From: Parvibaculaceae bacterium Mf 1.05b.01 | Lineage (GTDB): Bacteria > Pseudomonadota > Alphaproteobacteria > Parvibaculales > Parvibaculaceae | Length of the DNA: 64,000 nucleotides | Direction: 5' to 3' | NCBI GenBank assembly: GCA_000509225.1 | Contig: BAOK01000001.1 | Span: forward strand, 1,798,001-1,862,000 | Shown here: positions 1-64,000 of the stretch, piece by piece | Layout: each line of letters starts with the position of its first letter | How positions within the stretch are numbered: position 1 is the stretch's first letter | The notes under the pieces: model-generated | What the model was told of the DNA's origin: nothing | What the model saw: the letters and a program-made list of their open reading frames with translations, nothing else | Databases searched by the model: none | Program-made: the position numbers and the translations under genes

Positions 1-2
1 CG

Positions 3-1265
3 GAATTGACCGGCATGCTGTTATTGCTCATGCCAATAGCGGCGGCGGCCACCTACATCTTCCGCATGGCGAGCCGCAAGATTTATCGAGACATCCGTTC
101 CAGCCTGTCCCGGCTCAACGAAAACCTGCAGGAAAATCTGTCTGGCATGGAAGTCGTCCAGCTCTATCAACGCGAAGAGATCAACTTTAAGCGCTATTCC
201 GACATCAACTCAGAGAATCGACATCAGGAGAACCGGGCGGTTGTTATTGAAAGCTTGTATGGCCCAGCGATGGACAGCCTGATATTTCTCGCCATGGCAA
301 CCATCATCTGGTTTGGCGGGGCACAGGTTGTGGGTGCGGATGTGACGCTCGGCAGCATTATCCTGTTCGCGAGCTTCACAGAGATGCTGTTCCGTCCGAT
401 TGTGGCAATGGGTGAACAGTGGAATGTGCTCTTTCGCGCCATGGCAAGCTGTGAACGGATATTCCAGGCGCTTGATTGGAAAGAGACGCTGACTGAACCC
501 TCAGCCCCGAAACCTTTGCCAAAGCAACTCAGTGGCGCGGTCGCTTTCGACAAACTCAACTTTGAATACAGATCGGGAAATCCAATTCTCAAGGATGTGA
601 GTTTCGACATCGCACCTGGGGAAAAGATCGCAATTGTGGGCCCGACCGGGTCTGGCAAAACGACCCTGATCCGCCTCCTTTGTCGCTTCTATGACGTGAA
701 GCCGGGAGACATTACCATTGATGGCATCGACATCATGGATGTGGCGCCGTCTGAGGTTCGCCGAAAAGTTGGCGTCGTGCTGCAGGACTTTCATATTTTC
801 TCAGGCAGCATCTACGACAATATTGCGTTGGGCGATCCGAGCATCACTCGAGAGGCGGCTATTGAGGCGGCGAAGACGGTGAATGCAGACTCATTCATTC
901 GTCAATTGCCATTGGGGTATGACACGCCTCTTGTGGAACGCGGACGGAACCTGAGCCACGGCCAAAGACAGCTGCTGGCCTTCGCGCGCGTCCTCGCGGT
1001 GGATCCGGACATCCTCATTCTCGATGAAGCAACGGCCAGTGTGGACACAGAAACCGAACTCGTCATTCAGGATGCACTGCGGAAACTCACAGAGGGCCGC
1101 ACGTCAATCATCATTGCCCACAGATTGCAGACCATTCGAGAAGCAGACCGAATTGTTGTGCTGGTTCAAGGTGAAGTTCGAGAAATAGGCCCACATGACG
1201 CACTCATGGCACAGGGCGGGCTCTATGCAACACTCTATGAGCTGCAGGTTCAGGAAACGGATTGA
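3..1265 (+). CDS. ABC exporter, fused permease-ATPase (5' end outside window)
   Basis: This is the C-terminal part of a type-I ABC exporter half-transporter of the MsbA/PglK kind. The frame is open through the left edge, so the true start and the first membrane helices are missing; the first 150 or so visible residues are the rest of the membrane domain. The ATPase domain follows, with Walker A GPTGSGKTT, signature LSHGQRQ, Walker B ILILDEAT and the switch histidine in AHRLQ, so the engine looks intact. Such proteins flip lipid A, lipid-linked oligosaccharides or lipids across the inner membrane. It converges on the PglE/D/C-like genes with only 9 bp between. A PglK-like role (flipping a lipid-linked glycan) is therefore attractive, but it is inference from the neighbourhood; MsbA-like lipid export is equally possible. 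Confidence 0.9.
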   Translation, partial: ELTGMLLLLMPIAAAATYIFRMASRKIYRDIRSSLSRLNENLQENLSGMEVVQLYQREEINFKRYSDINSENRHQENRAVVIESLYGPAMDSLIFLAMATIIWFGGAQVVGADVTLGSIILFASFTEMLFRPIVAMGEQWNVLFRAMASCERIFQALDWKETLTEPSAPKPLPKQLSGAVAFDKLNFEYRSGNPILKDVSFDIAPGEKIAIVGPTGSGKTTLIRLLCRFYDVKPGDITIDGIDIMDVAPSEVRRKVGVVLQDFHIFSGSIYDNIALGDPSITREAAIEAAKTVNADSFIRQLPLGYDTPLVERGRNLSHGQRQLLAFARVLAVDPDILILDEATASVDTETELVIQDALRKLTEGRTSIIIAHRLQTIREADRIVVLVQGEVREIGPHDALMAQGGLYATLYELQVQETD

Positions 1266-1274
1266 GTAACGCGG

Positions 1275-2417
1275 TCAATTCAGACCCATTGCGCCTTTTA
1301 TGACAGAGATTGCACGCTCGAGATCTGCATCGGACATTGCCGACCCGGAGGGAAGACATAGGCCTGTTCTGTACAACGTGTCGCTCACCACGCCAGATGA
1401 GACGCACCTTGCGTCTTTAAAAACGGGCTGTTGGCTCATGGGCTTCCAGACAGGGCGGCATTCGACACCTTGCTGAGCAGCAACTTCGCACACGTCCTCT
1501 GGAGAGGCAGACATATCGGACTCCGACATTGTGAGAACCGACAACCATCTGTTTGCTTTTCCATAGGAGGCCTCGGGCATCATCTTGACCCCCTGATATC
1601 CACCAAGTGTATTTTCGTACACGTCAAAAATCTCACGGCGGCGCGCTACTCGGTCTACCAACACTTCCAACTGACCCACACCAACCGCAGCGCAGAGACT
1701 CGGCATGCGGTAATTGTAGCCCGTTTCGGTATGTTCGTAGTGGATCACGGGCTGGCGTGCTTGTTGCGCAAGATACCGCGCGCGGTCTAAAAGTTCTTCA
1801 TCTGCACCGGCCAACATGCCACCGCCAGCCGTGGTCATTATTTTGTTACCATTGAATGAATACACGGCCAGCGCGGCTCCCAGACCGGCGTGGCGATCTT
1901 TATACATAGCGCCCATAGCCTCGGCTGAATCCACAACCACTGGCACATCATACTTTGCACATACCGCCACGATAGGATCTAGGTCGCAAGACTGCCCGTA
2001 TAGATCCACAGGAATAACCGCCTTGGGCAGACGCCCATTCTGATTTGCTTTTTCCAGCTCAACCGTCAAAAGCGCTACATCTAGTGTCCATGTTTCCTTC
2101 GAGACATCAAAGAATACAGGCTTCGCCCCCCGGTACAGAATTGGCGAGACACCGCCGATAAAGGTCAGATCAGACACCCAAACTTCATCATCTTCGCCAA
2201 CATCCAACAATCGAAGAGCAATATCCATCGCCCCTGTGCCGCTTGATAAGGCAACTGCAGCTGCATGACCAGTAAACTCGCAAAATTCCTGCTCAAACCT
2301 GTCAATCATTGGGCCCGCAGGCGCTACAAAGTTGCTATCGAACACCTCCATAACAAGCTCTCGCTCGCGGTCTGACATGTGTGGTGGTGACAAAAAGATT
2401 CTTGAATGCTCAGTCAT
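1275..2417 (-). CDS. pglE: DegT/DnrJ/EryC1-type sugar aminotransferase, PglE-like
   Basis: A 380-residue PLP-dependent aminotransferase of the DegT/DnrJ/EryC1/StrS family. The segment FNGNKIMTTAGGG holds the PLP lysine and matches the PglE/LegC type, which transfers an amino group to the C4 keto group of UDP-4-keto-6-deoxy-GlcNAc. It overlaps the PglD-like gene upstream by 8 bp, and PglC lies before that, so the order is pglC-pglD-pglE in one transcript. Together these would make and use UDP-N,N'-diacetylbacillosamine. The required 4,6-dehydratase (PglF/WbpM) is not in the window. The substrate is inferred from the gene trio; the family assignment is firm. Confidence 0.88.
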   Translation of the reverse strand: MTEHSRIFLSPPHMSDRERELVMEVFDSNFVAPAGPMIDRFEQEFCEFTGHAAAVALSSGTGAMDIALRLLDVGEDDEVWVSDLTFIGGVSPILYRGAKPVFFDVSKETWTLDVALLTVELEKANQNGRLPKAVIPVDLYGQSCDLDPIVAVCAKYDVPVVVDSAEAMGAMYKDRHAGLGAALAVYSFNGNKIMTTAGGGMLAGADEELLDRARYLAQQARQPVIHYEHTETGYNYRMPSLCAAVGVGQLEVLVDRVARRREIFDVYENTLGGYQGVKMMPEASYGKANRWLSVLTMSESDMSASPEDVCEVAAQQGVECRPVWKPMSQQPVFKDARCVSSGVVSDTLYRTGLCLPSGSAMSDADLERAISVIKGAMGLN

Positions 2418-3030
2418 TCTTCAGTTCCCTTGCAGGCACCCCAGCGACCACCTGTCCGCGAGCAACATTTTTTGTAACCACTGCGCCGGCGCCCACGGCC
2501 GCCCCCGAACCGATACTCAATCCAGGCATGACCGTTGCGCCGGCGCCAATGAAAGCTGCCGCCCCAACCTGCACACCTCCTGCGAGCACGGCACCGGGTC
2601 CAACATGTGCAAAATCTCCAACTGTGCAGTCGTGGTCAATGCTACTGGATGTATTGGCTATGGCATGGCGCCCAATTGTCGTATCAGGTTGAATAACAAC
2701 ACCCGCGCAGATCAGTGTTCCCTCCCCCACCTGAACGCTTTCATGCACTACGCTGTTGGCATGCTTCGCCACCATCCATTCCGCGTTTAAGGAGCCTAGC
2801 CGCGTCCTGATAGCGTTGTCTCCAATGGCAATAAAGGCCCGGCGGCTTTTGTCCTGCCACCAGTTTGGCGGTGGTGTTGAGCCGACTATCTCAATCCCCA
2901 ACATTCGGGTTCCTAGTTTTGACGTATCGTCGTCATAAATCGCTTCGATGGAAAAGCCTGCAGATTGTAACGTTGCAATCGCCACCTTCGCATGGCCTCC
3001 ACCGCCCAAGACGTACACACCAACACTCAT
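2410..3030 (-). CDS. pglD: sugar O/N-acetyltransferase, NeuD/PglD family
   Basis: A 206-residue NeuD/PglD-type acyltransferase. The N-terminal Rossmann-like UDP-sugar-binding part carries GGGGHAKV. The C-terminal two thirds is a left-handed beta-helix of hexapeptide repeats, with the likely catalytic histidine in SIDHDC and an end cap GVPAREL. In Campylobacter, PglD N-acetylates the C4 amino group made by PglE, using acetyl-CoA, and the immediate PglE- and PglC-like neighbours support the same step here. It overlaps pglC by 4 bp (ATGA type) and pglE by 8 bp, so translation is probably coupled. Another amino-sugar acetyltransferase specificity cannot be excluded. Confidence 0.88.
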   Translation of the reverse strand: MSVGVYVLGGGGHAKVAIATLQSAGFSIEAIYDDDTSKLGTRMLGIEIVGSTPPPNWWQDKSRRAFIAIGDNAIRTRLGSLNAEWMVAKHANSVVHESVQVGEGTLICAGVVIQPDTTIGRHAIANTSSSIDHDCTVGDFAHVGPGAVLAGGVQVGAAAFIGAGATVMPGLSIGSGAAVGAGAVVTKNVARGQVVAGVPARELKND

Positions 3031-3656
3031 GGGGTTCCGCCCTTCCTGCGATCTGATCGAACATAGTCGTCGAAACGCGGCATAGTCGCATGCCCCTCCG
3101 CACTAATCCCTTCACGAGAGACCACTCGCCATACAGTCAGAAAGAGAATTTTCAGGTCGCCCAAAAAGCTAATATTCTCGACATATTCCACGTCGTACTC
3201 GAAGCGTCGTTCCCAAGTTGTCGCGTTGCGGCCGCGAATTTGCGCCAATCCGGTCAATCCTGGCAGCGCGTCAAGTCGGCGTTTTTCATCTGCAGAATAG
3301 TATGGAAGATATTCCGGTAAAAGTGGGCGTGGTCCGACCAGGCTCATATTGCCCTTCAGCACATTCCAAAGCTCTGGCAATTCGTCCAGGCTGGTTGATC
3401 TGAGGAAACGTCCCAACCGGGTCAGCCTTTCGCTATCAGGCAAAGGATTACCGTCCTTGTCGATCGCATCTTTCATCGTGCGAAACTTGATGATGTCAAA
3501 TGGCGCCCCCGCCAAACCCGATCGCGTTTGCTTAAAGAAGACCGGTCTTCCCATGTCTAGGAAAATTAGGATCGCAATAACAGCGTAAACCCATATCGAT
3601 AAGGCAAGGGCACATGCGGCCACAATGATGTCGAAAAAACGCTTCCAGATAGGAAT
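3027..3656 (-). CDS. pglC: phosphoglycosyltransferase (bacterial sugar transferase), PglC-like, non-canonical start
   Basis: A small monotopic phosphoglycosyltransferase that moves a sugar phosphate from UDP-sugar to undecaprenyl phosphate, starting glycan assembly at the inner membrane. Visible signatures are KRFFD at the mouth of the N-terminal membrane helix, KFRTM, the catalytic DE pair in SLDELPEL, GDMSL-like GNMSLVGPRPLL and PGLTGLAQIRGRN. The only conventional in-frame start is a GTG at 3623, which would delete KRFFD and half the membrane helix. KRFFD is in frame upstream but is closed by a TAG at 3657-3659, leaving only ATT (3656) or ATC codons as starts, with a GAGGGGAG ribosome-binding-like stretch just upstream. 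I give the ATT boundary. A rare start, a 5' frameshift or a sequence error are all possible. Confidence 0.8.
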   Translation of the reverse strand: MPIWKRFFDIIVAACALALSIWVYAVIAILIFLDMGRPVFFKQTRSGLAGAPFDIIKFRTMKDAIDKDGNPLPDSERLTRLGRFLRSTSLDELPELWNVLKGNMSLVGPRPLLPEYLPYYSADEKRRLDALPGLTGLAQIRGRNATTWERRFEYDVEYVENISFLGDLKILFLTVWRVVSREGISAEGHATMPRFDDYVRSDRRKGGTP

Positions 3657-3808
3657 CTACTCTCTCCCCTCATCTTCCTTAGTGGACACTGGGTTTGAGA
3701 CTGCAGCTCACCTCCCAACTTATTCATCGGGAGTTTTTATCACGAAAATTCGACGCCCCTAGAGGTTAATTTTGGCATGTTTAGGCCGCTAACGGGGCGT
3801 CGGCCAGC

Positions 3809-5002
3809 TCAGATAGAGGTCTTTTCCGCCCGTACCATCTGAATGGTCAAAGCCGCCACGCCAAACAGCGACCACACCCACCAACTCTGCCATAATCCAT
3901 GCGACACGGTGAGAATGAATAGAGAGGTTGCGAAGAGCGCGCCGACCGCTGGCATTGTTCGATCCGAGAGAGATATGAGGCGGCGAGACACCCACACCCA
4001 GCCGAAAACCGCAAGCGCCGCACCAATCAATCCAAATTCGAGCCAGATTTGCAAAATCCCATTGTGCGGATGAAGCATAGAGTTGCCCTGATAGTAGACA
4101 AACTCAACAGACCAATCTGTGATGGACCGCGCGGCTTCGAGACCATGACCGTAGAGCGGTGATTCAAGAATTTTATGGCTGACCGCGTACCATACATCCA
4201 GCCTCGCCCCAACTGAACCAGCTCCATATTCGATCGTCCGCTCCGCGTCGAACTGCTGAAAACCGATGATCAGTGCGGGCTGTAGCAAGATAAAGCCCGC
4301 TCCTCCAACGATTACCAAATGCCGAGAGATCGACGGCATCAGAGTGAATGCAAAATAGGTCAGAAGCCACACCCATGCCCCAAAGATTGCCGTTTGGCTT
4401 GTTGAGAAGAACAGAAACACCAATAGGGTAAGGCCGAGAGGAACAGCCAGGTGAAGCCGCCCCATCTGCTGAAGAGCCAACACTCCCGCACTAAAGCAAA
4501 GCACCAGCACCACCGCCGGGCGATTTGCAGCATGTACCGCTACGACTTCGGACTCTGTTGCGTTCAACAGAGCGTAGACCCCGCCATCGGTGAAAATGTG
4601 TAAGCCCAACAGACAGGTAGATATAAAAACACCGCCCGATAAAGCCAACAAAAAACGACTGTCAGTGACAATGAGTCCTTTCGCCGTCAACAATATCAAC
4701 GCAGCGCCCAAAGGAAGAAATAGAACCAGTTTAGAGAACCTATCCAACCCAATGGATAGGTCTGGTGACCAAAACACACTTAGAAAACATACGAGCAAAA
4801 CAACGGCCAGATATTGCCAGCAAGAAGACTTCAGATCGGCGAGATGTCGACGATAGAAAACTGTCGCAACAATGACGATAACCGCAAACAAAGGGACGAC
4901 CACACCAGCTGCCCGCGGTGCTGCAAACGAAATCCATGGAAAAATAGCGGCAAAAATGAGCACCGCCCATGCCCAGTATGGCGAACTCTCTGTTTTATCC
5001 AT
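3809..5002 (-). CDS. O-antigen ligase / polymerase (Wzy_C family) membrane protein
   Basis: About 397 residues with roughly ten to twelve hydrophobic segments and one large polar loop near residues 255-320, the layout of WaaL ligases and Wzy polymerases. The loop contains GARLDVWYAVSHKILESPLYGHGLEAA and, later, LHPHNGILQIWLEFGLIG; the arginine and the HPHN histidines are the hallmark of the O-antigen ligase family (Wzy_C). It would join glycan chains to lipid A core, a protein or another acceptor in the periplasm. I chose the ATG at 5002; a GTG at 5026 is also in frame. It lies 46 bp after AsnB-1 in the same operon. Sequence alone does not separate ligase from polymerase. Confidence 0.85.
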   Translation of the reverse strand: MDKTESSPYWAWAVLIFAAIFPWISFAAPRAAGVVVPLFAVIVIVATVFYRRHLADLKSSCWQYLAVVLLVCFLSVFWSPDLSIGLDRFSKLVLFLPLGAALILLTAKGLIVTDSRFLLALSGGVFISTCLLGLHIFTDGGVYALLNATESEVVAVHAANRPAVVLVLCFSAGVLALQQMGRLHLAVPLGLTLLVFLFFSTSQTAIFGAWVWLLTYFAFTLMPSISRHLVIVGGAGFILLQPALIIGFQQFDAERTIEYGAGSVGARLDVWYAVSHKILESPLYGHGLEAARSITDWSVEFVYYQGNSMLHPHNGILQIWLEFGLIGAALAVFGWVWVSRRLISLSDRTMPAVGALFATSLFILTVSHGLWQSWWVWSLFGVAALTIQMVRAEKTSI

Positions 5003-5048
5003 GCTAGGCACTTTCCCTGTAGTCACGATGCCGAACCGTCAAGAGCCA

Positions 5049-6953
5049 TTACAGGGAAACTCCAAAGGTTCTTCCCCAAATGCCCAAGCTCACAATCCTC
5101 CACGGGACAAAATTGAAGCCAATGTCGCCATTCAACATGTCTTTCACCAACTCCCTTGTTCCGTCTGCGTTCAGCACACCAGGGTAGAGGCGAAGCGTGT
5201 CTTCCACACCCTCCTCAACCTGCTTGCGTAACACAGATTTGAACCACACCTCTTCAGGTGTGGCAAACCCCAGCTTGTCCTGCCTATTCGTAATTTTTGG
5301 GGGCATTGTATTCTTCATAGCGCGCCGCAGAATAGTCTTCGTCTCCGCGCCTACAATCTTGTGTTCCGAGCCCAGCGCGATATTCAACTCAACCAGGCGA
5401 TGATCAAGAAACGGTACCCGAGATTCTATGCTGTGCGCCATGCTGTTGCGATCTTCCCAGTGAAGGAGCATTTGTAAGTTCATACTATCCGTCAGCGCGG
5501 CGCTCAGATTTCCCACCGTATCGATATTGTCCAAGCCATTTCGCTCAAGCGCCGCATTGAACGCACTCGTTTTTCTGTTCAGGGAACTGACTACAGGAGA
5601 GTTCAACCATCCATGTTGGCGCACCTGCCGCCGCGACCGAAGCGCAAAATCTTGTATTCGGGACGGCATTAGCGGCAAGAAAGCCGTGATGAGTTGTTCA
5701 CGAAATGAAATCCCATGCATCTCTTGCCGCGCGCGGAACAATCTCAAAACCTCAAGGTATTTCTTTTGACCCATGAGCTCGGCCGTCCGTTGACCGAATG
5801 CTCCATGGTACCCAGCCATCTGCTCATCTGCACCTTGCCCATCAAGCATCACTTTGATGCCTTGACGTTTAGCCTCCTGAAAGACACTCCATTGCGCATA
5901 GATGCTTGAGCTGCCGTACGGCTCATCTTGATGCCATGTAATTTTTTCGGCATCGTCAAACACGGTTTGGGCATCGGGGAAGACAAAATGAGGGGTGGCA
6001 GATGTATGCTCGTTAACCGCTTCAATGTAAGGGCGCTCATCGACGTAAGCTTCATCAAAGCATGCGCTAATTGTGTTTAGCTTGTCTTCGGCACCCTCGT
6101 CATAAAGAGCAATCTTCATGAGACATACGATCGCCGAGCTATCGAGTCCACCTGAAAGACAGGAGCCAACAGGCACATCTGACCGTAGATGCAGTCGAAC
6201 CGAGTCAGACATAAGATCAAAAAATCTATCTGAGGCTTCGGCAGCAGTAAGCACTAAGGAGCCGGAGGCAGGCAGCTGATACCAGCGACGGATGGGCAGA
6301 TCTTGGCCAGGGCGCCACTTTGCCAAATCCAACAGAACAGCTTCTCCACGGCGAATCTGGCTAACACCAACAAACATCGTGTCTTCGGTGTGGTTCATAA
6401 GACCTTCAGACAGAAAGTCCACCGCGCGGTCGCGGTTCATCCGACGCTCAGCGCCGGGGAGATCTAAAAGCTGTTTGATCTCCGATGCCATGGCCAAGCC
6501 TTTGGGGCTTGCTACGTAGTAGAGCGGCTTGATTCCAAATCGGTCTCTGGCAGCAAAGATTGTTTTTTCTCGCTCATCCCAGATAACAAACGCGAACATA
6601 CCCAAAAATCGATCAAGACATTGCTGGCCCCATTCCGCATAGGAAGCAACCAATACTTCACTGTCCGATTGCGTACGAAAAACATGACCTTTTTCTTTGA
6701 GCTCTTCGCGTAGCTCAACGTAATTGTAAATCTCACCATTAAATACAAGATGATAGCGCTGATTTCGGTAGGCAAAGGGCTGTGCAGCCGCCTCGCTTAC
6801 ATCAATGATTGAGAGTCGTCGATGCCCAAGGAACAAGGGGCCGCGTTCTGTTGACCATTCTTTCCAGCCCTCCCCGTCGGGACCACGGTGGGTGATCATA
6901 TCGATCCGCGACTTGTCTACATCCAAGCCAAGGGAAAAAAAGAGTCCGCACAT
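5049..6953 (-). CDS. asnB: asparagine synthase-like glutamine amidotransferase, AsnB-1
   Basis: A 634-residue class II glutamine-dependent amidotransferase. The start codon is followed by Cys2 (MCGLF), the N-terminal nucleophile that hydrolyses glutamine. RGPDGEG, FNGEIYN and the synthetase PPi-loop SGGLDSS (near residue 268) are intact, so both half-reactions should work. In glycan loci such enzymes commonly amidate the carboxyl of a uronic acid to a uronamide rather than make asparagine. This copy shares the segment HQDEPYGSSSIYAQW and DGQGADEQMAGY with AsnB-4, marking a subtype distinct from AsnB-2 and AsnB-3. It follows P1 by 70 bp and precedes the ligase gene. Confidence 0.93.
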   Translation of the reverse strand: MCGLFFSLGLDVDKSRIDMITHRGPDGEGWKEWSTERGPLFLGHRRLSIIDVSEAAAQPFAYRNQRYHLVFNGEIYNYVELREELKEKGHVFRTQSDSEVLVASYAEWGQQCLDRFLGMFAFVIWDEREKTIFAARDRFGIKPLYYVASPKGLAMASEIKQLLDLPGAERRMNRDRAVDFLSEGLMNHTEDTMFVGVSQIRRGEAVLLDLAKWRPGQDLPIRRWYQLPASGSLVLTAAEASDRFFDLMSDSVRLHLRSDVPVGSCLSGGLDSSAIVCLMKIALYDEGAEDKLNTISACFDEAYVDERPYIEAVNEHTSATPHFVFPDAQTVFDDAEKITWHQDEPYGSSSIYAQWSVFQEAKRQGIKVMLDGQGADEQMAGYHGAFGQRTAELMGQKKYLEVLRLFRARQEMHGISFREQLITAFLPLMPSRIQDFALRSRRQVRQHGWLNSPVVSSLNRKTSAFNAALERNGLDNIDTVGNLSAALTDSMNLQMLLHWEDRNSMAHSIESRVPFLDHRLVELNIALGSEHKIVGAETKTILRRAMKNTMPPKITNRQDKLGFATPEEVWFKSVLRKQVEEGVEDTLRLYPGVLNADGTRELVKDMLNGDIGFNFVPWRIVSLGIWGRTFGVSL

Positions 6954-7023
6954 CTGGAGCTATCGTCCTTTATCACGACCCATCCCAGGGTCAAAGCTAG
7001 CGAAGTTGTATTATGATCAAAGA

Positions 7024-8721
7024 CTAAAGAAGAACAGCGTCATTTCGGATATTGCTTCTTCGAACCAGATCAGGGCAACGTTTAGAAATACCATTGATGC
7101 GCTCGAGGTCATTTTTCGTTATCTCAGATTTGTTCTTCAGCTCTTCAACAAAACTCTCTATCGCCAGCACTTCTTTTTGAAACTCTGCCAGTGCAATCTC
7201 GTTTGAGTTCAAAAACTCTACCTGATCAACATAGCCCTTGCGCAACTTCTTTGCCTTGCGAAAACGCCTCCGAGCATACACAAACGCCATGATCGCGCTC
7301 TCTTTGTCGACAAGACCAAAACCGAGTTGCGCTTTGAGAAGATCAACCATTTTTTTGGCGAGTACGGCAAACACAACAAACTTCTGTCGCAAGCGGTCCC
7401 TCTCCCAACTCAGCCTGGTCAGGCCACCATGAGATTCGGCAAGAGCGGTTGTTCTCTTCCAGGCTGCGGCGTTTTTTGTAAGCGCTGGCAGATAGATGCT
7501 TGAGAGCGTCTCAAAAGGACCTTCGATATCAGCCGCCGGTCCCACCTTGGGTAAAGATGTGGGCTTTTGATTTGGCAGATATTCAAGATGAGAGCACCCC
7601 TCTCCTGGCCAATTGCTAAAAAGGCTCCGCTCATCGCTAACCACCCTCAATTTTTTGCTTCGCGCCACTTGTGAAATTCGTTCAACAAAAGAGCGGTAAC
7701 TGTAACGATCAGATGCGACGAGATGTTCGTATGCCCTAGTTGCCATATCCTCCAATTCGTCAACGCGGTCCACTGCCAAAAACACCTCTTCGATGTTCGA
7801 GTGATCTTTCTTTAGTGGCAGATAGTGTTGATACGGCTCAATAGCATCAGAGTACCGACCTTCATACAGGATCATAGGCGTGTAGTTTTGCACGCATTCA
7901 AACACCCGCGGAGAAATTTGCCCGACGTCAAATTTCTCTTCAATAGACACCAGTTCACTGAGAACACGTTGAGAGTCAGGCGACTTAAAGTCGATGCCTT
8001 GGAGTTTTTTTTCGATGCTTCCCTTAAAATCAAACACATTGGAACCGGACTCCGATCCAAGCATTGTCCGACAAGACCGGATAAACTCAGACCATTTCGG
8101 CCCGTATATTCTGTCAGCATCCTCCATCGCAATATCGTGCTTTATGCCGTGCTCTTGGCAATAGGCCCTTACCCAGTGTCCGATTTCGTACTTGTCAAAA
8201 CCAAGTTGCCCATATCGCACTCCAATATTCCGGCCGCGATACCCAACCACATTCGGCCGCTCAGAAAGTCTCACACGCGGTGGTGACTTAGCTTCATTGT
8301 CATCAATGTACCCGGTCAGAACCGTGAGGAACTCCACGCCTTCAAACTCATGGTCCGGATAGACCAGATGTCTCTGATCCTCAGGTACACAGGTCAGAAC
8401 CACATCGAATCCGAGCTCCTTTATTGCCTGTTTAAGGATATCGGTGCGGTCATATTCATCCTGCACTGAGAGTACTTTAAGTCCCTTAAAAGCACGAACC
8501 GCACTCTTGTAGCTCTCACTTACATATCCCTCGAAACAAAGACGCGCGCAGTAGTTATGGAGAAGCACATCATAATTATCTAAGTCCGACTCCAGTATCG
8601 CGTCATTTGTCACGTGCAGATATGCCACTTCACCTGGCCAGTGTTTTTTGAAGGCGGTGAGATATTCGTAGGTCGTCGTCACCTGAGTGGAGTTTCTAGA
8701 ATATGCTACGAGTAGCTTCAT
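7024..8721 (-). CDS. GT-B-like protein of unnamed family, paralogue P1
   Basis: A 565-residue protein that I do not recognise as a named family. It is clearly related to the products at 18,947-20,854 (P2) and 22,625-24,385 (P3). Shared landmarks are QDEY at residues 87-90, a TC pair about 30 residues on, LTGY, GYRGR, RIYG with a following W, ISPRVFE and HYLPLKKDHSN. The last two resemble the nucleotide-sugar-binding half of CgeB-like GT-B glycosyltransferases, so a transferase is my best guess. P1 departs from the others at GSESGSNV (GTPSGASV in P2/P3). Its C-terminal 150 residues are charged and probably helical. It sits between a GT4 gene (19 bp upstream) and AsnB-1. Confidence 0.75.
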   Translation of the reverse strand: MKLLVAYSRNSTQVTTTYEYLTAFKKHWPGEVAYLHVTNDAILESDLDNYDVLLHNYCARLCFEGYVSESYKSAVRAFKGLKVLSVQDEYDRTDILKQAIKELGFDVVLTCVPEDQRHLVYPDHEFEGVEFLTVLTGYIDDNEAKSPPRVRLSERPNVVGYRGRNIGVRYGQLGFDKYEIGHWVRAYCQEHGIKHDIAMEDADRIYGPKWSEFIRSCRTMLGSESGSNVFDFKGSIEKKLQGIDFKSPDSQRVLSELVSIEEKFDVGQISPRVFECVQNYTPMILYEGRYSDAIEPYQHYLPLKKDHSNIEEVFLAVDRVDELEDMATRAYEHLVASDRYSYRSFVERISQVARSKKLRVVSDERSLFSNWPGEGCSHLEYLPNQKPTSLPKVGPAADIEGPFETLSSIYLPALTKNAAAWKRTTALAESHGGLTRLSWERDRLRQKFVVFAVLAKKMVDLLKAQLGFGLVDKESAIMAFVYARRRFRKAKKLRKGYVDQVEFLNSNEIALAEFQKEVLAIESFVEELKNKSEITKNDLERINGISKRCPDLVRRSNIRNDAVLL

Positions 8722-8740
8722 TTTTTACTTTCTAGCTATT

Positions 8741-10033
8741 CTATTCGCAGATGGCGCGTTCAGCTATTTCCAATAGCTTCTTGCTTTCATTCTCCCAGCA
8801 TAACTGCTCAGCGGCCATACGCGCACCCGCACGATGTCGGATAACCGTCTCGACATCCAATCCATCAATGGCTTGCGCTATTGCCTCTGGGGTTTCATTA
8901 GCGATAATCAATCCGGCACCTGTCTCCTCCACAATACGTTTCATTTCAGGAAGGTCAGATATGCAAACGCAAAGCCCTGCCATGATGTACTCGAAGAGTT
9001 TGTTGGGAAGTGCATATTGATTGTGCTTCGAATGCCCAGGCAAAGCGAATAGCCCAATGTCAAACGGGGCCGCTTCGGACACAAGATCAGGCATCGGCAC
9101 CGGCTCCAAAAGTTCGACTTTACCTTCTACTCCCCACTTTTTGATCAGGGAGAGTAACTGAGACTTATAGCCGCTCGCCACCGGCCCTCGGATGGAAAAC
9201 GTAATACCCTCGCGCCAAAGCGATGCGGCTTCGATGCACAACTCCAATCCCCGCCCAGGCGCGACAACCCCATGATAGAGAATCTTAAAGTTCTCTGTAA
9301 TCTCGTGATCAAAAGCCTGCTCATACGAAGGCGTGTTACGCACAACATCGGGCTCTCTCTGAAGTCCATATGCAGCTTGCAAACCCACTGCGATCCCTTT
9401 GGACACTGTCATCACAGCAGCGGCATTAGAGATCCCACGGGCCTCTATTTCACGAACAAGCGGCTTTCGCAGCACTCGCCACAAGAGTCTTTGATTGTAT
9501 TCGTCGATTGCAAATTCGTGGGTGTCATAAACAATCTCACCACCAAGTTTGTCCTGGAGCCGCATGGCTACTGGCAGAGTATTCCAATCATTCGCTATCC
9601 AAACATCTGCCCCAGAGATAGCGGCTTCCTCGTAGATGAGTTGTGCTTCGGGCATAATCTTCCAAAAAAAGTCGAATGCAGCGGCCGGTCGGAAAGCCAC
9701 CAAAGCATGATAAGAAAGCTGAAGCACCCTATGCGGCATTGTTCTTGTTAGAAGGCGAAGAAGACTAAAAGCTATCTTTGCCGGTCGAAAGTTGCGTACT
9801 GCCGTCTCCACTTTCAGCACGTTCGACTGAAAAGTAGATCGCTCAGCAGTTCGAACTACGGGCTTTTTCATCCAGACCGGTGGATCTGCCCTGCCACCTG
9901 GAAGACCCGACGCAACAACCTGCCAGCCCGCTTGGTGAAAAGCGTCACCCTGGCGCCGAACTCGAGGGTCATCAGCCACAGTGTTGTACACAAGCAGACC
10001 AACTCGTCGCGATCGCTTATCTGAGAATCCCAT
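8741..10033 (-). CDS. glycosyltransferase family 4
   Basis: A 430-residue GT-B glycosyltransferase. The C-terminal half has the GT4 donor-site region: GLFALPGHSKHNQ, then LPNKLFEYIMAG, with the E-x7-E-type acidic residues in this region. The N-terminal half shows DVWIANDWNTLPVA and YDTHEF, typical acceptor-side motifs. It would add one sugar to the growing lipid-linked glycan on the cytoplasmic face. It is the first gene of the minus-strand operon that continues through P1, AsnB-1, ligase and pglCDE. Donor and acceptor cannot be predicted. Confidence 0.88.
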   Translation of the reverse strand: MGFSDKRSRRVGLLVYNTVADDPRVRRQGDAFHQAGWQVVASGLPGGRADPPVWMKKPVVRTAERSTFQSNVLKVETAVRNFRPAKIAFSLLRLLTRTMPHRVLQLSYHALVAFRPAAAFDFFWKIMPEAQLIYEEAAISGADVWIANDWNTLPVAMRLQDKLGGEIVYDTHEFAIDEYNQRLLWRVLRKPLVREIEARGISNAAAVMTVSKGIAVGLQAAYGLQREPDVVRNTPSYEQAFDHEITENFKILYHGVVAPGRGLELCIEAASLWREGITFSIRGPVASGYKSQLLSLIKKWGVEGKVELLEPVPMPDLVSEAAPFDIGLFALPGHSKHNQYALPNKLFEYIMAGLCVCISDLPEMKRIVEETGAGLIIANETPEAIAQAIDGLDVETVIRHRAGARMAAEQLCWENESKKLLEIAERAICE

Positions 10034-10253
10034 GAATCCGCTACAATCGCTCTGTTCAGAAGATTTATGATACGAAAATGTGCCGTCGCAAGGGTCTATC
10101 GGTTCCCGAATTAACGGTCAATAGGTGTCGATTGAGGATCACTGTGTGGCATTGGAATCATCAAATTCAGATTTCATTTAGAGCTTGTCGCTGAAGTCTG
10201 ACTTCTCTAAGTTCTGCCCTCACAAATGCAGACATAGAAGGCGGTAAATTAGT
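10034..10253. promoter_or_regulatory. divergent intergenic region between GT4 and SDR operons
   Basis: A 220-bp gap between two genes transcribed away from each other. It must hold promoters for the 10,033-to-1,275 operon and for the SDR at 10,254. I see AT-rich stretches but no promoter boxes I would defend, and no repeat or RNA gene. Confidence 0.5.
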
Positions 10254-11234
10254 ATGAATATAGAGGGAAAAAAGGCCGTTGTGATCGGTGGGGCTGGCCT
10301 TATCGGCTCTCATACAATAGACGCGCTTTTGAAGGAAGATGTCGCTGAAGTTTGTATTTATGACAATTTTGCTCGCGGCTCTTTCGAGAACCTAGCGACG
10401 GCACTGCGCGACCCGCGCGTCAAAGTTTTTGAAGCTGGTGGTGATATCTGCCAGACGGATATTCTCGATGGAGCCCTCGCAGGTGCCGATCTAGCCTTTC
10501 ATTTCGCTGCGCTCTGGTTGCTGCAGTGCCATGAATTTCCACGGTCAGCATTTGACGTGAATATTCGTGGAACGTTTAATGTTCTTGAGTCATGTGTGAA
10601 AAATCATGTGGAACGTCTGGTCTACTCGTCATCTGCTTCGGTTTACGGCGACGCTGAAGAAGAACCAATCACTGAAGAACATCCTTTTAACAACAAGAAT
10701 TTCTATGGCGCGACCAAGATTGCCGGGGAGGCTATGGCCACGGCCTTTCACCACCGGTATGGACTTCCAGTGGTCGGTTTAAGATACATGAATGTCTATG
10801 GTCCGCGGCAAGACTACCATGGTGCTTATATCGCGGTCATAATGAAGATGCTGGATGCGATCGACGAAGGTAAAGGACCGACGATCCACGGGGACGGCAG
10901 CGAAGCTTTTGACTTTGTCTCTGTCTTGGACTGTGCACAGGCAAATCTGTGTGCGATGAGGTCTGATGTTGCTGGACGCTACTACAATGTTGGGACTGGC
11001 ACCAAAACGTCGCTCAAAGAACTCGCTGAGCTGATCCTCCAGCTTACTGGCTGCAACCAGGAAATCACCTATGTTGAGCGCAGCCAGGCAACCCTCGTGC
11101 GCAATCGCGTTGGAAGCCCAGATCGTGCTCGAGAAGAAATTGGTTTCGATGCATCAGTTTCTCTGCGCGACGGACTTCAAGCGCTCATAGATTGGCGCAA
11201 CGAAGACAAGAAGACATCTGCGCCACAGAGCTAA
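10254..11234 (+). CDS. NAD-dependent sugar epimerase/dehydratase (extended SDR)
   Basis: A 326-residue extended short-chain dehydrogenase. Rossmann motif GGAGLIGSH is at the N-terminus, the catalytic triad is intact with serine in SSSASVYGD and Y-x3-K in FYGATK, and NVYGPRQ marks the substrate-binding region. The fold and spacing match GalE/WcaG-type nucleotide-sugar epimerases, so interconversion of a UDP-sugar at C4 is likely, although dehydratases share these motifs. It is a single plus-strand gene whose 3' end faces the methyltransferase gene with 20 bp between. It differs from the other SDRs in the window in having fully canonical active-site residues. Confidence 0.87.
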   Translation: MNIEGKKAVVIGGAGLIGSHTIDALLKEDVAEVCIYDNFARGSFENLATALRDPRVKVFEAGGDICQTDILDGALAGADLAFHFAALWLLQCHEFPRSAFDVNIRGTFNVLESCVKNHVERLVYSSSASVYGDAEEEPITEEHPFNNKNFYGATKIAGEAMATAFHHRYGLPVVGLRYMNVYGPRQDYHGAYIAVIMKMLDAIDEGKGPTIHGDGSEAFDFVSVLDCAQANLCAMRSDVAGRYYNVGTGTKTSLKELAELILQLTGCNQEITYVERSQATLVRNRVGSPDRAREEIGFDASVSLRDGLQALIDWRNEDKKTSAPQS

Positions 11235-11254
11235 TAGCTAAAAAACAAGCTCTC

Positions 11255-12037
11255 CTACAGTGGCTTCTGGTATACCGAGTACATTCCAAAAGTAAGGTAT
11301 TTTGCGAGTGTGGAGCGCCAGAAATGGCGCTCAAGCTCCACATAGCGTCTTACAAGCGACATGGGTCCTTTGTCCAACATGGGAAATGCCTCAGGACACC
11401 CCCATAACACGTATGCCAACAAGCTCGGATAAAGCGTTGACACCTGCGACAGACCAGCATTTTTGAAAATTTCATTCAACTCGCGGGTTGTAAAGCCTCG
11501 CTCCGTCTCTGCGTCAAAAGCCTCATTCTTGCGGTAGATAGCCTCGCGTACCAAGCGAAACAGCGGATTGTTGTGCACCGGCTCACTCAATATAAACAAG
11601 CCGCCGGGCCTCAATGCTTTGCCCAGCCTACTCACCACGTCTGGAGCATGATCCGCGACATGATGCAACGCTCCAACTAACATAATAAGATCATAGTCTT
11701 TGTCTGCCTCATACTGGGTTACGTCCTGAGTCCAGATTTCGCTACCGGGATAACGCTTCAACGCTTCGGTCACCATTGCGTCTGAGTAATCGAAACCTGA
11801 GTACTCCACATTCTTGGCCAGCCTGGCTTCAACAATCTGTCGACCTTCACAGGCTCCACACATTGGCTCCAACATTTGGATAGGTCTGTCGCTAGGTAGA
11901 AGGTCAACAACCGGATCAGTCAATGCAGACTGCCAAGTGGTGTCCCTCAGATAGATATGCCTGGGACTCTTTCTGGCCTCAATGTATTGGGCAGCAATAG
12001 CGTCAAAATGTACTCGTTGTTGCTCAATATCGGACAT
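11255..12037 (-). CDS. class I SAM-dependent methyltransferase
   Basis: A 260-residue Rossmann-fold methyltransferase (Methyltransf_11/25 type). Motif I appears as MLEPMCGACEG, a variant of the usual ExGCGxG. The acidic ribose-binding residue follows in YSGFDYSDAM, motif IV region LIMLVGALHHV and post-motif LRPGGLFILSEP are clear. In this setting it would O- or N-methylate a sugar or a chain end. It is 10 bp downstream of the polytopic membrane protein gene, so three minus-strand genes (14,053 to 11,255) look co-transcribed. The substrate is unknown. Confidence 0.85.
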   Translation of the reverse strand: MSDIEQQRVHFDAIAAQYIEARKSPRHIYLRDTTWQSALTDPVVDLLPSDRPIQMLEPMCGACEGRQIVEARLAKNVEYSGFDYSDAMVTEALKRYPGSEIWTQDVTQYEADKDYDLIMLVGALHHVADHAPDVVSRLGKALRPGGLFILSEPVHNNPLFRLVREAIYRKNEAFDAETERGFTTRELNEIFKNAGLSQVSTLYPSLLAYVLWGCPEAFPMLDKGPMSLVRRYVELERHFWRSTLAKYLTFGMYSVYQKPL

Positions 12038-12047
12038 TGCTGGTCAC

Positions 12048-13457
12048 CTAAAAGAGAGTTGCGATTCCGCGTAGCAAGTTGAGGATTGGATCTGGGTATG
12101 CGCCCATTGCCATGTTCGTGACATAGACCCCCTGGGCCGTTCTAACCGAATACCCAACCCATATGAAGTAAGACCAAACACCCGCAACCACAAACAAGGA
12201 CGCCCTTGCAGATCTGTTTGAAAGCCAGTCCACCAGAACTGCGCACAGGCCGACTACTCCGATTACGTTCACCCAAACCTGATATCCCAAGTATGGCATA
12301 GAGTGCATCGGTCTAAACTTCACCAGCGAGTGAGTGCTTGCTCCTACCAGCACCATTGCGACACATATCAGCACAATCCACAACCTCCAGCTGGAAGTGT
12401 GTTCGAACAGTTTTCGCCACGATGACACCCCTAAAATCAACAGCGCTGCAAAAGTCATCCCCGCATAGAAGCGCCATATGAAAATATGGTTCAGATAAGT
12501 CAAAAACTGCATCTGAGGATGATAGCCGTGTTGCTGATCTACGATCCAATCAGGTCCTGCCCTCACGAGAGACATTGACGACACGAGGTCTGGAGGGAGA
12601 ACGAGAGAAAAGGCAGTAAAGGAGAATGCGATTACTTTGGTAGCATAGTCATCCCAAATTGCAGGAAGCCATCCATAGAAAAAGACCAAGTCCGTTTCCG
12701 TGCCAGCACCGCTGCCAAAGCCGAGGCCGATCTTCAACGCAACGTAGCTCGCCGTTAGGGCGGCGATTGACAAAACATATATGGAAAATGCCCTCAGCAA
12801 CATTTTGTTACCCGTCGCATTCAGTAGAATCCCGATGGGCAACGCTAAAGCAAAGATAACGACAGCGACATCAATCCATGTCTCGTACCCCAAGACCAGC
12901 AGAATTGTTGCAATCAGCAGATATGCGAAACTCCCTCTCGACCTATTCTCTTTTAACACTCCAATAGATGCGTCAACAAAAAGGAGAAAGTAAGACATCA
13001 ATAGTCCGTGTGCTGTTGTACCGTGCACAGAATACACATGGAAGTTAAACGGCATCGTCACACACAGGAGCGCAGCTGAAGCTGCAAAAACAAAAGAACC
13101 AGTCAATCGCAGCCCCACAATGAAGACAGTGACAACCAGAGCACTCTGACTTATGACCAGAACAGTTGCTGGGTGCACAAACTGCTGAACCAGCGCCGCA
13201 AAGACGACGCTTGTTGAAGCCCACGTGCCATACACTTCTGGCTGCGGAAGGAGGTAGAGCCACCAAGACTTCTCATAATATGAGCTGGGCACGCCAAGGT
13301 TTGTGAAATGATCACTGATCGAATACGCCCCCTCCAGCACAACAATATTCAGTGCATTTAGGATCAGCAATCCCGTCACAAAAAGACCAAGCCCCACGAC
13401 GCCCATAGGCTGTCCACAGAATTCCCAAGTCTGCCTAGCCGGATTGACGCGTCCCAT
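12048..13457 (-). CDS. polytopic membrane protein, possible GT-C-like enzyme
   Basis: A 469-residue protein with about ten to twelve hydrophobic segments and short loops. I do not recognise the family. Its general plan (many membrane helices, a first large extracytoplasmic loop around residues 45-75 rich in aromatic residues) is compatible with GT-C glycosyltransferases that use polyprenyl-phosphate sugars, or with a flippase-like function. Its start codon overlaps the stop of the upstream 198-residue gene by 1 nt (TAATG), so the two are translationally coupled and probably act together. Function is open. Confidence 0.6.
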   Translation of the reverse strand: MGRVNPARQTWEFCGQPMGVVGLGLFVTGLLILNALNIVVLEGAYSISDHFTNLGVPSSYYEKSWWLYLLPQPEVYGTWASTSVVFAALVQQFVHPATVLVISQSALVVTVFIVGLRLTGSFVFAASAALLCVTMPFNFHVYSVHGTTAHGLLMSYFLLFVDASIGVLKENRSRGSFAYLLIATILLVLGYETWIDVAVVIFALALPIGILLNATGNKMLLRAFSIYVLSIAALTASYVALKIGLGFGSGAGTETDLVFFYGWLPAIWDDYATKVIAFSFTAFSLVLPPDLVSSMSLVRAGPDWIVDQQHGYHPQMQFLTYLNHIFIWRFYAGMTFAALLILGVSSWRKLFEHTSSWRLWIVLICVAMVLVGASTHSLVKFRPMHSMPYLGYQVWVNVIGVVGLCAVLVDWLSNRSARASLFVVAGVWSYFIWVGYSVRTAQGVYVTNMAMGAYPDPILNLLRGIATLF

Positions 13458-14053
13458 TAGAGCACCCCGAACATGTTTAGGTGCAGGACCCGTGCGCTAA
13501 GCCCGCCAGTTTCGGTTTTGGCCGTAAGTTCAATGCGCAACCTCTCACCAGATGCAGAAAATCTAGTCGTATTTAGAATTCCGTCCGACGCGATATCGGC
13601 ACTCCAGGAAACTGATCCAACTTCATCAATTACCTGAATTCCCAGCGTAGCCCCGTGAATCGGTTCAACCTGAAACTCGAGCAGATATTCCCTGGAATCC
13701 ACCGATGCAATTGGTTGTGACTTCCAGATTACGCCCCGATAATCTCCAGGAGGGAGGGAAACAAAAAACCCTTGCTCCGGATGTTTTGGCAGCGAAGTTC
13801 CAGAGACCAAGGCTTCGATATTGCCCGAAAGCGTCGAAAAAAGGAGACTTACTCCTGTTCGATTTCGCATCAGGTCCATTTCCGCCGCTCTCTTGTCCCA
13901 ATCGTCAAGAATTTCGCGAACGACATCTCGCGAAGATCGCTGCATGTCGACACCGTCATAAGGGAATGTGAGCGCGGCGGCTGACACGCCGATCAACGCA
14001 GCCGCCAGCAGCGCACGCAGAGGAAGCGTGTGAATCCATAGTGCTTGAAACAT
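13457..14053 (-). CDS. membrane-anchored hypothetical protein
   Basis: A 198-residue protein of unknown family. Residues about 10-30 form one hydrophobic helix (signal anchor or uncleaved signal), and the remainder is polar with alternating short hydrophobic stretches, suggesting a beta-rich extracytoplasmic domain. It is the first gene of the 14,053-to-11,255 transcript and its stop overlaps the start of the polytopic membrane protein. A periplasmic partner or accessory subunit for that membrane protein is the simplest reading, but nothing in the sequence identifies a catalytic site. Confidence 0.55.
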   Translation of the reverse strand: MFQALWIHTLPLRALLAAALIGVSAAALTFPYDGVDMQRSSRDVVREILDDWDKRAAEMDLMRNRTGVSLLFSTLSGNIEALVSGTSLPKHPEQGFFVSLPPGDYRGVIWKSQPIASVDSREYLLEFQVEPIHGATLGIQVIDEVGSVSWSADIASDGILNTTRFSASGERLRIELTAKTETGGLSARVLHLNMFGVL

Positions 14054-14125
14054 CTTCCCGCCCCCCAGAGGGTCAAATTGACTGATCCTCTTGTCTCAGA
14101 AAACGCAAAAAAAAGGAAGCACCAA

Positions 14126-14148
14126 CGCTTAGAAAAACATACTAAGCG
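14126..14148. promoter_or_regulatory. dyad symmetry in divergent intergenic region
   Basis: Perfect 7-bp inverted repeat CGCTTAG / CTAAGCG separated by 9 nt, in the 287-bp gap between the divergent genes starting at 14,053 (minus) and 14,341 (plus). Its place and size suit a regulator binding site; a small hairpin in a leader is the alternative. No matching copy was noticed elsewhere in the window. Confidence 0.35.
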
Positions 14149-14340
14149 CTATGACGTGATCAAACGAACAGTGCCCAGCGCATTAACCATTCGATTTGGC
14201 ACAAAACCAACCGAATATCCTATGACGGTTAAATGGAATACTCTATGTTCTGGCCTTCGTCAGCCGCTTGATTTGACCTGCGACTTTCGAATCCCACCCG
14301 AACCCCTGTCACTAGATCATACCTTCTAGGGAATTTCGCG

Positions 14341-15093
14341 TTGCTAGAGAATACCTGCACCAACTCCAGCCCCAAACTAAGCATCATTGTTCCAAGCTTC
14401 AACGAAGCGGAGTCGGTCGCATCGGTGATAGCGGACATGATCTCAACCCTTGATGCTTCGGAGCTCAAGGGCAATTTTGAGATCATTCTTGTTGATGACG
14501 GCAGCTCAGACGGCAGCTGGACAATAATTGAAGAGCTCCCAAAGATACATTCCGTGGTTCGCAGTTTACGGAACGCCACAAACGGGGGCATGTGGCGCGC
14601 CATCCAAACCGGAATGCACGCCGCGAAAGGTGATTTTGTGACGTACCTGCCAGCAGATGGTGAGATTACGGCAACAGAGACAATCAAGCTCGCATCTCTA
14701 GCGTCTGATGCCGACATTGTCGTAAGCAAGCGCGTATCATCGGACGCAGTGATTAAACAGCAGGTTCGGCCTTGGTACAGAGAAGTACTGTCGTGGGGTC
14801 AACGCACACTCACACGAATCGTACTTGGTTGCGACATCTCCAATGCCGAGGGCATCTTTCTGTTAAGGTGGAGCGTTTTTAAGGAGTTCGCCCTGGCCCC
14901 TCGTCACGACAACATACTATTTCTTGAGTTGTTGGTCCGTGGCTTAACTGGTGGGTACCGTGTTGCAGAAACGGAGATGTTTTATACTCTAAGGCGTGGC
15001 GGCAGGTCAAAGACGGTTAACCTAGCCTACATCATCGGTACACTGGCAGATCTGATCAAGCTCCGTCTTCGCATGTCTAAGCGTTTAAGATGA
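14341..15093 (+). CDS. glycosyltransferase family 2, polyprenyl-phosphate sugar synthase type
   Basis: A 250-residue GT2 enzyme. IIVPSFNEAESV begins the GT-A fold, followed by LVDDGSSDGS; the usual DAD metal site is represented by LPADGE. The length and lack of large extra domains resemble dolichol/undecaprenyl-phosphate mannosyltransferases (DPM1 class) that load a single sugar on a polyprenyl carrier. The start is TTG with AGGGA 9 nt upstream; no ATG is available before the core fold. It overlaps the next gene, a UPF0104 membrane protein, by 4 bp, and this pairing also suggests lipid-linked sugar handling. First gene of the eight-gene plus-strand operon to 24,385. Confidence 0.85.
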   Translation: MLENTCTNSSPKLSIIVPSFNEAESVASVIADMISTLDASELKGNFEIILVDDGSSDGSWTIIEELPKIHSVVRSLRNATNGGMWRAIQTGMHAAKGDFVTYLPADGEITATETIKLASLASDADIVVSKRVSSDAVIKQQVRPWYREVLSWGQRTLTRIVLGCDISNAEGIFLLRWSVFKEFALAPRHDNILFLELLVRGLTGGYRVAETEMFYTLRRGGRSKTVNLAYIIGTLADLIKLRLRMSKRLR

Positions 15094-16064
15094 GTTCAGC
15101 CACCACACAAACTTTAGGGCGCTTTCTTCGGCGCGGCATACCTGTTGTAATTGGGGTAGGACTCATTCTGATCATCCTACAACAGATCAATTTTTCTGCT
15201 TTTCAGAACATTGTTCTAAACGCTGATATACCTCTCTTATGTTTGGCATTGTTTCTTTCGGCAGCAAACCTCGTCCTTGGTACCGTTCGATGGCAACTAT
15301 TACTCAAACATCTAGATGTTTTCGTGCCCCTCAGCAGACTGCTCCACTTCGTGCTTCAGTCAATCGCGGTAAACCTTTTTGTTCCTGGCGGAGTCGCTGG
15401 CGAATTCTCAAGAGCTTTGAGCCTGCATCTTAGGCACACAGAGGCTGGGCCGGCCTATAGTTCTGTGATCACAGACAAGCTGCTGGGCTTAATAGGCTTC
15501 CTTCTACTTGCAATGCTCGCCGTGATCTTAGAGTGGCAAAAGTTATGGGAGGTCAACATTATTTGGCCAGTTGCGGTCTTCGGCCTGATCCTCCTGATCA
15601 TGACTTCGGCACTTTATAGCGGCAGAGTATCTCTCGCAGTCACCCAGCGACTGCAGCGGCTTCCTGCTGTGCAACGCATCTCTAAGCTTTTGACTGACAA
15701 CCTGCAGAGTTATCGTCGAACACCACTCATTTTATTCAAGACACTTTGTATTGCGATCGCTGCTCATATGCTGCAAATCATCTGTACTTGGACAATTGGG
15801 GTCGCCCTAGGGGTTGAACTCGGTTTCTTTACCTATTTGCTCTATGTGCCGATTATTGCTGTGGCGGCCGCTGTACCGATCTCAAACTCGGGCATAGGTG
15901 TCCGCGAAACAGGCTTCGTCCTGTTGCTTTCGATCGCAGGTGCTGAAGCGGAGTCAGCATTAGCTATATCCCTTATTTTCACCGCCTTCGCGTTGGTTAT
16001 TCCGGGTGTTTTTGGCCTTCTCTCATTCTCAATAATCTCTCATAGGAAAGCGCCGGACCATTGA
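15090..16064 (+). CDS. UPF0104 / LPG-synthase-TM-domain membrane protein
   Basis: A 324-residue protein with seven or eight membrane segments. NLFVPGGVAGEFSRAL and the later SNSGIGVRETGF are the signatures of the lysylphosphatidylglycerol synthase transmembrane (flippase-like) family, UPF0104. There is no soluble aminoacyl-transferase domain, so it is not an LPG synthase. Members beside GT2 genes are suspected to move polyprenyl-linked sugars or lipids across the membrane. The 4-bp overlap with the GT2 gene supports joint function. Transport activity is inference. Confidence 0.82.
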   Translation: MSSATTQTLGRFLRRGIPVVIGVGLILIILQQINFSAFQNIVLNADIPLLCLALFLSAANLVLGTVRWQLLLKHLDVFVPLSRLLHFVLQSIAVNLFVPGGVAGEFSRALSLHLRHTEAGPAYSSVITDKLLGLIGFLLLAMLAVILEWQKLWEVNIIWPVAVFGLILLIMTSALYSGRVSLAVTQRLQRLPAVQRISKLLTDNLQSYRRTPLILFKTLCIAIAAHMLQIICTWTIGVALGVELGFFTYLLYVPIIAVAAAVPISNSGIGVRETGFVLLLSIAGAEAESALAISLIFTAFALVIPGVFGLLSFSIISHRKAPDH

Positions 16065-16178
16065 AAATCCGGGCCTCTCACTCCAAAACTGACCATTTCG
16101 CTGGCGATACAAATAGGTTACAAAGCTCCAAGTGTGATCGAATGTTAAAAAATAAGAAGCAAGGATGACAACCCGAAA

Positions 16179-18050
16179 ATGTGCGGCGTAACAGGCTACC
16201 TTAATCTGAACGGCGCACCTGCCGAAACAGACATCGTCGCAAACATGACGAAAGCCGTAGTCCATAGAGGCCCAGATGGGAACGGCGTGGAAATTGATGG
16301 ACCGCTTGCTCTTGGGCATACGAGGTTATCGGTCATCGACCTCTCTAGCCTTGGCCGCCAGCCTATGGAAAGCCACGACGGGCGCTACGTGATTAGCTAC
16401 AATGGTGAGATCTATAATTATAAGGAATTGCGAAGTGAACTAGAGGCATCTGGTGAGGAGTTCATATCCCAGACCGATACAGAAGTCGTCCTTAACTCGA
16501 TTAAACACTGGGGCATCAAATGCATCGAACGTTTCAATGGAATGTTCGCATTTGCTCTATGGGATAGGTGGGAGAAGAAGCTTATCCTTGCGCGTGATCG
16601 GTATGGCATCAAACCACTCTATTTTTCCTTCGTCGGCGACACTCTGATCTTTGGGTCGGAGATTAAGGCAGTTCTTGCCCACCGCTCAGTTCAGTGTCGG
16701 CTTTCGCCAAACGGCCTTGCGGAATACATGTCCTTTCAAAATTTTTTCTCGAAGAACACACTTTTTGAAAATGTGTCACTCTTTCCACGAGCATCCTATG
16801 CAGAGTGGCGCGTAGGCTCCTCACCATCGCTACGCCCTATCCAATATTGGGATTACCAGTTTTATGAAAGCGAGTCTGATCGAAGCGACGAGGACTATGC
16901 CGAGGAAGGAGCGTTCCTTTTTCAACAAGCTGTAAAAAGACAACTCGTTGCAGATGTCCCGGTGGGCGCCTACCTATCAGGCGGCATGGACTCAGGAGCC
17001 ATAACATCAGTTGCGTCAAAAGCGCTTCCGCACCTGCATACATTTACGTGTGGATTTGATCTGAGTTCCGCGTCTGGCATGGAACTGTACTTCGATGAGA
17101 GGTCCGAAGCTGAACGTCTTTCGTATTTATTTAAAACAGAACACTACGAAGTCGTGCTCAAAGCTGGCGACATGGAAAGGGCGTTACCCAGTCTCGCATA
17201 CCACCTCGAGGAACCCAGAGTTGGTCAATCCTATCCAAACCACTTCGTTGCACGGCTAGCGTCCAAATTCGGCAAAGTCGTTTTGTCGGGTGCCGGTGGC
17301 GATGAGATCTTTGGTGGCTACCCATGGCGCTATTACAGGGCAATAGGCCCAAACAAAGGCACGAACTTTACAGAAGACTATTTTAATTTCTGGCAACGTC
17401 TAGTCCCACCTGATCAATTCGACAACCTCCTTCAACCCGTTGCCAAGGACACAAAAGACTTTTCTCCAATCGATGTATTTTCATCGGTGTTTCCGGAAAC
17501 TCCCAATCGAGCGTTGTCAACAAGCGATGCGATAAATTCGTGCATGTATTTCGAAGCTACAACATTCTTACAAGGCCTACTCATCGTAGAAGATAAGATC
17601 AGCATGTCTCACGGACTTGAGACCCGCGTTCCCTTTTTGGACAATGATCTCGTTGATTTCGCAACACGCGTGCCCGTTCGACTGAAAGTAAACGAAATGG
17701 GACATCAGTCACGGATTGATGAGAACGAAATTGCGAAAGGGTCGAAACACTACAAACGCACTAAGGATGGAAAGCTCCTGCTCAGATCGCTTGCCAGCTC
17801 ATTTCTTCCTGAAGATTCCATTCATCGCGAAAAACAAGGCTTCTCTGCTCCAGATGCAAGTTGGTTCAAAGGTGAGAGCATTGACTTCGTGCGGCGAAGC
17901 ATTCTCGACAAAAATGCGAAGATTTACGACTACATTGACTATAAGACCGCGTCGTCGCTGATCACTAGCCACCTTGAAGGCCATGAGAACAGACGCCTTC
18001 TCATATGGTCTCTGCTGAACCTAGAGTCCTGGTGCGAACAATATTTGTAA
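16179..18050 (+). CDS. asnB: asparagine synthase-like glutamine amidotransferase, AsnB-2
   Basis: A 623-residue class II amidotransferase. Cys2 is present (MCGVT), RGPDGNG and YNGEIYN line the glutaminase site, and the ATP-PPi loop SGGMDSG is near residue 266. The region after it, HLEEPRVGQSYPNH and SGAGGDEIFGGY, differs from AsnB-1/-4 (DGQGADE) and from AsnB-3, so a different acceptor is likely. It follows the UPF0104 gene after 114 bp and is followed by an SDR after 18 bp. Probable role: amidation of a sugar carboxyl (uronamide formation) using glutamine and ATP. Confidence 0.93.
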   Translation: MCGVTGYLNLNGAPAETDIVANMTKAVVHRGPDGNGVEIDGPLALGHTRLSVIDLSSLGRQPMESHDGRYVISYNGEIYNYKELRSELEASGEEFISQTDTEVVLNSIKHWGIKCIERFNGMFAFALWDRWEKKLILARDRYGIKPLYFSFVGDTLIFGSEIKAVLAHRSVQCRLSPNGLAEYMSFQNFFSKNTLFENVSLFPRASYAEWRVGSSPSLRPIQYWDYQFYESESDRSDEDYAEEGAFLFQQAVKRQLVADVPVGAYLSGGMDSGAITSVASKALPHLHTFTCGFDLSSASGMELYFDERSEAERLSYLFKTEHYEVVLKAGDMERALPSLAYHLEEPRVGQSYPNHFVARLASKFGKVVLSGAGGDEIFGGYPWRYYRAIGPNKGTNFTEDYFNFWQRLVPPDQFDNLLQPVAKDTKDFSPIDVFSSVFPETPNRALSTSDAINSCMYFEATTFLQGLLIVEDKISMSHGLETRVPFLDNDLVDFATRVPVRLKVNEMGHQSRIDENEIAKGSKHYKRTKDGKLLLRSLASSFLPEDSIHREKQGFSAPDASWFKGESIDFVRRSILDKNAKIYDYIDYKTASSLITSHLEGHENRRLLIWSLLNLESWCEQYL

Positions 18051-18068
18051 GAGACGAAACGAGATCAT

Positions 18069-18950
18069 ATGAAACTCCTTATTGCAGGCGCATCTGGGTT
18101 TATTGGGACCCATGTCCTTCGGCGACTACCATCTGACTGGGAAGTTTTTGCTATCTCGCGAAAACCTATTGCTGCTCCTCCCAACACCACACTCATCAAT
18201 GTCGATCTGACAAATCACGACTTCGCGCGATCTCTGCCCGGTCAGATAGACGCCGTACTGTCACTCGCGCAGTCTGCACACTATGCAGAGTTCCCCGCAA
18301 AGACACGTCAAGTATTCGATGTAAACGTGATGTCTTCCATTTCCTTGGTCGACTACGCCATTCGCGCGCGCGCCTCAACGTTTGTCCATGCCTCGACAGG
18401 CAGTGTATACGAGCCATATGGTGGACTTCTCAAGGAAGATGCTCTGCTGTCACCATCTTCTCTCAACGGCGTTTCCAAGTTCGTCGCTGAGAGGTCACTT
18501 GAGTTATACGACTCGCTCATTGGTCTCTGTTGCCTACGCATTTTTTTTCCATTTGGCCCAGGGCAAAAAAATCGCCTTGTTCAGTTAGTGCATAAACGAC
18601 TTTCCGAATGTCAGCCTGTCGACCTTGACGGTCCAGATGGAATGGTGTTCACCCCGACCTACGTCGAAGATATTGCAGACATAATGGCAACCGCGATCGA
18701 AGAAGGATGGCGTGGAACAATCAATATCGCATCGCAAGAAACTCGGTCGGTACGCTCTGTTGCCGAAGGCATTGCTCACATTCTCGGCGCAAAACCGCAG
18801 TTCAGCCACACCGGCTCACAGAGCACCAATATCACACCCGACACCACGAAGCTGTACACTCTGTATGAACACGCCAAAATGACAGACTTTCAAACAGCAT
18901 TACACGCAACCATAGATTCAATAGCCAATGATGGAACGCTCCCGACATGA
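18069..18950 (+). CDS. NAD-dependent epimerase/dehydratase-like SDR, catalytic Tyr replaced
   Basis: A 293-residue extended SDR. The Rossmann motif GASGFIGTH is intact and the catalytic Ser/Thr is Thr110 in HASTGSVYE. However, the Y-x3-K pair reads N-x3-K: Asn133 (codon AAC at 18,465) and Lys137 in SLNGVSK. Tyr is the general acid/base of almost all SDRs, so this protein may be non-catalytic, use another residue, or serve as a partner. The nucleotide sequence shows no frameshift. Its stop overlaps the start of P2 by 4 bp (ATGA), so it is tightly linked to P2 and AsnB-2. Confidence 0.82.
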   Translation: MKLLIAGASGFIGTHVLRRLPSDWEVFAISRKPIAAPPNTTLINVDLTNHDFARSLPGQIDAVLSLAQSAHYAEFPAKTRQVFDVNVMSSISLVDYAIRARASTFVHASTGSVYEPYGGLLKEDALLSPSSLNGVSKFVAERSLELYDSLIGLCCLRIFFPFGPGQKNRLVQLVHKRLSECQPVDLDGPDGMVFTPTYVEDIADIMATAIEEGWRGTINIASQETRSVRSVAEGIAHILGAKPQFSHTGSQSTNITPDTTKLYTLYEHAKMTDFQTALHATIDSIANDGTLPT

Positions 18951-20854
18951 GCCACAACATACTCTTTCTTTCCAGCACAGCTAACGGTTACACCGCCACT
19001 TCGCATCTGGAACACATCGGAAGCATCAAGCAACATTCCCGCCATAACATTTATTACCACAACTTTGTGTACGACATTGATCCTGACTTCGATTTCACAC
19101 CGTTTGATGTAATCGCGATTGGCCACAACTTCTGGCCCGAAATATTGTCTGCCGAACAACGTTTAGCCATTCGCAACGCACGCGCCGTAAAAATCCAATT
19201 TCTTCAGGATGAATATCAGTTTGTAAGAACGATAAATGGGTACCTGGAAGAGATGGGTATCAATGTCATGTTTACATGTGTCGCAGAGGAAGACTTCGAG
19301 TCCTTTTACCCTAAGAGCATTATGAATTCTTTGATGGAAGTGCAGCAAAACCTGACGGGGTATGTTTCGGATTCGCTTGCTCACCCTCGGAATTTCAAGA
19401 CCGGGCGTCGCAGTGTAGATATTGGCTACAGGTCCAGGGTCAGCCCCTTTTTTCTTGGTAAGCTCGGGCATGAGAAATTGGAGATTTGTGAAAAATTCAG
19501 TGCGATTGCGGACCAAGAAGGCTTTTCTCACAACATCTCAGTCCGTGAAGAAGACAGAATCTACGGCCACGAGTGGATCAAATTTCTTCAGTCAACACGC
19601 GTTCAACTTGGCACCCCCAGCGGGGCAAGCGTTGTCGATATGGACGGCCAAATTGTCGAGGCAGAACTGAATTTCAGACGCGAAAACCCTCATGCCGGGT
19701 TCAATGAATTCTTTGAGAAACACCTCAAGGAGCACGAGGGCAAGCTTGGCATCGATACAATTTCCCCTCGGGTCTTTGAGTATGCAGCTACCGGGGCCAC
19801 GATGGTGATGCATGAAGGCTACTATGGTGGGCACCTGGAAAAGGATGTCCATTACATCTCAGTAAAAAAAGACTACTCAAACATAACGGATGTAGTCGAG
19901 AGGATTGCTGACCAGGCCCATTGTAGAGAAATCGCTACTAACGCCCGTCAACATCTCATATTGGACGGTAACTATTCCTACCAACGCTTTGTCGAAAAAT
20001 TTGATGATGTGGTGGATAGGCACGCCCCTAAGAATACGTTGGTCAAAACAGTCGATGAGATTTCCTTCAACCGAAGTCTTGAAGAAAAGCATGAACAGGC
20101 ACTTTTCTTTGACAAAAAGGGCTGGGCTTTTTCCAACACGCCAACGGGCAAAGCCCTCAAAACAAGGTTCAACAAGGCTGGCAGGCTGAGACATATACCC
20201 ATTGTTGGGAAAACGCTAAAACGCATTGGTGGCGACCCGATCATCAAACTCGAGGAGCTATCCCTGGGTGCTACGCTGGCATGGCGAGTACCCGAATTCA
20301 AAAAACTCATGCATCTTTGGCTCCGCCACAGAAAACAAATGCCGGATATCACTTGGGATCAGCTTCTTAAAGAAATCGTTGTTTTTGGTCTTATTAAGTC
20401 AAGTCAGTCAGGCTTAGTGTATGCACAAACACCATTTCATACCAAAGTGCCACTCGTGCAATCCGACGGTTTCCTAGACATTGTCAGCACTCAATCTGAG
20501 GCTGGTCAGGTGTGTCAACTGTCGGAAACTATAGACTCAACAGTTCCACATCCCCCCGATTTCTGGCTTGAGATCACCGAGCAAATTCGCGAAAAATCAA
20601 TCAATCAACTTCGATGGGATGTGAGCGCCGTTTTCCCAATACTGCAGTTTGGCGTCTGCACGGTGTTCACATATGTGGCGCAAAACTCCTCTATTCAGAT
20701 GCGTTCAGCATCTGATCAATATTTCTACTTTCCAGCGTTCGATCGGCTCATGAAGCTGGATACCGAGTCGGCCGTTTTCGCACTACGTATGGCTCTATCC
20801 GCAGCATACGGTCCTGACCAGCCAGCGTTGGTCAAAAGTTTTGAGGTCACTTGA
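18947..20854 (+). CDS. GT-B-like protein of unnamed family, paralogue P2
   Basis: A 635-residue homologue of P1 and P3. QDEY is at residues 87-90, exactly as in P1; then come TCVAEED, LTGY, IGYRSR, GKLGHEK, EEDRIYG, LGTPSGASV, ISPRVFEY, EGYYGGHLE and HYISVKKDYSN. The last block resembles the donor half of CgeB-like GT-B transferases. The C-terminal 250 residues are unlike P1 or P3 and have no motif I recognise. It sits between the Asn-variant SDR (4-bp overlap) and the WbmS-like deacetylase (start 2 nt after its stop). A cytoplasmic glycosyltransferase or sugar-modifying enzyme is probable. Confidence 0.75.
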   Translation: MSHNILFLSSTANGYTATSHLEHIGSIKQHSRHNIYYHNFVYDIDPDFDFTPFDVIAIGHNFWPEILSAEQRLAIRNARAVKIQFLQDEYQFVRTINGYLEEMGINVMFTCVAEEDFESFYPKSIMNSLMEVQQNLTGYVSDSLAHPRNFKTGRRSVDIGYRSRVSPFFLGKLGHEKLEICEKFSAIADQEGFSHNISVREEDRIYGHEWIKFLQSTRVQLGTPSGASVVDMDGQIVEAELNFRRENPHAGFNEFFEKHLKEHEGKLGIDTISPRVFEYAATGATMVMHEGYYGGHLEKDVHYISVKKDYSNITDVVERIADQAHCREIATNARQHLILDGNYSYQRFVEKFDDVVDRHAPKNTLVKTVDEISFNRSLEEKHEQALFFDKKGWAFSNTPTGKALKTRFNKAGRLRHIPIVGKTLKRIGGDPIIKLEELSLGATLAWRVPEFKKLMHLWLRHRKQMPDITWDQLLKEIVVFGLIKSSQSGLVYAQTPFHTKVPLVQSDGFLDIVSTQSEAGQVCQLSETIDSTVPHPPDFWLEITEQIREKSINQLRWDVSAVFPILQFGVCTVFTYVAQNSSIQMRSASDQYFYFPAFDRLMKLDTESAVFALRMALSAAYGPDQPALVKSFEVT

Positions 20855-20855
20855 T

Positions 20856-21608
20856 ATGATCGCTGAACCGACCATCATTGTTACGCTAGACGTTGATTGG
20901 GCAGCCGACTGGATGATCGAGATGGCAGCAGAGGTCCTTGTCGAACGCGGCGTAAAAGCCACTTGGTTCATAACTCATGAGTCGCCTTCACTGGAAACTC
21001 TAAGGAAAGAACCATTATTTGAACTTGGCTGGCATCCCAATTTCCTACCTAACAGCAGCCATGGCGAAACTCCAGAGGCTGTTCTAACCTTCTGCCAGGG
21101 CCTGGTACCCGAAGCGCGCAGTGTGCGAACACACTCATTATGTCAGTCTGAGAGACATCTGAGCCTAATGGTAGAAGCATTCAACATAAAAAATGATTGC
21201 TCAATCTATTTGCCGGTAGACAGTGCAATAGATGCTCATTCGGTGGGGTATTCAGAGAACGGACCAAAACTCACGCGTGTTCCCCACTTCTTCCAAGACA
21301 ATATGCATATGTACACCGGTAAGAGCTGGGACCTCAGCAGATCTATGCTGGAGCGGACTGGCGTTTTGGTGTTTTGCTTTCACCCAGTCCATATTGCTCT
21401 TAACTCTCTCAATATGGCTCAGTACGAAGAGACAAAAAGAGAGATGAACATCTCCACCATAAAGAAGGAGGACCTCCCTCCCATTGATCATTCAAGCTCA
21501 GGCGCTGGCAAGCTGTTTAGGGATGTCGCTGATTATGCTTCGACAATGTCCGCTGCGACACTTAATGAATATTGCGAGTCTTGGAGATCAGGCAAGATAG
21601 ATGGATAG
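20856..21608 (+). CDS. polysaccharide deacetylase-like protein, WbmS family
   Basis: A 250-residue protein with the CE4-like fold pattern: TLDVDW (Asp12, Asp14) early, GWHPNF with His60, a second histidine in SSHG, RTH, and FHPVH near the end. These metal- and base-type positions and the opening sequence match the WbmS group of polysaccharide deacetylases from O-antigen loci. It has no signal peptide, so it likely acts in the cytoplasm on a nucleotide or lipid-linked N-acetyl sugar. The ATG at 20,856 has GAGG 9 nt upstream; a TTG at 20,841 is less likely. It overlaps the formyltransferase gene by 8 bp, which suggests deacetylation followed by formylation. Confidence 0.82.
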   Translation: MIAEPTIIVTLDVDWAADWMIEMAAEVLVERGVKATWFITHESPSLETLRKEPLFELGWHPNFLPNSSHGETPEAVLTFCQGLVPEARSVRTHSLCQSERHLSLMVEAFNIKNDCSIYLPVDSAIDAHSVGYSENGPKLTRVPHFFQDNMHMYTGKSWDLSRSMLERTGVLVFCFHPVHIALNSLNMAQYEETKREMNISTIKKEDLPPIDHSSSGAGKLFRDVADYASTMSAATLNEYCESWRSGKIDG

Positions 21609-22536
21609 GAAGCTTCGAGTGGCCGTATTGGGCCGCACAGAAATGCTGCTGGATGCCGCAAAACTCGCTCGCGAACGAGGGCACGAAATATCATTTGTCG
21701 CAACCACAGCACATGCCGAAAACTACACTGCTACTCCTAAAGACTTCGAACAGTTCGCGATGGATGTCGGCTGCCCATACTTCCGAGGCACCAAATTGCA
21801 TGAGCCGCATGTTCTAAAGATGATCAAGTCGACATCGAGTGACGTGGCCATCTCCATGAATTGGCCAGTTCTCCTGCCGGGCGTTGTGCGCTCTACATTC
21901 TCCAAAGGGGTATTCAACTCTCATCCTGGCGACCTCCCCAGATACAGAGGCAATGCTTGTCCCAACTGGGCAATCTTGAATGGAGAGGAACACGTCGGTC
22001 TCTGCATCCACGAAATGGTAGATGAACTAGACGCTGGCGATGTAGCAGTGCGCGAGAGATTTCTATTAGAGCCGAACACAGATGTTGCCGATGTATATTC
22101 TTGGCTTCGCAGGCAAATACCCATCTCCTTCAATAAGTTGTTGGATATGATTGCAGCGGATCGTCTTGAACTGTCAGCTCAACCCAAAGACCCAAATCTT
22201 TCCCTACGCTGTTTTCCGCGAAAGGCGGCGGATTCTCAAATAGATTGGGCAGCGAATAGTTTGGATATCCTTCGTCTCATTCGAGCCTCCACCCACCCGT
22301 TTGCAGGTGCATATTGTCACCTGGAACAAACTACTCTCAGAATATGGCGGGCGGAGCCCTTCGAGATGCCCGGTCCCTTCCTCGCAGTTCCCGGTCAAGT
22401 TTTGGGTGACGACAACGGAAAACCCTTGATCGCAACCCCTGACGGTGCGCTAAAGCTCGATAATGTTACCATTGACAGCACGACCGACTGTGCAATCTCC
22501 GAAATTCTAAGCAGCTTAAGAAACAGGCTTACGTGA
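21601..22536 (+). CDS. sugar N-formyltransferase (Fmt/ArnA-N-type)
   Basis: A 311-residue formyltransferase of the Fmt/ArnA N-terminal fold that transfers formyl from N10-formyl-tetrahydrofolate to an amino sugar. The catalytic triad is in place: Asn106 and His108 in NSHPGDLP and Asp144 in DELDAGD. The C-terminal 100 residues resemble the small OB-like domain of Fmt/ArnA. Genuine tRNA formyltransferase is unlikely because the gene overlaps a WbmS-like deacetylase by 8 bp and lies in a glycan operon. The same two activities occur fused in one polypeptide at 26,025-27,446. Confidence 0.85.
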   Translation: MDRKLRVAVLGRTEMLLDAAKLARERGHEISFVATTAHAENYTATPKDFEQFAMDVGCPYFRGTKLHEPHVLKMIKSTSSDVAISMNWPVLLPGVVRSTFSKGVFNSHPGDLPRYRGNACPNWAILNGEEHVGLCIHEMVDELDAGDVAVRERFLLEPNTDVADVYSWLRRQIPISFNKLLDMIAADRLELSAQPKDPNLSLRCFPRKAADSQIDWAANSLDILRLIRASTHPFAGAYCHLEQTTLRIWRAEPFEMPGPFLAVPGQVLGDDNGKPLIATPDGALKLDNVTIDSTTDCAISEILSSLRNRLT

Positions 22537-22624
22537 TAAAGGCGTGCCTCAAGCACTTGTGCTTTTTGCATTATGTCAACAGCTTGAAGGCGGTATGCTT
22601 GCGGTAGTAATTAAGAGATGCACA

Positions 22625-24385
22625 ATGTCCAAACTCAACATCCTGATCATCGCGGACTATCTTCCAGGCGACGCAACTGTCATCCGTGACCACCTATTCT
22701 CCTTTGATCGCTATTCAAACCACCGCGTCTTCCACCTCTTTTGGCCATCGAAACACAAAGATGAAATCGACTTCTCTCATTTTGATGTGGTTATTGTCCA
22801 TTGGTGCATTTACATAACCAAGCTGGGAATTAGTCATCCGTCAATTCCTGCCGCCATGGCAGAGAAGATTAGACAATCCTCAGCTATCAAAGTTCTTTTT
22901 CTGCAAGATGAATATCGACGAATGAATGCCGTTCATGAAGCAATGAACGAACTTGGCATTAATTTGATGATGACTTGTGCATCAAAGGAAACGCGAGAAC
23001 AACTCTACCCTTCCAGAAAACTGCCGTCCGTAGACGGGCTTCATACCGTTTTGACAGGCTACATCCCAGAGTACCTGAAGGCCAGAAGCCAAAGGGTAGA
23101 TGACAACACATCTCGACCAGTTGATATCGGATATAGGTCACGACGCTTACCCTTCAGCCTGGGTAAACTGGGTTATGAGAAAACGCAGATTTATGAGTAT
23201 GTGAGTGTGCGTGCGAAACAGTTGGGCATTCGAACGGATTTATCGATCTCAGAGTCCGAGCGCATATATGGAGATGCCTGGCATGACTTTCTCTTGTCTT
23301 CATACTGTCAGTTAGGCACACCAAGTGGCGCCAGCGTCATCGACTTCACTGGAAAAATTGAAGCTGATGTGAAGACATTCGTTGAGTTGCGACCGTTCGC
23401 ACCATTTGAAGATGTCTATGACACCTTTCTTTCCGATGTAGATGAAAAGTTGATCATCGACACAATCTCACCCAGAGTATTTGAATACACAGCTCACGGT
23501 TGCGTCATGTTGATGACTGAAGGCCACTACGGAGGCCACCTAGAGCCTGGGACACATTATGTGCAGATCAAGAAGGACTTTAGCAATCTAGACATAGCGC
23601 TTGCCGAGGCTATGGAACCAGAGGTTCGCGCGCAATTGCTTGCCAACACTCGTCGTGATTTGATGGACAATGATCAGTTTAGCTACCGGAATTTCGTTGG
23701 ATGGTTCAATCAACTACTGGCCACCGAACACGACTTCATCGCAAGAGGCAAGACGCGACAACGTGCTACGTTATTCCATCTTAAGCAAGCCATCAGCCAG
23801 CAGCACCCTTCTTTGCCAGTCCGCGGATATGAAGTTCTCATTCCTTGGCATATTATTCACAAATTTCAACAACGGATTTCGCGATGGATAGCAGGGCACC
23901 CAAAGCTTGCCCGCACCATAGATGCGACGGCGCTTTTGGTTCGTTCGCCAAAACACTTCCTTTACAGTGCTTATGCGAGCCTGCTTCGCCACAATCCTCG
24001 AGTGCTCAGACTTCACCATATTGCGCTGTCGTTTGTGCGATCCCCGCGACATTTCTTCTCAGATCTAGGTGCGAATCTATCACAACGGTTCCCGAGTGCG
24101 CTTCATGCGTATGGCGCCACGAAGATGGTCATCCTCTCGCCAAGACAGTTCATTTCAAGACTAGGTGCCAAGCTATCAACGCGGCTTCCGAGAGCTCATC
24201 ATGCGTATGGCGCTACGAAGATGTTCATCTCTTCGCCAAGATATTTCATATCGAAACTGCGTGCAAAGCTGTCACAATGGTTTCCGAGTGCGCGCTATGG
24301 GTATGGAGTCGCCAGGATGCTCATCCTCTCGCCGAGGCGCTTTTTCTCCAGACTACACGCGAAATTCACCAAGCATCGTACCTGA
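22625..24385 (+). CDS. GT-B-like protein with C-terminal 32-residue repeats, paralogue P3
   Basis: A 586-residue homologue of P1 and P2. The core carries QDEY (94-97), TCASKE, LTGY, IGYRSR, GKLGYEK, SERIYG, LGTPSGASV, ISPRVFEY, EGHYGGHLE and HYVQIKKDFSN. From residue 441 the chain becomes a tandem array of a 32-residue unit (four full copies and a partial fifth) that neither P1 nor P2 has; the units are basic and aromatic-rich. I chose ATG 22,625 because P1 and P2 begin at the same point of the fold; an upstream GTG at 22,544 would add 27 residues. Last gene of the plus-strand operon; its end faces the GT-B-like gene at 24,416. Confidence 0.76.
   Translation: MSKLNILIIADYLPGDATVIRDHLFSFDRYSNHRVFHLFWPSKHKDEIDFSHFDVVIVHWCIYITKLGISHPSIPAAMAEKIRQSSAIKVLFLQDEYRRMNAVHEAMNELGINLMMTCASKETREQLYPSRKLPSVDGLHTVLTGYIPEYLKARSQRVDDNTSRPVDIGYRSRRLPFSLGKLGYEKTQIYEYVSVRAKQLGIRTDLSISESERIYGDAWHDFLLSSYCQLGTPSGASVIDFTGKIEADVKTFVELRPFAPFEDVYDTFLSDVDEKLIIDTISPRVFEYTAHGCVMLMTEGHYGGHLEPGTHYVQIKKDFSNLDIALAEAMEPEVRAQLLANTRRDLMDNDQFSYRNFVGWFNQLLATEHDFIARGKTRQRATLFHLKQAISQQHPSLPVRGYEVLIPWHIIHKFQQRISRWIAGHPKLARTIDATALLVRSPKHFLYSAYASLLRHNPRVLRLHHIALSFVRSPRHFFSDLGANLSQRFPSALHAYGATKMVILSPRQFISRLGAKLSTRLPRAHHAYGATKMFISSPRYFISKLRAKLSQWFPSARYGYGVARMLILSPRRFFSRLHAKFTKHRT
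23945..24382 (+). repeat. in-frame tandem repeat, 96-bp unit, 4.6 copies
   Basis: Units begin at 23,945, 24,041, 24,137, 24,233 and 24,329, each exactly 96 bp and 32 codons, the last cut short by the stop. Each starts with Ser-Pro-(Arg/Lys)-x-Phe. Units two to four share Gly/Arg-Ala-Lys/Asn-Leu-Ser and a central Ala/Gly-Tyr-Gly motif; the first is diverged. Units two and three also share nearly identical DNA around CATGCGTATGGCG and ACGAAGATG, so the expansion is recent. Amphipathic, basic helices are likely, perhaps for membrane or polyanionic glycan contact. Confidence 0.9.
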
Positions 24386-24415
24386 GACGCCTGACGCCCG
24401 GAATATTCTCTAGCA

Positions 24416-26032
24416 TCAACCGTGATATGTTTCTGGAACATCCAAGCGATGATCTCCAGACAACATGCGATCATATACTCGCTCAAATCTTGCCGCACAT
24501 GCATCAGCTGAATGCCATTTGATGGCATACTCTCTACTCGCCCGGCCAATCCTCTCACGTTCTTCAGGATCAAGTACAAGACGCTTCAAAACGTCGTAAA
24601 CCGTTTCGGTATTAGCATTGATTAGTGGACATTCCTCTAGCGACTGAGACGGTCCAACTTCCAATGGTTGCTCTCGCACGAGTTTCGTAATTGTTGGCTT
24701 GCCCAGCATCATGCTCTCTCGGGAGGCAGCTCCATATCGACCATAAATGATCTGATCTACAACAATGTCCGCCTGAACCTGATAGTACTTCATGTCCTTG
24801 CTGTGAACGTCATGCACGAAGACAAGTTTTACTGGGTACCCTTCTGCTTTAAGGCGGTCGACGGCGTCTAGCACAGCCGGCGTACCCTTGATATTGCGCC
24901 CCTTGTCGTCGCGCGATACATAGTTACCGACCGCGTGAAATATGAGAATTTCTCCATCTTCTTTTTCGAACTTCTTATCTACTGGCACTTCAAGGTCAGG
25001 GTGCCATATCTCATGGTCTAGGCAAAAAGTCAGAGGTTCGCGGTAGGCCCTATCTGTTTTCCGCGATTGGTTAACTACCCAATCTCCTTCGATTGCGTAG
25101 AGATCTGCAAGGTTCTCATACATTTCTCCAATCGCCAGATTTTTTGGATCTGAACACACCTCAGGATTGTCCTGCCACACGCATGTGTCGCATACACCAC
25201 CTGTATATTCATTAAACTCAGTCTGCCCAGTGCCCGTCAAACAGCCGCTCATTGACACACCAAGCTTTACACCCCGGCGTTTGAGATAAATCAGGTCCCA
25301 AGGCGTACGGTCCCGACCGGCATTCTGATAACACTCGTGGAAGATACTTGAGCAATTTTCGTTGTGCCAGAACAACATCCTGGCGTTTTCTTCAACGTAT
25401 CGCATTAGCGAGTAGCATCGTTTCCGCAAGATCGTACTATCAGCATCCCAAATGCTGACATCTTCGCCATGGTAGAAATTTGAACTACTGCTGGATGGGT
25501 CCTCACTTACGATGGAAATTGCATTCCAACCTCTTTTACGCAGCGCGCGCGCCAGGTAGTAGTGGTGATAATAGGAATGGTTAAGAAAGACGACCGACCT
25601 CTGACCTTCTTTGGTTCTAGGCAAACTCTCATAGAGAGCCTTATCAAACGCATGTAGGCCCTTATAAAGTTCCTCCCCCGGCTGCGTGGTAACCAGCGTA
25701 GAGTCTCTTTGCCTAAATCCAAGTTCACGCCTGATGCTGCCCAGACGTGGCCATCTCTCCAAAAGCTTGTGCTGAAGCCAAACTGGTAGGTAGGTAAGCG
25801 CAAAATAGCCAGCCGCGCCCTTCACCTTTTGCGAGAACGTCCGCCAATCAGATGGGTTCGAATACTCTATGAATGGCGGACATAGCTCGGACTTCCCAAA
25901 AAGTAACCTGTTGAGACTAGCTATCGGACCAAGCGCCCAACCTGGGCTCGCAATCGCAAGTTTACGGATAAAAATGCGCCAAGGATTGGGCACCTCGCCC
26001 GGACGCTTCGCATTATTAAAAAGACTACCCAA
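24416..26032 (-). CDS. GT-B-like glycosyltransferase with four-cysteine insert
   Basis: A 538-residue protein. The C-terminal third has a GT-B donor-domain feel: GEILIFHAVGNY, then KGTPAVLDAVDRL, VFVHDV and GRYGAASRESMMLGKPTI, where the last segment is the usual donor-binding glycine/glutamate region. The middle holds an unusual cluster of four cysteines, C-x16-C-x2-C-x8-C, at about residues 262-291, which could bind a metal. The N-terminal 130 residues are basic and hydrophobic without clear motifs. Last gene of the ABC-export operon; it overlaps the upstream fusion gene by 8 bp. Transferase function is inferred, not certain. Confidence 0.7.
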   Translation of the reverse strand: MGSLFNNAKRPGEVPNPWRIFIRKLAIASPGWALGPIASLNRLLFGKSELCPPFIEYSNPSDWRTFSQKVKGAAGYFALTYLPVWLQHKLLERWPRLGSIRRELGFRQRDSTLVTTQPGEELYKGLHAFDKALYESLPRTKEGQRSVVFLNHSYYHHYYLARALRKRGWNAISIVSEDPSSSSSNFYHGEDVSIWDADSTILRKRCYSLMRYVEENARMLFWHNENCSSIFHECYQNAGRDRTPWDLIYLKRRGVKLGVSMSGCLTGTGQTEFNEYTGGVCDTCVWQDNPEVCSDPKNLAIGEMYENLADLYAIEGDWVVNQSRKTDRAYREPLTFCLDHEIWHPDLEVPVDKKFEKEDGEILIFHAVGNYVSRDDKGRNIKGTPAVLDAVDRLKAEGYPVKLVFVHDVHSKDMKYYQVQADIVVDQIIYGRYGAASRESMMLGKPTITKLVREQPLEVGPSQSLEECPLINANTETVYDVLKRLVLDPEERERIGRASREYAIKWHSADACAARFERVYDRMLSGDHRLDVPETYHG

Positions 26033-27446
26033 TGTTTCTACGCCCAGATGTTTCTAGATGCTCGTCATACTCGCGCATCACAGCCCTTGCTCTTCCCAAT
26101 ACCGCCCGCTCAATTCTCTGTTTGGGCGGCAGAGCTTCAGGTAGCCACCAAGCTGGATGGGTCAGCACCTGCAGCCTTTCAAACTCTCCACTCGCGATTA
26201 CATCGTAAATTGGATCATGCCGCCAATAACCGTTGGAGTCTGAGCAATAGCCGTAGTTTTGTCGGAACTCCTTACCATAAGCGTTCTTGAGTCCTCCGAG
26301 GCTGTTCTCATCGAACCTCATCATGTTGCCAGCTGTTGGATCATGGAAACTCACTGCCGACAAAGTCACCCCTAAGTTGGACTCAATCACATGTTTTTCG
26401 TTGGAGATTCTCTCATCCAATCGCTCTTGATCCCAGTCGTCGTCATAAAATCCAGAATCGAAATGGAGCCCGATGCCATGCCCCATTGACTCGATTTCAC
26501 GCACGATCCTCGCGCTCTCTGACTCCAGTAGGTTGTAGAAAGGCAACCGCAAACAAACAAAGTAAGTAGCACAAACACCTTGTACTCTCTCAATTTGAGC
26601 TAACCTCATGGCGCGCTGAAGTGAGTAGTCGACGTCGTGACGCCACAGCACGTGGCGCTCCGCAGGTCGATCCTGGAAAAGAGAGAACTTATAGTTCTCA
26701 GACTTAGCCTGCTCGATAAGTGCTTCATAAGCACTCTCTGTGAAGTCTTTCCACTTCTCATCATCTGAAGACGGGTTAACGTCCTTGCTCGGCACGAGTT
26801 TGTATTGTCGTTGACCAAGTTCTATTGACAAGTTATCGAAATCTGGATGCGCACAAGCACGCTCGCGACGGAGGAGCTCTTCATTATCCATCAACTGATT
26901 CACCCGGCACAGCGCTTGGAAATCCTTACGAGTGCGTTTCTTCCCTTCCCAGTGCAAACCAGACCTTGGCAGTTCATGATCCGAGTCGAACACAATTTCA
27001 ATCAAGCGTTGGAACAGATCAATTCCACAACCCTCTGCTATTTCGAGGAGCTTGTCGGGAGACAACTCTGTCTCAACTGACACCCTGCTCTCAATGAGGA
27101 TCTCGCCAGCGTCGACCCGCTCAGTCATGCGATGTGCCGTTGCTCCATATTCGACGACGTTTTCATACGCAGCGAAATGGTGGGGGTCCCGCCCCGGAAA
27201 CTGCCGGGTTGCAGGGTGTATGTTAATCGCTCGCGTCCCTAGCTGCTCCAAAATATTCTTTGGTACAATCACTCCCGTTCCGAACGAAAGAAGAAAAACG
27301 TCGTGCCACCCTGCATTCCCAGCAGATATGAGTTCTTCCAGTTTGTAAGCAGGAACAATCTCGGAAATTTCTTTTTGAGACTCTGCAATCCTCAAAAGAC
27401 GGTCCATCAAGGTGTCGTTACTCAGAATGATCAAACGCAACTTCAT
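26025..27446 (-). CDS. fused sugar N-formyltransferase and deacetylase-like protein
   Basis: A 473-residue two-domain protein. Residues 1 to about 170 form a formyltransferase domain with Asn75 and His77 in NIHPATRQFPG and Asp112 in RVDAGEI, the catalytic triad. From about residue 255 a polysaccharide-deacetylase-like domain follows, with WRHDVDYS, GLHFDSGFY, SFHDPT and THPAWW supplying the expected Asp and His positions. A cytoplasmic enzyme that removes an N-acetyl group and adds N-formyl on one sugar is the natural reading. The split pair at 20,856-22,536 encodes the same two functions in reverse order. It overlaps WbqC by 4 bp and the next gene by 8 bp. Confidence 0.85.
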   Translation of the reverse strand: MKLRLIILSNDTLMDRLLRIAESQKEISEIVPAYKLEELISAGNAGWHDVFLLSFGTGVIVPKNILEQLGTRAINIHPATRQFPGRDPHHFAAYENVVEYGATAHRMTERVDAGEILIESRVSVETELSPDKLLEIAEGCGIDLFQRLIEIVFDSDHELPRSGLHWEGKKRTRKDFQALCRVNQLMDNEELLRRERACAHPDFDNLSIELGQRQYKLVPSKDVNPSSDDEKWKDFTESAYEALIEQAKSENYKFSLFQDRPAERHVLWRHDVDYSLQRAMRLAQIERVQGVCATYFVCLRLPFYNLLESESARIVREIESMGHGIGLHFDSGFYDDDWDQERLDERISNEKHVIESNLGVTLSAVSFHDPTAGNMMRFDENSLGGLKNAYGKEFRQNYGYCSDSNGYWRHDPIYDVIASGEFERLQVLTHPAWWLPEALPPKQRIERAVLGRARAVMREYDEHLETSGRRNIG

Positions 27447-28150
27447 TGCCCTCCTGCTGGTTTACCAATGTCCCAGTCGTTTTCCTTCATCAGAAAGTCA
27501 ATGATGGATAGACCTGGCATGAAGGTTTCTAGTTCTTCGTTTCCATATGGAAACGGTTTAAAGTTTTGGTATACCAACTTGATGTTGTTCTCCGCGAATT
27601 TTGCATCCTCCTGGTAGCCTTCAGCACCACCACCGCAGAGGTACGTATCACAACCAACCGCGCTGCAAAGCTCGATCAACAACTCTGTGCTCGCGGCACT
27701 CGTCTCGAGCTCAGATTGCCTAAAGAACCGTGTCTCTAGTTCCAGTGTTTTGCTGATCTCCATGATCGTATTGATGTTAAAATCCGATATATCAAGAGCA
27801 TTCATGTTTATCAGGGGCTCGAGCAATGACATCGCACGTGTGAACCCTGGTTGCCGTCCGTAACTTGACTTCAGCGTTTCGATAGCAGCAACACGCCAAT
27901 TCGTATCCTCTGACAGGAACACTTCATTGATCTTGGTGCCTAAGGGTGCCTTTTGTACCGGACAGCGGAACCAAGCTTCGCGGTCGCCAACATCAATTTT
28001 TACTCGGTTACACCAGGAAGCCATGCTTTTGCTGCCCGACCGAGGATAGTCGACAGCATCGAGAAAAATGAACACGTCCGCCCGGCAGATCTTGTCGAAG
28101 TAGCCCATCCACGGAAAATAGTTCGGCTGATGAATTGCGCAGACCGTCAT
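27443..28150 (-). CDS. WbqC-like family protein
   Basis: A 235-residue protein opening with AIHQPNYFPWMGYFDKI, the signature of the WbqC-like family (PF08889) found in O-antigen and capsule loci. DAVDYPRSG and NRVKI follow as in other members. The biochemical role of the family is not established as far as I know; association with modified amino sugars has been noted. It lies 15 bp after the ABC ATPase gene and overlaps the formyltransferase-deacetylase fusion by 4 bp, so it may act in the same sugar modification. Confidence 0.85.
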   Translation of the reverse strand: MTVCAIHQPNYFPWMGYFDKICRADVFIFLDAVDYPRSGSKSMASWCNRVKIDVGDREAWFRCPVQKAPLGTKINEVFLSEDTNWRVAAIETLKSSYGRQPGFTRAMSLLEPLINMNALDISDFNINTIMEISKTLELETRFFRQSELETSAASTELLIELCSAVGCDTYLCGGGAEGYQEDAKFAENNIKLVYQNFKPFPYGNEELETFMPGLSIIDFLMKENDWDIGKPAGGQ

Positions 28151-28165
28151 TTCAAGTCAGCCCTT

Positions 28166-28918
28166 CTATCCCGCCTGCTCGTAAGCATCGATTGCTTCAT
28201 CTACATCGCCAAAAAACTGAACCTTACCCTTGTCAAGGTAGAGAGCCTTATTGCAGAAGGTTCGTATTACATCGTTGGAGTGAGACGCCAGGACCAGAGT
28301 ATTAGCCGAAGACATGAGCTTCTCAATGCGGTTATGTGCCTTCGACGCAAACTTGGCATCTCCGGCACCAATGATCTCGTCAACAATCAATATGTCTGGC
28401 CTAATCGAGGTTGCAATCGCAAAAGACAGTCTTACCGACATACCTGACGAATATGTCCTCACCGGCATGTAGAGGTATTGCCCCAACTCACAGAACTCAG
28501 CGATATCGGGAATTATCGCTCGCATCTGACGACGGCTCAGCCCTAAATACAAGCCGCTGGTCATAATGTTCTCGTAACCTGTTTCCTCTGGGTCAATCCC
28601 AACGCCCAACGTCAGCAACGAGCTTACGGTCCCGTTGGTCTCCAACACGCCGCCAGATGGGTGATAGCCGCCGGCCAACACCTGCAACAAGGTCGACTTT
28701 CCGGCGCCATTCGGTCCTACCAGGCCAACACTATCACCCGGGTACATCTCCAGATTGATATTCGATAGGGCCTGAATGGTCGTGCGCCCTCCGGTAGACG
28801 AGTCGTTGCGTATCAACCCGCCCACGCCATTTTTCATTACTATTCGCCGAAGGCTTCGGTCTGGGTCATAGATCGGAAACTCAACAGACACAGAATCCAA
28901 CTTAATTGTGGGCTTCAT
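28166..28918 (-). CDS. wzt: polysaccharide ABC exporter ATPase, Wzt/KpsT-like, no C-terminal sugar-binding domain
   Basis: A 250-residue ABC ATPase of the polysaccharide-export group. Walker A is GPNGAGKST, the signature appears as SSGMSVRL, Walker B is ILIVDEI, and the H-loop is in ASHSND. The N-terminal extension FPIYDPDRSLRR is typical of KpsT/TagH/Wzt proteins. It ends soon after the ATPase core, so it lacks the C-terminal carbohydrate-binding domain of Wzt proteins that recognise a chain-terminating cap. The ATG at 28,918 matches the family start; a TTG at 28,975 would overlap the permease by 41 bp. It powers export of the finished glycan with the adjacent permease. Confidence 0.9.
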   Translation of the reverse strand: MKPTIKLDSVSVEFPIYDPDRSLRRIVMKNGVGGLIRNDSSTGGRTTIQALSNINLEMYPGDSVGLVGPNGAGKSTLLQVLAGGYHPSGGVLETNGTVSSLLTLGVGIDPEETGYENIMTSGLYLGLSRRQMRAIIPDIAEFCELGQYLYMPVRTYSSGMSVRLSFAIATSIRPDILIVDEIIGAGDAKFASKAHNRIEKLMSSANTLVLASHSNDVIRTFCNKALYLDKGKVQFFGDVDEAIDAYEQAG

Positions 28919-28934
28919 AACAAACCAAAAACCT

Positions 28935-29747
28935 CTAAAGCCAATAGGACAACCGACGAAAAAACCGTCCGGCAACAGCGATAGTCATCATCAAACCAAC
29001 CAGCAGCGAGACGCTGAGGTAAATGTATGAAGAAGTACTGGGCATCATACCAATTAGCGGCTGGCGAATAACATCAACCATGTGGAACAAAGGATTCGCT
29101 GTAACCAGAATGAACTCAGCAATCGGTTGCGACGCGATCCGGTCGGCCGGCCAGAATATTGGGGTGACAAAGAACATGACTTGCATGATGCTTGCCACCA
29201 CCTGCATAACGTCCCGAAACCGCGTGCAAACAGTCGCAATAAAAATACCAACCCAAAGACAATTCAACACCGTCAGTAATAGTCCAGGGATAAACAGCAG
29301 ATTAGTCCAACTCAATCCATTTCCAATGAACAATAGGACCAACAAGTGGATGGTCAACGAATGCCCAAATACCAAAATGTTCCGCCACAAGACTCGCAAA
29401 ACATGGATCGCGTAGGGCATCTTATAAGACCGGATGATATCTTGGCCTGCCAGGAACGCGCCACAACTCTCATTGGTGTTGGCGACAATCAGCGACCAAG
29501 ATATGAAACCAGCGGAAAAGTATGGAAGAAACCCGGTAAGATCCACACCCCATAAAATCGAATAGACCGCGCCCAGGGAAAATATGAGCACACCGGCGCT
29601 CATGACTGTCCAGAACGGCCCCAGTACCGTTCTGCGGTAACGGGCTCGTATATCGCGCCATCCTAACGCCAACCAAAGCTGTGCAATTGAGAATGACCTA
29701 TAAAGATCATTGAAAATCAGAGCGGCGTTTTGATTTCCTATGTTCAA
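28935..29747 (-). CDS. wzm: polysaccharide ABC exporter permease, Wzm-like
   Basis: A 270-residue ABC-2-type permease with about six membrane segments. The N-terminal cytoplasmic part holds LAWRDIRARYRRTVLGPFW-like sequence (ALGWRDIRARYR), the classic Wzm/KpsM/TagG entry motif. ANPLFHMVDVIRQPL near the C-terminus is also family-typical. With the ATPase gene 16 bp downstream it forms the exporter that carries lipid-linked polysaccharide to the periplasm. It is the first gene of the minus-strand operon to 24,416 and faces AsnB-3 across a 413-bp divergent region. Confidence 0.9.
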   Translation of the reverse strand: MNIGNQNAALIFNDLYRSFSIAQLWLALGWRDIRARYRRTVLGPFWTVMSAGVLIFSLGAVYSILWGVDLTGFLPYFSAGFISWSLIVANTNESCGAFLAGQDIIRSYKMPYAIHVLRVLWRNILVFGHSLTIHLLVLLFIGNGLSWTNLLFIPGLLLTVLNCLWVGIFIATVCTRFRDVMQVVASIMQVMFFVTPIFWPADRIASQPIAEFILVTANPLFHMVDVIRQPLIGMMPSTSSYIYLSVSLLVGLMMTIAVAGRFFRRLSYWL

Positions 29748-30160
29748 TAAACCACAAGCCTCCGTGATGCTGGTCTTAGCACATTTGCAGCCAAATAGAG
29801 ATACTCTCTGGCTAGGATGCTATCGCAGATGCTGAATAAACACGCAATAGCCCCACAGCTCCTTACTGAACTATGCCTGCTTCATTTTCGGTAACTTCGG
29901 CCGCCCACGACCTCTTTTTTGCTCCAAACTCACCAAAACCCCCCCTTTAGTACTGACTAACAAACAGTTAGCTGATATGAACCCCAATCAGCTGAAATGC
30001 TGCTTGGGGGTGGCAAAAGTGGGTTCTGAACATCGGTGCCAGCCGACGTCCGGCGGTGGGTTAATGGGCAATGAATGTCAGCTTTATAGATAAGCTGTAC
30101 TAGACGCCTAGCGTGCAACAAATTTAAGTCGCGCTAGACAACAGACGGTAAAAATCAAAA
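29748..30160. promoter_or_regulatory. 413-bp divergent region between exporter and AsnB-3 operons
   Basis: No gene is apparent in this gap. It must contain the promoters of the exporter operon (minus) and the AsnB-3/SDR operon (plus). One dyad is visible, AGCTGAT at 29,970-29,976 and ATCAGCT at 29,987-29,993 with 10 nt between, a possible regulator site or small hairpin. The 100 bp before AsnB-3 is AT-rich. I see no convincing JUMPstart/ops element. Confidence 0.45.
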
Positions 30161-32077
30161 ATGTGTGGAATTGCGGGTATTGTGAGTTTGCGGGGAGAAA
30201 CCATTCCGCGCCTGTCAGACGCTCTCACAGTGATGGGCCAATTGCTTGAGCATCGGGGCCCCGATGACGACGGGCAATGGGTCGCCCCCGACAGCAGCGT
30301 AGGTTTTGCTCACAGAAGGTTAAGCATATTGGACCTCTCACCGGCGGGCCACCAACCCATGATCGGTGAAAATGGCACGGTAATCGCCCACAATGGTGAG
30401 GTTTACAATTACCTGGAGCTGCGCGACCGCCTCAAGGACCGGTGGGTCTTTAAAAGTACGAGTGATACAGAGACCGTCCTGGCTGCGTATGACATTCACG
30501 GCGCTGATTTCGCACAACAGCTTCGCGGAATGTTCGCAACAGCCATTTATGATCAGCGCACCAACAAACTTACTCTGGTCCGAGACCGCTTCGGCATAAA
30601 ACCTATCTACTACACGATCGACAAAGACATACTCTTTTTCGCTTCGGAGGCGAAGGCACTTCTTCCCTTCCTTCCAGACATCAAGACCGATACAGAGTCC
30701 TTCGCAGAGTACCTTACATTCCAGTATTGCATTGGTGAGCAGACCCTATTCAAAGGGATCAAGCAGCTTATGCCTGGGCACATGCTGGTAGCCGAAACCG
30801 GCTCACCAATTCAGGTCAAGAAATATTGGGATGTTGAGTACAACATCGATTACGACCACTCACCCAAATACTTCGAAGATAGGTTCCAAGAGCTTCTGAT
30901 GGATTCCATGAAGCTCCACCTGCGAAGTGATGTCCCGGTAGGGAGTTACATGTCGGGTGGGATTGACTCCAGCCTGATGGCGATCCTGGCCGCTGAGCAC
31001 GACCATCAGAACAGAGACTGTTTTCATGGGAAATTCACCCAGTTTCCTGGATATGACGAAAGCAAATATGCGTTAGATGCGGCAGAGGTTTCCGGGTCTA
31101 TCCTGCATCAGGCTGACATCACGGCCCAAGATTTCGAAAATTCGATCGAAGATGTGATCTACCATTTGGACTTTCCCACTGCAGGGCCTGGATCTTTTCC
31201 GCAATACATGGTGTCGAAATTAGCAGCTGAAAAAGTCAAGGTCGTTCTCGGTGGTCAGGGCGGAGATGAAATATTTGGCGGCTATGCCCGCTACCTAGTT
31301 GCCTATTTTGAACAGTGCATCAAAGCAGCGCTCGATGGCAGCTATCACGATGGTCACTATGTCGTAACGATTGAATCGATCATTCCAAACCTTGGCCTGC
31401 TGCGCGAGTACAAGCCAATGATCAAAATGTTCTGGCAAGAGGGCTTGTTCGAAGACTTAGATGCTCGCTACTTCCGCCTAATTGATCGTTCAAATGACAT
31501 GACGGATGAGATTGACTGGAATCAGTTGAACAAGGGTCAAGTTTTTGATTCTTTCAGACAGATTTTCAACAAATCAAATGTCGGTAAGGAAGCCTATTTC
31601 GACAAGATGACGCATTTTGACTTTAAGTGCTTACTTCCTGCCCTGCTCAATGTGGAAGACCGCATGGCAATGGCCCATGGTCTGGAGTCTCGCGTTCCGT
31701 TTCTCGATCATCCACTGGTTGAATTTGCCGCCACGGTCCCTGCAGATGTTAAATTCGAGGGCGGGAACATGAAACATCTCATAAAGCAGTCTTTTGGAAA
31801 CAAGCTTCCACCCTCCATTACAAACCGTCGCGATAAGATGGGCTTCCCCGTCCCGCTTAAAGAATGGTTCGGAGGCGAGTTAAAAGACTTTGTTACGGAT
31901 ACATTTGGCCAAAAGAACGCACAGCACAGACCCTTTATGAACACCGATCGGATTGCTGAGGGCCTTGGTGCTGAACTCAAATTTTCCCGTAAAACGTGGG
32001 GTTTGCTCAGCCTGGAGATTTGGCATCAAAAGTTTCACGACCGTGCGGCGCACTGGAAGAAGATGAACCCATTGTAA
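30161..32077 (+). CDS. asnB: asparagine synthase-like glutamine amidotransferase, AsnB-3 (WbmI-like)
   Basis: A 638-residue class II amidotransferase. Cys2 (MCGIAG), RGPDDDG, HNGEVYN and the synthetase loop SGGIDSS (about residue 265) are intact. The following region, HLDFPTAGPGSFPQY and GGQGGDEIFGGY, sets it apart from the other three copies. It heads a four-gene block with three SDRs that resembles the wbmI-wbmH-wbmG-wbmF set of the Bordetella O-antigen locus, where the glycan is a 2,3-diacetamido-uronic acid, partly amidated. The same job, uronamide formation, is likely here; orthology is from memory of those families and needs alignment. Confidence 0.93.
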   Translation: MCGIAGIVSLRGETIPRLSDALTVMGQLLEHRGPDDDGQWVAPDSSVGFAHRRLSILDLSPAGHQPMIGENGTVIAHNGEVYNYLELRDRLKDRWVFKSTSDTETVLAAYDIHGADFAQQLRGMFATAIYDQRTNKLTLVRDRFGIKPIYYTIDKDILFFASEAKALLPFLPDIKTDTESFAEYLTFQYCIGEQTLFKGIKQLMPGHMLVAETGSPIQVKKYWDVEYNIDYDHSPKYFEDRFQELLMDSMKLHLRSDVPVGSYMSGGIDSSLMAILAAEHDHQNRDCFHGKFTQFPGYDESKYALDAAEVSGSILHQADITAQDFENSIEDVIYHLDFPTAGPGSFPQYMVSKLAAEKVKVVLGGQGGDEIFGGYARYLVAYFEQCIKAALDGSYHDGHYVVTIESIIPNLGLLREYKPMIKMFWQEGLFEDLDARYFRLIDRSNDMTDEIDWNQLNKGQVFDSFRQIFNKSNVGKEAYFDKMTHFDFKCLLPALLNVEDRMAMAHGLESRVPFLDHPLVEFAATVPADVKFEGGNMKHLIKQSFGNKLPPSITNRRDKMGFPVPLKEWFGGELKDFVTDTFGQKNAQHRPFMNTDRIAEGLGAELKFSRKTWGLLSLEIWHQKFHDRAAHWKKMNPL

Positions 32078-32093
32078 AATGCTAATACACAGG

Positions 32094-32117
32094 CGACATT
32101 CCACTTTTGTAATGTCG
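32094..32117 (+). other. intercistronic hairpin
   Basis: Perfect 7-bp arms CGACATT / AATGTCG around a 10-nt loop, in the 69-bp gap between AsnB-3 and the next SDR. No T tract follows, so it is more likely an mRNA-stability or attenuation element than a full terminator. Confidence 0.45.
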
Positions 32118-32146
32118 GCAGGTTTACTGAACGAGAAAGACAATCA

Positions 32147-33088
32147 ATGACAGTATTTATCACAGGTGGATGTGGCCAAGTAGGCTCTCACGTCGCCGAA
32201 CTACTCCTTGAATCTGGCGAAAGCGTTGTCGCGATTGACAATATGGAAACAGGCAGACGCCTCCACTTACCAGATAACCATCCCAACCTCACATTTGTTG
32301 AAGGCTCGATCAGTGACCGTGATTTGGTAAACGATATCGTCAGCACCCACAAACCATCCGTTCTGGTTCACACAGCTGCGTCCTATAAAGACCCTGAAGA
32401 CTGGTACTCTGACACGCTGACAAACTCCGTGGGTGGTGCGAACCTCATCAAGGCTGCGAAAGAAAATGATGTTGGCCGGTTTGTCTACTTTCAAACTGCG
32501 CTGTGCTATGGCCTGCATCCGATCACTCAGCCGATCCCATTGGACCACCCAAAAAATCCGGCCAATTCGAGCTACGCGATCTCGAAAACAACCACGGAAG
32601 ACTATCTGGAGATCTCAGGCCTGGACTACGTCACATTCCGCCTCGCCAATGTTATCGGGCCGCGGAACTGTTCTGGTCCCCTCCCTATTTTCTATGAACG
32701 GTTAAAAGCCGGTAAGCAGTGTTTCGTCACTGAGGCCAAACGTGACTTCGTTTTTGTAAAAGACCTTGCCAATGTCGTCGTGAAGGCAGTCGAAGGGAAG
32801 GGCTCGGGCCCCTACCACTTCTCGTCTGGCAAGGATATCGCGATTAAGGAACTGTATGACGCCGTTGTTGCAGGCATGCAGCTCAATGATTATCCGGAAC
32901 CTGACGTTCGGCCGTTGGGTCCTGACGACGCTGCAAGTATCCTTCTCGATCCGTCAAAGACATTTCAGGACTTCGGTGATGTCCAGTTCACGCCTCTTAA
33001 TGAGCTCGTGAAAGCAGCAGTCGAGTATTATGAAGAGTTTGGTGTTCACGGTGGGTACACTCACTTGAAACACGATAGCAAGTCTTAG
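32147..33088 (+). CDS. NAD-dependent sugar epimerase/dehydratase, WbmH/WbmG-like (copy A)
   Basis: A 313-residue extended SDR. The cofactor motif is TGGCGQVGSH; the catalytic threonine is in FQTALCYG and Y-x3-K in SYAISK. The QTALCYG form, in place of the common SSSxVYG, is shared with the next gene, and both also carry SYKDP/AYKDP and DW in the same place, so the two are tandem paralogues. Similar proteins in Bordetella (WbmG, WbmH) act on UDP-2,3-diacetamido-uronic acids, WbmG as a C4 epimerase. A role in epimerising or otherwise altering the WbpA-D/E product is likely. Spacing to the next gene is 8 bp. Confidence 0.85.
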   Translation: MTVFITGGCGQVGSHVAELLLESGESVVAIDNMETGRRLHLPDNHPNLTFVEGSISDRDLVNDIVSTHKPSVLVHTAASYKDPEDWYSDTLTNSVGGANLIKAAKENDVGRFVYFQTALCYGLHPITQPIPLDHPKNPANSSYAISKTTTEDYLEISGLDYVTFRLANVIGPRNCSGPLPIFYERLKAGKQCFVTEAKRDFVFVKDLANVVVKAVEGKGSGPYHFSSGKDIAIKELYDAVVAGMQLNDYPEPDVRPLGPDDAASILLDPSKTFQDFGDVQFTPLNELVKAAVEYYEEFGVHGGYTHLKHDSKS

Positions 33089-33096
33089 GAAAACCC

Positions 33097-34035
33097 ATGA
33101 GGATTCTGATAACCGGCGGCGCCGGAAGTCTGGGAGTGAGCCTGATAGAACGACTCCTCCCCAAAGGCCATGACATCTGCGTCATCGATAATTTCTCAAC
33201 AGGGCATCGCGGGGCACTTCCTGACGGCCTGCCAAATTTGGTTCAGCACGAGGGGAGCATCGCCGATCAGGGATTGTTGGATAAGGTCTTTGCTAGTTTT
33301 GCCCCGACACATGTCATACACTCAGCAGCAGCCTACAAAGACCCGAGCGATTGGCTTGAGGACAGCGAAACGAATGTCGTCGGAACCGTTCGGCTGATAA
33401 AGACAGCGGAAAAAGCAGGCGTAAAAAGGCTGCTTAATTTTCAGACTGCCCTTTGTTATGGGCGTGCCGCGCAGACACCAATCCCGGTAACAGCGCCAGT
33501 TGCACCATTCACCTCGTATGGCGTGAGCAAGACAGCCGGTGAACAGTACATTCTTCAATCAACGATTGACACCATATCTCTCCGGCTAGCGAATGTTACA
33601 GGGCCCCGCCTTTCCATCGGGCCCATCCCTACCTTCTATCAAAGGCTTAAGGACGGAAAATCCTGCTTCTGCAGCGACACGATCCGCGACTTCATTGATG
33701 CCGAGGATTTCCTAGATATTGCGGAGAAAGCTTTGGACGACAACGCACCGGTCGGGGTGTTCAACGTCTCAACTGGTACAGGTCATTCCATCAAGGAAAT
33801 TTTCGACTGTGTCGTTGACCATCTTGGTATCAGTCTTTCTGAACCGGTACCGATTGTTGCGCCAGAAGCCGATGACGTCCCCGTCGTTGTGTTGGACCCG
33901 TCACTTGCCGAAAGCGCATTTGATTGGAGCGCTCAGATAGACTTCAAGACGATGATGCATCGCATGCTCACATGGTATGATGAGCACGGGATCGATGCTG
34001 TTTATAGTCACCTTTCCACACCTTCCACCAAGTAA
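33097..34035 (+). CDS. NAD-dependent sugar epimerase/dehydratase, WbmG/WbmH-like (copy B)
   Basis: A 312-residue extended SDR, paralogous to the preceding gene. Motifs: TGGAGSLGVS for cofactor, Thr in FQTALCYG, and Y-x3-K in SYGVSK, so the active site is complete. It shares AAYKDPSDW and the C-terminal YDEHGIDAVYSH pattern (YEEFGVHGGYTH in copy A). Two diverged copies kept side by side suggest two successive or alternative stereochemical steps on a diacetamido-uronic acid nucleotide. Which copy corresponds to WbmG cannot be settled by eye. Confidence 0.85.
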   Translation: MRILITGGAGSLGVSLIERLLPKGHDICVIDNFSTGHRGALPDGLPNLVQHEGSIADQGLLDKVFASFAPTHVIHSAAAYKDPSDWLEDSETNVVGTVRLIKTAEKAGVKRLLNFQTALCYGRAAQTPIPVTAPVAPFTSYGVSKTAGEQYILQSTIDTISLRLANVTGPRLSIGPIPTFYQRLKDGKSCFCSDTIRDFIDAEDFLDIAEKALDDNAPVGVFNVSTGTGHSIKEIFDCVVDHLGISLSEPVPIVAPEADDVPVVVLDPSLAESAFDWSAQIDFKTMMHRMLTWYDEHGIDAVYSHLSTPSTK

Positions 34036-34060
34036 TCGCCAGCTAGTTCAACGAGGCCTT

Positions 34061-35116
34061 ATGACCGACCTACCTACGTTTAAAAACAAGAACCTTCTCA
34101 TCGTGGGCGGCGCTGGATTTGTGGGCAGCAATCTGGCCGCACTGCTTCTGAAAGCAGAGCCGCAGAGCCTCACCATAGTCGACAACCTGCTTTCATCAGA
34201 CATTAGCAATGTTCCAGATCATCCTGCAGTTCGTTTCGTGTTCGGCAGCATAACGGATGATGCGATACTCAAAGCCCTCCCGGACAATCTGGACTATGCA
34301 TGGCATTTGTCTTGTTATCATGGAAACCAGTCATCCATTCATGACCCGATGGCTGATCATGAAAACAACACGCTGACATCACTAAAGCTCTTTGACCGAC
34401 TTAAAGATATCAAAGGCCTCAAGAAAGTGGTGTACGCCGCCGCGGGATGTGCTGTCGCGGAGAAAACGTTTGATGATCCGGTTGCAACAACCGAGGACGC
34501 GCCAGTCTCCCTTTATCACGATAGCCCCTATTCAATTTCAAAATTGATTGGCGAGCTGTACGGAAACTACTATTGGCGTACCCATGATCTGCCGATCGTC
34601 AAAGCACGTTTTCAGAATGTGTATGGCCCACGAGAAATTCTCGGTGCTGGCCAATGGCGCGGGACGCATCACACTGTTTGGAGAAATGTCACTCCCACGT
34701 TCATATGGAAGTCACTCAACCACGAAGCTCTTCCGCTCGATAATGGCGGAAATGCAAGTCGAGACTTCATCTTTGTTGAGGACATGGCGAAAGGTCTCAT
34801 GGCCTGCGCAGCAAATGGAGGGCCGGGCGAAATCTACAACCTTGCATCGGGTGTAGAAACGACCATCCTCGAACTTGCTGAAATCATCAACGAGCTCACC
34901 GGAAATCCAACGCCTGCCGATCTCAAGCCGGCACGGGACTGGGATCGATCTGGCAAACGTTTTGGGTCAACCGAAAAGTCAAAAGACAAAATCGGGTTCC
35001 AAGCCCAGGTCAACCTTCGTGATGGGATCTCAAAAACTGTGGAATGGACACGTGCCAACGAGACAGTTATTCAGCGGTGTATCGCTCAGCACGATTACTT
35101 CATGTCCCGCCTATAG
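34061..35116 (+). CDS. NAD-dependent sugar epimerase/dehydratase, WbmF-like
   Basis: A 351-residue extended SDR. VGGAGFVGSN binds cofactor and Tyr157-x3-Lys161 lies in SPYSISK. At the catalytic Ser/Thr position the sequence is YAAAGCAVAE, giving Ala128 where GalE has Ser124; I recall the AGC-AEKTF form as a feature of a WbmF-like subgroup, so this may be normal for it. NVYGPRE and NGGNASRDFIFVEDM are substrate-domain motifs. ATG 34,061 has CGAGG just upstream; a start at 33,977 would overlap the previous gene by 59 bp. Its 3' end is 12 bp from the convergent WbpE gene. Confidence 0.83.
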   Translation: MTDLPTFKNKNLLIVGGAGFVGSNLAALLLKAEPQSLTIVDNLLSSDISNVPDHPAVRFVFGSITDDAILKALPDNLDYAWHLSCYHGNQSSIHDPMADHENNTLTSLKLFDRLKDIKGLKKVVYAAAGCAVAEKTFDDPVATTEDAPVSLYHDSPYSISKLIGELYGNYYWRTHDLPIVKARFQNVYGPREILGAGQWRGTHHTVWRNVTPTFIWKSLNHEALPLDNGGNASRDFIFVEDMAKGLMACAANGGPGEIYNLASGVETTILELAEIINELTGNPTPADLKPARDWDRSGKRFGSTEKSKDKIGFQAQVNLRDGISKTVEWTRANETVIQRCIAQHDYFMSRL

Positions 35117-35128
35117 CAGCTACCGCTT

Positions 35129-36259
35129 TCAGCCTTTCAAGGCACCTGCTACCGCATCGATCACTCTGTCTTGTTCAGCTTCACCGAGGTAGGGGTGCAT
35201 TGGGAGGCTCAGCACCTTGCCGGACAAAGCGTCCGATACCGGGGTACCCCCGGATACCGATGGAAAGTGCTTGTACCCAGTCTGCTGCGACAGAGCCATT
35301 GGGTAGTACACGACCGTTGGCACGCCGGCTTCTTTGCAGTGAGCTTGAATATTATCTCGGTTTTCTACAATCAAGGTGTACTGCGCCCAAACGGATGTAG
35401 CTCCATCCATTAACTTCGGTGTTCGAGCGACACCCTTTAGTCCCTCGGCGTACCGAGCTGCGACACGATCACGTGCCTCCACTTCGCCTGGGAATATGGC
35501 GAGCTTTTCTTTCAAGATCGCAGCTTGGATCGTGTCCAGGCGCGAATTCATCCCAATGCGAACATTGTCGTACTTCTGGCTGCCTTTACCATGGAGGCGA
35601 ATTGAGTTAATAACCGCAGCCAGGTCATCATCATCGGTAAAGATTGCACCGCCATCGCCGTAACATCCTAGCGGTTTGGCTGGGAAGAAGCTGGTGGTAC
35701 TCGCATGCCCCCAGGTTCCCACCCTCTTATTGTGGAGCGTTGCGCCAAAACTCTGCGCAGCGTCGACAAGTATCTTAATGCCATGTTTTTCCGCTATACG
35801 CTGAATTTCCGGCACGTTAGCAGGCTGGCCGAACAGATCCACAGGGACCACAACCGATGGAGCGAGCCCCTGCTCGGTTGCATCACCGATGGCCTTCGCA
35901 AAACTATCTGCATCAATGTTGAAGGTCGCTTCATCTACATCGACAAAAAAGGGCGTTGCGCCCAACATTGCAACCACCTCTGCGCTCGCCACATAGGTGA
36001 ACGAGGGGACAAACACCGCGTCGCCTGGTCCAACCTCCCATGCCATCAGAACAACTGCCAAGGCATCCGTTCCATTGGCGCAGCCGAAGGCATGAGTGGC
36101 ACCGGTAAAGTCTGAAAGCTGTTGTTCAAACTCCTTTACCTCGGGCCCCATAATGTATTGCCCGTGATCGAGGACACGTGCGATACCCGCATCGACCTTG
36201 TCTCGTATCTTCGCTTGCTGAGCCGCGAGGTCGATGAACTGTATTGGTTGGTTGCTCAT
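35129..36259 (-). CDS. wbpE: UDP-3-keto-GlcNAcA aminotransferase, WbpE-like
   Basis: A 376-residue DegT-family PLP aminotransferase. The PLP-lysine segment SFFPAKPLGCYGDGGAIF is the WbpE/WlbC signature, and TYVASAEVVAMLGA and GCANGTDAL are further family marks. In Pseudomonas WbpE transfers an amino group from glutamate to C3 of UDP-3-keto-GlcNAcA. Its neighbours encode exactly the other steps (WbpB-WbpD fusion 8 bp upstream, then WbpA and WbpI), which makes the substrate assignment strong. It is the last gene of the minus-strand operon beginning at 41,732. Confidence 0.92.
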   Translation of the reverse strand: MSNQPIQFIDLAAQQAKIRDKVDAGIARVLDHGQYIMGPEVKEFEQQLSDFTGATHAFGCANGTDALAVVLMAWEVGPGDAVFVPSFTYVASAEVVAMLGATPFFVDVDEATFNIDADSFAKAIGDATEQGLAPSVVVPVDLFGQPANVPEIQRIAEKHGIKILVDAAQSFGATLHNKRVGTWGHASTTSFFPAKPLGCYGDGGAIFTDDDDLAAVINSIRLHGKGSQKYDNVRIGMNSRLDTIQAAILKEKLAIFPGEVEARDRVAARYAEGLKGVARTPKLMDGATSVWAQYTLIVENRDNIQAHCKEAGVPTVVYYPMALSQQTGYKHFPSVSGGTPVSDALSGKVLSLPMHPYLGEAEQDRVIDAVAGALKG

Positions 36260-36267
36260 GGTTGAGG

Positions 36268-37821
36268 CTACTCCACTATTTCTTGAAGCTGATTAGGCCC
36301 CACTTCGCGATATTTCGTGCCATCTAGAGGACAGACCAGGTCTTCTCCCAGGCGATTTCCTGCTTTGCTCATCCATCCGATACGTTTTGCAGGCACGCCG
36401 GCCATCAACGCGTAAGCTGGTACATCTTTCGTAACGGTCGCGCCAGCAGCAACAAACGAAAACTCACCGAGGGAATTCCCACAAACAATGGTTGCATTCG
36501 CACCAATGCTCGCACCGCGTTTCACAAGCGTTTTACGAAACTCATCTTTGCGTGCAATTTCAGAACGAGGATTGTTCACATTTGTGAACACACAGGATGG
36601 GCCGCAGAACACACCGTCTTCCAGTTCAACGCCCTCGTAGAGACTGACATTGTTCTGAATCTTGCAATTGTCTCCGACCTTCACATTTGGCCCTACGACA
36701 ACATTTTGACCTAATGAACAAGATTCACCAATCTCCACATTGCCGAGTAAGTGGCTGAAGTGCCAAATTTTTGTGCCCGCACCGATTGAAACAGGTTCAT
36801 CAACATAGGCGCTCTCATGAATCTGAACACCTGGAAACCGGTCATTGTCGTCAGACTTACCCGCACCAGGGTCAGCTGCGAGCAACACGTTGAGAACTCT
36901 CAACGCTTCCTTGCCGTCTGTCCTGGGTTGCGTCCCGTTTTCTAAACAATCGACGAAGTGCTGGCACTCCAACTTGAGGGGTTCCGATTCGGGCAAAGGA
37001 ATAGGCTCTGCGTCTGCAGCATTGGGCGTTGGCATCCCATCGCGCCACTCGATCTGATGTCGATATAGCGTCAGCTTCTCTGCCCATGATGCCCTGTCGT
37101 CCAAAACAGCCATCCCCTGATCGCCGACAACGACAAGTTTTTGTTCTTTGAAGGGGTGCAGCCAGGAAGCAAAAACATGTCCGCGAACACCGCTAGGGAA
37201 ACCCAGCTGTACTTGAACCGTGTCTGCAATTTCGTCGTGCAGGATCGGGGAGAAAGTACTGCGAACCTCGCTAGGTTCCTCTCCAACCAGGCCCAGGATC
37301 ATTGAAATGTCATGCGGGGCAAAACTCCACAGGACGTTTTCTTCCCGCCTGATCTTCCCCAGGCTCAGACGGTTGGAATAGATATATTGTAGCCGCCCGA
37401 GCTCACCTGCTCCAACACGCCTTTTAAGTTCGAGAAAAGCAGGATGATATTGCAACAGATGTCCCACCATCAGCTGCCGCCCTGTTTCCTGAGACGCTCG
37501 GATCAGTTTTTCCCCATCCTCACGGGTCAGGGCCAGCGGTTTTTCGATATAGGCATGTTTTCCAGCCTGCATCGCTCCAACACCAAGAACGGTATGAAGC
37601 TCGGCGGGTGCTGCTATCGCTACAGCAGTAACGTCCTTTGACTCCAGCACTTCGTTCCATGTGAAGGCAGGAACTGAAAATTCTTCTGAAAACTTTTGTG
37701 CCGTCGCAGCGTTTGGATCGCTCACGCCTGCCAAAACATCAAGCGCTGCGAAGTTGCGCACAAGGTTCTTTCCCCAGTGACCGCAACCGCAAACCACCAC
37801 TCTCGCTTTTTCAATCGTCAT
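36268..37821 (-). CDS. fused UDP-GlcNAcA 3-dehydrogenase (WbpB) and N-acetyltransferase (WbpD)
   Basis: A 517-residue natural fusion. Residues 1 to about 325 are a Gfo/Idh/MocA oxidoreductase: [13 protein letters not shown] for NAD binding and IEKPLAL carrying the conserved lysine, the WbpB/WlbA type that oxidises C3 of UDP-GlcNAcA. From about residue 330 a left-handed beta-helix acetyltransferase follows ([29 protein letters not shown]), the WbpD/WlbB type that N-acetylates the C3 amine made by WbpE. Fusing steps two and four while WbpE supplies step three may help pass intermediates. The next gene upstream is WbpA, 15 bp away. Confidence 0.92.
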
Positions 37822-37836
37822 TTAGGTTTTACTCAA

Positions 37837-39207
37837 TCAAGCCTTAACAATCACTGCTTTGGCATCCGGTCCTCGGTAGGCTTTGTTCCGAGTGTCAATT
37901 ATCAAAGGAGCATTCATAGAGATCATCTTGTAGTCCACCGGCGTGTGATCAGTGGACAAAAGAACTGCGTCATATGACTCAAGCATTTCAGGTGACAGGT
38001 CTACCGACGCCCGCCCAGAGAGAGCGTCGTGCTCTCTTGTGTGAGGCACTAACGGGATAAAGGGATCATGGAAATCAACAAGGGCACCCGCTTCCTCAAG
38101 CCGCTCAATGAGGACCAATGATGGGCTTTCGCGCATATCATCCACATCCTTCTTATAGGCAATGCCCAGGATGAGAATGCGCGAGCCTTTCACTGATCTG
38201 GAAAAATTGTCGTTCAGTGCTTCAGCCAGTTTTTTCAACACATAGTTCGGCATGTGGGTATTGATTTCGCCGGCCAACTCAATGAATCGGGTTGGTACGT
38301 CAAACTCCCGAGCCTTCCAGGTCAGATAAAACGGGTCGATAGGAATGCAGTGACCGCCGAGACCTGGACCTGGGTAGAAGGGCATGAAGCCAAAAGGCTT
38401 ACTCGCGGCGGCGTCAATAACCTCCCAAACATCAATACCCATACGGTCATAGATAATTTTCAGTTCATTGACGAGAGCGATGTTGACCGAGCGAAAAATG
38501 TTCTCTGTGAGTTTTACGGCCTCTGCTGTTCTGCTGTCAGACACCATGACCGTTGCGTCAATGATCCGGTCATAAATCGCGCTTGCAACCGCCAACGCAT
38601 CATCGCCGTCCGCGCCAACAACCTTCGGGGTAGTTTTGGCGGTATGCGTCTTGTTTCCCGGATCCTCTCTCTCGGGCGAGTATGCCAGGAAGAAATCTCT
38701 GCCGGCTTCCAGGCCGTTCTGCTCAAGAATTGGCCTTACAATCTCATCAGTTGTTCCTGGAAAGGTGCTCGATTCAAGGATTACCAATTGCCCAGGCTGC
38801 AATCTTGGAAGAATGGCTTCCGCAGTCGCAATGATTGCAGTCAAGTCTGGCTCACGATGTCGCGTTAGGGGCGTTGGCACACAACAAACAATGATATCAA
38901 CTTCCTTAAGACGGTCGAAATTGTTGGTTGCTTCAAACTGGTGATCGCTCACCAATCCGGCGACAGTTTCTGAAGGAATATGACCAATATAGCTCTCGCC
39001 TGCGTTCAGACGATCAACTTTGGCATCATCGATATCAAAGCCGACGACGCTAAACTCTTGGCGACAGAAAAGCTCCACCAGCGGAAGCCCAACATACCCA
39101 AGACCAATGACCCCTACATTCGCAGAGCTCTGCTTGATTTTTTTTAATAGGTCCTGCGCTAAACTGCTTTTTGCACTTTCCACAGAATAGCTCTCACTTA
39201 CAGCCAT
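37837..39207 (-). CDS. wbpA: UDP-N-acetylglucosamine 6-dehydrogenase, WbpA-like
   Basis: A 456-residue UDP-glucose/GDP-mannose dehydrogenase family enzyme. GVIGLGYVGLPLVELF binds NAD, the catalytic cysteine lies in GGHCIPIDPFYL, and AYKKDVDDMRESP is in the C-terminal domain. The PIDPFYLTWK form is that of WbpA/WecC-type enzymes acting on N-acetylhexosamines, converting UDP-GlcNAc to UDP-GlcNAcA in two NAD-dependent oxidations. It supplies the first committed intermediate for the WbpB-E-D-I steps beside it. I prefer ATG 39,207 to the TTG at 39,246; the family start fits either. Confidence 0.92.
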   Translation of the reverse strand: MAVSESYSVESAKSSLAQDLLKKIKQSSANVGVIGLGYVGLPLVELFCRQEFSVVGFDIDDAKVDRLNAGESYIGHIPSETVAGLVSDHQFEATNNFDRLKEVDIIVCCVPTPLTRHREPDLTAIIATAEAILPRLQPGQLVILESSTFPGTTDEIVRPILEQNGLEAGRDFFLAYSPEREDPGNKTHTAKTTPKVVGADGDDALAVASAIYDRIIDATVMVSDSRTAEAVKLTENIFRSVNIALVNELKIIYDRMGIDVWEVIDAAASKPFGFMPFYPGPGLGGHCIPIDPFYLTWKAREFDVPTRFIELAGEINTHMPNYVLKKLAEALNDNFSRSVKGSRILILGIAYKKDVDDMRESPSLVLIERLEEAGALVDFHDPFIPLVPHTREHDALSGRASVDLSPEMLESYDAVLLSTDHTPVDYKMISMNAPLIIDTRNKAYRGPDAKAVIVKA

Positions 39208-39381
39208 TACTCTTAAGTCCCCATTTGCCGTGCTTGATTTGTCCAAGCTATCTTTATCGCCTCTGTCAGCTCACGGCTACTAATAACACCACAGGTGTTT
39301 CAAGATCAATTTCGCCTGCGGCGCACTGATCAAAAACCGCCAAAAACCTGCCGTTTTTCATAAACTGATCGACACATTTTT
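39208..39381. promoter_or_regulatory. intergenic region between wbpI and wbpA with short palindrome
   Basis: About 170 bp separate two same-strand genes, longer than elsewhere in this operon. It contains a 15-bp palindrome AACACC-ACA-GGTGTT at 39,285-39,299. The gap may hold a second promoter for wbpA-B/D-E or a processing site; neither is proven. Confidence 0.35.
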
Positions 39382-40491
39382 CTATTTCGTCGGCGATCCC
39401 ATGTGTTCCTTAATCGCTGCAGCGACTAATGCGCCACTCTCCCCATGCCCATAAGGCGCCCCCGTCTTCGTACCCTCAGAACCGACCGCGCCCAGAATGG
39501 CGGCTTCGACTGCTTCGGCGCTTGTCGGTGGTTGTAGGGTGTTCCACCCAAGATCAACGAGTTCCACCCATTCTGTCTCATCGCGAAGCGTCACACAGGG
39601 CTTCGAGTTGAAATAGGCCTCCTTCTGGACACCCCCGGAGTCGGTTGCAATTACGGCGGCGCCTGCTTCTAGGTCCACCATGTCAAAATATCCGACCGGT
39701 TCAAGTAGTTTCAAACACTGAGAGAGTTTCTCCAATTCAGGTTGTTCCTGAATGAGTTTTCGCGTCCTAGGGTGCAAAGGCAAAACGACGGGGAGCTGCT
39801 GCGCCACAGACGCCAGACCATGGAGAATTGCCCGTAATCGAGGCAGATTATCTGTATTTTCCGCGCGATGAATGGTGGAGAGCACATATCGCCCCGCCTC
39901 CAGATCATGGCGTTCCACCGCGTTTGGCCCCGACCTTTCGCGTTGTTGGGCAAACAAGGTAGCGTCAAACATCACATCACCGATTTGTTCAACTTGTTGT
40001 TGCGACACTCCTTCGCGGAACAAATTTTCGGTTGCTGATTGGGTGGGCGTGAGCAACAGCGTCGATAGGTGATCTGCGACAATCCTGTTTTGTTCTTCGG
40101 GCATACGCCTGTTAAACGACCGCAATCCGGCTTCAACGTGTGCGACAGGAATATGGATTTTCGACGCAGCCAGCGCGCCCGCAAGAGTTGAGTTCGTGTC
40201 GCCATAAATGAGAACCCAGTCTGGCTCCTCTTTCAACAAAACCTCTTCAATTGCCTGCAACATCCGGCCGGTTTGAGCACCATGGGAGCTCGAGCCAATT
40301 GACAGATTGTACGCCGGTGCCGGGATACTTAGCTCCCTAAAGAAGATTTCCGACATATCATCGTCATAATGCTGACCGGTGTGGATCATCACTTCGGAAA
40401 AGGCATCATCTTCGCCGAGAACACGACTTACGACTGCGGATTTGACAAATTGTGGACGCGCTCCAACGACGGAAACAATTTTTAAGACCAT
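39382..40491 (-). CDS. wbpI: UDP-GlcNAc3NAcA 2-epimerase, WbpI-like
   Basis: A 369-residue non-hydrolysing UDP-GlcNAc 2-epimerase family enzyme. ARPQFVKSAVVSR, HTGQHYDDDMSEIFF, HVEAGLRSFNR and PEEQNR are all present; the PQFVK form and FFRELSIPAPAYNL fit WbpI/WlbD rather than WecB. WbpI converts UDP-GlcNAc3NAcA to UDP-ManNAc3NAcA. With wbpA, the wbpB-wbpD fusion and wbpE in the same operon the five-step pathway is complete. It starts 2 bp after the GT4 gene. Confidence 0.9.
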   Translation of the reverse strand: MVLKIVSVVGARPQFVKSAVVSRVLGEDDAFSEVMIHTGQHYDDDMSEIFFRELSIPAPAYNLSIGSSSHGAQTGRMLQAIEEVLLKEEPDWVLIYGDTNSTLAGALAASKIHIPVAHVEAGLRSFNRRMPEEQNRIVADHLSTLLLTPTQSATENLFREGVSQQQVEQIGDVMFDATLFAQQRERSGPNAVERHDLEAGRYVLSTIHRAENTDNLPRLRAILHGLASVAQQLPVVLPLHPRTRKLIQEQPELEKLSQCLKLLEPVGYFDMVDLEAGAAVIATDSGGVQKEAYFNSKPCVTLRDETEWVELVDLGWNTLQPPTSAEAVEAAILGAVGSEGTKTGAPYGHGESGALVAAAIKEHMGSPTK

Positions 40492-40493
40492 TG

Positions 40494-41732
40494 TTAGGAA
40501 ACACCCTTAGACCGAGAGACCACCAGCTTCACAAGTTCGGCGAACTCTCCGCCTAGCATCTTCATACTGTGATTTTCATTTACGTAAGCCTGTGCATTTT
40601 GCCCCATTTCTCGGCGCCGATCCGCACTTGTTTCACGCAGATCGCAGATCGCCTGGGCAAGCGATGCAGCATCCTCTGCAGGAACGGTGACACCTGCATC
40701 CGCCTCCTTGACCGGATTATAGTTTGCATCAAATGCCATTATAATCGGACGGCCGGCAGCAAAATAATCGAACAGTTTGTTGGCGCTCATACCGAGATCA
40801 TAGATGGATCGAGAATAGAAGACTAAGCAGAAAGCATCAGCTTCTGCTAACACCCCACCAATTTCGCTTTTTGGTACAGCGGGCTCGAACACCACAAAAT
40901 CCAATCCAAGTTTGCGTGCAGACCGCATCAACGACTGTTTCTGTGGCCCATCCCCAACCATGCGGATCTTCAACCCCTGGTGCTTGCCCTGCTGCTTCAG
41001 CAAAACGGCCGCTTCCAAAAGGGAATCCAGATTGTTTGCATTGCCATGTGAGCCTGCATACATCAGGACAAAATCACCATCTGGACCTGCATCAGATGCA
41101 TATGCTGCATCTTGCTCGCCAATCGTGATACCGTTGGGAATCCACGTGATTTTCTCTTTGTCGCCGCCCAGCTGAACAATGTGTTTATGCGCTCCCGGCA
41201 GAAGCGTCACAATCCAATTTGCCCTTCGGTAGAGAAACCGTTCAACGAGCGCCAATAGGAAAACGACCGGGTGGTACTCAGACAGCAATCCAATTTGCAC
41301 TATCGAGAGCGGCCAAACATCTCTTATTTCGAGAATGAATGGTACCCCAAGAAAACGAGATACTATGTAGGCTGATAGAGCGGAGATAAGATCCGGTGAA
41401 GTCCCCACGACGACATCTGGCGATTGCATGTCGGCCAAGCCTCTGCGTCGAACAACAGAAGCAGCAAACACGACATTGTTCCAGACGCGCGCGAAATAGC
41501 CGGGACTCGATGAAGGTGTCTTAATCCAGTGAAACCGAACACCCTTAATCTTTTCACGTGCCCATTTCGCGCCGCTGGGGATGTGGTCTTGGTTGGAGAT
41601 ATGCTGACGACTAGCACCAATAATCGTTACGTCAATGTCACGATTGCCGAGTTCTTTTGCTAGCTCGAAATGCCTTGTGCCACCTGGTTGATCAGGAGTC
41701 AGCGCGAAATGGTTTACTATCCAAACATGCAT
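40494..41732 (-). CDS. glycosyltransferase family 4, WbuB/WbpH-like
   Basis: A 412-residue GT-B transferase. VNHFALTPDQPGGTRHFELAKEL opens the acceptor domain as in the WbuB-like GT4 group, and the donor domain shows YAGSHGNANNLDSLLEA, MVGDGPQK and SANKLFDYFAAGRPI. It is first in the wbp operon, so it probably uses UDP-ManNAc3NAcA (or its amide) as donor on the cytoplasmic face; that link is inference from position. The overlapping opposite-strand frame starting near 41,657 is not a gene. Confidence 0.88.
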   Translation of the reverse strand: MHVWIVNHFALTPDQPGGTRHFELAKELGNRDIDVTIIGASRQHISNQDHIPSGAKWAREKIKGVRFHWIKTPSSSPGYFARVWNNVVFAASVVRRRGLADMQSPDVVVGTSPDLISALSAYIVSRFLGVPFILEIRDVWPLSIVQIGLLSEYHPVVFLLALVERFLYRRANWIVTLLPGAHKHIVQLGGDKEKITWIPNGITIGEQDAAYASDAGPDGDFVLMYAGSHGNANNLDSLLEAAVLLKQQGKHQGLKIRMVGDGPQKQSLMRSARKLGLDFVVFEPAVPKSEIGGVLAEADAFCLVFYSRSIYDLGMSANKLFDYFAAGRPIIMAFDANYNPVKEADAGVTVPAEDAASLAQAICDLRETSADRRREMGQNAQAYVNENHSMKMLGGEFAELVKLVVSRSKGVS

Positions 41733-42146
41733 TACGCTTTGGGTCCCCAGACGTTAGCCCTGCTCTGCAAAAATCCCCCGATTCTCGCGGGCTAGGTTCA
41801 GCACCATATACCCAGTCAAAACACGCCGACGCACGACTTTTTTTTAGTTTCGTTGGATTACAGTCGATCTACTCCGCCACTCATGACGAATTTCTGGTTT
41901 TACACGTTCCTTCATCTGCTGCAAGGCTTGTCTCCCGGTTCCCGCGCCCACCCGTCCTCAAAATCTCATCCACCATACAGGCCCTCGTATCCTCTGCTGG
42001 GCTGCCGCAGCCGAAACACAGTGCACGAAAGTTGCATATTCAGAGAAGGAATGAATATCTTGCACGCAACCTCAACTCAGGGGCCAGAATTCTGAACCCA
42101 ATGCGTGGGGCTTCCATCGCGGCGCGGACCAAAACACAGGGCTATT
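41733..42146. promoter_or_regulatory. 414-bp divergent region between the wbp operon and AsnB-4
   Basis: A gap between divergent genes. An open frame crosses it on the plus strand but has no recognisable protein and overlaps both neighbours, so I reject it. Promoters for both sides should lie here; I cannot place them. No tRNA, mobile-element end or repeat is seen. Confidence 0.45.
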
Positions 42147-44057
42147 ATGTGCGGTATTGCTGGTATTTTTTCCAAAGAAATCAAATGCTTATCGGACATT
42201 CAGCCCCTTACCGAAGCGCTTGAGCACCGAGGACCGGACGGTGAAGGCTTCGCTGTTCGAGGGCATGAAGGCGGCTGCCGACATTACAAAAGCTCTGATC
42301 TGCCAGAAAACCCATCAGGCGTGCTGGCGCTGGGACATCGGCGCCTATCGATTATCGATACCAGCGATGCTGGGCATCAGCCTATGGCCAGCCAGTTCAA
42401 CGACACCGTCATCAGCTACAATGGGGAGGTCTATAATTACCTTGAGCTTAGAGCTGAGCTAGAGCAGGCCGGTGTTCGCTTCCTGACACAATCAGATACG
42501 GAGGTTGTGCTGGAGGCTTACAGATATTGGGGAACAGACTGTTTTGCCCGCTTCAACGGCATGTGGGCGATGGCAATTTGGGATGAGCGTCGCAAACAGC
42601 TGATCCTGAGTCGGGATAGATTTGGAATAAAGCCTCTGAATTACCTAAGCATAGGTAGTACTCTCTATTTTTCATCAGAGTTAAAATCTCTGCTTTGTCT
42701 GAAAGAATACCAACCAAAACTAAATAAGGACATCGCAGCCGATTTTCTCCGCTGGGGCATCGTCAGTCATACCAATGGTACTTTTTTTCGCGACATCTCA
42801 ACATTTCCGGCAGGGTGTTTTTGTGTCATTGACCCTCAGAAACCAACTGCCGTGTCACCGCAAAAGTTCTGGGCACCCAAAGCTGACAGGCTAGCTAACA
42901 GCGACCTCTCCTTGAGTGAGGCTGAGGCTCAATTTAGATCTCTTTTTAGCTCGTCTGTTGCTCTAAGGCTCCGCGCTGATGTTCCAGTTGGCGCCTGCTT
43001 GTCCGGCGGATTGGATAGCTCAGCCATCGTCTACGAAGCGGTGCACAGCCGGCCTGACGGGCCTGATGTCTCAACATTCACATCCGCGTCTTCAATCTCA
43101 GAATTCGATGAGCGCAAATGGTCAGATCTAGTAAATCAAGCCTGTCACACCACACCCCACACAGTATTCCCCGAACCTTCAGAGTTCTTGGATGATCTTG
43201 ACCATCTAATCCTTGCCCAAGAAGAACCCTTCCCATCTGCAAGCATCTATGCCCAGTTTCTGCTCATGAAAAAGGCGCGGAAGGAACAGATTCCGGTTTT
43301 GCTCGATGGGCAAGGCGCGGATGAAGCCTTGTGCGGATATCGTAAGTATGTCGCATACTCATTCCTGGAGAGCTTCCAGGAGAAACGATGGCTTGATCTC
43401 TTAGGCGATCTCACCGGGTGGATTTGGGGAGGTGATAAAGGCCTCCTTCAATTGTCCCAAGGAGTTAGATATCTTCCCAAATTTTTGCGCCGCGGCGATG
43501 CCGAGCCTCTGCGCAATTTCGTTCGGCCAGGCCTTGCGAGCGCATGGGACGCAAGTCGGCCAGGAAGCACTCTCACAACATACCGTTCAAGCGAACGCCA
43601 GATTGATGACCTTCTCAATTTTAGCGTACCAGCGCTGCTGCGATACGAAGACAGAAACTCTATGGCGTGGAGTGTGGAGAGTAGAGTTCCATTTCTCGAC
43701 TATCGATTGATTGAATTCCTGCTGGAGCTTCCGACCAGTCTGAAAGTGCGCGGAGGACAAACAAAAACACTTATGCGTGGGGCTCTAAACGGGCAGGTCG
43801 CAAACGAAATCCTGCAACGGCGCGATAAGATGGGCTTTGTTACACCTATGCATGTGTGGATGCAGAACGAGTTGCGATCAGAATTCGCAGATGCTTTTGC
43901 TTCTTCTGATTTCAGGCTCGCTTCGCTTATAGATCCATCGGGTGTGGCGTCCCTTCTCGACACCCGAGGACCCTGGTCTTGGGCCGCTCTAAATGCAGTT
44001 TTCCGCGTGTTCATCCTTGACCGCTGGGCGCGGCTATACGGGGTCACAGTCGATTGA
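42147..44057 (+). CDS. asnB: asparagine synthase-like glutamine amidotransferase, AsnB-4
   Basis: A 636-residue class II amidotransferase. The ATG at 42,147 gives MCGIAGIF, placing the nucleophile at Cys2; an upstream start at 42,105 would bury the cysteine and can be excluded on mechanism. RGPDGEG, YNGEVYN and SGGLDSS (about residue 285) are intact. AQEEPFPSASIYAQF and DGQGADEALCGY group it with AsnB-1. It stands alone at the right end of the glycan region, 30 bp from the tRNA-Gln gene, and may amidate a sugar from the wbp pathway. Confidence 0.93.
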   Translation: MCGIAGIFSKEIKCLSDIQPLTEALEHRGPDGEGFAVRGHEGGCRHYKSSDLPENPSGVLALGHRRLSIIDTSDAGHQPMASQFNDTVISYNGEVYNYLELRAELEQAGVRFLTQSDTEVVLEAYRYWGTDCFARFNGMWAMAIWDERRKQLILSRDRFGIKPLNYLSIGSTLYFSSELKSLLCLKEYQPKLNKDIAADFLRWGIVSHTNGTFFRDISTFPAGCFCVIDPQKPTAVSPQKFWAPKADRLANSDLSLSEAEAQFRSLFSSSVALRLRADVPVGACLSGGLDSSAIVYEAVHSRPDGPDVSTFTSASSISEFDERKWSDLVNQACHTTPHTVFPEPSEFLDDLDHLILAQEEPFPSASIYAQFLLMKKARKEQIPVLLDGQGADEALCGYRKYVAYSFLESFQEKRWLDLLGDLTGWIWGGDKGLLQLSQGVRYLPKFLRRGDAEPLRNFVRPGLASAWDASRPGSTLTTYRSSERQIDDLLNFSVPALLRYEDRNSMAWSVESRVPFLDYRLIEFLLELPTSLKVRGGQTKTLMRGALNGQVANEILQRRDKMGFVTPMHVWMQNELRSEFADAFASSDFRLASLIDPSGVASLLDTRGPWSWAALNAVFRVFILDRWARLYGVTVD

Positions 44058-44087
44058 CCCGATGGCATATCTTGTTTTTAAGCTGAG

Positions 44088-44162
44088 TGGCTGGGGCGGC
44101 AGGATTCGAACCTGCGCATGCCGATACCAAAAACCGGTGCCTTACCACTTGGCCACGCCCCA
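44088..44162 (-). tRNA. tRNA-Gln (anticodon TTG)
   Basis: A 75-nt cloverleaf on the minus strand. The acceptor stem TGGGGCG pairs with CGCCCCA, followed by the G discriminator and an encoded CCA. The anticodon loop reads TTTTGGT, giving TTG; the T-loop GGTTCGAATCC is canonical. Its 3' end points at the glycan locus, marking the border between accessory and metabolic regions. Confidence 0.96.
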
Positions 44163-44290
44163 ACAGACAGCGTTTACTGTCAGGACATGCACATAGCTCG
44201 AAGCGGCTCAGCGTGCAATATATATTGAGCTTATTCGCCTATTTCTGCCGGTTTTATAATAATTTTTGATCCAGATCGCAGGTCACGCCC

Positions 44291-44707
44291 ATGTCATCCC
44301 AATCCAACGCCCCAGCCCGCCCCTTTTCACTCAAGGGACTAGACCATATCGTTTTGAGGACCCCTGATCCCGCCGCACTGATTGGCTTCTATGTAGATGT
44401 GTTGGGTGCGATCGTTGAACGGGAAATTGCCCAGTTTCAACTGACCCAACTGCGCGCTGGGCAGTCGCTGATCGACGTCATTGGTGTGGAGGCTCCCCTT
44501 GCAGCCGCGCATGAGCGAAATGTCGACCATTTCTGCCTGCGAATTGACCCATGGGACGAGACAGCGATGGCGACTTATCTGCGGTCCTGCGGCCTTTTGG
44601 TCGAGGAAAGCGGTATCCGATATGGCGCAGAAGGCAACGGCCCTTCGATCTACATCAAAGACCCTGAAGGCAATGTTGTTGAGCTAAAAGGGCCACCAAC
44701 GGAGTAA
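44291..44707 (+). CDS. VOC-family (glyoxalase/dioxygenase-fold) protein
   Basis: A 138-residue single-domain vicinal-oxygen-chelate protein. LDHIVLRTPDPAALIGFYVDVLGA is the first beta-alpha-beta module with metal-ligand His, HFCLRIDP begins the second, and IYIKDPEGNVVELKGP ends it with the Glu ligand. Members include glyoxalase I, fosfomycin-resistance enzymes and dioxygenases; the sequence looks like the small virulence-protein/VOC type with no assigned substrate. AGGT lies 7 nt before the ATG. It starts just downstream of the tRNA-Gln promoter side and is transcribed away from it. Confidence 0.85.
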   Translation: MSSQSNAPARPFSLKGLDHIVLRTPDPAALIGFYVDVLGAIVEREIAQFQLTQLRAGQSLIDVIGVEAPLAAAHERNVDHFCLRIDPWDETAMATYLRSCGLLVEESGIRYGAEGNGPSIYIKDPEGNVVELKGPPTE

Positions 44708-44718
44708 GAGCCAAGGGT

Positions 44719-45792
44719 TCAGGGCGCCGGAAGGCGACCAACTGCCGCCTCAGTGAGACTGCCTAGATATAGCTGCCCTGAGCGCTCATTGACGCTGGTG
44801 ATTGTTCCAAAGTGACCGTTGGGGTCCTGAAGGTTTCCAATCACCTCCCCTGTCTCATTGACGGCGATGACCCATCCAAACGGCTGGATCAGCGCGTCCC
44901 GCATCGCTTCTGGAAGACGCATCATGACTTTTCGCCAGAACGGTGTGGGCATGAGTCCATCCAGATCCGCAGAACGTGGTGCCACCAGAGCAATCCAAAA
45001 AGTGCCGTCAGGTGCTCTGGACAGATTGTCTGGATGCGCAGGCAGGTTTTCAATGAATATGTCTGCCTGACCTGATTTGGGGCCCGTGAGCCATAGGCGC
45101 GTTACGCGGTAGCGGAATGTTTCATTGACCAAAACGAAGCTCTCATCAGCAGCTAAGGCAACGCCATTGGCAAAGCCCAACTCGTCCAGCTCCACCTTGG
45201 TGACACCTGTCGACGGATCATAGGTCAACAAGCGGCCCGTCTTTCTGCTCTCCACTGCATCAAGCAGATTATCATGAAGGTCAAAACGTGTGGACGCATC
45301 CGAGAACCAGATTGTCCCGTCGCTTGCGATGTCGAGATCATCGACGAAGATCATCTTTTCGCCATCAACACTATCGGTTAGGAGGCTGAGCTCGCCCTCA
45401 GGAGATAGAGACAGCAATCCCTTTACGGCATCGGCGATGATCAGATTGCCGGCTGTGTCGAATTGCAGTCCGAGTGGACGTCCGCCGGTGTTCGCAATTT
45501 CTGTAGCTTCCGCTTCAGCCCCGTCGACCGGGTTGATCCTGACGATGCGGCCATCTGCATAGCCCGTGTAAAGCCAGCCTGCAGGCCCAACCGTCGTGTC
45601 TTCAGGCCCTATCCCTTTCCCTTCGGCGATCCGCGTTAAAGCCGTAAGTGCGTCATTGGCGGTAAAGGGCCCTGTTTTCCCGGCATCCTCGGGAGGCGTC
45701 CAGGCGACAGGATCAATCGGCACCGGCCAAAATGACAGGTAGGCTGCCAAAATACCCAGCAGAACAGCCAAAAAACCAAAGAATTTCGCCAT
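44719..45792 (-). CDS. SMP-30/gluconolactonase-like, membrane-anchored beta-propeller
   Basis: A 357-residue protein with an N-terminal hydrophobic helix (about residues 5-22) and a six-bladed propeller. DDLDIASDGTIWFSDAS, GFANGVALAADESFVLVNE and HPDNLSRAPDGTFWIAL are the repeated blade motifs of the SMP-30/strictosidine-synthase-like family. Such proteins are calcium-dependent lactonases or esterases; the substrate here is unknown. It converges on the VOC gene with 11 bp between. The anchor suggests action on the periplasmic side. Confidence 0.83.
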   Translation of the reverse strand: MAKFFGFLAVLLGILAAYLSFWPVPIDPVAWTPPEDAGKTGPFTANDALTALTRIAEGKGIGPEDTTVGPAGWLYTGYADGRIVRINPVDGAEAEATEIANTGGRPLGLQFDTAGNLIIADAVKGLLSLSPEGELSLLTDSVDGEKMIFVDDLDIASDGTIWFSDASTRFDLHDNLLDAVESRKTGRLLTYDPSTGVTKVELDELGFANGVALAADESFVLVNETFRYRVTRLWLTGPKSGQADIFIENLPAHPDNLSRAPDGTFWIALVAPRSADLDGLMPTPFWRKVMMRLPEAMRDALIQPFGWVIAVNETGEVIGNLQDPNGHFGTITSVNERSGQLYLGSLTEAAVGRLPAP

Positions 45793-45903
45793 TCTTTATC
45801 CCCCCGTTAAGACCCTTGTCGCATCTTGTAGACCTTAAGTCTGAGCGTCAAATACTTGGTGCGCCGGACATGGGCAGCGTATTGCGTAGTATTTGAGGGC
45901 GTT

Positions 45904-46728
45904 ATGGCAGCGTTTTTGCTGATTCACGGTGCATGGCATGACGAACGGTGTTGGGAATTACTGGTTCCCGAACTCGCCGCTCGGGGCCATGCTGTGCACA
46001 CGCTAACGCTCCCGGGTCATTGGAACAGGGTCCTTCCCAGTTACCAGATATCTCTTCGCCGATATGGACACGCCATCTGTGCCGCTGCAGGGCAGATTGG
46101 CGAACCGGTCACTCTGGTTGGGCATTCAATGGGTGGCATGGCGATCTCTCGTGCCGCGGAGATGCAGCCGAAACTGTTTGATCAACTCGTCTATCTGACG
46201 GCTTATCTTCCTCGGTTGAACAGATGGACGCGGATGCGTTCCCTGGCTCTCAGCGATGAAAATACACGGCTCTGGCCTGCCGTCCAAACGGACTGGCTGA
46301 GATTTCGAGCACATATCAGAACGGAGCTTGCCAGCGACGTCTTCTATCACGACTGTCCAAAAGATCTCGCAGATCAAGCGGTTGAACGTCTTTGCAGCCA
46401 ATCAGGTCTGCCCATTGTGGAATTTGCGCGGATCACCGGTGAGGGTGCCGCCAGTCGGCCCATGACCTATATTGAGTGCCTTCAAGACCGGGTTATCTCA
46501 CCAGAACTACAAAAACAAATGCAAGATCACGCGCCCTTCAAAGAAGTCTTAACTCTCGACAGTTCGCATTCGCCCTTCCTTTCCCAACCAACTGCCCTTG
46601 CAGAAATGCTACACGGTATTGTGGGCGGGCGCGTTTCAAAACAAAGAACCTCCGGCGCGCGACATGCGAAACTTGCGGAACGCAAAGGCGTATCTCCACC
46701 ACATCTTGCTGAGGCAAAAGTCGGCTAA
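45904..46728 (+). CDS. alpha/beta hydrolase
   Basis: A 274-residue alpha/beta-hydrolase of the AB_hydrolase_6 / MenH-like esterase kind. FLLIHGAWHDERCWELL contains the oxyanion HG motif, VGHSMGGM the nucleophile serine (G-x-S-x-G), and SSHSPFLSQP the catalytic histidine. The ATG at 45,904 has GAGGG 5-6 nt upstream, better than the earlier in-frame start at 45,856. Substrate unknown. A tRNA-Pro gene follows 33 bp downstream in the same direction. Confidence 0.87.
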   Translation: MAAFLLIHGAWHDERCWELLVPELAARGHAVHTLTLPGHWNRVLPSYQISLRRYGHAICAAAGQIGEPVTLVGHSMGGMAISRAAEMQPKLFDQLVYLTAYLPRLNRWTRMRSLALSDENTRLWPAVQTDWLRFRAHIRTELASDVFYHDCPKDLADQAVERLCSQSGLPIVEFARITGEGAASRPMTYIECLQDRVISPELQKQMQDHAPFKEVLTLDSSHSPFLSQPTALAEMLHGIVGGRVSKQRTSGARHAKLAERKGVSPPHLAEAKVG

Positions 46729-46761
46729 TATAATCCGCCCCTAGATTGCCCATTGATTTGG

Positions 46762-46838
46762 CGGAGTGTGGCGCAGCCTGGTAGCGCACCTCGTTCGGGA
46801 CGAGGGGGTCGGTGGTTCGAATCCACTCACTCCGACCA
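46762..46838 (+). tRNA. tRNA-Pro (anticodon CGG)
   Basis: A 77-nt cloverleaf. The acceptor stem CGGAGTG pairs with CACTCCG, then A and CCA; the anticodon stem CCTCG/CGAGG closes the loop TTCGGGA with anticodon CGG; the T-loop is GGTTCGAATCC. All arms are complete and CCA is encoded. Confidence 0.97.
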
Positions 46839-46903
46839 GCGGGTTCAGCTCAGAAAAATACCAACACGCGATGCAGAATGTTCTTTGATACTTAGCTCGC
46901 GTG

Positions 46904-47752
46904 CTAATTCCCTGAAAAATCTGGCGCGCGTTTCTCTACGAAATGAGCAACGCCTTCTTTAAAGTCTTCACTGGAGAAACTGGATTGCATTTCTGTGTCC
47001 GCCATTGATGTCGATGAGTTGAAGTCTTGAAACAAAGACTTATAGACCTGCCGCTTCATCACCGTCATGGACCGCGGTGATGCTGTTTGTGCGAGTCCTT
47101 GGGCGTAGTCCGACACCTCGCCCATTAGAGCATTCCCTGGCACTGATCGGTTCACCAAACCCAGGCGCGCGGCTTCTTCTCCAGTGAATTTGCGAGCCGA
47201 CATCAGAATGTCGAGGGCGTTGGCAGACCCGATCAACCTGGGAAGCAACCAGGCGATGCCATGCTCCGCCACCAAACCACGTTGAGCGAAGGCCGTGGTG
47301 AATTTTGCTGCATCACTGGCAATTCGCATGTCGCAAAAGAGCGTCATGACGAGGCCGATCCCGGCACACGGCCCATTGATGGCCGCGATGATCGGTTTCG
47401 GACATTCAAACATATAGCCGAAGCGTCCTTCGAAATGTTCGAGAACGGACGGACCCAGATTTTCATCGAATGAGACCTCAGCCTCTTCCCCTTTTTCGAC
47501 AATGCGTTTTCGACCATCGCCATTGGCGTCAATTTTCTGCAAACCGCCCATGTCTGCGCCTGCGCAAAAACCGCGCCCTGCGCCGGTGATGACGATCACT
47601 CGCACATTGTCGTCGGCAGCCGCATCGTTGATGGCGCCGCGCACGCTGTTCTCCATCGTGGCCGTCCAGGCATTCAGTTTGTCTGGACGATTGAGTGTGA
47701 TGGTCGCGACGCGGTCTGCGACATCGTAGAGAATTTCGTCATAAGCGGTCAT
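46904..47752 (-). CDS. enoyl-CoA hydratase/isomerase family protein
   Basis: A 282-residue crotonase-fold protein. ITLNRPDKLNAW opens the fold, GAGRGFCAGADM and NGPCAGIGL form the oxyanion pocket, and AEHGIAWLLPRLIG holds a candidate catalytic acid. It would hydrate or isomerise an acyl-CoA in beta-oxidation or a related route. ATG 47,752 is preceded by AGGGGG at good spacing; the longer start at 47,839 would overlap the divergent gene. It shares an 85-bp divergent promoter region with a second crotonase. Confidence 0.9.
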   Translation of the reverse strand: MTAYDEILYDVADRVATITLNRPDKLNAWTATMENSVRGAINDAAADDNVRVIVITGAGRGFCAGADMGGLQKIDANGDGRKRIVEKGEEAEVSFDENLGPSVLEHFEGRFGYMFECPKPIIAAINGPCAGIGLVMTLFCDMRIASDAAKFTTAFAQRGLVAEHGIAWLLPRLIGSANALDILMSARKFTGEEAARLGLVNRSVPGNALMGEVSDYAQGLAQTASPRSMTVMKRQVYKSLFQDFNSSTSMADTEMQSSFSSEDFKEGVAHFVEKRAPDFSGN

Positions 47753-47837
47753 GGCATCCCCCTGTTGGGCATTCATTGATGTTTGCGTTAACCTATCATG
47801 CCATGGGCGCCCGAGACGGCACAAGAGGGAGACGAGC

Positions 47838-48647
47838 ATGACCGATTTCAGCCAAATTCTGGTGGATCACCCGGCGAATAAAGTGATGCGGATCACGCTT
47901 AACCGGCCAGAGGCAATGAACGCCTATACCACTCGTCTTTGCGAGGAAGTAACAGAAGCTATCGAAATCTATCTGCGTGACGACAACCAACGTGCTCTGG
48001 TCATTACCGGCGCAGGGCGCGGCTTTTGTTCTGGCGGTGATGTGAGCGGCAATGGAGACGACGAGCATAAAGCATTGATGGCGAGCCAGCTTTCCCATGG
48101 ACGCGAGATGCGTGACGGGATGCACCGGGTTATCCTCGCGCTGCAGCGGTGTGACAAGCCAGTAATTGCCATGATCAACGGTCCGGCTGTGGCTGGCGGT
48201 CTGACCCTGGCACTCGCTTGTGACATTCGGATTGCCTCCGACCAGGCAAAACTGGGAGACACGAGCGGCCGGTTTGGACTCTTACCGGATGAAGGCGGGG
48301 CCTGGTTCTTCCCACGTGCCATGGGCATGGACCGGGCGCTCAAAATGAGCATGTTGGCTGAAACCTATGACGCCCGCACCGCCATGGAGCTTGGCTTGGT
48401 CACAGAAGTTGTGTCTGACAATGCGCTTGAAGACGAGACCTTGAAGCTGGCCACAGCCCTTGCGGAACGCGCTCCGCTCGCCGTGCGGCTTGCCAAGCAA
48501 ATGATGTTGCGCTCCCACGACGTCACCCTTGAGCGGTCTCTCGGTGATGCTGCGCTGTCGGTGATGGTGACCAATCCCTCTCAAGATGTGAAAGAGGGTG
48601 TGAAGGCCTTTTTCGAGAAACGAGCGCCCCAATTCACCGGCAAATAA
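47838..48647 (+). CDS. enoyl-CoA hydratase/isomerase family protein
   Basis: A 269-residue crotonase-fold protein, paralogous to its divergent neighbour. ITLNRPEAMNAY, GAGRGFCSGGDV, NGPAVAGGL and LLPDEGGAWFFPRAMG cover the CoA-binding and catalytic region. ATG 47,838 with AGAGGGAGA upstream is the likely start. The specific acyl-CoA is not evident; two crotonases back to back suggest control by one shared region of 85 bp. Confidence 0.9.
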   Translation: MTDFSQILVDHPANKVMRITLNRPEAMNAYTTRLCEEVTEAIEIYLRDDNQRALVITGAGRGFCSGGDVSGNGDDEHKALMASQLSHGREMRDGMHRVILALQRCDKPVIAMINGPAVAGGLTLALACDIRIASDQAKLGDTSGRFGLLPDEGGAWFFPRAMGMDRALKMSMLAETYDARTAMELGLVTEVVSDNALEDETLKLATALAERAPLAVRLAKQMMLRSHDVTLERSLGDAALSVMVTNPSQDVKEGVKAFFEKRAPQFTGK

Positions 48648-48680
48648 AAGGGTCGAACTGCGCTTGGCAATTCGACCCTT
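48648..48680 (-). terminator. hairpin terminator between convergent genes
   Basis: Perfect 10-bp arms AAGGGTCGAA / TTCGACCCTT around 13 nt. Read on the minus strand the stem is followed by TTTTATTTG, making a good intrinsic terminator for the MBL gene ending at 48,722. The plus-strand side lacks a strong T run but the stem begins at the crotonase stop codon, so it may serve both. Confidence 0.75.
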
Positions 48681-48721
48681 CCTCTTGGACGCTCCCTGAA
48701 GATGAAAGCGCTTTGAAGGTC

Positions 48722-50047
48722 TTACGCCTTCTTTTGATTATGTTCGCTGACGATCTGGAGGGATTGCCGCTCGGCAAATCCATAAATGCCTTTGGACATA
48801 AGGGACGCTTCTGCCTTGCGGCGCGCGGCGTAGACTTCTGCCCGCATTCCATGCACCTCAATATCATCGGGTGCAGCAAGTCCTGCCATCTCCGCTAAAT
48901 GGCACGCCAGTCTGAGATCCCCATCGCCGACCAGTTTGGACGCCCTGGCTGCCAGAGCTTTTGCGCCGCCTGCGAGAGCCGCCATCTCTTCAGCTAATGC
49001 TGCGTCTGACGCAGGCTTCAAGTTTGCGGGGTTGCCATCATACCACCCCCCATAGAGCCGCCAGATATTGTGGATAACGAATTCAGGCTCGTCATAAACA
49101 GGCTGGAGGTAGGGCTTGCCCATCAACTCTGCTGGGAGTTTGATGGAATGGATGATCTCATCAAGGCGCGCACCCGAATTCATCATGTCGACGGTCTGGC
49201 TCACCAGTGTTTCCAGCGCGGTCGCAATATGATCCAGCACGGTCGCGATGCGTGCCTTGCCGCCAATAGGAAGACCGTGGGCCGGCAGCAGAAGCTCCGG
49301 TTCTTTCGCGATCATCTCTCGAAGTGCTTTCGCCCACTCAAGGGGGTAGCGTTGCACTTTCTGAGGATTGCCAGCGTTGGGGAATACCCAGGTCACAAAG
49401 TCACCTGAACAGATAGCCTTATGCTCGGGCACCCAGGCCCAGAGGTGATCGTCTGTCTCCCCGATCGCATGATGCAGTTCAAACTGGGTGTCGCCGACCT
49501 TGGTGTTAAGATTTTCGCGGAATGTGGTGTCCGGGTCGATCCACAGGTCGGGCCCAAAGCGGCGCGCGCTTGCTTTGCCGCCTTCGCCCGCTTGTCCCAT
49601 CCGAAGTTCTGTTGCCGGTGCAAACTGACGGGCATTAATCGTGAAATTGTATCCGTTGGTCGCCTCATAGCGGCGGAAGCGGGGCGCGACGTTTTCGTGC
49701 GCGATAATGCGCGGACGGCGATGCCCTTTTTCGCAGGCCTCACAGACGAAATGATTGGTGCCGCCGACATGGTCTGCATGGCCGTGCGTATAACAAATGT
49801 TCGAGACAGGTTCGTCTGTCCACTTGCGCAAGGAGTTCAGAACCCCGCCACCAAAGGCTTCCAGACTTGTGTCAAACAGGACAAGACCATCGCCTGTCTT
49901 AAAGGTCACCACATGGGAGAAAGCTTCGATCAAGGCAATGCCATTGCCGAGTTCTGACAATTCCATTGTCGGACGGTTTACAAGACCAGCGCCCTCGTAA
50001 ATGTCATTGTCGATAAACCGCTCAGATAGAGCCAGCAGATCCGCCAT
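48722..50047 (-). CDS. MBL-fold hydrolase with alkylsulfatase dimerisation domain
   Basis: A 441-residue metallo-beta-lactamase-fold protein. THGHADHVGG is the HxHxDH zinc motif, with further ligands in GETDDHLW and PAHGLPIGG. YGGWYDGNPANLKPAS marks the alkyl-sulfatase dimerisation domain, followed by a helical segment about 80 residues long. Members hydrolyse alkyl sulfates or related esters. The total length is shorter than the 620-660 residues of SdsA1-type enzymes, so the last SCP2-like domain is missing. No signal peptide is seen. Confidence 0.87.
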   Translation of the reverse strand: MADLLALSERFIDNDIYEGAGLVNRPTMELSELGNGIALIEAFSHVVTFKTGDGLVLFDTSLEAFGGGVLNSLRKWTDEPVSNICYTHGHADHVGGTNHFVCEACEKGHRRPRIIAHENVAPRFRRYEATNGYNFTINARQFAPATELRMGQAGEGGKASARRFGPDLWIDPDTTFRENLNTKVGDTQFELHHAIGETDDHLWAWVPEHKAICSGDFVTWVFPNAGNPQKVQRYPLEWAKALREMIAKEPELLLPAHGLPIGGKARIATVLDHIATALETLVSQTVDMMNSGARLDEIIHSIKLPAELMGKPYLQPVYDEPEFVIHNIWRLYGGWYDGNPANLKPASDAALAEEMAALAGGAKALAARASKLVGDGDLRLACHLAEMAGLAAPDDIEVHGMRAEVYAARRKAEASLMSKGIYGFAERQSLQIVSEHNQKKA

Positions 50048-50283
50048 AAGGTGTCCTCAAGTGTTCTAGATGGTCATGCGACAATGGTCCCACGTGGCTT
50101 TCTCGTCGAGCCCGCGAGCCATTAATTCCACTCTGCGGGATTAAGCTATAGATCTATACTCTGGCCGCAATATCGTTCAATGGAGCATTCGCTTGGTGAT
50201 CGGCCCCTATTGAGTATGATTGCCGACAAATATCAGCGCGGACGCCATGTCATGCTGCACACAAGAAAAGCAGGGAGAATTCG

Positions 50284-51522
50284 ATGAGCTTCAAGATGCC
50301 CGAGCAAGGCCGAGACTGGGAAAGCCTGCGCAATGAGATGCAGACGCGGGGCGGCAATGACGTGAAATGGCGCGACGGCAAGACAGCGGTCTACGTCTTC
50401 AACGCCGGTCCGGACGTCGCACGTGTGCAAAAAGAAGCCTACACAATGTATATGTCGGAGAACGGCCTTGGACCCATGGCGTTTCCAAGCTTGAAGCAGA
50501 TGGAAGATGAAGTCGTCTCCATGGGCCTTAGCCTTCTTCACGCACCTGAAGGTGCGGCGGGCAACATCACTTCCGGCGGCACAGACTCCATCACCATGGC
50601 GGTGAAGACCGCGCGGGACTATGCGCGTGCCCAAGGCACTTTGAAGGGACGGCCCAATATTGTGGCGCCCTGGTCAGCCCACCCTGCGTTCGACAAAGCC
50701 GCCAAGATGATGGACATGGAAATCAGGCGCGTTCCTTGTGGACCTGATTTTCTGGCAGACGCTGCAGCGATGGGTGCGGTCATTGACGATGATACGATCA
50801 TGCTGGTTGGGTCAGCTCCCTGTTTTCCCTATGGGTTGGTCGACCCGATTGAACGTCTGGGCGCTGTTGCAGAGGCGCATGGCACATGGCTCCATGTTGA
50901 TGCCTGTGTCGGTGGCTATTTTGCCCCCTTTGCCAAGATGAATGGGGTGCCGCTCCATGCCTTCGATTTTGACGTCCCTGCGGTGAAGTCTATTTCCGCT
51001 GACCTCCACAAATATGGCTATGCAGCCAAGGGCGCTTCCACAGTTCTCTTCCGGTCCGAGGAATTGCAGTCTCATATGATCTTTGATTGTGCTGATTGGC
51101 CAGGCGGACGAATGATCACGCCGACACTCGCTGGTACACGCCCTGGCGGGGCCATCGCTGCAGCCTGGGCAGTCATGAACTATCTGGGTGTTGAAGGCTA
51201 CAAAGAGAAGCAGGGCATTGTCTGTGGTGTCCGCGACCATATCGAGACCGGGGTGAAGCGGATGGGTTTCAAGGTTGTCGGGAAACCGGTACTGGGCCTT
51301 GTTGCCTTCTATCACCCTGACTATGACGCCTTTGCGCTTTGGGGAAAAATGGCCGAGCGAGGCTGGATGACGTCAGTGACAACAGAACCAAAATCACTTC
51401 ATCTTATGCTGTCACCCTTCCATGCCGCTGTTCAAGATCAATATCTTGCCGATCTGCAGGCCAGCATGGCTGAGATTGATGCTGGCAATGCAGGCGAGGT
51501 GAAAGAAGTTCGATACAGCTGA
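50284..51522 (+). CDS. PLP-dependent decarboxylase/lyase, sphingosine-1-phosphate lyase-like
   Basis: A 412-residue group II PLP decarboxylase-fold enzyme. GNITSGGTDSITMAVKTAR binds the cofactor phosphate, HVDACVGGYFAPF holds the aspartate to the PLP nitrogen, and SADLHKYGYAAKGAS carries the PLP lysine. The organisation, including PNIVAPWSAHPAFDKAA, is closer to sphingosine-1-phosphate lyase than to glutamate decarboxylase. AGGGAG precedes the ATG. Bacterial members may cleave long-chain base phosphates or decarboxylate amino acids; the substrate cannot be fixed. Confidence 0.87.
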   Translation: MSFKMPEQGRDWESLRNEMQTRGGNDVKWRDGKTAVYVFNAGPDVARVQKEAYTMYMSENGLGPMAFPSLKQMEDEVVSMGLSLLHAPEGAAGNITSGGTDSITMAVKTARDYARAQGTLKGRPNIVAPWSAHPAFDKAAKMMDMEIRRVPCGPDFLADAAAMGAVIDDDTIMLVGSAPCFPYGLVDPIERLGAVAEAHGTWLHVDACVGGYFAPFAKMNGVPLHAFDFDVPAVKSISADLHKYGYAAKGASTVLFRSEELQSHMIFDCADWPGGRMITPTLAGTRPGGAIAAAWAVMNYLGVEGYKEKQGIVCGVRDHIETGVKRMGFKVVGKPVLGLVAFYHPDYDAFALWGKMAERGWMTSVTTEPKSLHLMLSPFHAAVQDQYLADLQASMAEIDAGNAGEVKEVRYS

Positions 51523-51524
51523 GT

Positions 51525-51540
51525 GGTGTGTCCAAACACC
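51525..51540. terminator. short hairpin between convergent genes
   Basis: GGTGT-GTCCAA-ACACC followed by TTT on the plus strand, lying in the 26-bp gap between the PLP enzyme and HxlR stop codons. The stem is short, so it is a weak or bidirectional terminator candidate. Confidence 0.4.
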
Positions 51541-51548
51541 TTTGCGGC

Positions 51549-51956
51549 CTAGAGCTCGGCCAAAAAGGCTGAAATCATACCCTCACGGTCTTCCGCCAGT
51601 GTTTTGCGGAACGGTTTTGGCGTATTCGTAAGCCTGTCATGCTTCGCGCTCCACGCTGTGATCTCCAGCATGACCGGCATCAGGTCTTTACCCTTCTCTG
51701 TCAGTCGATAGTTAAGCTTTGACCTATTCGCTTCGTCTTCGGATTTTTCGACAATCCCATGTTCTTCCAGCCTTTTGAGTCTGTCAGACAATATGTTGGT
51801 TGCGATCTTTTCGTCCGACTTAAGAAACTCACGGAAGTTAGATTTCCCCTTGAACATCAGATCACGGACGATCAGTAGCGTCCATTTGTCGCCGAACGTT
51901 TCTAGGACGAAATTGATGGGGCAATGGGACCGATATTTTGCGGATGTCTGGGCCAT
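51549..51956 (-). CDS. HxlR-family transcriptional regulator
   Basis: A 135-residue winged-helix regulator. CPINFVLETFGDKWTLLIVRDLMFKGKSNFREF is the HxlR hallmark, with recognition helix around NILSDRLKRLEEHGI and wing SKLNYRLTEKG. Cysteine 12 matches the conserved redox-sensing cysteine of many family members. It is divergently arranged with the membrane protein gene at 52,063, and the gap holds two copies of one palindrome that is probably its operator, so it likely controls itself and that neighbour. Confidence 0.92.
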   Translation of the reverse strand: MAQTSAKYRSHCPINFVLETFGDKWTLLIVRDLMFKGKSNFREFLKSDEKIATNILSDRLKRLEEHGIVEKSEDEANRSKLNYRLTEKGKDLMPVMLEITAWSAKHDRLTNTPKPFRKTLAEDREGMISAFLAEL

Positions 51957-51975
51957 GACGAAAATCTATCTTAAG

Positions 51976-52025
51976 TAGTTGCATTTTGCAATCTCCTGGA
52001 TCATTGTGATTGCATTTCGCAATCA
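51976..52025. promoter_or_regulatory. twin palindromic operator, probable HxlR sites
   Basis: Two 13-bp copies of TTGCATTTYGCAA, at 51,979-51,991 and 52,010-52,022, centre to centre 31 bp, close to three helical turns. Flanks extend the symmetry: the second copy is a 19-bp perfect dyad TGATTGC-ATTTC-GCAATCA. They sit 23 bp upstream of the HxlR start codon and 40 bp upstream of the divergent gene, the expected place for an autoregulated switch. Confidence 0.8.
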
Positions 52026-52062
52026 CTTAGATGCGCCAACTGGGCGCATGCACGAGGCTCTA

Positions 52063-52692
52063 ATGAAACGAAACGACAAATCGCGCTCCATCGGCCTTGG
52101 TGCCGGAGTCCTGGTCTTTTTCTCTATGATTTATTGGTACTCTTGGAGCACCTATCCGCTAACCCAAGACGAAATCGATGCTTATCTGGATACCATCGCT
52201 GCCCAGGACCACGTTGTTGGCCGCGAACATGATCTCCGGTCTCTGAGGCAATTTCTGGAAGAAGATGACGGCCAACCCTTTTACACCGTGAATCTCTACA
52301 AGTTTTTTGAGCAAGCAGACTATGACAGTGACGCCCCTTTTGGGGGCACGGGTCGCGAAGCATTCGACAGGTTCAGCAGTGTGATGATCCGATTGCTAGC
52401 GGAACGCGCCTCCCATCCTATCTTTGGCAGCGATTGGGTGTTTAATGATGGCACCGACTGGGACCGCCTCGTTATTGTCCGCTATCGAAGCCGTCGCGAT
52501 ATTGTCGATATTTTTGCCAGCGAGGCTTTCGAAGCAGCATCCGTTCACAAATGGGCCGGACTACGCGAAAATGGACGGATGCTGGTCCAGGGGCTGCATA
52601 TACCTGCAGCCTATCTGCCGGTCGCCATACTTGCTCTTTTCACCGCTATCTTGGTGACACTCATCACTAGGGCCCTTACACGCCGCAGTTGA
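52063..52692 (+). CDS. membrane-anchored hypothetical protein
   Basis: A 209-residue protein with one hydrophobic helix near residues 8-27 and another at the C-terminus (about 180-203), leaving a polar domain of about 150 residues between. The domain contains FYTVNLYKFFEQADY and a later WDRLVIVRYRSRRDIVDI, which recalls the DUF1330/dimeric alpha-beta barrel pattern, but I am not certain. ATG 52,063 has CGAGG at 6 nt; an upstream ATG at 52,048 lies before that site. It is divergent from HxlR and downstream of its probable operators, so it is the likely regulated target. Confidence 0.7.
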   Translation: MKRNDKSRSIGLGAGVLVFFSMIYWYSWSTYPLTQDEIDAYLDTIAAQDHVVGREHDLRSLRQFLEEDDGQPFYTVNLYKFFEQADYDSDAPFGGTGREAFDRFSSVMIRLLAERASHPIFGSDWVFNDGTDWDRLVIVRYRSRRDIVDIFASEAFEAASVHKWAGLRENGRMLVQGLHIPAAYLPVAILALFTAILVTLITRALTRRS

Positions 52693-52790
52693 CCCGTCTT
52701 GACAGCATTGAGGGCGCGATGGGCGGAGTTCCACCACCGCCCCTCGATAGTTGCCCTTTCAAGGCAATCGAAGCGTCCCCATGAGAGGTC

Positions 52791-53189
52791 CTACATAGCT
52801 GCGGTGAGCGTGTAGAGGAGCATGCCTGCTGCGCCGACACCTGCACCTATTGTTCCCAACGCACCAATGGGCCTGAAGGGCATGCCCGATCCGGACGTGC
52901 TCAGCGCAATTGCATGGGAAATGCGAGCCACCAAAAACACACCACCAATCCAAGTAACAATAGTGGCGCTGCCGCCGGTCATTTCCAGGAGACCTAAGAG
53001 GATGAGAAAAATTGGGGCATTCTCAGCCAGATTTCCGTGCCGACGCATCTTGCGGAGCAGCACCTCATTGCCACCGTCCCCTAAGCTTACGCCAGCAGGA
53101 CCGCGGGCCAGGCCGACGGTCAACATCAATGCATATTGCATAAGACCCAAAATGACCGCGACAAAGGCCGTTGTGACGGGAAATTCCAT
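52791..53189 (-). CDS. MAPEG-family membrane protein
   Basis: A 132-residue protein with four hydrophobic helices. RKMRRHGNLAENAPIFLILLGLLE is the core MAPEG signature (the N-E-x2-P glutathione-site region), and FLVARISHAIAL the later helix motif. The family includes microsomal glutathione transferases and many bacterial members of unknown substrate. Single-gene unit in the inner membrane. Confidence 0.9.
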   Translation of the reverse strand: MEFPVTTAFVAVILGLMQYALMLTVGLARGPAGVSLGDGGNEVLLRKMRRHGNLAENAPIFLILLGLLEMTGGSATIVTWIGGVFLVARISHAIALSTSGSGMPFRPIGALGTIGAGVGAAGMLLYTLTAAM

Positions 53190-53475
53190 GCTTTTTCTCC
53201 ATAATTTGGCTGATTCACCCCAAGATGGGCCCAGTGTCCTTTGGAATCCATAGGTGGCGATAGGCTGAATCTGAACCAGGCTGGTGCTTTTTTGGGCCTT
53301 GTCATATTTTATTGAAATATTTGTCTTGAAACTTTTGTGCAGTGCACATATCTAGGGTTCAAGAGTAAGAAACTGACAAACAGTCATTCCCCCAACAGGA
53401 ACGCTCTTGGCGGGCAAAGTACCGCTAACCCTTTGATCTTGGAGAAAGATCATAATTACAGCTAACCTGAAGCAG
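53190..53475. other. 286-bp gene-poor stretch
   Basis: Nothing coding is supported here. The stretch near 53,305-53,345 is AT-rich (ATTTTATTGAAATATTTG), a possible promoter zone for the small gene at 53,476. No repeat or RNA gene recognised. Confidence 0.4.
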
Positions 53476-53655
53476 ATGAAAACAGATACCGACCAGCCGT
53501 TCGGCCAACCATTCGCATACGCGAAAGAAATGGTTACCGAGCGACTGAAGTCCCTTGGCATTGAAGACGCGACTGACCTCGCTACCAGCATTGGTTACCT
53601 CGTCGTCGGCGCTTACGGGATCACCATGATCCTCAACCTGACGGTTAATTACTAA
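53476..53655 (+). CDS. small hydrophobic-tailed hypothetical protein (59 aa)
   Basis: A 59-residue open frame from ATG to TAA, unrecognised. The N-terminal 38 residues are polar with a run of charged residues in KEMVTERLKSLG, and residues about 39-56 (IGYLVVGAYGITMILNL) form one hydrophobic helix, the pattern of a small single-span or phasin-tail-like protein. Coding bias toward G/C at third positions and a following series of hairpins support a real gene. The ribosome-binding site is weak. It stands alone between MAPEG and MBL genes. Confidence 0.55.
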   Translation: MKTDTDQPFGQPFAYAKEMVTERLKSLGIEDATDLATSIGYLVVGAYGITMILNLTVNY

Positions 53656-53671
53656 GACCAACCGTCCTGAT

Positions 53672-53762
53672 CCCGGGGTCAAACCCGGAAGTCCACTTGA
53701 GGTGGACATGCTCGTAGCCCCCACTTGAGCGCGGCACCGGCGATCCCCCCGTCGCCGGTGCC
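53672..53762 (+). terminator. three successive hairpins after small ORF
   Basis: Downstream of the 59-residue gene: CCGGG/CCCGG (53,673-53,688), GTCCAC/GTGGAC (53,691-53,707) and a strong one, GGCACCGGCGA/TCGCCGGTGCC with 8-nt loop (53,733-53,762). The last has perfect 11-bp arms and is a probable transcription end, though no T tract follows. Confidence 0.6.
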
Positions 53763-53841
53763 CATATTCGCTTGAAGACATTCAGTCGACCGGTCATTCT
53801 GCGCCCAAATTTGTTACAGACAATCTTGGGAGCCAGATCAG

Positions 53842-54744
53842 ATGGCCGTTGCGATCCCCTTTGTGCGTGAAATTGACATTGATTATGGGCGCGTGGACCA
53901 AGTGAGCCCGCTTGTCCGGCGGGTGACAGCCAACAATCCTGGCGGCTTCACCTATATGGGCACCGGCACCTACATCATCGGCAAGGGCACGGTCGCCGTG
54001 ATTGACCCCGGTCCGAATGATCAAGCGCACATCGACGCGCTCCTAAAAGCTGTCGAGGGTGAGACGGTCAGCCACATCCTGATTACCCATTGTCATATGG
54101 ACCATTCGCCTGCCGCCGCCGCCTTCAAAGCGGCAACAGGTGCGAAGACATATGCCTATGGTCCCCACGGGTCTGGCCAACCAAAGGACTCCGTGCAGAT
54201 CGAAGAAGGGGCAGACAGAGACTTCACGCCCGACATTGAGGTGCGCCATGGCGATGTTCTGGAAGGTCCAGGGTGGAGCGTGGAGTGCGTTTTTACGCCT
54301 GGCCACACTTCCAACCATATGAGCTTCGCCCTGCGAGAAGAAAAAGCGCTGTTCACCGGCGACCATGTCATGGGCTGGTCAACAAGTATCGTCAGCCCTC
54401 CAGATGGTGACATGGCAACCTATATTGCCTCTCTGGAACTGCTACTCGATCGTGACGATGAGCTTTACTGGCCAACGCATGGCCCGGCCATAACAGAGCC
54501 GAAGCCCTTCGTTCGTTCGTTCATTGCCCATCGCGAGGATCGTGAACGCCAGATTGTCGAACAGATCAGTGCCGGGCGAACTACAATCGCCGACATGGTG
54601 CCTGTGATGTACGAAGCGACGGACAAGCGTTTGCACCCGGCGGCTGCCCGGTCCGTGCTGTCGCACGTAATTAAGATGGTTGCTGATGGGAAGCTTGCCT
54701 GCGACGGCGAGCCCTCGCTTAGCTCGGCGTATCGGTTGTCCTGA
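53842..54744 (+). CDS. MBL-fold metallo-hydrolase, LACTB2-like
   Basis: A 300-residue metallo-beta-lactamase-fold protein. TYIIGKGTVAVIDPG opens the fold, ITHCHMDHSPAA is the HxHxDH motif, TPGHTSNHMSF and TGDHVMGW supply further ligands, and WPTHGPAI the last histidine. The C-terminal 70 residues form a winged-helix-like tail (MVPVMYEATDKRLHPAAARSVLSHV) typical of LACTB2/YcbL-type hydrolases. Physiological substrate unknown. GGGAG precedes the ATG. The last 26 bp overlap the convergent AHSA1 gene. Confidence 0.88.
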   Translation: MAVAIPFVREIDIDYGRVDQVSPLVRRVTANNPGGFTYMGTGTYIIGKGTVAVIDPGPNDQAHIDALLKAVEGETVSHILITHCHMDHSPAAAAFKAATGAKTYAYGPHGSGQPKDSVQIEEGADRDFTPDIEVRHGDVLEGPGWSVECVFTPGHTSNHMSFALREEKALFTGDHVMGWSTSIVSPPDGDMATYIASLELLLDRDDELYWPTHGPAITEPKPFVRSFIAHREDRERQIVEQISAGRTTIADMVPVMYEATDKRLHPAAARSVLSHVIKMVADGKLACDGEPSLSSAYRLS

Positions 54745-55210
54745 TCTCGCGCGGTTTTCCGTCGAGGAAATCCTGAAGATTGTCGAAGGTCCCGTTCCAT
54801 CCATCCTGGTGACCGTCCCGATCGGCCTTGCTGGTGAGCATGGCCTGATGCAGGTGCACCTTCGTGCCGGCTTGTACATCTTCAAAAGTGACAGTCACAG
54901 TCGACTCGTGTGATCGGGTGCCCTCAATGGTCCAGCCCCAAGTAAAGACCATCCTGTCTGTCGGCGATATCTCCTTAAAGACACCACTTACTATGTGCTG
55001 CGAGCCGGAGGGCGCCCCCATCACGACCCGCCACTCGCCGCCCTCGACCACGTTAAAATCATGTTCGGGGAGTGAGAAGCCTTTGGGTCCCCACCAGGCA
55101 CTCAAATGCTGGGGGGTACTCCAGGCTTTAAAGACGCGGTCTCTGGGTGCTTTAAAAATGCGGGTGATCTCAAGCGTGAGGTCCTGTTCATTCGCAGATG
55201 CCATAGCCAT
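54719..55210 (-). CDS. AHSA1/SRPBCC-domain protein
   Basis: A 163-residue START-like protein. LTLEITRIFKAPRDRVFKAWSTPQHLSAWWGPKGF is the AHSA1/CalC signature, and TVTVTFEDV with WNGTFDNLQDFL the C-terminal part. Such proteins bind small hydrophobic ligands and very often sit directly behind an ArsR regulator gene, as here (1 bp after it). The pair would be co-transcribed from the promoter at 55,580-55,630. Confidence 0.92.
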   Translation of the reverse strand: MAMASANEQDLTLEITRIFKAPRDRVFKAWSTPQHLSAWWGPKGFSLPEHDFNVVEGGEWRVVMGAPSGSQHIVSGVFKEISPTDRMVFTWGWTIEGTRSHESTVTVTFEDVQAGTKVHLHQAMLTSKADRDGHQDGWNGTFDNLQDFLDGKPREIRTTDTPS

Positions 55211-55211
55211 G

Positions 55212-55571
55212 TCAGGCGCCCCCGTCTTTGTCGTCTAGGTCTTCGCTTTTTGCCAGAAATTCATCGAGGCGCTCAAAGCCGTCTTCCCAGAAGACAGCAA
55301 TTTGGGCCATGAAAGCTTTTGCTTCTTTCAATCCGCCAGGCGTTAAGCGACAGCGCCGACGCTGAGCATCGACTTGGCGTACGATGAGGCCCGCATTCTC
55401 CAGGACCTTCAGATGGTTGGAAATAGCCGGCATACTGATGTCGAAGGGCTCGGCTAACTCGCCAACGGTCGCTTCGCTTCTCGACAGCCGCGCCAATATT
55501 GCGCGACGGGTTGGGTCAGCCAGTGCACCGAATGCCTGGCTCAACTGATCACGTGCCATCGTCATATCCAA
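55212..55571 (-). CDS. ArsR-family transcriptional regulator
   Basis: A 119-residue winged-helix repressor. FGALADPTRRAILARLSRSEATVGELAEPFDISMPAISNHLKVLENAGLIVR holds the HTH, with recognition helix at MPAISNHLKVL. No CxC metal site of ArsR/SmtB metal sensors is present, so it likely senses something other than arsenite. It is the first gene of a two-gene unit with AHSA1; an AT-rich dyad upstream is a candidate operator. Confidence 0.93.
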   Translation of the reverse strand: MDMTMARDQLSQAFGALADPTRRAILARLSRSEATVGELAEPFDISMPAISNHLKVLENAGLIVRQVDAQRRRCRLTPGGLKEAKAFMAQIAVFWEDGFERLDEFLAKSEDLDDKDGGA

Positions 55572-55601
55572 GGTTAGAGGCCGTGCTGTTACCGGCCTTT
55601 A

Positions 55602-55623
55602 ATTAAACAATTACTTATTTAAT
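55602..55623. promoter_or_regulatory. candidate ArsR operator / AT-rich promoter
   Basis: Inverted repeat ATTAAA ... TTTAAT, 22 bp across, about 30 bp upstream of the ArsR start codon in an otherwise G+C-rich region. Place and symmetry fit an ArsR-type autoregulatory site overlapping its promoter. Confidence 0.45.
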
Positions 55624-55675
55624 AAGGCTGGCGATGCATTACAACCCCGGAGACTGGCCGCAAGAGAGGGAGCGA

Positions 55676-56407
55676 CTAGCCCTTGAGCTCATCCCTAAAG
55701 GCGCGGATCCGTGCGGCATTTGCCCCAAGGTCGCTTTCACCAACTCTTGAGACCGAGCGGACATCAATGAGTGCTGCGCCATTTTCGTCACGTACGCGAA
55801 TGACGATGTCATCCTTAAAGCCCATAAGCGCCGTGGTATCGGTGGCCTCGATCCGTCCTTCTTCGACAGCGACAGAGACAATTTCCCAGCCCAGTGCCTG
55901 AGCGGCGGTCAAGGCGTCCTCAAAGGCGGCACCTGGATGACGGTCCAACAGGATGGGTTGAATGTCCGGATAGGCTGCCTGCTGAAGCTCGGCCAAGTTG
56001 TCAGGGCTTGAGCGATCCAACGGATTGTGCGCCGGCGTGCGATGAGCCCGTACAGCCACAAATACCGGCGGATCGGTGAGATCCGTTGTGATGTCGTGGA
56101 TTGGTGGAACAGCGGATCCGTTCATGATTGCGGCACCGACAGGTGCCACGATTGCGAGACTGAGGAAGATGGCTGCAACCGCAATCCCTCTGCCGCTTTT
56201 GTCCGACGTCAGTGTGATGACCAGCCCCACAATGGACAACAGGATTGCGATGACGCCGACGATGAAGCCGCCGCCAAGACCCGCAAACAGAGCAATGGGG
56301 AGCGGCATGATTCCGAGGCGAAGCCCCAGAACTGCTATAACAGCGATAACCACTGAAAAGAGCGCCAGCCGGAACCCCCAGCTTACTAGTGCCGACCGAT
56401 CGCCCAT
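55676..56407 (-). CDS. DUF1499 domain membrane protein
   Basis: A 243-residue protein with three hydrophobic helices in the first 115 residues and a soluble C-terminal DUF1499 domain. RIEATDTTALMGFKDDIVIRVR and SRVGESDLGANAARIRAF are the domain signatures. Function of DUF1499 proteins is not known; they are common in alphaproteobacteria and marine bacteria. It precedes the ArsR unit on the same strand after 105 bp. Confidence 0.88.
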   Translation of the reverse strand: MGDRSALVSWGFRLALFSVVIAVIAVLGLRLGIMPLPIALFAGLGGGFIVGVIAILLSIVGLVITLTSDKSGRGIAVAAIFLSLAIVAPVGAAIMNGSAVPPIHDITTDLTDPPVFVAVRAHRTPAHNPLDRSSPDNLAELQQAAYPDIQPILLDRHPGAAFEDALTAAQALGWEIVSVAVEEGRIEATDTTALMGFKDDIVIRVRDENGAALIDVRSVSRVGESDLGANAARIRAFRDELKG

Positions 56408-56452
56408 TTTCGTATCCCCTTTGCCTCAGTTTCGGTGCCAACCCGCAGCGTA

Positions 56453-58093
56453 TTACTCCGCTGCTGTTGCCGTTGGTAGTGTGTAGTCTTTGAACTGCTC
56501 ACGCAGTGTCAGTTTCTGGATTTTGCCTGTCGCTGTATGCGGAATTTCATCCACGAACACAACATCATCGGGCATCCACCATTTAGCGATCTTGCCATCC
56601 ATATACTCAAGAACGCTCTCTTTTGTGAGACCGCTGCCTTCTTTCGGGATGACAATCAAAAGAGGACGTTCATCCCATTTCGGATGGAGGATGCCGATCA
56701 CCGCAGCCTCGACCACGTCTGGATGCCCAACGGCTGTGTTCTCCAGCTCGATAGATGAAATCCACTCACCGCCGGACTTGATAACGTCTTTTGCCCGGTC
56801 TGTGATCTGCATGAAACCAAGCGGATCCAGCGTAGCCACGTCGCCGGTATCAAACCAGCCGTCTTTATCCAGGATGTTTCCGCCCTCGCCCTTCAGATAG
56901 CCCCCGGCGACGGCTGGACCGCGCACCATCAGGTGACCAAAGGCGACACCGTCGCTGGGTAGATCATTACCGTCATCGTCGGTGATCTTCATCTCAACCG
57001 TATAGATCGCCCGCCCCTGTTTCACTTTAATGTCGAGCTGTTCTTCAAATGGCAATGTTTCCATGCCCGCTTTGAAGGACCCAAGCGTTCCCATGGGGCT
57101 CATTTCCGTCATGCCCCAGGCATGCATCACAGTGACATCATAATCGCGTTCGAACGTTTCGATCATGGAGCGCGGTGCGGCAGACCCACCGATAATCACT
57201 TTGGTCAGGTCTGGAAGCTTCACTTTGTTTGCTTCCAGATGCCCCAACAACATGAGCCAAACGGTTGGAACAGCCGCTGTTACCGTCACACGCTCGGTGC
57301 TCAGAAGTTCATAGATGCTTTCGCCGTCCATGTTCGCACCCGGCATCACAATCTTTGCCCCACTTGCAGGTGCAGAAAATGCAATTGCCCAGGCATTGGC
57401 GTGGAACATGGGCACCACCGGAAGAACAGTGTCTACCGAGCGCATGCCCATTGCGTCGGCGCCATTTGCCGCCAGCGCATGCAAAACGTTGGAACGGTGT
57501 GAATAAAGAACGCCCTTGGGATTGCCGGTTGTGCCACTTGTGTAGCAGAGGCCGCAGGCATCGTTTTCATCCACGTCCGCCCACTCAAAATTGCCATCTT
57601 CTGCTTCGACAATTTCTTCATAGCAATAGACGTTTTTGAGCTTGGTCTCAGGCATATGCTCCTTATCGGTCAGGATGATGAAACCCTTCACATCAGGCAG
57701 CGTATCCGCAACCGCCTCAATCACTGGCACGAAGGTCGTGTCGAAGAAGATGAACTGATCTTCGGCGTGATTGATGATGTAGGTGAGTTGCTCAGCAAAG
57801 AGGCGGGGATTAAGCGTGTGGCACACAGCCCCCATGCCCATAATGCCGTACCAGGCTTCCATATGGCGGTGGGTGTTCCAGGCCATGGTGGCAATCACGT
57901 CGCCCTGCTTCATGCCCAGTTTCTGGAGAGCCTGAGCACATTTGCGCGCCCGCAAATGGATATCTGAATAGGTGCAGCGGTGGATCGGTCCCTCGACGGT
58001 CCGTGTCACGATTTCACGCTCTGCGTGAAACCGGTTGGCGTGATCAATAATGCTCATCACCGTGAGCGGCCAGTCTTGCATCAGGCCTTTCAT
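56453..58093 (-). CDS. acyl-CoA synthetase, long/medium-chain or DmdB-like
   Basis: A 546-residue ANL-superfamily adenylating enzyme. [12 protein letters not shown] binds ATP phosphates, [10 protein letters not shown] and [12 protein letters not shown] are the A5/A7-type motifs, and [12 protein letters not shown] carries the catalytic lysine. The opening [20 protein letters not shown] resembles 3-methylmercaptopropionate-CoA ligases (DmdB) and medium/long-chain fatty acyl-CoA ligases, which I cannot separate by eye. It would activate a carboxylic acid for beta-oxidation and fits with the two nearby enoyl-CoA hydratases. Confidence 0.92.
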
Positions 58094-58257
58094 GGCTCTC
58101 TCTCCCTTAAGATTGTCGACTTTTTGCCGTTTGGAGAGAGTTTAGAGACTTCCGCGGCTCCAAACAACGCTTGGCGTGAAAGGGCCAATTACGCTTGCAG
58201 AAGGCCTCCAGACAGCTAGTCTCTTGGCCAACAAAAACACAAAAACTGGAGGCTGAG

Positions 58258-59718
58258 ATGACCAATTGGCATCACCAACCAGCATCAAGGCTGCTCGCTG
58301 CAATGGCCAAGGGAGAGGTGAGTTCTGTGGAGCTCACGGAGCATTTCCAAAGCCGCTTTGAGACCCAAAATGCCAAGGTTAATGCCGTTATCGCCACGAA
58401 TTTCGAGGGTGCTGCTGACAGAGCAAAACTGGCCGACGCAGCCCGCGCCAAGGGTGAAAACTGGGGACCGCTGCACGGTTTGCCTATGACCATTAAAGAC
58501 GCCCTGGAAGTTGTGGGCATGCCAGCTGTCGGCGGCGCGCCGATGTGGAAAGACCACCGCCCCACACAAAATGCGGATGCTGTTCAGCGCATCATTGATG
58601 CCGGTGCCGTGATTTTCGGGAAAACCAATGTGCCTTTTCTGTCAGGCGATCTTCAGACCTATAACGATGTCTACGGCACAACTAACAACCCGTGGGACGT
58701 GAATTGCGGCCCGGGCGGGTCGTCCGGCGGTGCCGCGGCGGCGCTTGCAGCGGGCCTGACCCCATTGGAACTTGGCAGTGACATTGGTGGATCGATCCGC
58801 ACGCCAGCTCATCTGTGTGGCGTTTATGGGCACAAGCCCACCTATGGGATTGTGTCAAAACGCGGCCACCTGCCTGGTCCTCCTGGCGCCCTATCAGAAA
58901 GCGATTTGTCAGTTGTGGGGCCATTGGGTCTCTGCGCGAACGATCTCGGTCTCCTGCTGGATGTGGTTGCCGGACCCAATGCAGCGTCGTCCGTTGGCTG
59001 GAACCTGTCGCTGCCGGAAGCCCGCGCGAAATCCCCGAAGGATCTGCGGGTCGCTGTCTGGCTTGATGATCCCTATTGCGATATCGATGCGCAGTCAGCG
59101 GCTCACATTACAAATGCAGCGAATGCGCTGAAAGATGCCGGTGCAAAAGTAGGTTTTGCGGCGCGACCTGACCTCACATTGGAGGAGATCACCGAATGCT
59201 ACCTCCTGCTGCTCCATTCCGTAGTGACGCGGGGCATGCCGCCAAAGGTTCAAGAGAAATGGTGCACCCTACTTGCCCAGGCAGCGCCAGATGCCAAGTC
59301 CCACGAAATTCTGCAAGCGCGCGGTGGGCTAATGAGCCATGGCGACTGGCTGGACTGGCACGAAACACGTGAACAGATTCGCGCCAAGTGGGCAGCCTTC
59401 TATCAAGATTGGGATGTTGTGCTGGCCCCCACACTTATGCGACCAGCCTTTCCCCACGACCATACACCAAGTTGGAGCAAGCGGACGCTTAGGGTGAACG
59501 GCAAAGAGCGCCACTATATGGACGTGCTTATTTGGGCCGGTCCTGCCGTCCTGTCCTATCTGCCCGCGTCGGTTGCGCCGGTTGGCCTGACAAATGAAGG
59601 CTTACCGGTTGGCGTGCAGATCATCGGTCCCTATCTTGAGGACAAGACGCCTATTGCAGTCGCCGGCATGATCGAAGAGCTGGTTGGCGGCTTTCGCGCG
59701 CCCCCTGATTTCTCATAA
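58258..59718 (+). CDS. amidase (amidase signature family)
   Basis: A 486-residue amidase-signature enzyme. The catalytic lysine is in [12 protein letters not shown], the first serine in [16 protein letters not shown], and the nucleophile serine in [13 protein letters not shown], giving the Ser-Ser-Lys triad. ATG 58,258 with GGAGG 6 nt upstream is a clear start. It hydrolyses an amide to a carboxylic acid and ammonia; substrate unknown. Followed after 55 bp by a transaminase gene on the same strand. Confidence 0.93.
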
Positions 59719-59773
59719 GCCTCACTTCTGCTACACCACCGATACGATTTTTAACCGACAGGACCCCTCCTTC

Positions 59774-61156
59774 ATGTCCACGCTCAGCAATGCCGCTATT
59801 CGCGATATCGAAACCGTCATCCACCCTTACACAAATCTGGACGCCTTCCGGAAAACGGGTCCCCTTATCCTGGACCGAGGAGAAGGCATTCGCGTCTGGG
59901 ACACGGATGGGAATGAGTATATCGAGGGCATGGCGGGCCTGTGGTGCACGGCTCTGGGCTATTCTGAGCAGGAACTGATCGACGCGGCCACAGAGCAAAT
60001 GGGTCAGCTCCCTTTCACACACGTATTTAGTGGCAAGACTCACGAGAAAGCAGCAGAACTTGCGGAACGCATCAAGGCCATTGCGCCTCATGATGCATCG
60101 AAAGTGCTGTTCTGCGGTTCCGGTTCGGAAGCCAATGATCAGCAGATCAAGCTCGTCTGGTACTACAATAATGCCCGTGGCAAGCCAGAGAAGAAGAAGA
60201 TCATTTCCCGAATCCGGGGCTACCACGGTGTAACCGTCGCGTCAGCGAGCCTCACCGGCCTCCCTGCCAATCATGCAGACTTTGACCTCCCCCTCGACGG
60301 TATCTTGCACACCGATTGCCCGCATTATTATCGCTATGCAGAGCCTGGCGAAACCGAAGATGAGTTCACAACGCGCCTCGCGAACAATCTGGATGAAATG
60401 ATCCAGCGCGAGGGACCAGACACGATTGCCGCCTTCATCGCAGAGCCCATTATGGGGGCCGGTGGTGTCGTGATCCCGCCAGATGATTATTTCGCGAAAA
60501 TTCATGCGGTTCTCGACAAGTATGACATCTATGTCATTGCAGACGAAGTGATCTGCGGGTTCGGACGCACAGGCAACATGTTCGGGTCAGAGACATTTGG
60601 TCTGAAGCCTGACTCTATTTCCGTCGCTAAGGCTCTCTCTTCGGCCTATGTGCCGATCGGTGCCGTCACCGTGGAGGAAGACATGTATGAAGCCATGCTT
60701 GAGCAGAGCAAGAAGATCGGCACGTTCGGTCATGGTTTTACCTATACCGCGCACCCACTTGCAGCGGCCGTCGCCTGCAAGACGCTCGAAATTTACGAGA
60801 AACGCGACATTGTCAATCAGGTGCGCGGGCTCTCTCCAACCTTTGAAAAACGGGTTGCCGCGCTTGCCGATCATCCGCTGGTGGGCAACTCCCGCGCCAA
60901 GGGCCTGATCGGGGCTGTGGAACTTGTCGCAGACAAAGCGACCAAGCGCGCCTTTGATGCTTCGCAGGGTGTCGGCGTTGCCGCTCAGAACAATGCCCAA
61001 AAGCATGGACTCATTGTTCGCGCCATGGGCGGCGACATTGTTGCCTTCTGTCCGCCGCTTATCATTGATGACGCTCAAATCAACGAGATGTTCGACAAGT
61101 TCGAAAAAGGACTGGATGACACGGAAGCCTGGGTCACCAAAGAAGGCCTGCGCTAG
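59774..61156 (+). CDS. omega-amino acid/pyruvate-type aminotransferase (class III)
   Basis: A 460-residue class III PLP aminotransferase. GSGSEANDQQIKLVWYYNN binds cofactor, ADEVICGFGRTGNMFGSE is the class III motif with the aspartate, and SVAKALSSAYVPIGAV carries the PLP lysine. HPYTNLDAFRK near the start marks the omega-amino-acid:pyruvate transaminase group. ATG 59,774 is preferred; an earlier in-frame start at 59,684 would overlap the amidase. It may act after the amidase on an amine product. Confidence 0.92.
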   Translation: MSTLSNAAIRDIETVIHPYTNLDAFRKTGPLILDRGEGIRVWDTDGNEYIEGMAGLWCTALGYSEQELIDAATEQMGQLPFTHVFSGKTHEKAAELAERIKAIAPHDASKVLFCGSGSEANDQQIKLVWYYNNARGKPEKKKIISRIRGYHGVTVASASLTGLPANHADFDLPLDGILHTDCPHYYRYAEPGETEDEFTTRLANNLDEMIQREGPDTIAAFIAEPIMGAGGVVIPPDDYFAKIHAVLDKYDIYVIADEVICGFGRTGNMFGSETFGLKPDSISVAKALSSAYVPIGAVTVEEDMYEAMLEQSKKIGTFGHGFTYTAHPLAAAVACKTLEIYEKRDIVNQVRGLSPTFEKRVAALADHPLVGNSRAKGLIGAVELVADKATKRAFDASQGVGVAAQNNAQKHGLIVRAMGGDIVAFCPPLIIDDAQINEMFDKFEKGLDDTEAWVTKEGLR

Positions 61157-61160
61157 GCTC

Positions 61161-61577
61161 ATGACTCTGTACCGATATCACCTTCAATTCAACGGCAAGG
61201 TCAGCCCTCAGGATGACATGGGCGAGCAGATGGGCATTGAAGCGGAGGCCAAAATCGGCCCTGGCTTCGATGCCGCCATTGGCGAGGCCAACTCCATCGC
61301 CAGGTTTGAAGCCCTTGTCATGAACGATATGGATGGGTCCTTCACGTTACAGGGCGAGGTAACGCTCGCTGGAGGCACACTTGCGGTTTCTACCACCCGT
61401 CCCTCCTCGCTGGAGGAAAGCCCTGACCCCACCATTCAACGCGGCACCGCAGAGTGCCGGATAGACAGTGGCACCGGTTCCTTTTCTGGCGCGAGCGGCA
61501 CAGTAACGCTCAACTTCACGGTGAGCGAAGACGCGCGTTTCACCGATTTGCAGACAGGCATCGTGTTTGTTGGGTGA
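61161..61577 (+). CDS. hypothetical protein (138 aa)
   Basis: A 138-residue protein with no signal peptide that I recognise as no family. Strongly patterned beta-strand sequence (alternating hydrophobic residues, DGSFTLQGEVTLAGGTLAV, GSFSGASGTVTLNFTV) suggests an all-beta domain. The ATG is 4 bp after the aminotransferase stop, so it is likely translated from the same transcript. Third-position G+C is like the neighbours. Confidence 0.7.
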   Translation: MTLYRYHLQFNGKVSPQDDMGEQMGIEAEAKIGPGFDAAIGEANSIARFEALVMNDMDGSFTLQGEVTLAGGTLAVSTTRPSSLEESPDPTIQRGTAECRIDSGTGSFSGASGTVTLNFTVSEDARFTDLQTGIVFVG

Positions 61578-61739
61578 CCTGACCGGCGCATATTGGTTTC
61601 ATTTTGTTATTTAATAAACTGAAACGATCATGTTCTAATTATCGTCCGAGTAGATAAGTTCAAGCAGACTTGCCTGGGTCGGAACAATCGTAAATGCAAC
61701 CGCGCCTGGAATGCTAGAGACACAAGGAAAGATGGGAAG

Positions 61740-62696
61740 ATGATTATTCGTTCACTGACAATTATTACAGGACTTTTGTTATCAACGGTAGCCGGACACG
61801 CAGGCTACCCTATTGACGTTACCGTTGCTCAGAACGGTTGCGCCGGTGCTGTTGCAAATGATGGTGTGGACGATTACACGGCTATTCAATGCCACATCAA
61901 CTACATGAACACGAATTTTGGCGGTGGAATTCTAGTATTCCCATCTGGCGCTTATGACACATCGCAGACGCTCGTAGTTCCCGGTGCAGAGATGCTCACC
62001 GGTATGGGAGCTGCCGTCACGTCGATTAGTAGCCTTGACGGCGCTGACGTTAAGGTTCTTCGCTTTGACGGCCCGGCAAATAGCTTTGGTGGAATGGACA
62101 GCATTCGAATTGTTTGCTCACAGTCGACAGAGGCAAAACAACCCTGTGTCCATGTGAGCCACAACGTTCCGGTCACCTTTCGCGATTCTCATATTTGGGG
62201 TGGCCAACATGGTTTGCAGCAAGACGGTGTTGATGGAATGATTATTAACTGCATCATCGCAGCAGCGGCGCTTGACGGGGCGAACCTCTTCTCTCGTGGC
62301 GCTAACTGGTATATCCGAACAAAGTTTAATCCCTATGCAGGTCAGACAGTGCGATACGCCTATGCGCAAAATGATTGGGCGCAAACGCCTAACAACGGTT
62401 TGCAGGAAAACCATTTCGTTGATTGTGACTTCTCAGGGACATTCACTCACGACGCAGTTGCGATCTATGACAACAACACCAATCAAGCCATCACCACTTT
62501 TGAGGGAAGTGTTTTTTCTGCACCGGTCACAATTACTGCCGCGCGGGCAACCTTGTTCAATGGAATAGAGTTTGGGAGTACGATCGATAGTGATGCGCCT
62601 ATATCGCTAGTCGGCAATTATGCGGTTAATGCCCCTATCACTGTGACCGGCTCTGGCACTCGTGCTTGTGCAGGCAACCTCCAAATCACGTGCTGA
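61740..62696 (+). CDS. secreted right-handed beta-helix protein, pectate-lyase-3-like
   Basis: A 318-residue exported protein. Residues 1-20 form a signal peptide with likely cleavage after GHA. The mature part begins with DVTVAQNGCAGAVANDGVDDYTAIQCHINYMN and GGGILVFPSGAY, the opening coil of pectate-lyase-3 / tailspike-type beta-helices that bind or cut polysaccharide, followed by repeats of short strands with N and G turns. Six cysteines could form disulfides. GGGAAG precedes the ATG. Base composition is lower in G+C by eye than its neighbours. No catalytic residues can be named. Confidence 0.75.
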   Translation: MIIRSLTIITGLLLSTVAGHAGYPIDVTVAQNGCAGAVANDGVDDYTAIQCHINYMNTNFGGGILVFPSGAYDTSQTLVVPGAEMLTGMGAAVTSISSLDGADVKVLRFDGPANSFGGMDSIRIVCSQSTEAKQPCVHVSHNVPVTFRDSHIWGGQHGLQQDGVDGMIINCIIAAAALDGANLFSRGANWYIRTKFNPYAGQTVRYAYAQNDWAQTPNNGLQENHFVDCDFSGTFTHDAVAIYDNNTNQAITTFEGSVFSAPVTITAARATLFNGIEFGSTIDSDAPISLVGNYAVNAPITVTGSGTRACAGNLQITC

Positions 62697-63079
62697 TGTC
62701 TCTCCTAAGACACAAGGAAGGGCTTAGCCTCGGGAGAGCGTTAGAAAGCTCTCTCCGGTAGGCAGACGGAAATAGCAGAACGGGCAAACGAGATATGCCG
62801 GCAAGCTTCATAGGTCGAATGTCGGACTGGTTATAGAGGAAGATGAACGCGGGGAGTGATATGGAGAGCGGCAGCAGGCACGCGCATACTATCCGCGCTC
62901 GAACCAGCACCTCACACTCTCACCAGCGAACACAAAACACATCTTGACGTCCCCGGTTAACCCACTTCTAATCTCCCTATCCGAAATAAGTGAATGATGG
63001 TGTACCGACCGCCAGGGCTTTTATCTGTCCTGCGCGTTTGCTTTCGCCCCTGCAAACTACCGGCATTTGGAAGATGCAG
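62697..63079. other. 383-bp gap with a hairpin
   Basis: No supportable gene. A hairpin GAGAGC/GCTCTC at 62,734-62,753, extended by flanking CGG/CCG, follows the beta-helix gene and may end its transcript. The remaining 300 bp should contain the promoter of the RND gene; an opposing open frame near 62,686-62,910 has no protein-like features. Confidence 0.45.
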
Positions 63080-64000
63080 ATGAACCCGCTCGTTAACGCA
63101 GCACTTTCACGGTCGCGCACGACGCTGTCGATTTTGTTCGTGGCACTGATCGCAGGCCTGTCCGCTTATCTGGCCATTCCCAAAGATGGCGATCCGGATG
63201 TGCAGATTCCGTTTGTTATGGTCACGGTTGTCCATGTAGGTGCGTCCCCTGAGGACGCCGAACGGTTGCTCGGTCGTCCGCTTGAGCGTGAACTGATCGG
63301 GCTTGAGGGACTTGTCGACGTTCAGACCTTTGCGATTGAGAGCACTGTGGCCATGGTGCTTGAATTCGCCCCATCGATTGATATTGACGAAGGCATGGTC
63401 GACGTTCGCGAGAAGGTGGACATTGCCCAGGCTGAGTTTCCAGATGACACTGAAGAACCGCGGATCACGCAGTTTAATACAGCTACAGACAATATTCTGC
63501 GGTTGGCCATTTCAGGGACGGCGCCCGAGCGCACCCTTGTAAGGCTCGCCCGCGAGCTCAAGACAGAGATTGAAACCATCTCAGCGGTGCTTAATGCCAG
63601 CATGTATGGTCAGCGCTGGGAGCTGCTGGAAATTTCCATCGATCAATCCAAGCTTGAAGCCTATCAGATAGGCGTTGGCCCTCTTATTCAGACCATTACG
63701 ATGAATAACAGGCTGATCGCCGCAGGCGATGTACGTGGCGCCGAAGGACGCTTCGCCATCAAAGTTCCGGGCCTGATCGAAACAGGCGCAGACCTCGGTG
63801 CTATTACCATCATGACCCGAGATGAGGCAGTGATCACCCTCTCTGACATCGCCGACATTCGGAGGACGTTCGCCGACCGTTCTGGCTATGCCACCTATAA
63901 CGGCCGCCCGACCATTGGCATGGCGGTTTCGAAGCGGATTGGCGAAAACATTCTGGAGACCTCGCAGGCGGTTCGCGAGACCATTGACCGGGTGACTGCA
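63080..64000 (+). CDS. RND efflux pump permease, AcrB/MexF type (3' end outside window)
   Basis: First 307 residues of a resistance-nodulation-division inner-membrane permease. The first membrane helix is at residues about 12-32, followed by PKDGDPDVQIPFVMVTVVHVGASPEDAERL, the AcrB-type porter-domain opening, and LPLER-like RPLERELIGLEG. LSDIADIRRTF and GRPTIGMAVSKRIGENIL are later porter motifs. It is the drug/proton pump subunit; the membrane-fusion and outer-membrane partners are outside the window. GGAAG lies 6 nt before the ATG; ATG 63,074 is also possible. Confidence 0.93.
   Translation, partial: MNPLVNAALSRSRTTLSILFVALIAGLSAYLAIPKDGDPDVQIPFVMVTVVHVGASPEDAERLLGRPLERELIGLEGLVDVQTFAIESTVAMVLEFAPSIDIDEGMVDVREKVDIAQAEFPDDTEEPRITQFNTATDNILRLAISGTAPERTLVRLARELKTEIETISAVLNASMYGQRWELLEISIDQSKLEAYQIGVGPLIQTITMNNRLIAAGDVRGAEGRFAIKVPGLIETGADLGAITIMTRDEAVITLSDIADIRRTFADRSGYATYNGRPTIGMAVSKRIGENILETSQAVRETIDRVTA

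Follow-up and report, generated by a model that had tools for sequence, protein, structure and literature searches.

The closest described counterparts of the locus analysed here come from Bordetella. In the wbm O-antigen cluster, WbmF, WbmG and WbmH carry out the synthesis of UDP-L-GalNAc3NAcA (PMC2279256), while the b-Cool locus carries an AsnB-like gene beside several glycosyltransferases and has a product that carries GalNAcAN uronamides (PMC12407052). The window, by which we mean the whole 64,000-nt stretch of DNA analysed, contains close homologs of the three SDRs of the wbm cluster and of the enzymes that precede them in the 2,3-diacetamido-uronate pathway; in addition it has four AsnB genes, two genes with formyltransferase domains and the three genes that we term P1, P2 and P3. 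It resembles the b-Cool locus in placing an AsnB-like gene beside glycosyltransferases; unlike the predicted product of the window's pathway, however, the b-Cool product is without a 2,3-diacetamido sugar.

Gene order in the window

Homologs of WbmF, WbmG and WbmH and of the UDP-ManNAc3NAcA pathway are all present (Table 1), and by homology the window would be a Wbm-type UDP-L-GalNAc3NAcA locus. Judged by their homologs, the 6-dehydrogenase, oxidoreductase, WbpE-type aminotransferase, acetyltransferase and 2-epimerase would make UDP-2,3-diacetamido-hexuronic acid, WbmF/G/H would then convert it to the L-galacto form, and AsnB-type amidotransferases would turn the carboxylate into a uronamide. 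The AsnB proteins of the window have asparagine synthase domains with an N-terminal MCG. We considered AsnB-3 as a candidate WbmE and dropped this assignment; the title of a reference in PMC3849452 describes WbmE as an enzyme that acts in the periplasm after assembly.

Table 1. Coordinates of P1-P3 and neighbouring features in the window.
Feature	Coordinates	Strand	Remarks
AsnB-1, glutamine-dependent amidotransferase	5049..6953	-	PF00733, NCBIfam asparagine synthase; directly downstream of P1
P1	7024..8721	-	565 aa; predicted GT-B glycosyltransferase core ~residues 1-355, predicted C-terminal four-helix bundle 397-564
GT4-type glycosyltransferase	8741..10033	-	Pfam PF13692/PF00534; directly upstream of P1
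AsnB-2	16179..18050	+	PF00733, NCBIfam; first gene of P2/P3 operon
SDR nucleotide-sugar enzyme	18069..18950	+	Pfam Epimerase; P2/P3 operon
P2	18947..20854	+	635 aa; predicted GT-B glycosyltransferase core ~1-360, 270-aa C-terminal region
WbmS-like polysaccharide deacetylase	20841..21608	+	PF22537, 187 bits; between P2 and P3
Sugar N-formyltransferase	21601..22536	+	PF00551, PF02911; best NCBIfam relative an ArnA-type formyltransferase; directly upstream of P3
P3	22544..24385	+	613 aa from GTG; core as in P2; basic, repetitive C-terminus
AsnB-3	30161..32077	+	NCBIfam; first gene of Wbm cassette
WbmH homolog	32147..33088	+	513 bits to 2q1w
WbmG homolog	33097..34035	+	457 bits to 2pzk
WbmF homolog	33977..35116	+	485 bits to 2pzj
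WbpE-type 3-aminotransferase, 2,3-diacetamido-uronate pathway	35129..36259	-	375 bits to WbpE 3nyu
Fused Gfo/Idh/MocA oxidoreductase and hexapeptide acetyltransferase (WlbA-, WlbB-type)	36268..37821	-	Pfam; C-terminal half 216 bits to LPS acetyltransferase 3mqg
Nucleotide-sugar 6-dehydrogenase (WbpA-type step)	37837..39246	-	Pfam, NCBIfam
UDP-2,3-diacetamido-2,3-dideoxy-glucuronate 2-epimerase	39382..40491	-	432 bits to 8sxv

As the original prediction had it, P1 directly precedes AsnB-1, on the same strand and 70 bp upstream, and P2 and P3 share an operon with AsnB-2: the plus-strand genes run head to tail in the order AsnB-2, SDR, P2, WbmS-like deacetylase, formyltransferase, P3, with short overlaps or gaps. 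The Wbm cassette lies 6-25 kb away from P1-P3, and no P gene adjoins it.

P1, P2 and P3 as divergent GT-B glycosyltransferases

Open frames and BLASTP agree on three paralogs at the positions in Table 1. P2 and P3 are 38% identical (E 3e-74; 40% over the core), P1 and P3 31% (E 2e-51), and P1 and P2 28% (E 3e-50), so that the three are true paralogs, 28-40% identical, with a similarity far above chance. The landmarks named at the outset, QDEY, LTGY, RIYG, SPRVFE and HYxxxKKDxSN, occur in all three proteins in identical order. The first well-aligned start in P3 is an ATG at 22625, the probable start, which gives 586 aa. A search with a family HMM found no further members in this genome. On the family tree P2 and P3 fall in one clade and P1 in another, and the three are therefore not equal recent duplicates.

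Models of the P2 core (pLDDT 90.8, pTM 0.88) and of full-length P1 (AlphaFold2; pLDDT 79.3 overall, ~90 in the core) bear out the GT-B-like core that had been proposed. The best structural match of the P2 core in VIA-align is T4 AGT (Z 20.4, rmsd 3.5, 300 aligned), followed by the GT4 enzymes PimA, BshA and PglA; Foldseek matches it to BshA with an E of 3.7e-8, and P1, modelled independently, reaches a Z of 20 to T4 AGT. All of the best 50 VIA-align rows for these two models are GT-B transferases (Z 16-20), and no HMM match to a non-transferase family turned up. Neither of the two outcomes that the original prediction had named as refuting it was therefore seen. P1 and P2 are predicted to adopt the GT-B glycosyltransferase fold, with two facing Rossmann-like domains, the second of which holds the nucleotide-sugar site. 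T4 AGT, a UDP-glucose-dependent DNA alpha-glucosyltransferase of phage T4, resembles the P family in fold only: identity is 13%, and both acceptor and biological setting differ. The likeness to the retaining GT4 enzymes PimA, BshA and PglA extends over the whole core (Z 17-19) and includes plausible counterparts of their diphosphate-site Arg and Lys and of the second Glu of the EX7E motif, but identity is only 9-13%, and the first Glu is not kept.

The description of this family as unnamed was only partly right, because the core sits at the edge of PF13524 (Glyco_trans_1_2; gathering cut-off 25 bits). The P2 core scores 26.9 bits against this profile, full-length P2 24.7 and P3 16.6, while P1 on its own has no match in Pfam; fused relatives score 33-48 bits, and the divergent member L072 scores 38.6. 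Judged by these profile scores, the P family is best placed as a divergent relative of PF13524. With these YkvP/CgeB-like GT-B glycosyltransferases it has in common a C-terminal nucleotide-binding half with an S-x-R-x-F-E motif, and its viral matches in Foldseek include YkvP/CgeB-like proteins; it differs by its QDEY, LTGY, RIYG, ESG and HYxxxKKDxSN landmarks, by an insertion of ~35 residues before SPRVFE and by its long, variable C-termini. NCBIfam had no match whatever to P1-P3, PHROGs a single one at chance level (P1, E 0.25), and plasmid records none encoding a P2 relative. With the GT90 (CAP10/POGLUT) profile PF05686, two relatives out of 12 gave a match, the better one at E 0.0022, and POGLUT1 (5l0r) matched at E 0.014 over ~50 residues. 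The kind of protein is already known; the family itself is scattered and barely catalogued.

Across 145 family cores (P2 numbering), Arg162, Gly171, Trp210 and Glu278 are invariant, Asp88, Asp231 and Asp309 are kept in 99% and Lys177 in 97%, and Glu224 is found in 90%. In terms of the CAZy GT4 EX7E motif, the second Glu alone is kept (Glu278, 145/145); at the place of the first, position -8 holds Asn, Ala, Arg or others and position -7 mostly Gln, Thr or Ala. A UDP-sugar would bind between the two Rossmann domains, where, by analogy with GT-B enzymes, Arg162 and Lys177 probably contact the diphosphate and Glu278, which belongs to SPRVFE, the ribose.

Genomic partners of the family

We compared 76 family loci from many phyla, with a median of 2 and up to 5 members per locus, to two control sets of 40 alphaproteobacterial loci each. 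AsnB lies nearby at 54 of the 76 family loci (16/27 of the alphaproteobacterial ones), compared with 2/40 and 6/40 in the controls, and the association with AsnB is real and non-random. For 36 of 152 family copies the next gene downstream, on the same strand, is AsnB, and homologs of AsnB-3 are the most frequent flankers. The label of AsnB adjacency is somewhat clustered on the family tree and changes at least 31 times; we therefore rule out a single inherited P-AsnB arrangement.

Overall, the partner of the family is one sugar pathway, that of UDP-2,3-diacetamido-hexuronate and its L-galacto form (WbmF/G/H of the Bordetella type and the 2-epimerase), more than AsnB generally; the link is in this respect narrower than originally proposed. 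WbmF or WbmH homologs lie near 44/76 family loci (controls, 0/40 and 3/40), and of the 22 family loci that are without AsnB, 12 have diacetamido-uronate genes instead; Caulobacter loci combine the family with uronate genes in this way. Seven of the 76, some of them short contigs, have neither AsnB nor Wbm nor diacetamido-uronate genes. The linkage also holds in reverse: 8 of 385 alphaproteobacterial genomes are WbmF-positive, and all seven that could be assessed have a family member within ~20 kb, while in a sample of 200 genomes around an Achromobacter locus, the three that have WbmG are also the three that have a family member. Several genomes show a divergent member immediately after the 2-epimerase of an AsnB-WbmH-(WbmG)-WbmF-epimerase cassette.

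Proposed function and donor

Since the P family travels with amidated-sugar genes, it probably adds such a sugar to a growing chain. Our main reading, to which we assign a probability of about 0.6, is that P1-P3 use a UDP-sugar to place 2,3-diacetamido-hexuronic acid or its uronamide on lipid-linked O-antigen, with the donor deduced from the neighbouring genes. The three proteins would belong to a gene cluster for O-antigen or a comparable surface polysaccharide and would act in the cytoplasm as GT-B glycosyltransferases, their cores passing a (di)acetamido-hexuronic acid or a uronamide on to a glycan held on a lipid. P1, which is paired with the GT4 enzyme and AsnB-1, probably attaches one amidated residue; for P2 and P3, encoded in the operon with AsnB-2, deacetylase and formyltransferase, the residue added is probably a modified one that bears an amide, an N-formyl group or both. 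Linkage is no proof of donor specificity, because a family that dwells in such clusters could transfer a neighbouring sugar. The distance between the Wbm cassette and P1-P3, the family loci that are without AsnB and the purely alphaproteobacterial make-up of the control sets also count against this reading.

The specialization originally proposed, for amidated or formylated sugars, finds partial support, through the linkage to AsnB; formylation is a minority partner, found near 14/76 family loci (0/80 controls) and here concentrated in the clade of P2 and P3. These two proteins may have diverged to an N-formylated or N-deacetylated amino sugar donor, made by the formyltransferase and WbmS-like deacetylase next to them, while P1 kept the uronamide role. 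Together with L040, L041 and L042 they make up a separate, well-supported clade, and two of these three, together with the congeneric locus L039, carry WbqC, a formyltransferase and a 538-aa GT-like protein. Moreover, Glu224 is replaced by Pro in P2, P3 and L040 and by Gly in L041, so the chemistry or donor of P2 and P3 may differ. However, the clade is small, and 13 of the 14 formyl loci carry AsnB too, so that amidation and formylation are confounded; we consider this divergence rather unlikely.

A second alternative takes an ordinary UDP- or dTDP-sugar as donor and has the enzymes recognize a uronamide-ended acceptor, which the linkage would then mirror. The nearest structural neighbours do use UDP-Glc, UDP-GlcNAc or GDP-Man, and several members per locus, along with fusions to GT4 enzymes (homologs of the GT4 gene upstream of P1 are fused to a P-family core in L074, L076 and L083), would suit the assembly of a mixed repeat unit. 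We nonetheless think it doubtful, at about the same odds, in that other sugar genes vary widely while the diacetamido-uronate/Wbm/AsnB set recurs (any such gene at 69/76 family loci, compared with 8/40 and 14/40 controls), and the place right after the 2-epimerase is the usual one for a dedicated transferase. That the GT-B fold serves a catalytically dead scaffold or a 2-epimerase-like enzyme (UDP-GlcNAc 2-epimerases likewise have a GT-B-type fold), as the missing first EX7E Glu and the loss of Glu224 from P2 and P3 might hint, is very improbable: the putative diphosphate- and ribose-binding residues are kept over 145 sequences, transferases lead the structural ranking, P-family cores are fused to GT4 transferases, and a 2-epimerase identity of the core was rejected, with no match to PF02350 and no 2-epimerase among the structural matches listed.

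Extending the uronate/uronamide transferase reading to the whole family, we tentatively suggest, at somewhat less than even odds, a dedicated GT-B clade that horizontal transfer has carried into at least a dozen bacterial phyla and that shares UDP-2,3-diacetamido-2,3-dideoxy-L-galacturonic acid or its amide as donor, with subclades (P1, P2/P3 and after-epimerase types) that track distinct uronamide or formamido modifications. In the literature searched we found no description of the P family or its substrate association, nor any transferase family for this donor. The donor specificity of glycosyltransferases is usually unreadable from sequence; here it becomes predictable and testable, because the neighbouring genes keep pointing to one rare donor, whichever way the linkage is read and in different phyla. 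If true, the P family would be the missing transfer step beside the characterised WbmF/G/H enzymes, and could serve as a marker for glycans with amidated 2,3-diacetamido-uronates in numerous bacteria, among them Legionella, Rickettsia endosymbionts, Planctomycetota, Caulobacter and Cyanobacteria.

The long C-terminal regions (~200 aa in P1, 270 in P2 and 221 in P3) differ, as originally noted, with no detectable mutual similarity, and that of P2 is common to its closest orthologs only. These non-homologous parts, such as the predicted helical bundle of P1 and the basic repeat region of P3, probably make contact with the membrane or with partners; hydrophobic-moment scans of the P1-P3 C-termini revealed neither a transmembrane segment nor an amphipathic helix clearly common to them. 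The only outstanding feature in the scans was the strongly positive charge of the P3 tail, whose coding part contains a 96-bp tandem repeat at 24065-24333.

P1, P2 and P3: fold and family assignment

The original prediction described P1, P2 and P3 as paralogous GT-B-like proteins with shared landmark motifs and differing C-terminal regions. Re-reading the sequence confirmed the positions of all three frames (P3 probably starts at the ATG at 22625), and every landmark named was found in each protein. Homology spans about 350 N-terminal residues (BLASTP, pairwise E 3e-50 to 3e-74), with core identities of 40% between P2 and P3 and 31% between P2 and P1; the C-terminal parts indeed show no detectable mutual similarity. 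The 221-aa tail of P3 contains 38 Lys/Arg versus 5 Asp/Glu residues, and the P3 C-terminus carries 2.8 copies of a tandem repeat with a 96-bp (32-residue) unit and 75% matches. A genome search revealed no further copy of the P family, defined here as relatives of the P1-P3 core.

We modeled the P2 core with AlphaFold2 from 12 sequences (pLDDT 90.8, pTM 0.88). Its top match in VIA-align was T4 alpha-glucosyltransferase (AGT; Z 20.4, rmsd 3.5, 300 aligned), followed by GT4 enzymes including PimA, BshA and PglA at Z 18-19, and the best PDB match in Foldseek was BshA (E 3.7e-8). In a separate model of full-length P1 this core recurs, matching AGT at Z 20, and behind it residues 397-564 form four long helices predicted with moderate confidence. 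Because both models match GT-B enzymes, the predicted structures establish a GT-B fold for P1 and P2; for P3, the predicted fold follows from identity to its modeled paralogs.

Full-length Pfam scores to PF13524 (Glyco_trans_1_2; cut-off 25 bits) were weak for P2 (24.7 bits) and P3 (16.6), and the search gave no match to this model for P1; the P2 core alone scored 26.9 bits. PF13524 matches 6/12 relatives at E up to 1, and relatives with fused domains score 33-48 bits. Since these matches are weak and no NCBIfam model matches P1-P3, we assign the P family on sequence grounds as a divergent relative of CgeB/YkvP-like GT-B enzymes, with landmarks of its own. We found no earlier description of it in the open-access literature searched.

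Across an alignment of 145 P-family cores (P2 numbering), Arg162, Gly171, Trp210 and Glu278 are invariant, and Asp88 (QDEY), Asp231 and Asp309 (99%) and Lys177 (97%) nearly so. By analogy to other GT-B enzymes, Arg162 and Lys177 are putative diphosphate-binding residues and Glu278 a putative ribose-binding residue; Asp88 is a catalytic candidate. Unlike GT4 enzymes, the family lacks the first Glu of the EX7E motif. Glu224 (LGxESG) is kept in 131/145 cores and is Pro in P2, P3 and close relatives.

Linkage to AsnB and diacetamido-uronate genes

Both predicted pairings with AsnB held: P1 and AsnB-1 are consecutive minus-strand genes, and a plus-strand run reads AsnB-2, SDR, P2, WbmS-like deacetylase, formyltransferase, P3. 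We gathered a named collection of 76 P-family loci, of limited length and some on short contigs, and compared neighborhoods (~10 kb either side of the locus gene) with those of 40 loci around PF02397 initiating sugar transferases and 40 around PF13524 enzymes. AsnB lies near 54/76 family loci versus 2/40 and 6/40 controls, respectively, the controls coming from the window's class only; among alphaproteobacterial family loci alone the count is 16/27. Of 152 family genes, 36 are followed immediately downstream by AsnB on the same strand. A formyltransferase occurs near 14/76 loci versus 0/80 controls, with AsnB also present in 13 of those 14.

Four AsnB paralogs lie within one 40-kb stretch and are the genome's only strong PF00733 matches. 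In a 473-aa protein, a partial formyltransferase domain occupies residues 56-133, and the long rest of the chain has no assigned family. A 538-aa protein stays below every Pfam cut-off (PF00534 at E 0.027) and represents a second, unassigned GT-B-like family, with homologs in 17/76 loci, often with WbqC and formyltransferase.

The neighbor pattern is narrower than AsnB alone. Homologs of the window's AsnB-3-SDR-SDR-SDR block recur at family loci, and the window SDRs are WbmH, WbmG and WbmF homologs, scoring 513 bits to 2q1w, 457 to 2pzk and 485 to 2pzj, which we take to be the respective Bordetella structures. Enzymes acting earlier in this pathway are encoded in the window too: a 2-epimerase, a WbpE-type aminotransferase, a fused acetyltransferase-oxidoreductase and a 6-dehydrogenase. 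At least one Wbm/diacetamido-uronate gene or AsnB occurs at 69/76 family loci versus 8/40 and 14/40 controls; Caulobacter family loci have uronate genes without AsnB.

Positions of features (in the window unless a locus is named)
Feature	Position	Strand	Remark
P1	7024-8721	-	
P2	18947-20854	+	
P3	22544-24385	+	
P3 tandem repeat	24065-24333		
Four AsnB paralogs	5049-44057		
538-aa protein	24416-26032	-	
473-aa protein	26025-27446	-	
Acetyltransferase fused to Gfo/Idh/MocA oxidoreductase	36268-37821	-	hexapeptide acetyltransferase; two 2,3-diacetamido-uronate pathway steps in one chain
2-epimerase	window		432 bits to 8sxv
WbpE-type aminotransferase	window		375 bits
6-dehydrogenase	window		upstream pathway enzyme
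Two-core frame, Ignavibacteriae	L082:54-9251	+	
Repeat-bearing protein, actinobacterial	L065:4529-7702	+	

In the reverse direction, of 385 alphaproteobacterial genomes, 8 have WbmF (E up to 1e-80). Beyond the window's genome, 6/6 WbmF genomes with enough contig carry a P-family member within ~20 kb, a small count uncorrected for relatedness; the remaining WbmF contig is 3 kb long. In a sample of 200 genomes around an Achromobacter locus, the P family and WbmG homologs occur in the same three and no other, the starting genome being one of the three; this count, too, is small and uncorrected for relatedness. Several genomes show the order AsnB-WbmH-(WbmG)-WbmF-epimerase followed directly by a divergent P-family member, which at one collected locus (L072) scores 38.6 bits to PF13524. 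Fold, family membership and linkage of the P family are measured.

A proposed route

Mutants in WbmF/G/H lose normal O-antigen, and the proposed role of these enzymes is to turn UDP-ManNAc3NAcA into UDP-L-GalNAc3NAcA (PMC2279256). The locus would make this sugar nucleotide or a stereoisomer, which the AsnB enzymes would amidate; the b-Cool locus, where an AsnB-like gene accompanies a product that contains GalNAcAN (PMC12407052), suggests such amidation by association. P-family enzymes would then transfer the residue onto a lipid-linked chain, P1 partnered by the GT4 enzyme beside it, and P2 and P3 handling a variant from the AsnB-2/deacetylase/formyltransferase operon. Donor, acceptor, anomeric outcome and the roles of the C-terminal parts are what we infer for the P proteins.

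Occurrence and architecture of the family

The P family is rare and patchy, carried by 4/7 genomes of the genus, 4/40 of the family and 4/398 across the phylum sample (one of the four weak). The 76 loci come from Pseudomonadota, Planctomycetota, Verrucomicrobiota, Cyanobacteriota, Actinomycetota, Chloroflexota and other phyla. In the tree, P1 clusters with members from four collected loci (L029, L031, L033, L052), and P2 and P3 cluster together with L040-L042 with full support. AsnB adjacency changes at least 31 times on this tree and therefore is not one arrangement inherited once.

In some relatives the P core is fused to GT4 enzymes, one kind of which is homologous to the gene adjoining P1, and P-P double proteins also exist; these architectures lend support to the family acting in the stepwise building of glycans. 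An open frame of 3066 residues on an Ignavibacteriae contig holds two P-family cores, and an actinobacterial protein joins a GT domain and a P core to a long Ala/Glu/Gln-rich repetitive segment.

Follow-up and report, generated by a model that had tools for sequence, protein, structure and literature searches.

Why would one locus encode a deacetylase and an N-formyltransferase twice, once as adjacent genes and once within a single polypeptide? We addressed this question in a 64,000-nucleotide stretch of DNA from Parvibaculaceae bacterium Mf 1.05b.01, hereafter the window. The adjacent genes and those upstream of them are as follows.

16179-20854, plus strand: asparagine-synthase-like amidotransferase, NAD-epimerase-like and glycosyltransferase-like genes, upstream of the WbmS-like gene
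20856-21608, plus strand: predicted WbmS-like CE4-type deacetylase, 250 aa, ATG start (PF22537, 3hft, motifs)
21601-22536, plus strand: predicted ArnA/Fmt-like N-formyltransferase with C-terminal domain, 311 aa (PF00551 and PF02911; triad N106-H108-D144)

The product of the first gene of the pair, which has an in-frame TTG 15 bp upstream of its ATG start, matches PF22537 (WbmS-like) at 3.7e-55 (187.2 bits against a cut-off of 27, profile positions 1-186 of 186) and the solved WbmS structure 3hft at 1.8e-32. It carries the motifs T-L-D12-V-D14-W, E-L-G-W-H60-P-N-F, R91-x-H93-S-L and F-H176-P-x-H, and the D-x-D-W, H-P-N-F, R-x-H-S and F-H-P-x-H motifs are conserved in ten relatives. These features identify it as a WbmS-like deacetylase, predicted to remove N-acetyl groups in a metal-dependent reaction. 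The second product matches PF00551 (1.4e-16) and PF02911 (7.9e-15), and its best solved relative is the formyltransferase domain of ArnA (8e-22). The gene stops after its C-terminal formyltransferase domain, without a fused UDP-glucuronate decarboxylase. The two genes overlap by 8 bp (21601-21608); coordinates, PF22537, and PF00551 with PF02911 all agree with the overlapping pair described at 20856-22536 in the initial annotation. Upstream, the order of the genes equivalent to 16179-20854 is identical in the congeneric MAG SP61.

The single polypeptide and its immediate neighbours lie on the opposite strand.

24416-26032, minus strand: glycosyltransferase-like protein, 8 bp overlap with the end of the fusion gene (weak GT-B matches)
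26025-27446, minus strand: predicted bifunctional fusion, a single ORF of 473 aa, N-formyltransferase (aa 1 to ~206) and CE4/NodB-fold deacetylase (aa ~229 to 473)
26829-27446, minus strand: formyltransferase half (triad N75-H77-D112; without a PF02911 domain)
26028-26762, minus strand: deacetylase half (R269-H270-D271-x-D273, G-H323-x4-H328, S-F-H368, S-D403-S, L-T-H430-P-x-W-W)
27443-28150, minus strand: WbqC-like protein, adjoining the fusion on its upstream side with a 4 bp overlap (PF08889, 6e-56)
28166-28975, minus strand: Wzt-type ABC ATPase (PF00005, 3.2e-18; synteny)
28935-29747, minus strand: Wzm-type ABC membrane part (synteny)

The fusion is a genuine single protein, since three genomes carry it at full length. 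A genome search for the same fusion, proposed beforehand, found orthologues in SP61 (54% identity) and Hyphobacterium indicum (43%), which rules out a sequencing error or frame artefact as its source. As first described, the fusion has its formyltransferase first, whereas in the pair the deacetylase gene comes first. Among the three orthologues the linker between the halves is poorly conserved (14-24% identity), the formyltransferase domain is 36-45% identical and the deacetylase domain, at 50-63%, is the better conserved half. Scans of genome contigs with a single protein as query, and of viral contigs, gave no match.

The N-terminal part of the fusion matches PF00551 at 2.5e-11, its formyltransferase half has sequence matches to VioF, 4nv1 and LgrA, and structural comparison with QdtF (VIA) gave Z 13.8 and 3.7 Å over 155 residues. 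Both formyltransferases of the locus thus have a PF00551 match above cut-off and an N-H-D triad, features that identify them as sugar N-formyltransferases, predicted to formylate a nucleotide sugar from N10-formyl-tetrahydrofolate. They belong to different subfamilies, with 22% identity over 74 residues only. The fold and triad of the fused half are common to VioF, QdtF, FdtF, WlaRD and PseJ, but these enzymes have no deacetylase domain; their substrates are amines made by aminotransferases, not by deacetylation.

The deacetylase half required closer analysis. Neither the fusion nor relatives of its deacetylase domain matched PF22537 in profile searches, and PF01522 remained sub-threshold on the C-terminal part of the fusion (E 0.12, or 0.044 for the domain alone; 14.2 bits against a gathering threshold of 23.1). 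Alignment of the family with WbmS reached 69% hhalign probability over only 89 columns, and profile comparison with the PDB returned CE4 enzymes as the only matches. A model of the complete fusion was poor (pLDDT 67), and the formyltransferase half took up its structural match list, so we predicted the structure of the deacetylase half by itself. With Foldseek, this model gave a best E of 4.2e-05, and all 16 matches at E ≤ 0.001 were CE4-type enzymes. CE4 deacetylases also head its VIA list, with PplD at the top (Z 12.6, 176 residues, 3.4 Å); ArnD (Z 10.5, 165 residues, 3.6 Å) and WbmS 3hft (Z 10.0, 177 residues, 5.3 Å) are in the same list. The modelling identifies a CE4/NodB fold, and the profile results place the domain in a CE4-like subfamily other than the WbmS-like one. 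The claim in the initial annotation that the same two activities are fused is borne out for formyltransferase and deacetylase, but not for a WbmS-like deacetylase.

The motif residues of this half show little or no variation among 24 relatives, including D271, D273 and H430, the catalytic D-x-D pair and the late L-x-H histidine. Canonical CE4 motif 2, H-(S/T)-x-x-H, is altered, with Gly and no His at +4 from H328; the conserved H323 and H368 may stand in for the missing metal-ligand histidine.

Family searches of the whole genome gave four PF00551 genes, two of them purN/fmt-like housekeeping genes outside the locus and two within it, each adjoining or fused to a deacetylase. Since the only non-housekeeping PF00551 genes are the two with deacetylase partners, chance does not explain the pairing. 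Neither module is a recent copy of the other, given the low identity of the formyltransferases and the different deacetylase families. The arrangement of both modules recurs in SP61 and in the cultured strain Hyphobacterium indicum 2ED5: in all three genomes the fusion lies between Wzm-Wzt-WbqC and the separate WbmS and formyltransferase pair, with the WbqC-like gene adjoining the fusion. SP61, G194 and G063 all retain the glycosyltransferase-like gene of 24416-26032 next to the deacetylase; in G194 the deacetylase and formyltransferase are separate genes flanking it, in a locus with the same set of Wbp pathway genes as the window. Phylum-wide, WbmS adjoins a formyltransferase in five of eight WbmS genomes (the window, L055, L057, L058 and L061), as it does in SP61 and Hyphobacterium; relatives in L056 and on a Lawsonia plasmid stand beside methyltransferases without a formyltransferase. 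It had been proposed that the locus performs the exchange two times, each on its own substrate; the different enzyme subfamilies and the retention of both sets in three genomes support this indirectly. The enzyme parts are known, but their union in one protein and the presence of two sets in one locus both seem to be novel. Our literature search found no paper describing a formyltransferase-deacetylase fusion, an absence that does not prove that none exists.

Further along the minus strand, four genes point to the sugar concerned.

35129-36259, minus strand: WbpE (match 5e-111)
36268-37821, minus strand: fused WbpB-WbpD (acetyltransferase 3mqg match, 8.8e-63)
37837-39246, minus strand: WbpA, of the UDP-2,3-diacetamido-2,3-dideoxy-uronic acid pathway
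39382-40491, minus strand: WbpI (against UDP-GlcNAc3NAcA 2-epimerase, 1.9e-128)

By these matches, 35129-40491 encodes the predicted UDP-2,3-diacetamido-2,3-dideoxy-uronic acid pathway (WbpA, WbpB-D, WbpE and WbpI), and the locus has four amidotransferase-like genes. Its product would be a surface polysaccharide with 2,3-diamino-2,3-dideoxy uronic acid(amide) residues. We also considered whether Wzt recognises a cap that terminates the chain; at 269 aa it is short, which would make a cap-binding domain unlikely.

Taken together, we find it fairly probable that the locus contains two independent acyl-exchange modules, in which N-acetyl removal is followed by N-formylation, probably on the C-2 nitrogen. 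We infer that in each module a metal-dependent CE4-type deacetylase would act in the cytoplasm on an activated amino sugar and strip off its N-acetyl group, after which the partner formyltransferase would formylate the freed amine from N10-formyl-tetrahydrofolate. Module 1 would be the two overlapping genes, of WbmS/WbmT type, and module 2 the two domains of one chain. In a 2,3-diamino uronic acid the C-2 nitrogen arrives already acetylated from UDP-GlcNAc, whereas the C-3 nitrogen stays free until WbpD acts; a deacetylase is thus needed only for formylation at C-2, so the likeliest product would be a 2-formamido sugar. To our knowledge, the origin of 2-formamido sugars from N-acetylated precursors has not been established biochemically. 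A more specific version, which we put forward only tentatively, has one bifunctional enzyme that takes a UDP-2,3-diamino uronic acid and exchanges its C-2 N-acetyl for N-formyl, with the free amine passed between the enzyme's domains, and the second pair, from other subfamilies, carrying out the equivalent reaction on a different sugar within that polysaccharide. The initial annotation had read the fusion as linking both activities and implying such an exchange. The three fused orthologues, the retained active-site residues of both domains and the diacetamido-uronic-acid and amidotransferase-like context favour that link and fit such an exchange, in which both enzymes would act on the same nitrogen and the NodB-like domain would remove acetyl rather than formyl.

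With the fused enzyme, an acetyl-to-formyl step can be tested directly in a single purified protein, and as a ‘Rosetta stone’ link the fusion suggests a likely function for an uncharacterised CE4-like family. Many bacteria, and some haloarchaea as well, have members of this family beside UDP-diacetamido-uronic-acid genes. Free-standing relatives lie directly upstream of WbpB in nine of 20 loci, with two more beside WbpB/D/E genes. Since most of its loci have no nearby formyltransferase (one of 20 has one within about 6 kb), acyl exchange is, on genomic context, one use of the family, not its definition. This scarcity, together with the altered motif 2, counts against the exchange reading, as does, by analogy, the ArnA/ArnD precedent, in which the same two folds serve deformylation.

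Two different nitrogens may instead be involved: the deacetylase would free one amine, which might then stay unmodified, be methylated or receive another acyl group, perhaps with WbqC, and the formyltransferase would act on a C-3 or C-4 amine that had never been acetylated, whether on that sugar or on a different one. WbqC lies within about 6 kb of the fused deacetylase's relatives in eight of 20 loci against the single formyltransferase, and in L081 it forms a fusion with a GNAT acyltransferase; the methyltransferases beside WbmS relatives, and the 3- or 4-amino groups of dTDP-sugars used by solved relatives of the fused formyltransferase, fit as well. We nevertheless judge this unlikely, as formylation at C-3 or C-4 requires no deacetylase and a shared nitrogen is the simplest account of the coupling in both modules. 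Transient formylation is similarly doubtful. In that scheme the formyl group would be a temporary tag on an amino sugar nucleotide: a glycosyltransferase would use the tagged sugar, and a NodB-fold deformylase would then leave a free amine. This reading draws on the ArnA-like formyltransferase of the pair, on the match of the fused domain to ArnD, a deformylase (PMC12650200), with whose role the modelled fold is compatible, and on the glycosyltransferase-like genes directly adjoining both modules. Within one polypeptide and on one substrate, however, the two steps would cancel each other in a futile cycle, barring a transfer in between; moreover, relatives of the fused domain mostly lack a formyltransferase and stand beside N-acetylated-sugar genes, and WbmS relatives also occur with methyltransferases but without a formyltransferase. 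That the deacetylase half is a CE4 pseudoenzyme, scaffold or binding module, with formylation alone occurring, is very improbable: CE4 pseudoenzymes are known, BA3943 is among its structural matches, the PF01522 cut-off is missed and motif 2 is altered, but the D-x-D pair and four catalytic-type histidines persist across the 24 relatives, in the better conserved half of the protein.

The acyl-exchange reading can be set against known systems. ArnA and ArnD likewise combine the same two folds in one pathway, with the formyltransferase inside a bifunctional protein. However, the partner domain of ArnA is a dehydrogenase/decarboxylase and ArnD is separate, whereas in the window the fusion partner is the CE4-fold domain itself; neither formyltransferase of the locus has the ArnA-type fusion to UDP-glucuronate decarboxylase, one being free-standing and the other fused to the CE4-like domain.

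2-Formamido products do exist, since N-formyl-galactosaminuronic acid is a component of the Pseudomonas aeruginosa O6 O-antigen, which also has a uronamide (PMC10609480). A 2-formamido uronic acid beside a uronamide is the kind of product predicted for the window, although O6 has no diamino uronic acid; the comparison is one of products.

The known precedent for the pair is WbmS/WbmT of Bordetella, where a PF22537 deacetylase lies in the O-antigen locus, as in the window, and WbmT is, we take it, a formyltransferase. In the Bordetella wbm locus, wbmS and wbmT have been handled jointly as wbmS/T (PMC3849452), and the locus of other isolates includes predicted formyltransferase, aminotransferase, methyltransferase and asparagine synthase genes (PMC12243275). 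Compared with the wbm locus, the window has an extra module, drawn from other subfamilies, in which both activities reside in one protein.

The coordinates that the initial annotation gave for an adjoining deacetylase-formyltransferase gene pair, and for a fusion of the same functions, were all borne out, as was the 8-bp overlap within the pair (20856-22536). The features concerned are:

20856-21608, + strand, WbmS-like deacetylase (PF22537, 3.7e-55, entire profile covered)
21601-22536, + strand, formyltransferase with N- and C-terminal domains (PF00551 and PF02911)
26025-27446, - strand, fusion, a single open frame of 473 aa, N-terminal half matching PF00551
5049-6953, 16179-18050, 30161-32077 and 42105-44057, asparagine-synthase-like genes, four within a single polysaccharide locus

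The first product of the pair is related to the solved Bordetella WbmS (3hft, 1.8e-32); the nearest solved relative of the second is the ArnA formyltransferase domain (8e-22), and the triad N106-H108-D144 is present. When the full-length fusion is modelled (pLDDT 67), residues 1-167 resemble sugar N-formyltransferases as well as the formylation domain of LgrA (QdtF: VIA Z 13.8, 155 residues, 3.7 Å), and this half carries the triad N75-H77-D112. The C-terminal half falls below the Pfam cut-off for PF01522 (14.2 vs 23.1 bits); a six-member profile of it matched only CE4-type deacetylases in the PDB (best 5e-4). Modelled alone (pLDDT 76, pTM 0.75), the predicted domain matches the CE4/NodB deacetylase fold. 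All 16 Foldseek matches below 1e-3 are CE4-type enzymes (best E 4.2e-05), and structural comparison gave VIA Z 12.6 with PplD (176 residues, 3.4 Å), 10.5 with ArnD (165 residues, 3.6 Å) and 10.0 with WbmS 3hft (177 residues, 5.3 Å). Among 24 aligned relatives, R269, H270, D271, D273, H323, H328, H368 and H430 are fully or almost fully conserved, and position 403 holds either D or E. CE4 motif 2 normally has a second His, which would fall four residues on from H328; this half lacks it, so a rearranged metal site is probable.

The two modules have separate origins, neither being a copy of the other: both halves come from different subfamilies. The fused formyltransferase is of the short VioF/QdtF/LgrA type without PF02911 and the separate one of the ArnA/Fmt type; they align over 74 residues only, at 22% identity. 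Ascribing the same two activities to both modules is acceptable; ‘WbmS-like’, however, holds for the pair only, since the deacetylase in the fusion falls outside PF22537, and the alignments of the two deacetylases show only distant similarity (hhalign 69%, 89 columns).

The fusion is real and old. Genomes searched for it yielded full-length orthologues in the congeneric MAG Rhodobiaceae bacterium SP61 (54% identity) and in Hyphobacterium indicum 2ED5 (43%), with both domains conserved and the linker unconserved. All three genomes share the order Wzm-Wzt-WbqC-fusion and keep adjoining, separate WbmS-like and formyltransferase genes nearby on the opposite strand (Hyphobacterium WbmS: PF22537, 3.5e-13). 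SP61 also retains the entire run amidotransferase-epimerase-glycosyltransferase-WbmS-formyltransferase. It lacks the glycosyltransferase-like gene 22544-24385, whose neighbours there lie only ~34 bp apart; in the window, the C-terminus of this gene carries an in-frame tandem repeat (24065-24333, period 96 bp or 32 aa, 2.8 copies). Hyphobacterium also has a 73-aa remnant of what was another copy of the fusion's C-terminal end (L065 13285-13503).

The fusion is also rare. Among 40 genomes searched at family level, it occurs in the window's genome and SP61 only. Relatives of the formyltransferase half were found in 27, and of the deacetylase half in 22, of 385 genomes sampled across the class, and the halves are fused in no inspected neighbourhood of this sample except the window's. 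One comparison genome (G194) has an equivalent gene set, but its deacetylase and formyltransferase are separate genes, on either side of a glycosyltransferase-like gene whose orthologue in the window comes after the fusion.

PF22537 is itself uncommon (8 of 398 genomes phylum-wide), and a formyltransferase adjoins it in five of these eight (the window, L055, L057, L058 and L061). In L061 (5645-6459, genome G379) the WbmS-like gene is broken across two frames and the adjoining formyltransferase gene intact. Methyltransferase and asparagine-synthase-like genes, instead of a formyltransferase, accompany WbmS in L056 and on the Lawsonia intracellularis plasmid (L044 7956-10643, flanking it), and no formyltransferase was found in L059 or the contig-end locus L060.

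Chance does not account for the coupling of formyltransferase and deacetylase: the window's genome holds only four PF00551 genes in all. Two lie elsewhere and look like purN and fmt by score and length; the others are those of the pair and the fusion, each coupled to a deacetylase. The best-supported reading, towards which we cautiously lean, is that both enzymes address the same nitrogen: the deacetylase would free it and the formyltransferase would then formylate it, both steps being cytoplasmic and taking place either ahead of chain assembly or while it proceeds. Two rivals are the strongest. Formylation could be transient, as with ArnA/ArnD, ArnD being a CE4-fold deformylase (PMC12650200) that the fused domain resembles at the VIA Z of 10.5. 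Alternatively, the enzymes may address different amines, in keeping with the fact that most fused-type deacetylase relatives have no formyltransferase nearby and that WbqC lies within ~6 kb of the deacetylase in 8 of 20 loci. That nearness, with a GNAT acetyltransferase domain fused ahead of a WbqC-like domain (L081 9460-10656), hints at a role for WbqC in amino-sugar acylation.

For same-nitrogen exchange, the substrate context points to C-2. The window encodes WbpA, a WbpB-WbpD fusion (acetyltransferase half 8.8e-63), WbpE (5e-111) and WbpI (1.9e-128 to UDP-2,3-diacetamido-2,3-dideoxy-glucuronic acid 2-epimerase). The WbpB-type oxidoreductase and WbpD-type hexapeptide acetyltransferase form one 517-aa protein (36268-37821), fused also in SP61. 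Judged by gene neighbourhood, the fused-type deacetylase family is linked with the synthesis of 2,3-diamino uronic acids, because in 9 of the 20 loci retrieved a free-standing member immediately precedes WbpB, and in two more one lies beside WbpB/D/E genes; on haloarchaeal and sphingomonad plasmids, relatives adjoin acyltransferase genes in polysaccharide clusters. In the established WbpA-B-E-D pathway the C-3 amine is free until WbpD acetylates it, so a C-3 formyl needs no deacetylase, whereas the C-2 nitrogen arrives acetylated and a C-2 formyl needs one. The four asparagine-synthase-like genes could make uronamides, and the mere 32% identity between two compared suggests several different amidation acceptors. 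N-formylated uronic acids do exist beside uronamides, e.g. in P. aeruginosa O6 (PMC10609480).

The pair is a further example of the WbmS/WbmT kind, and the formyltransferase-deacetylase fusion is, as far as the literature searched shows, a new architecture. The system as a whole combines known folds and plausible known chemistry; their joining and doubling appear to be new.
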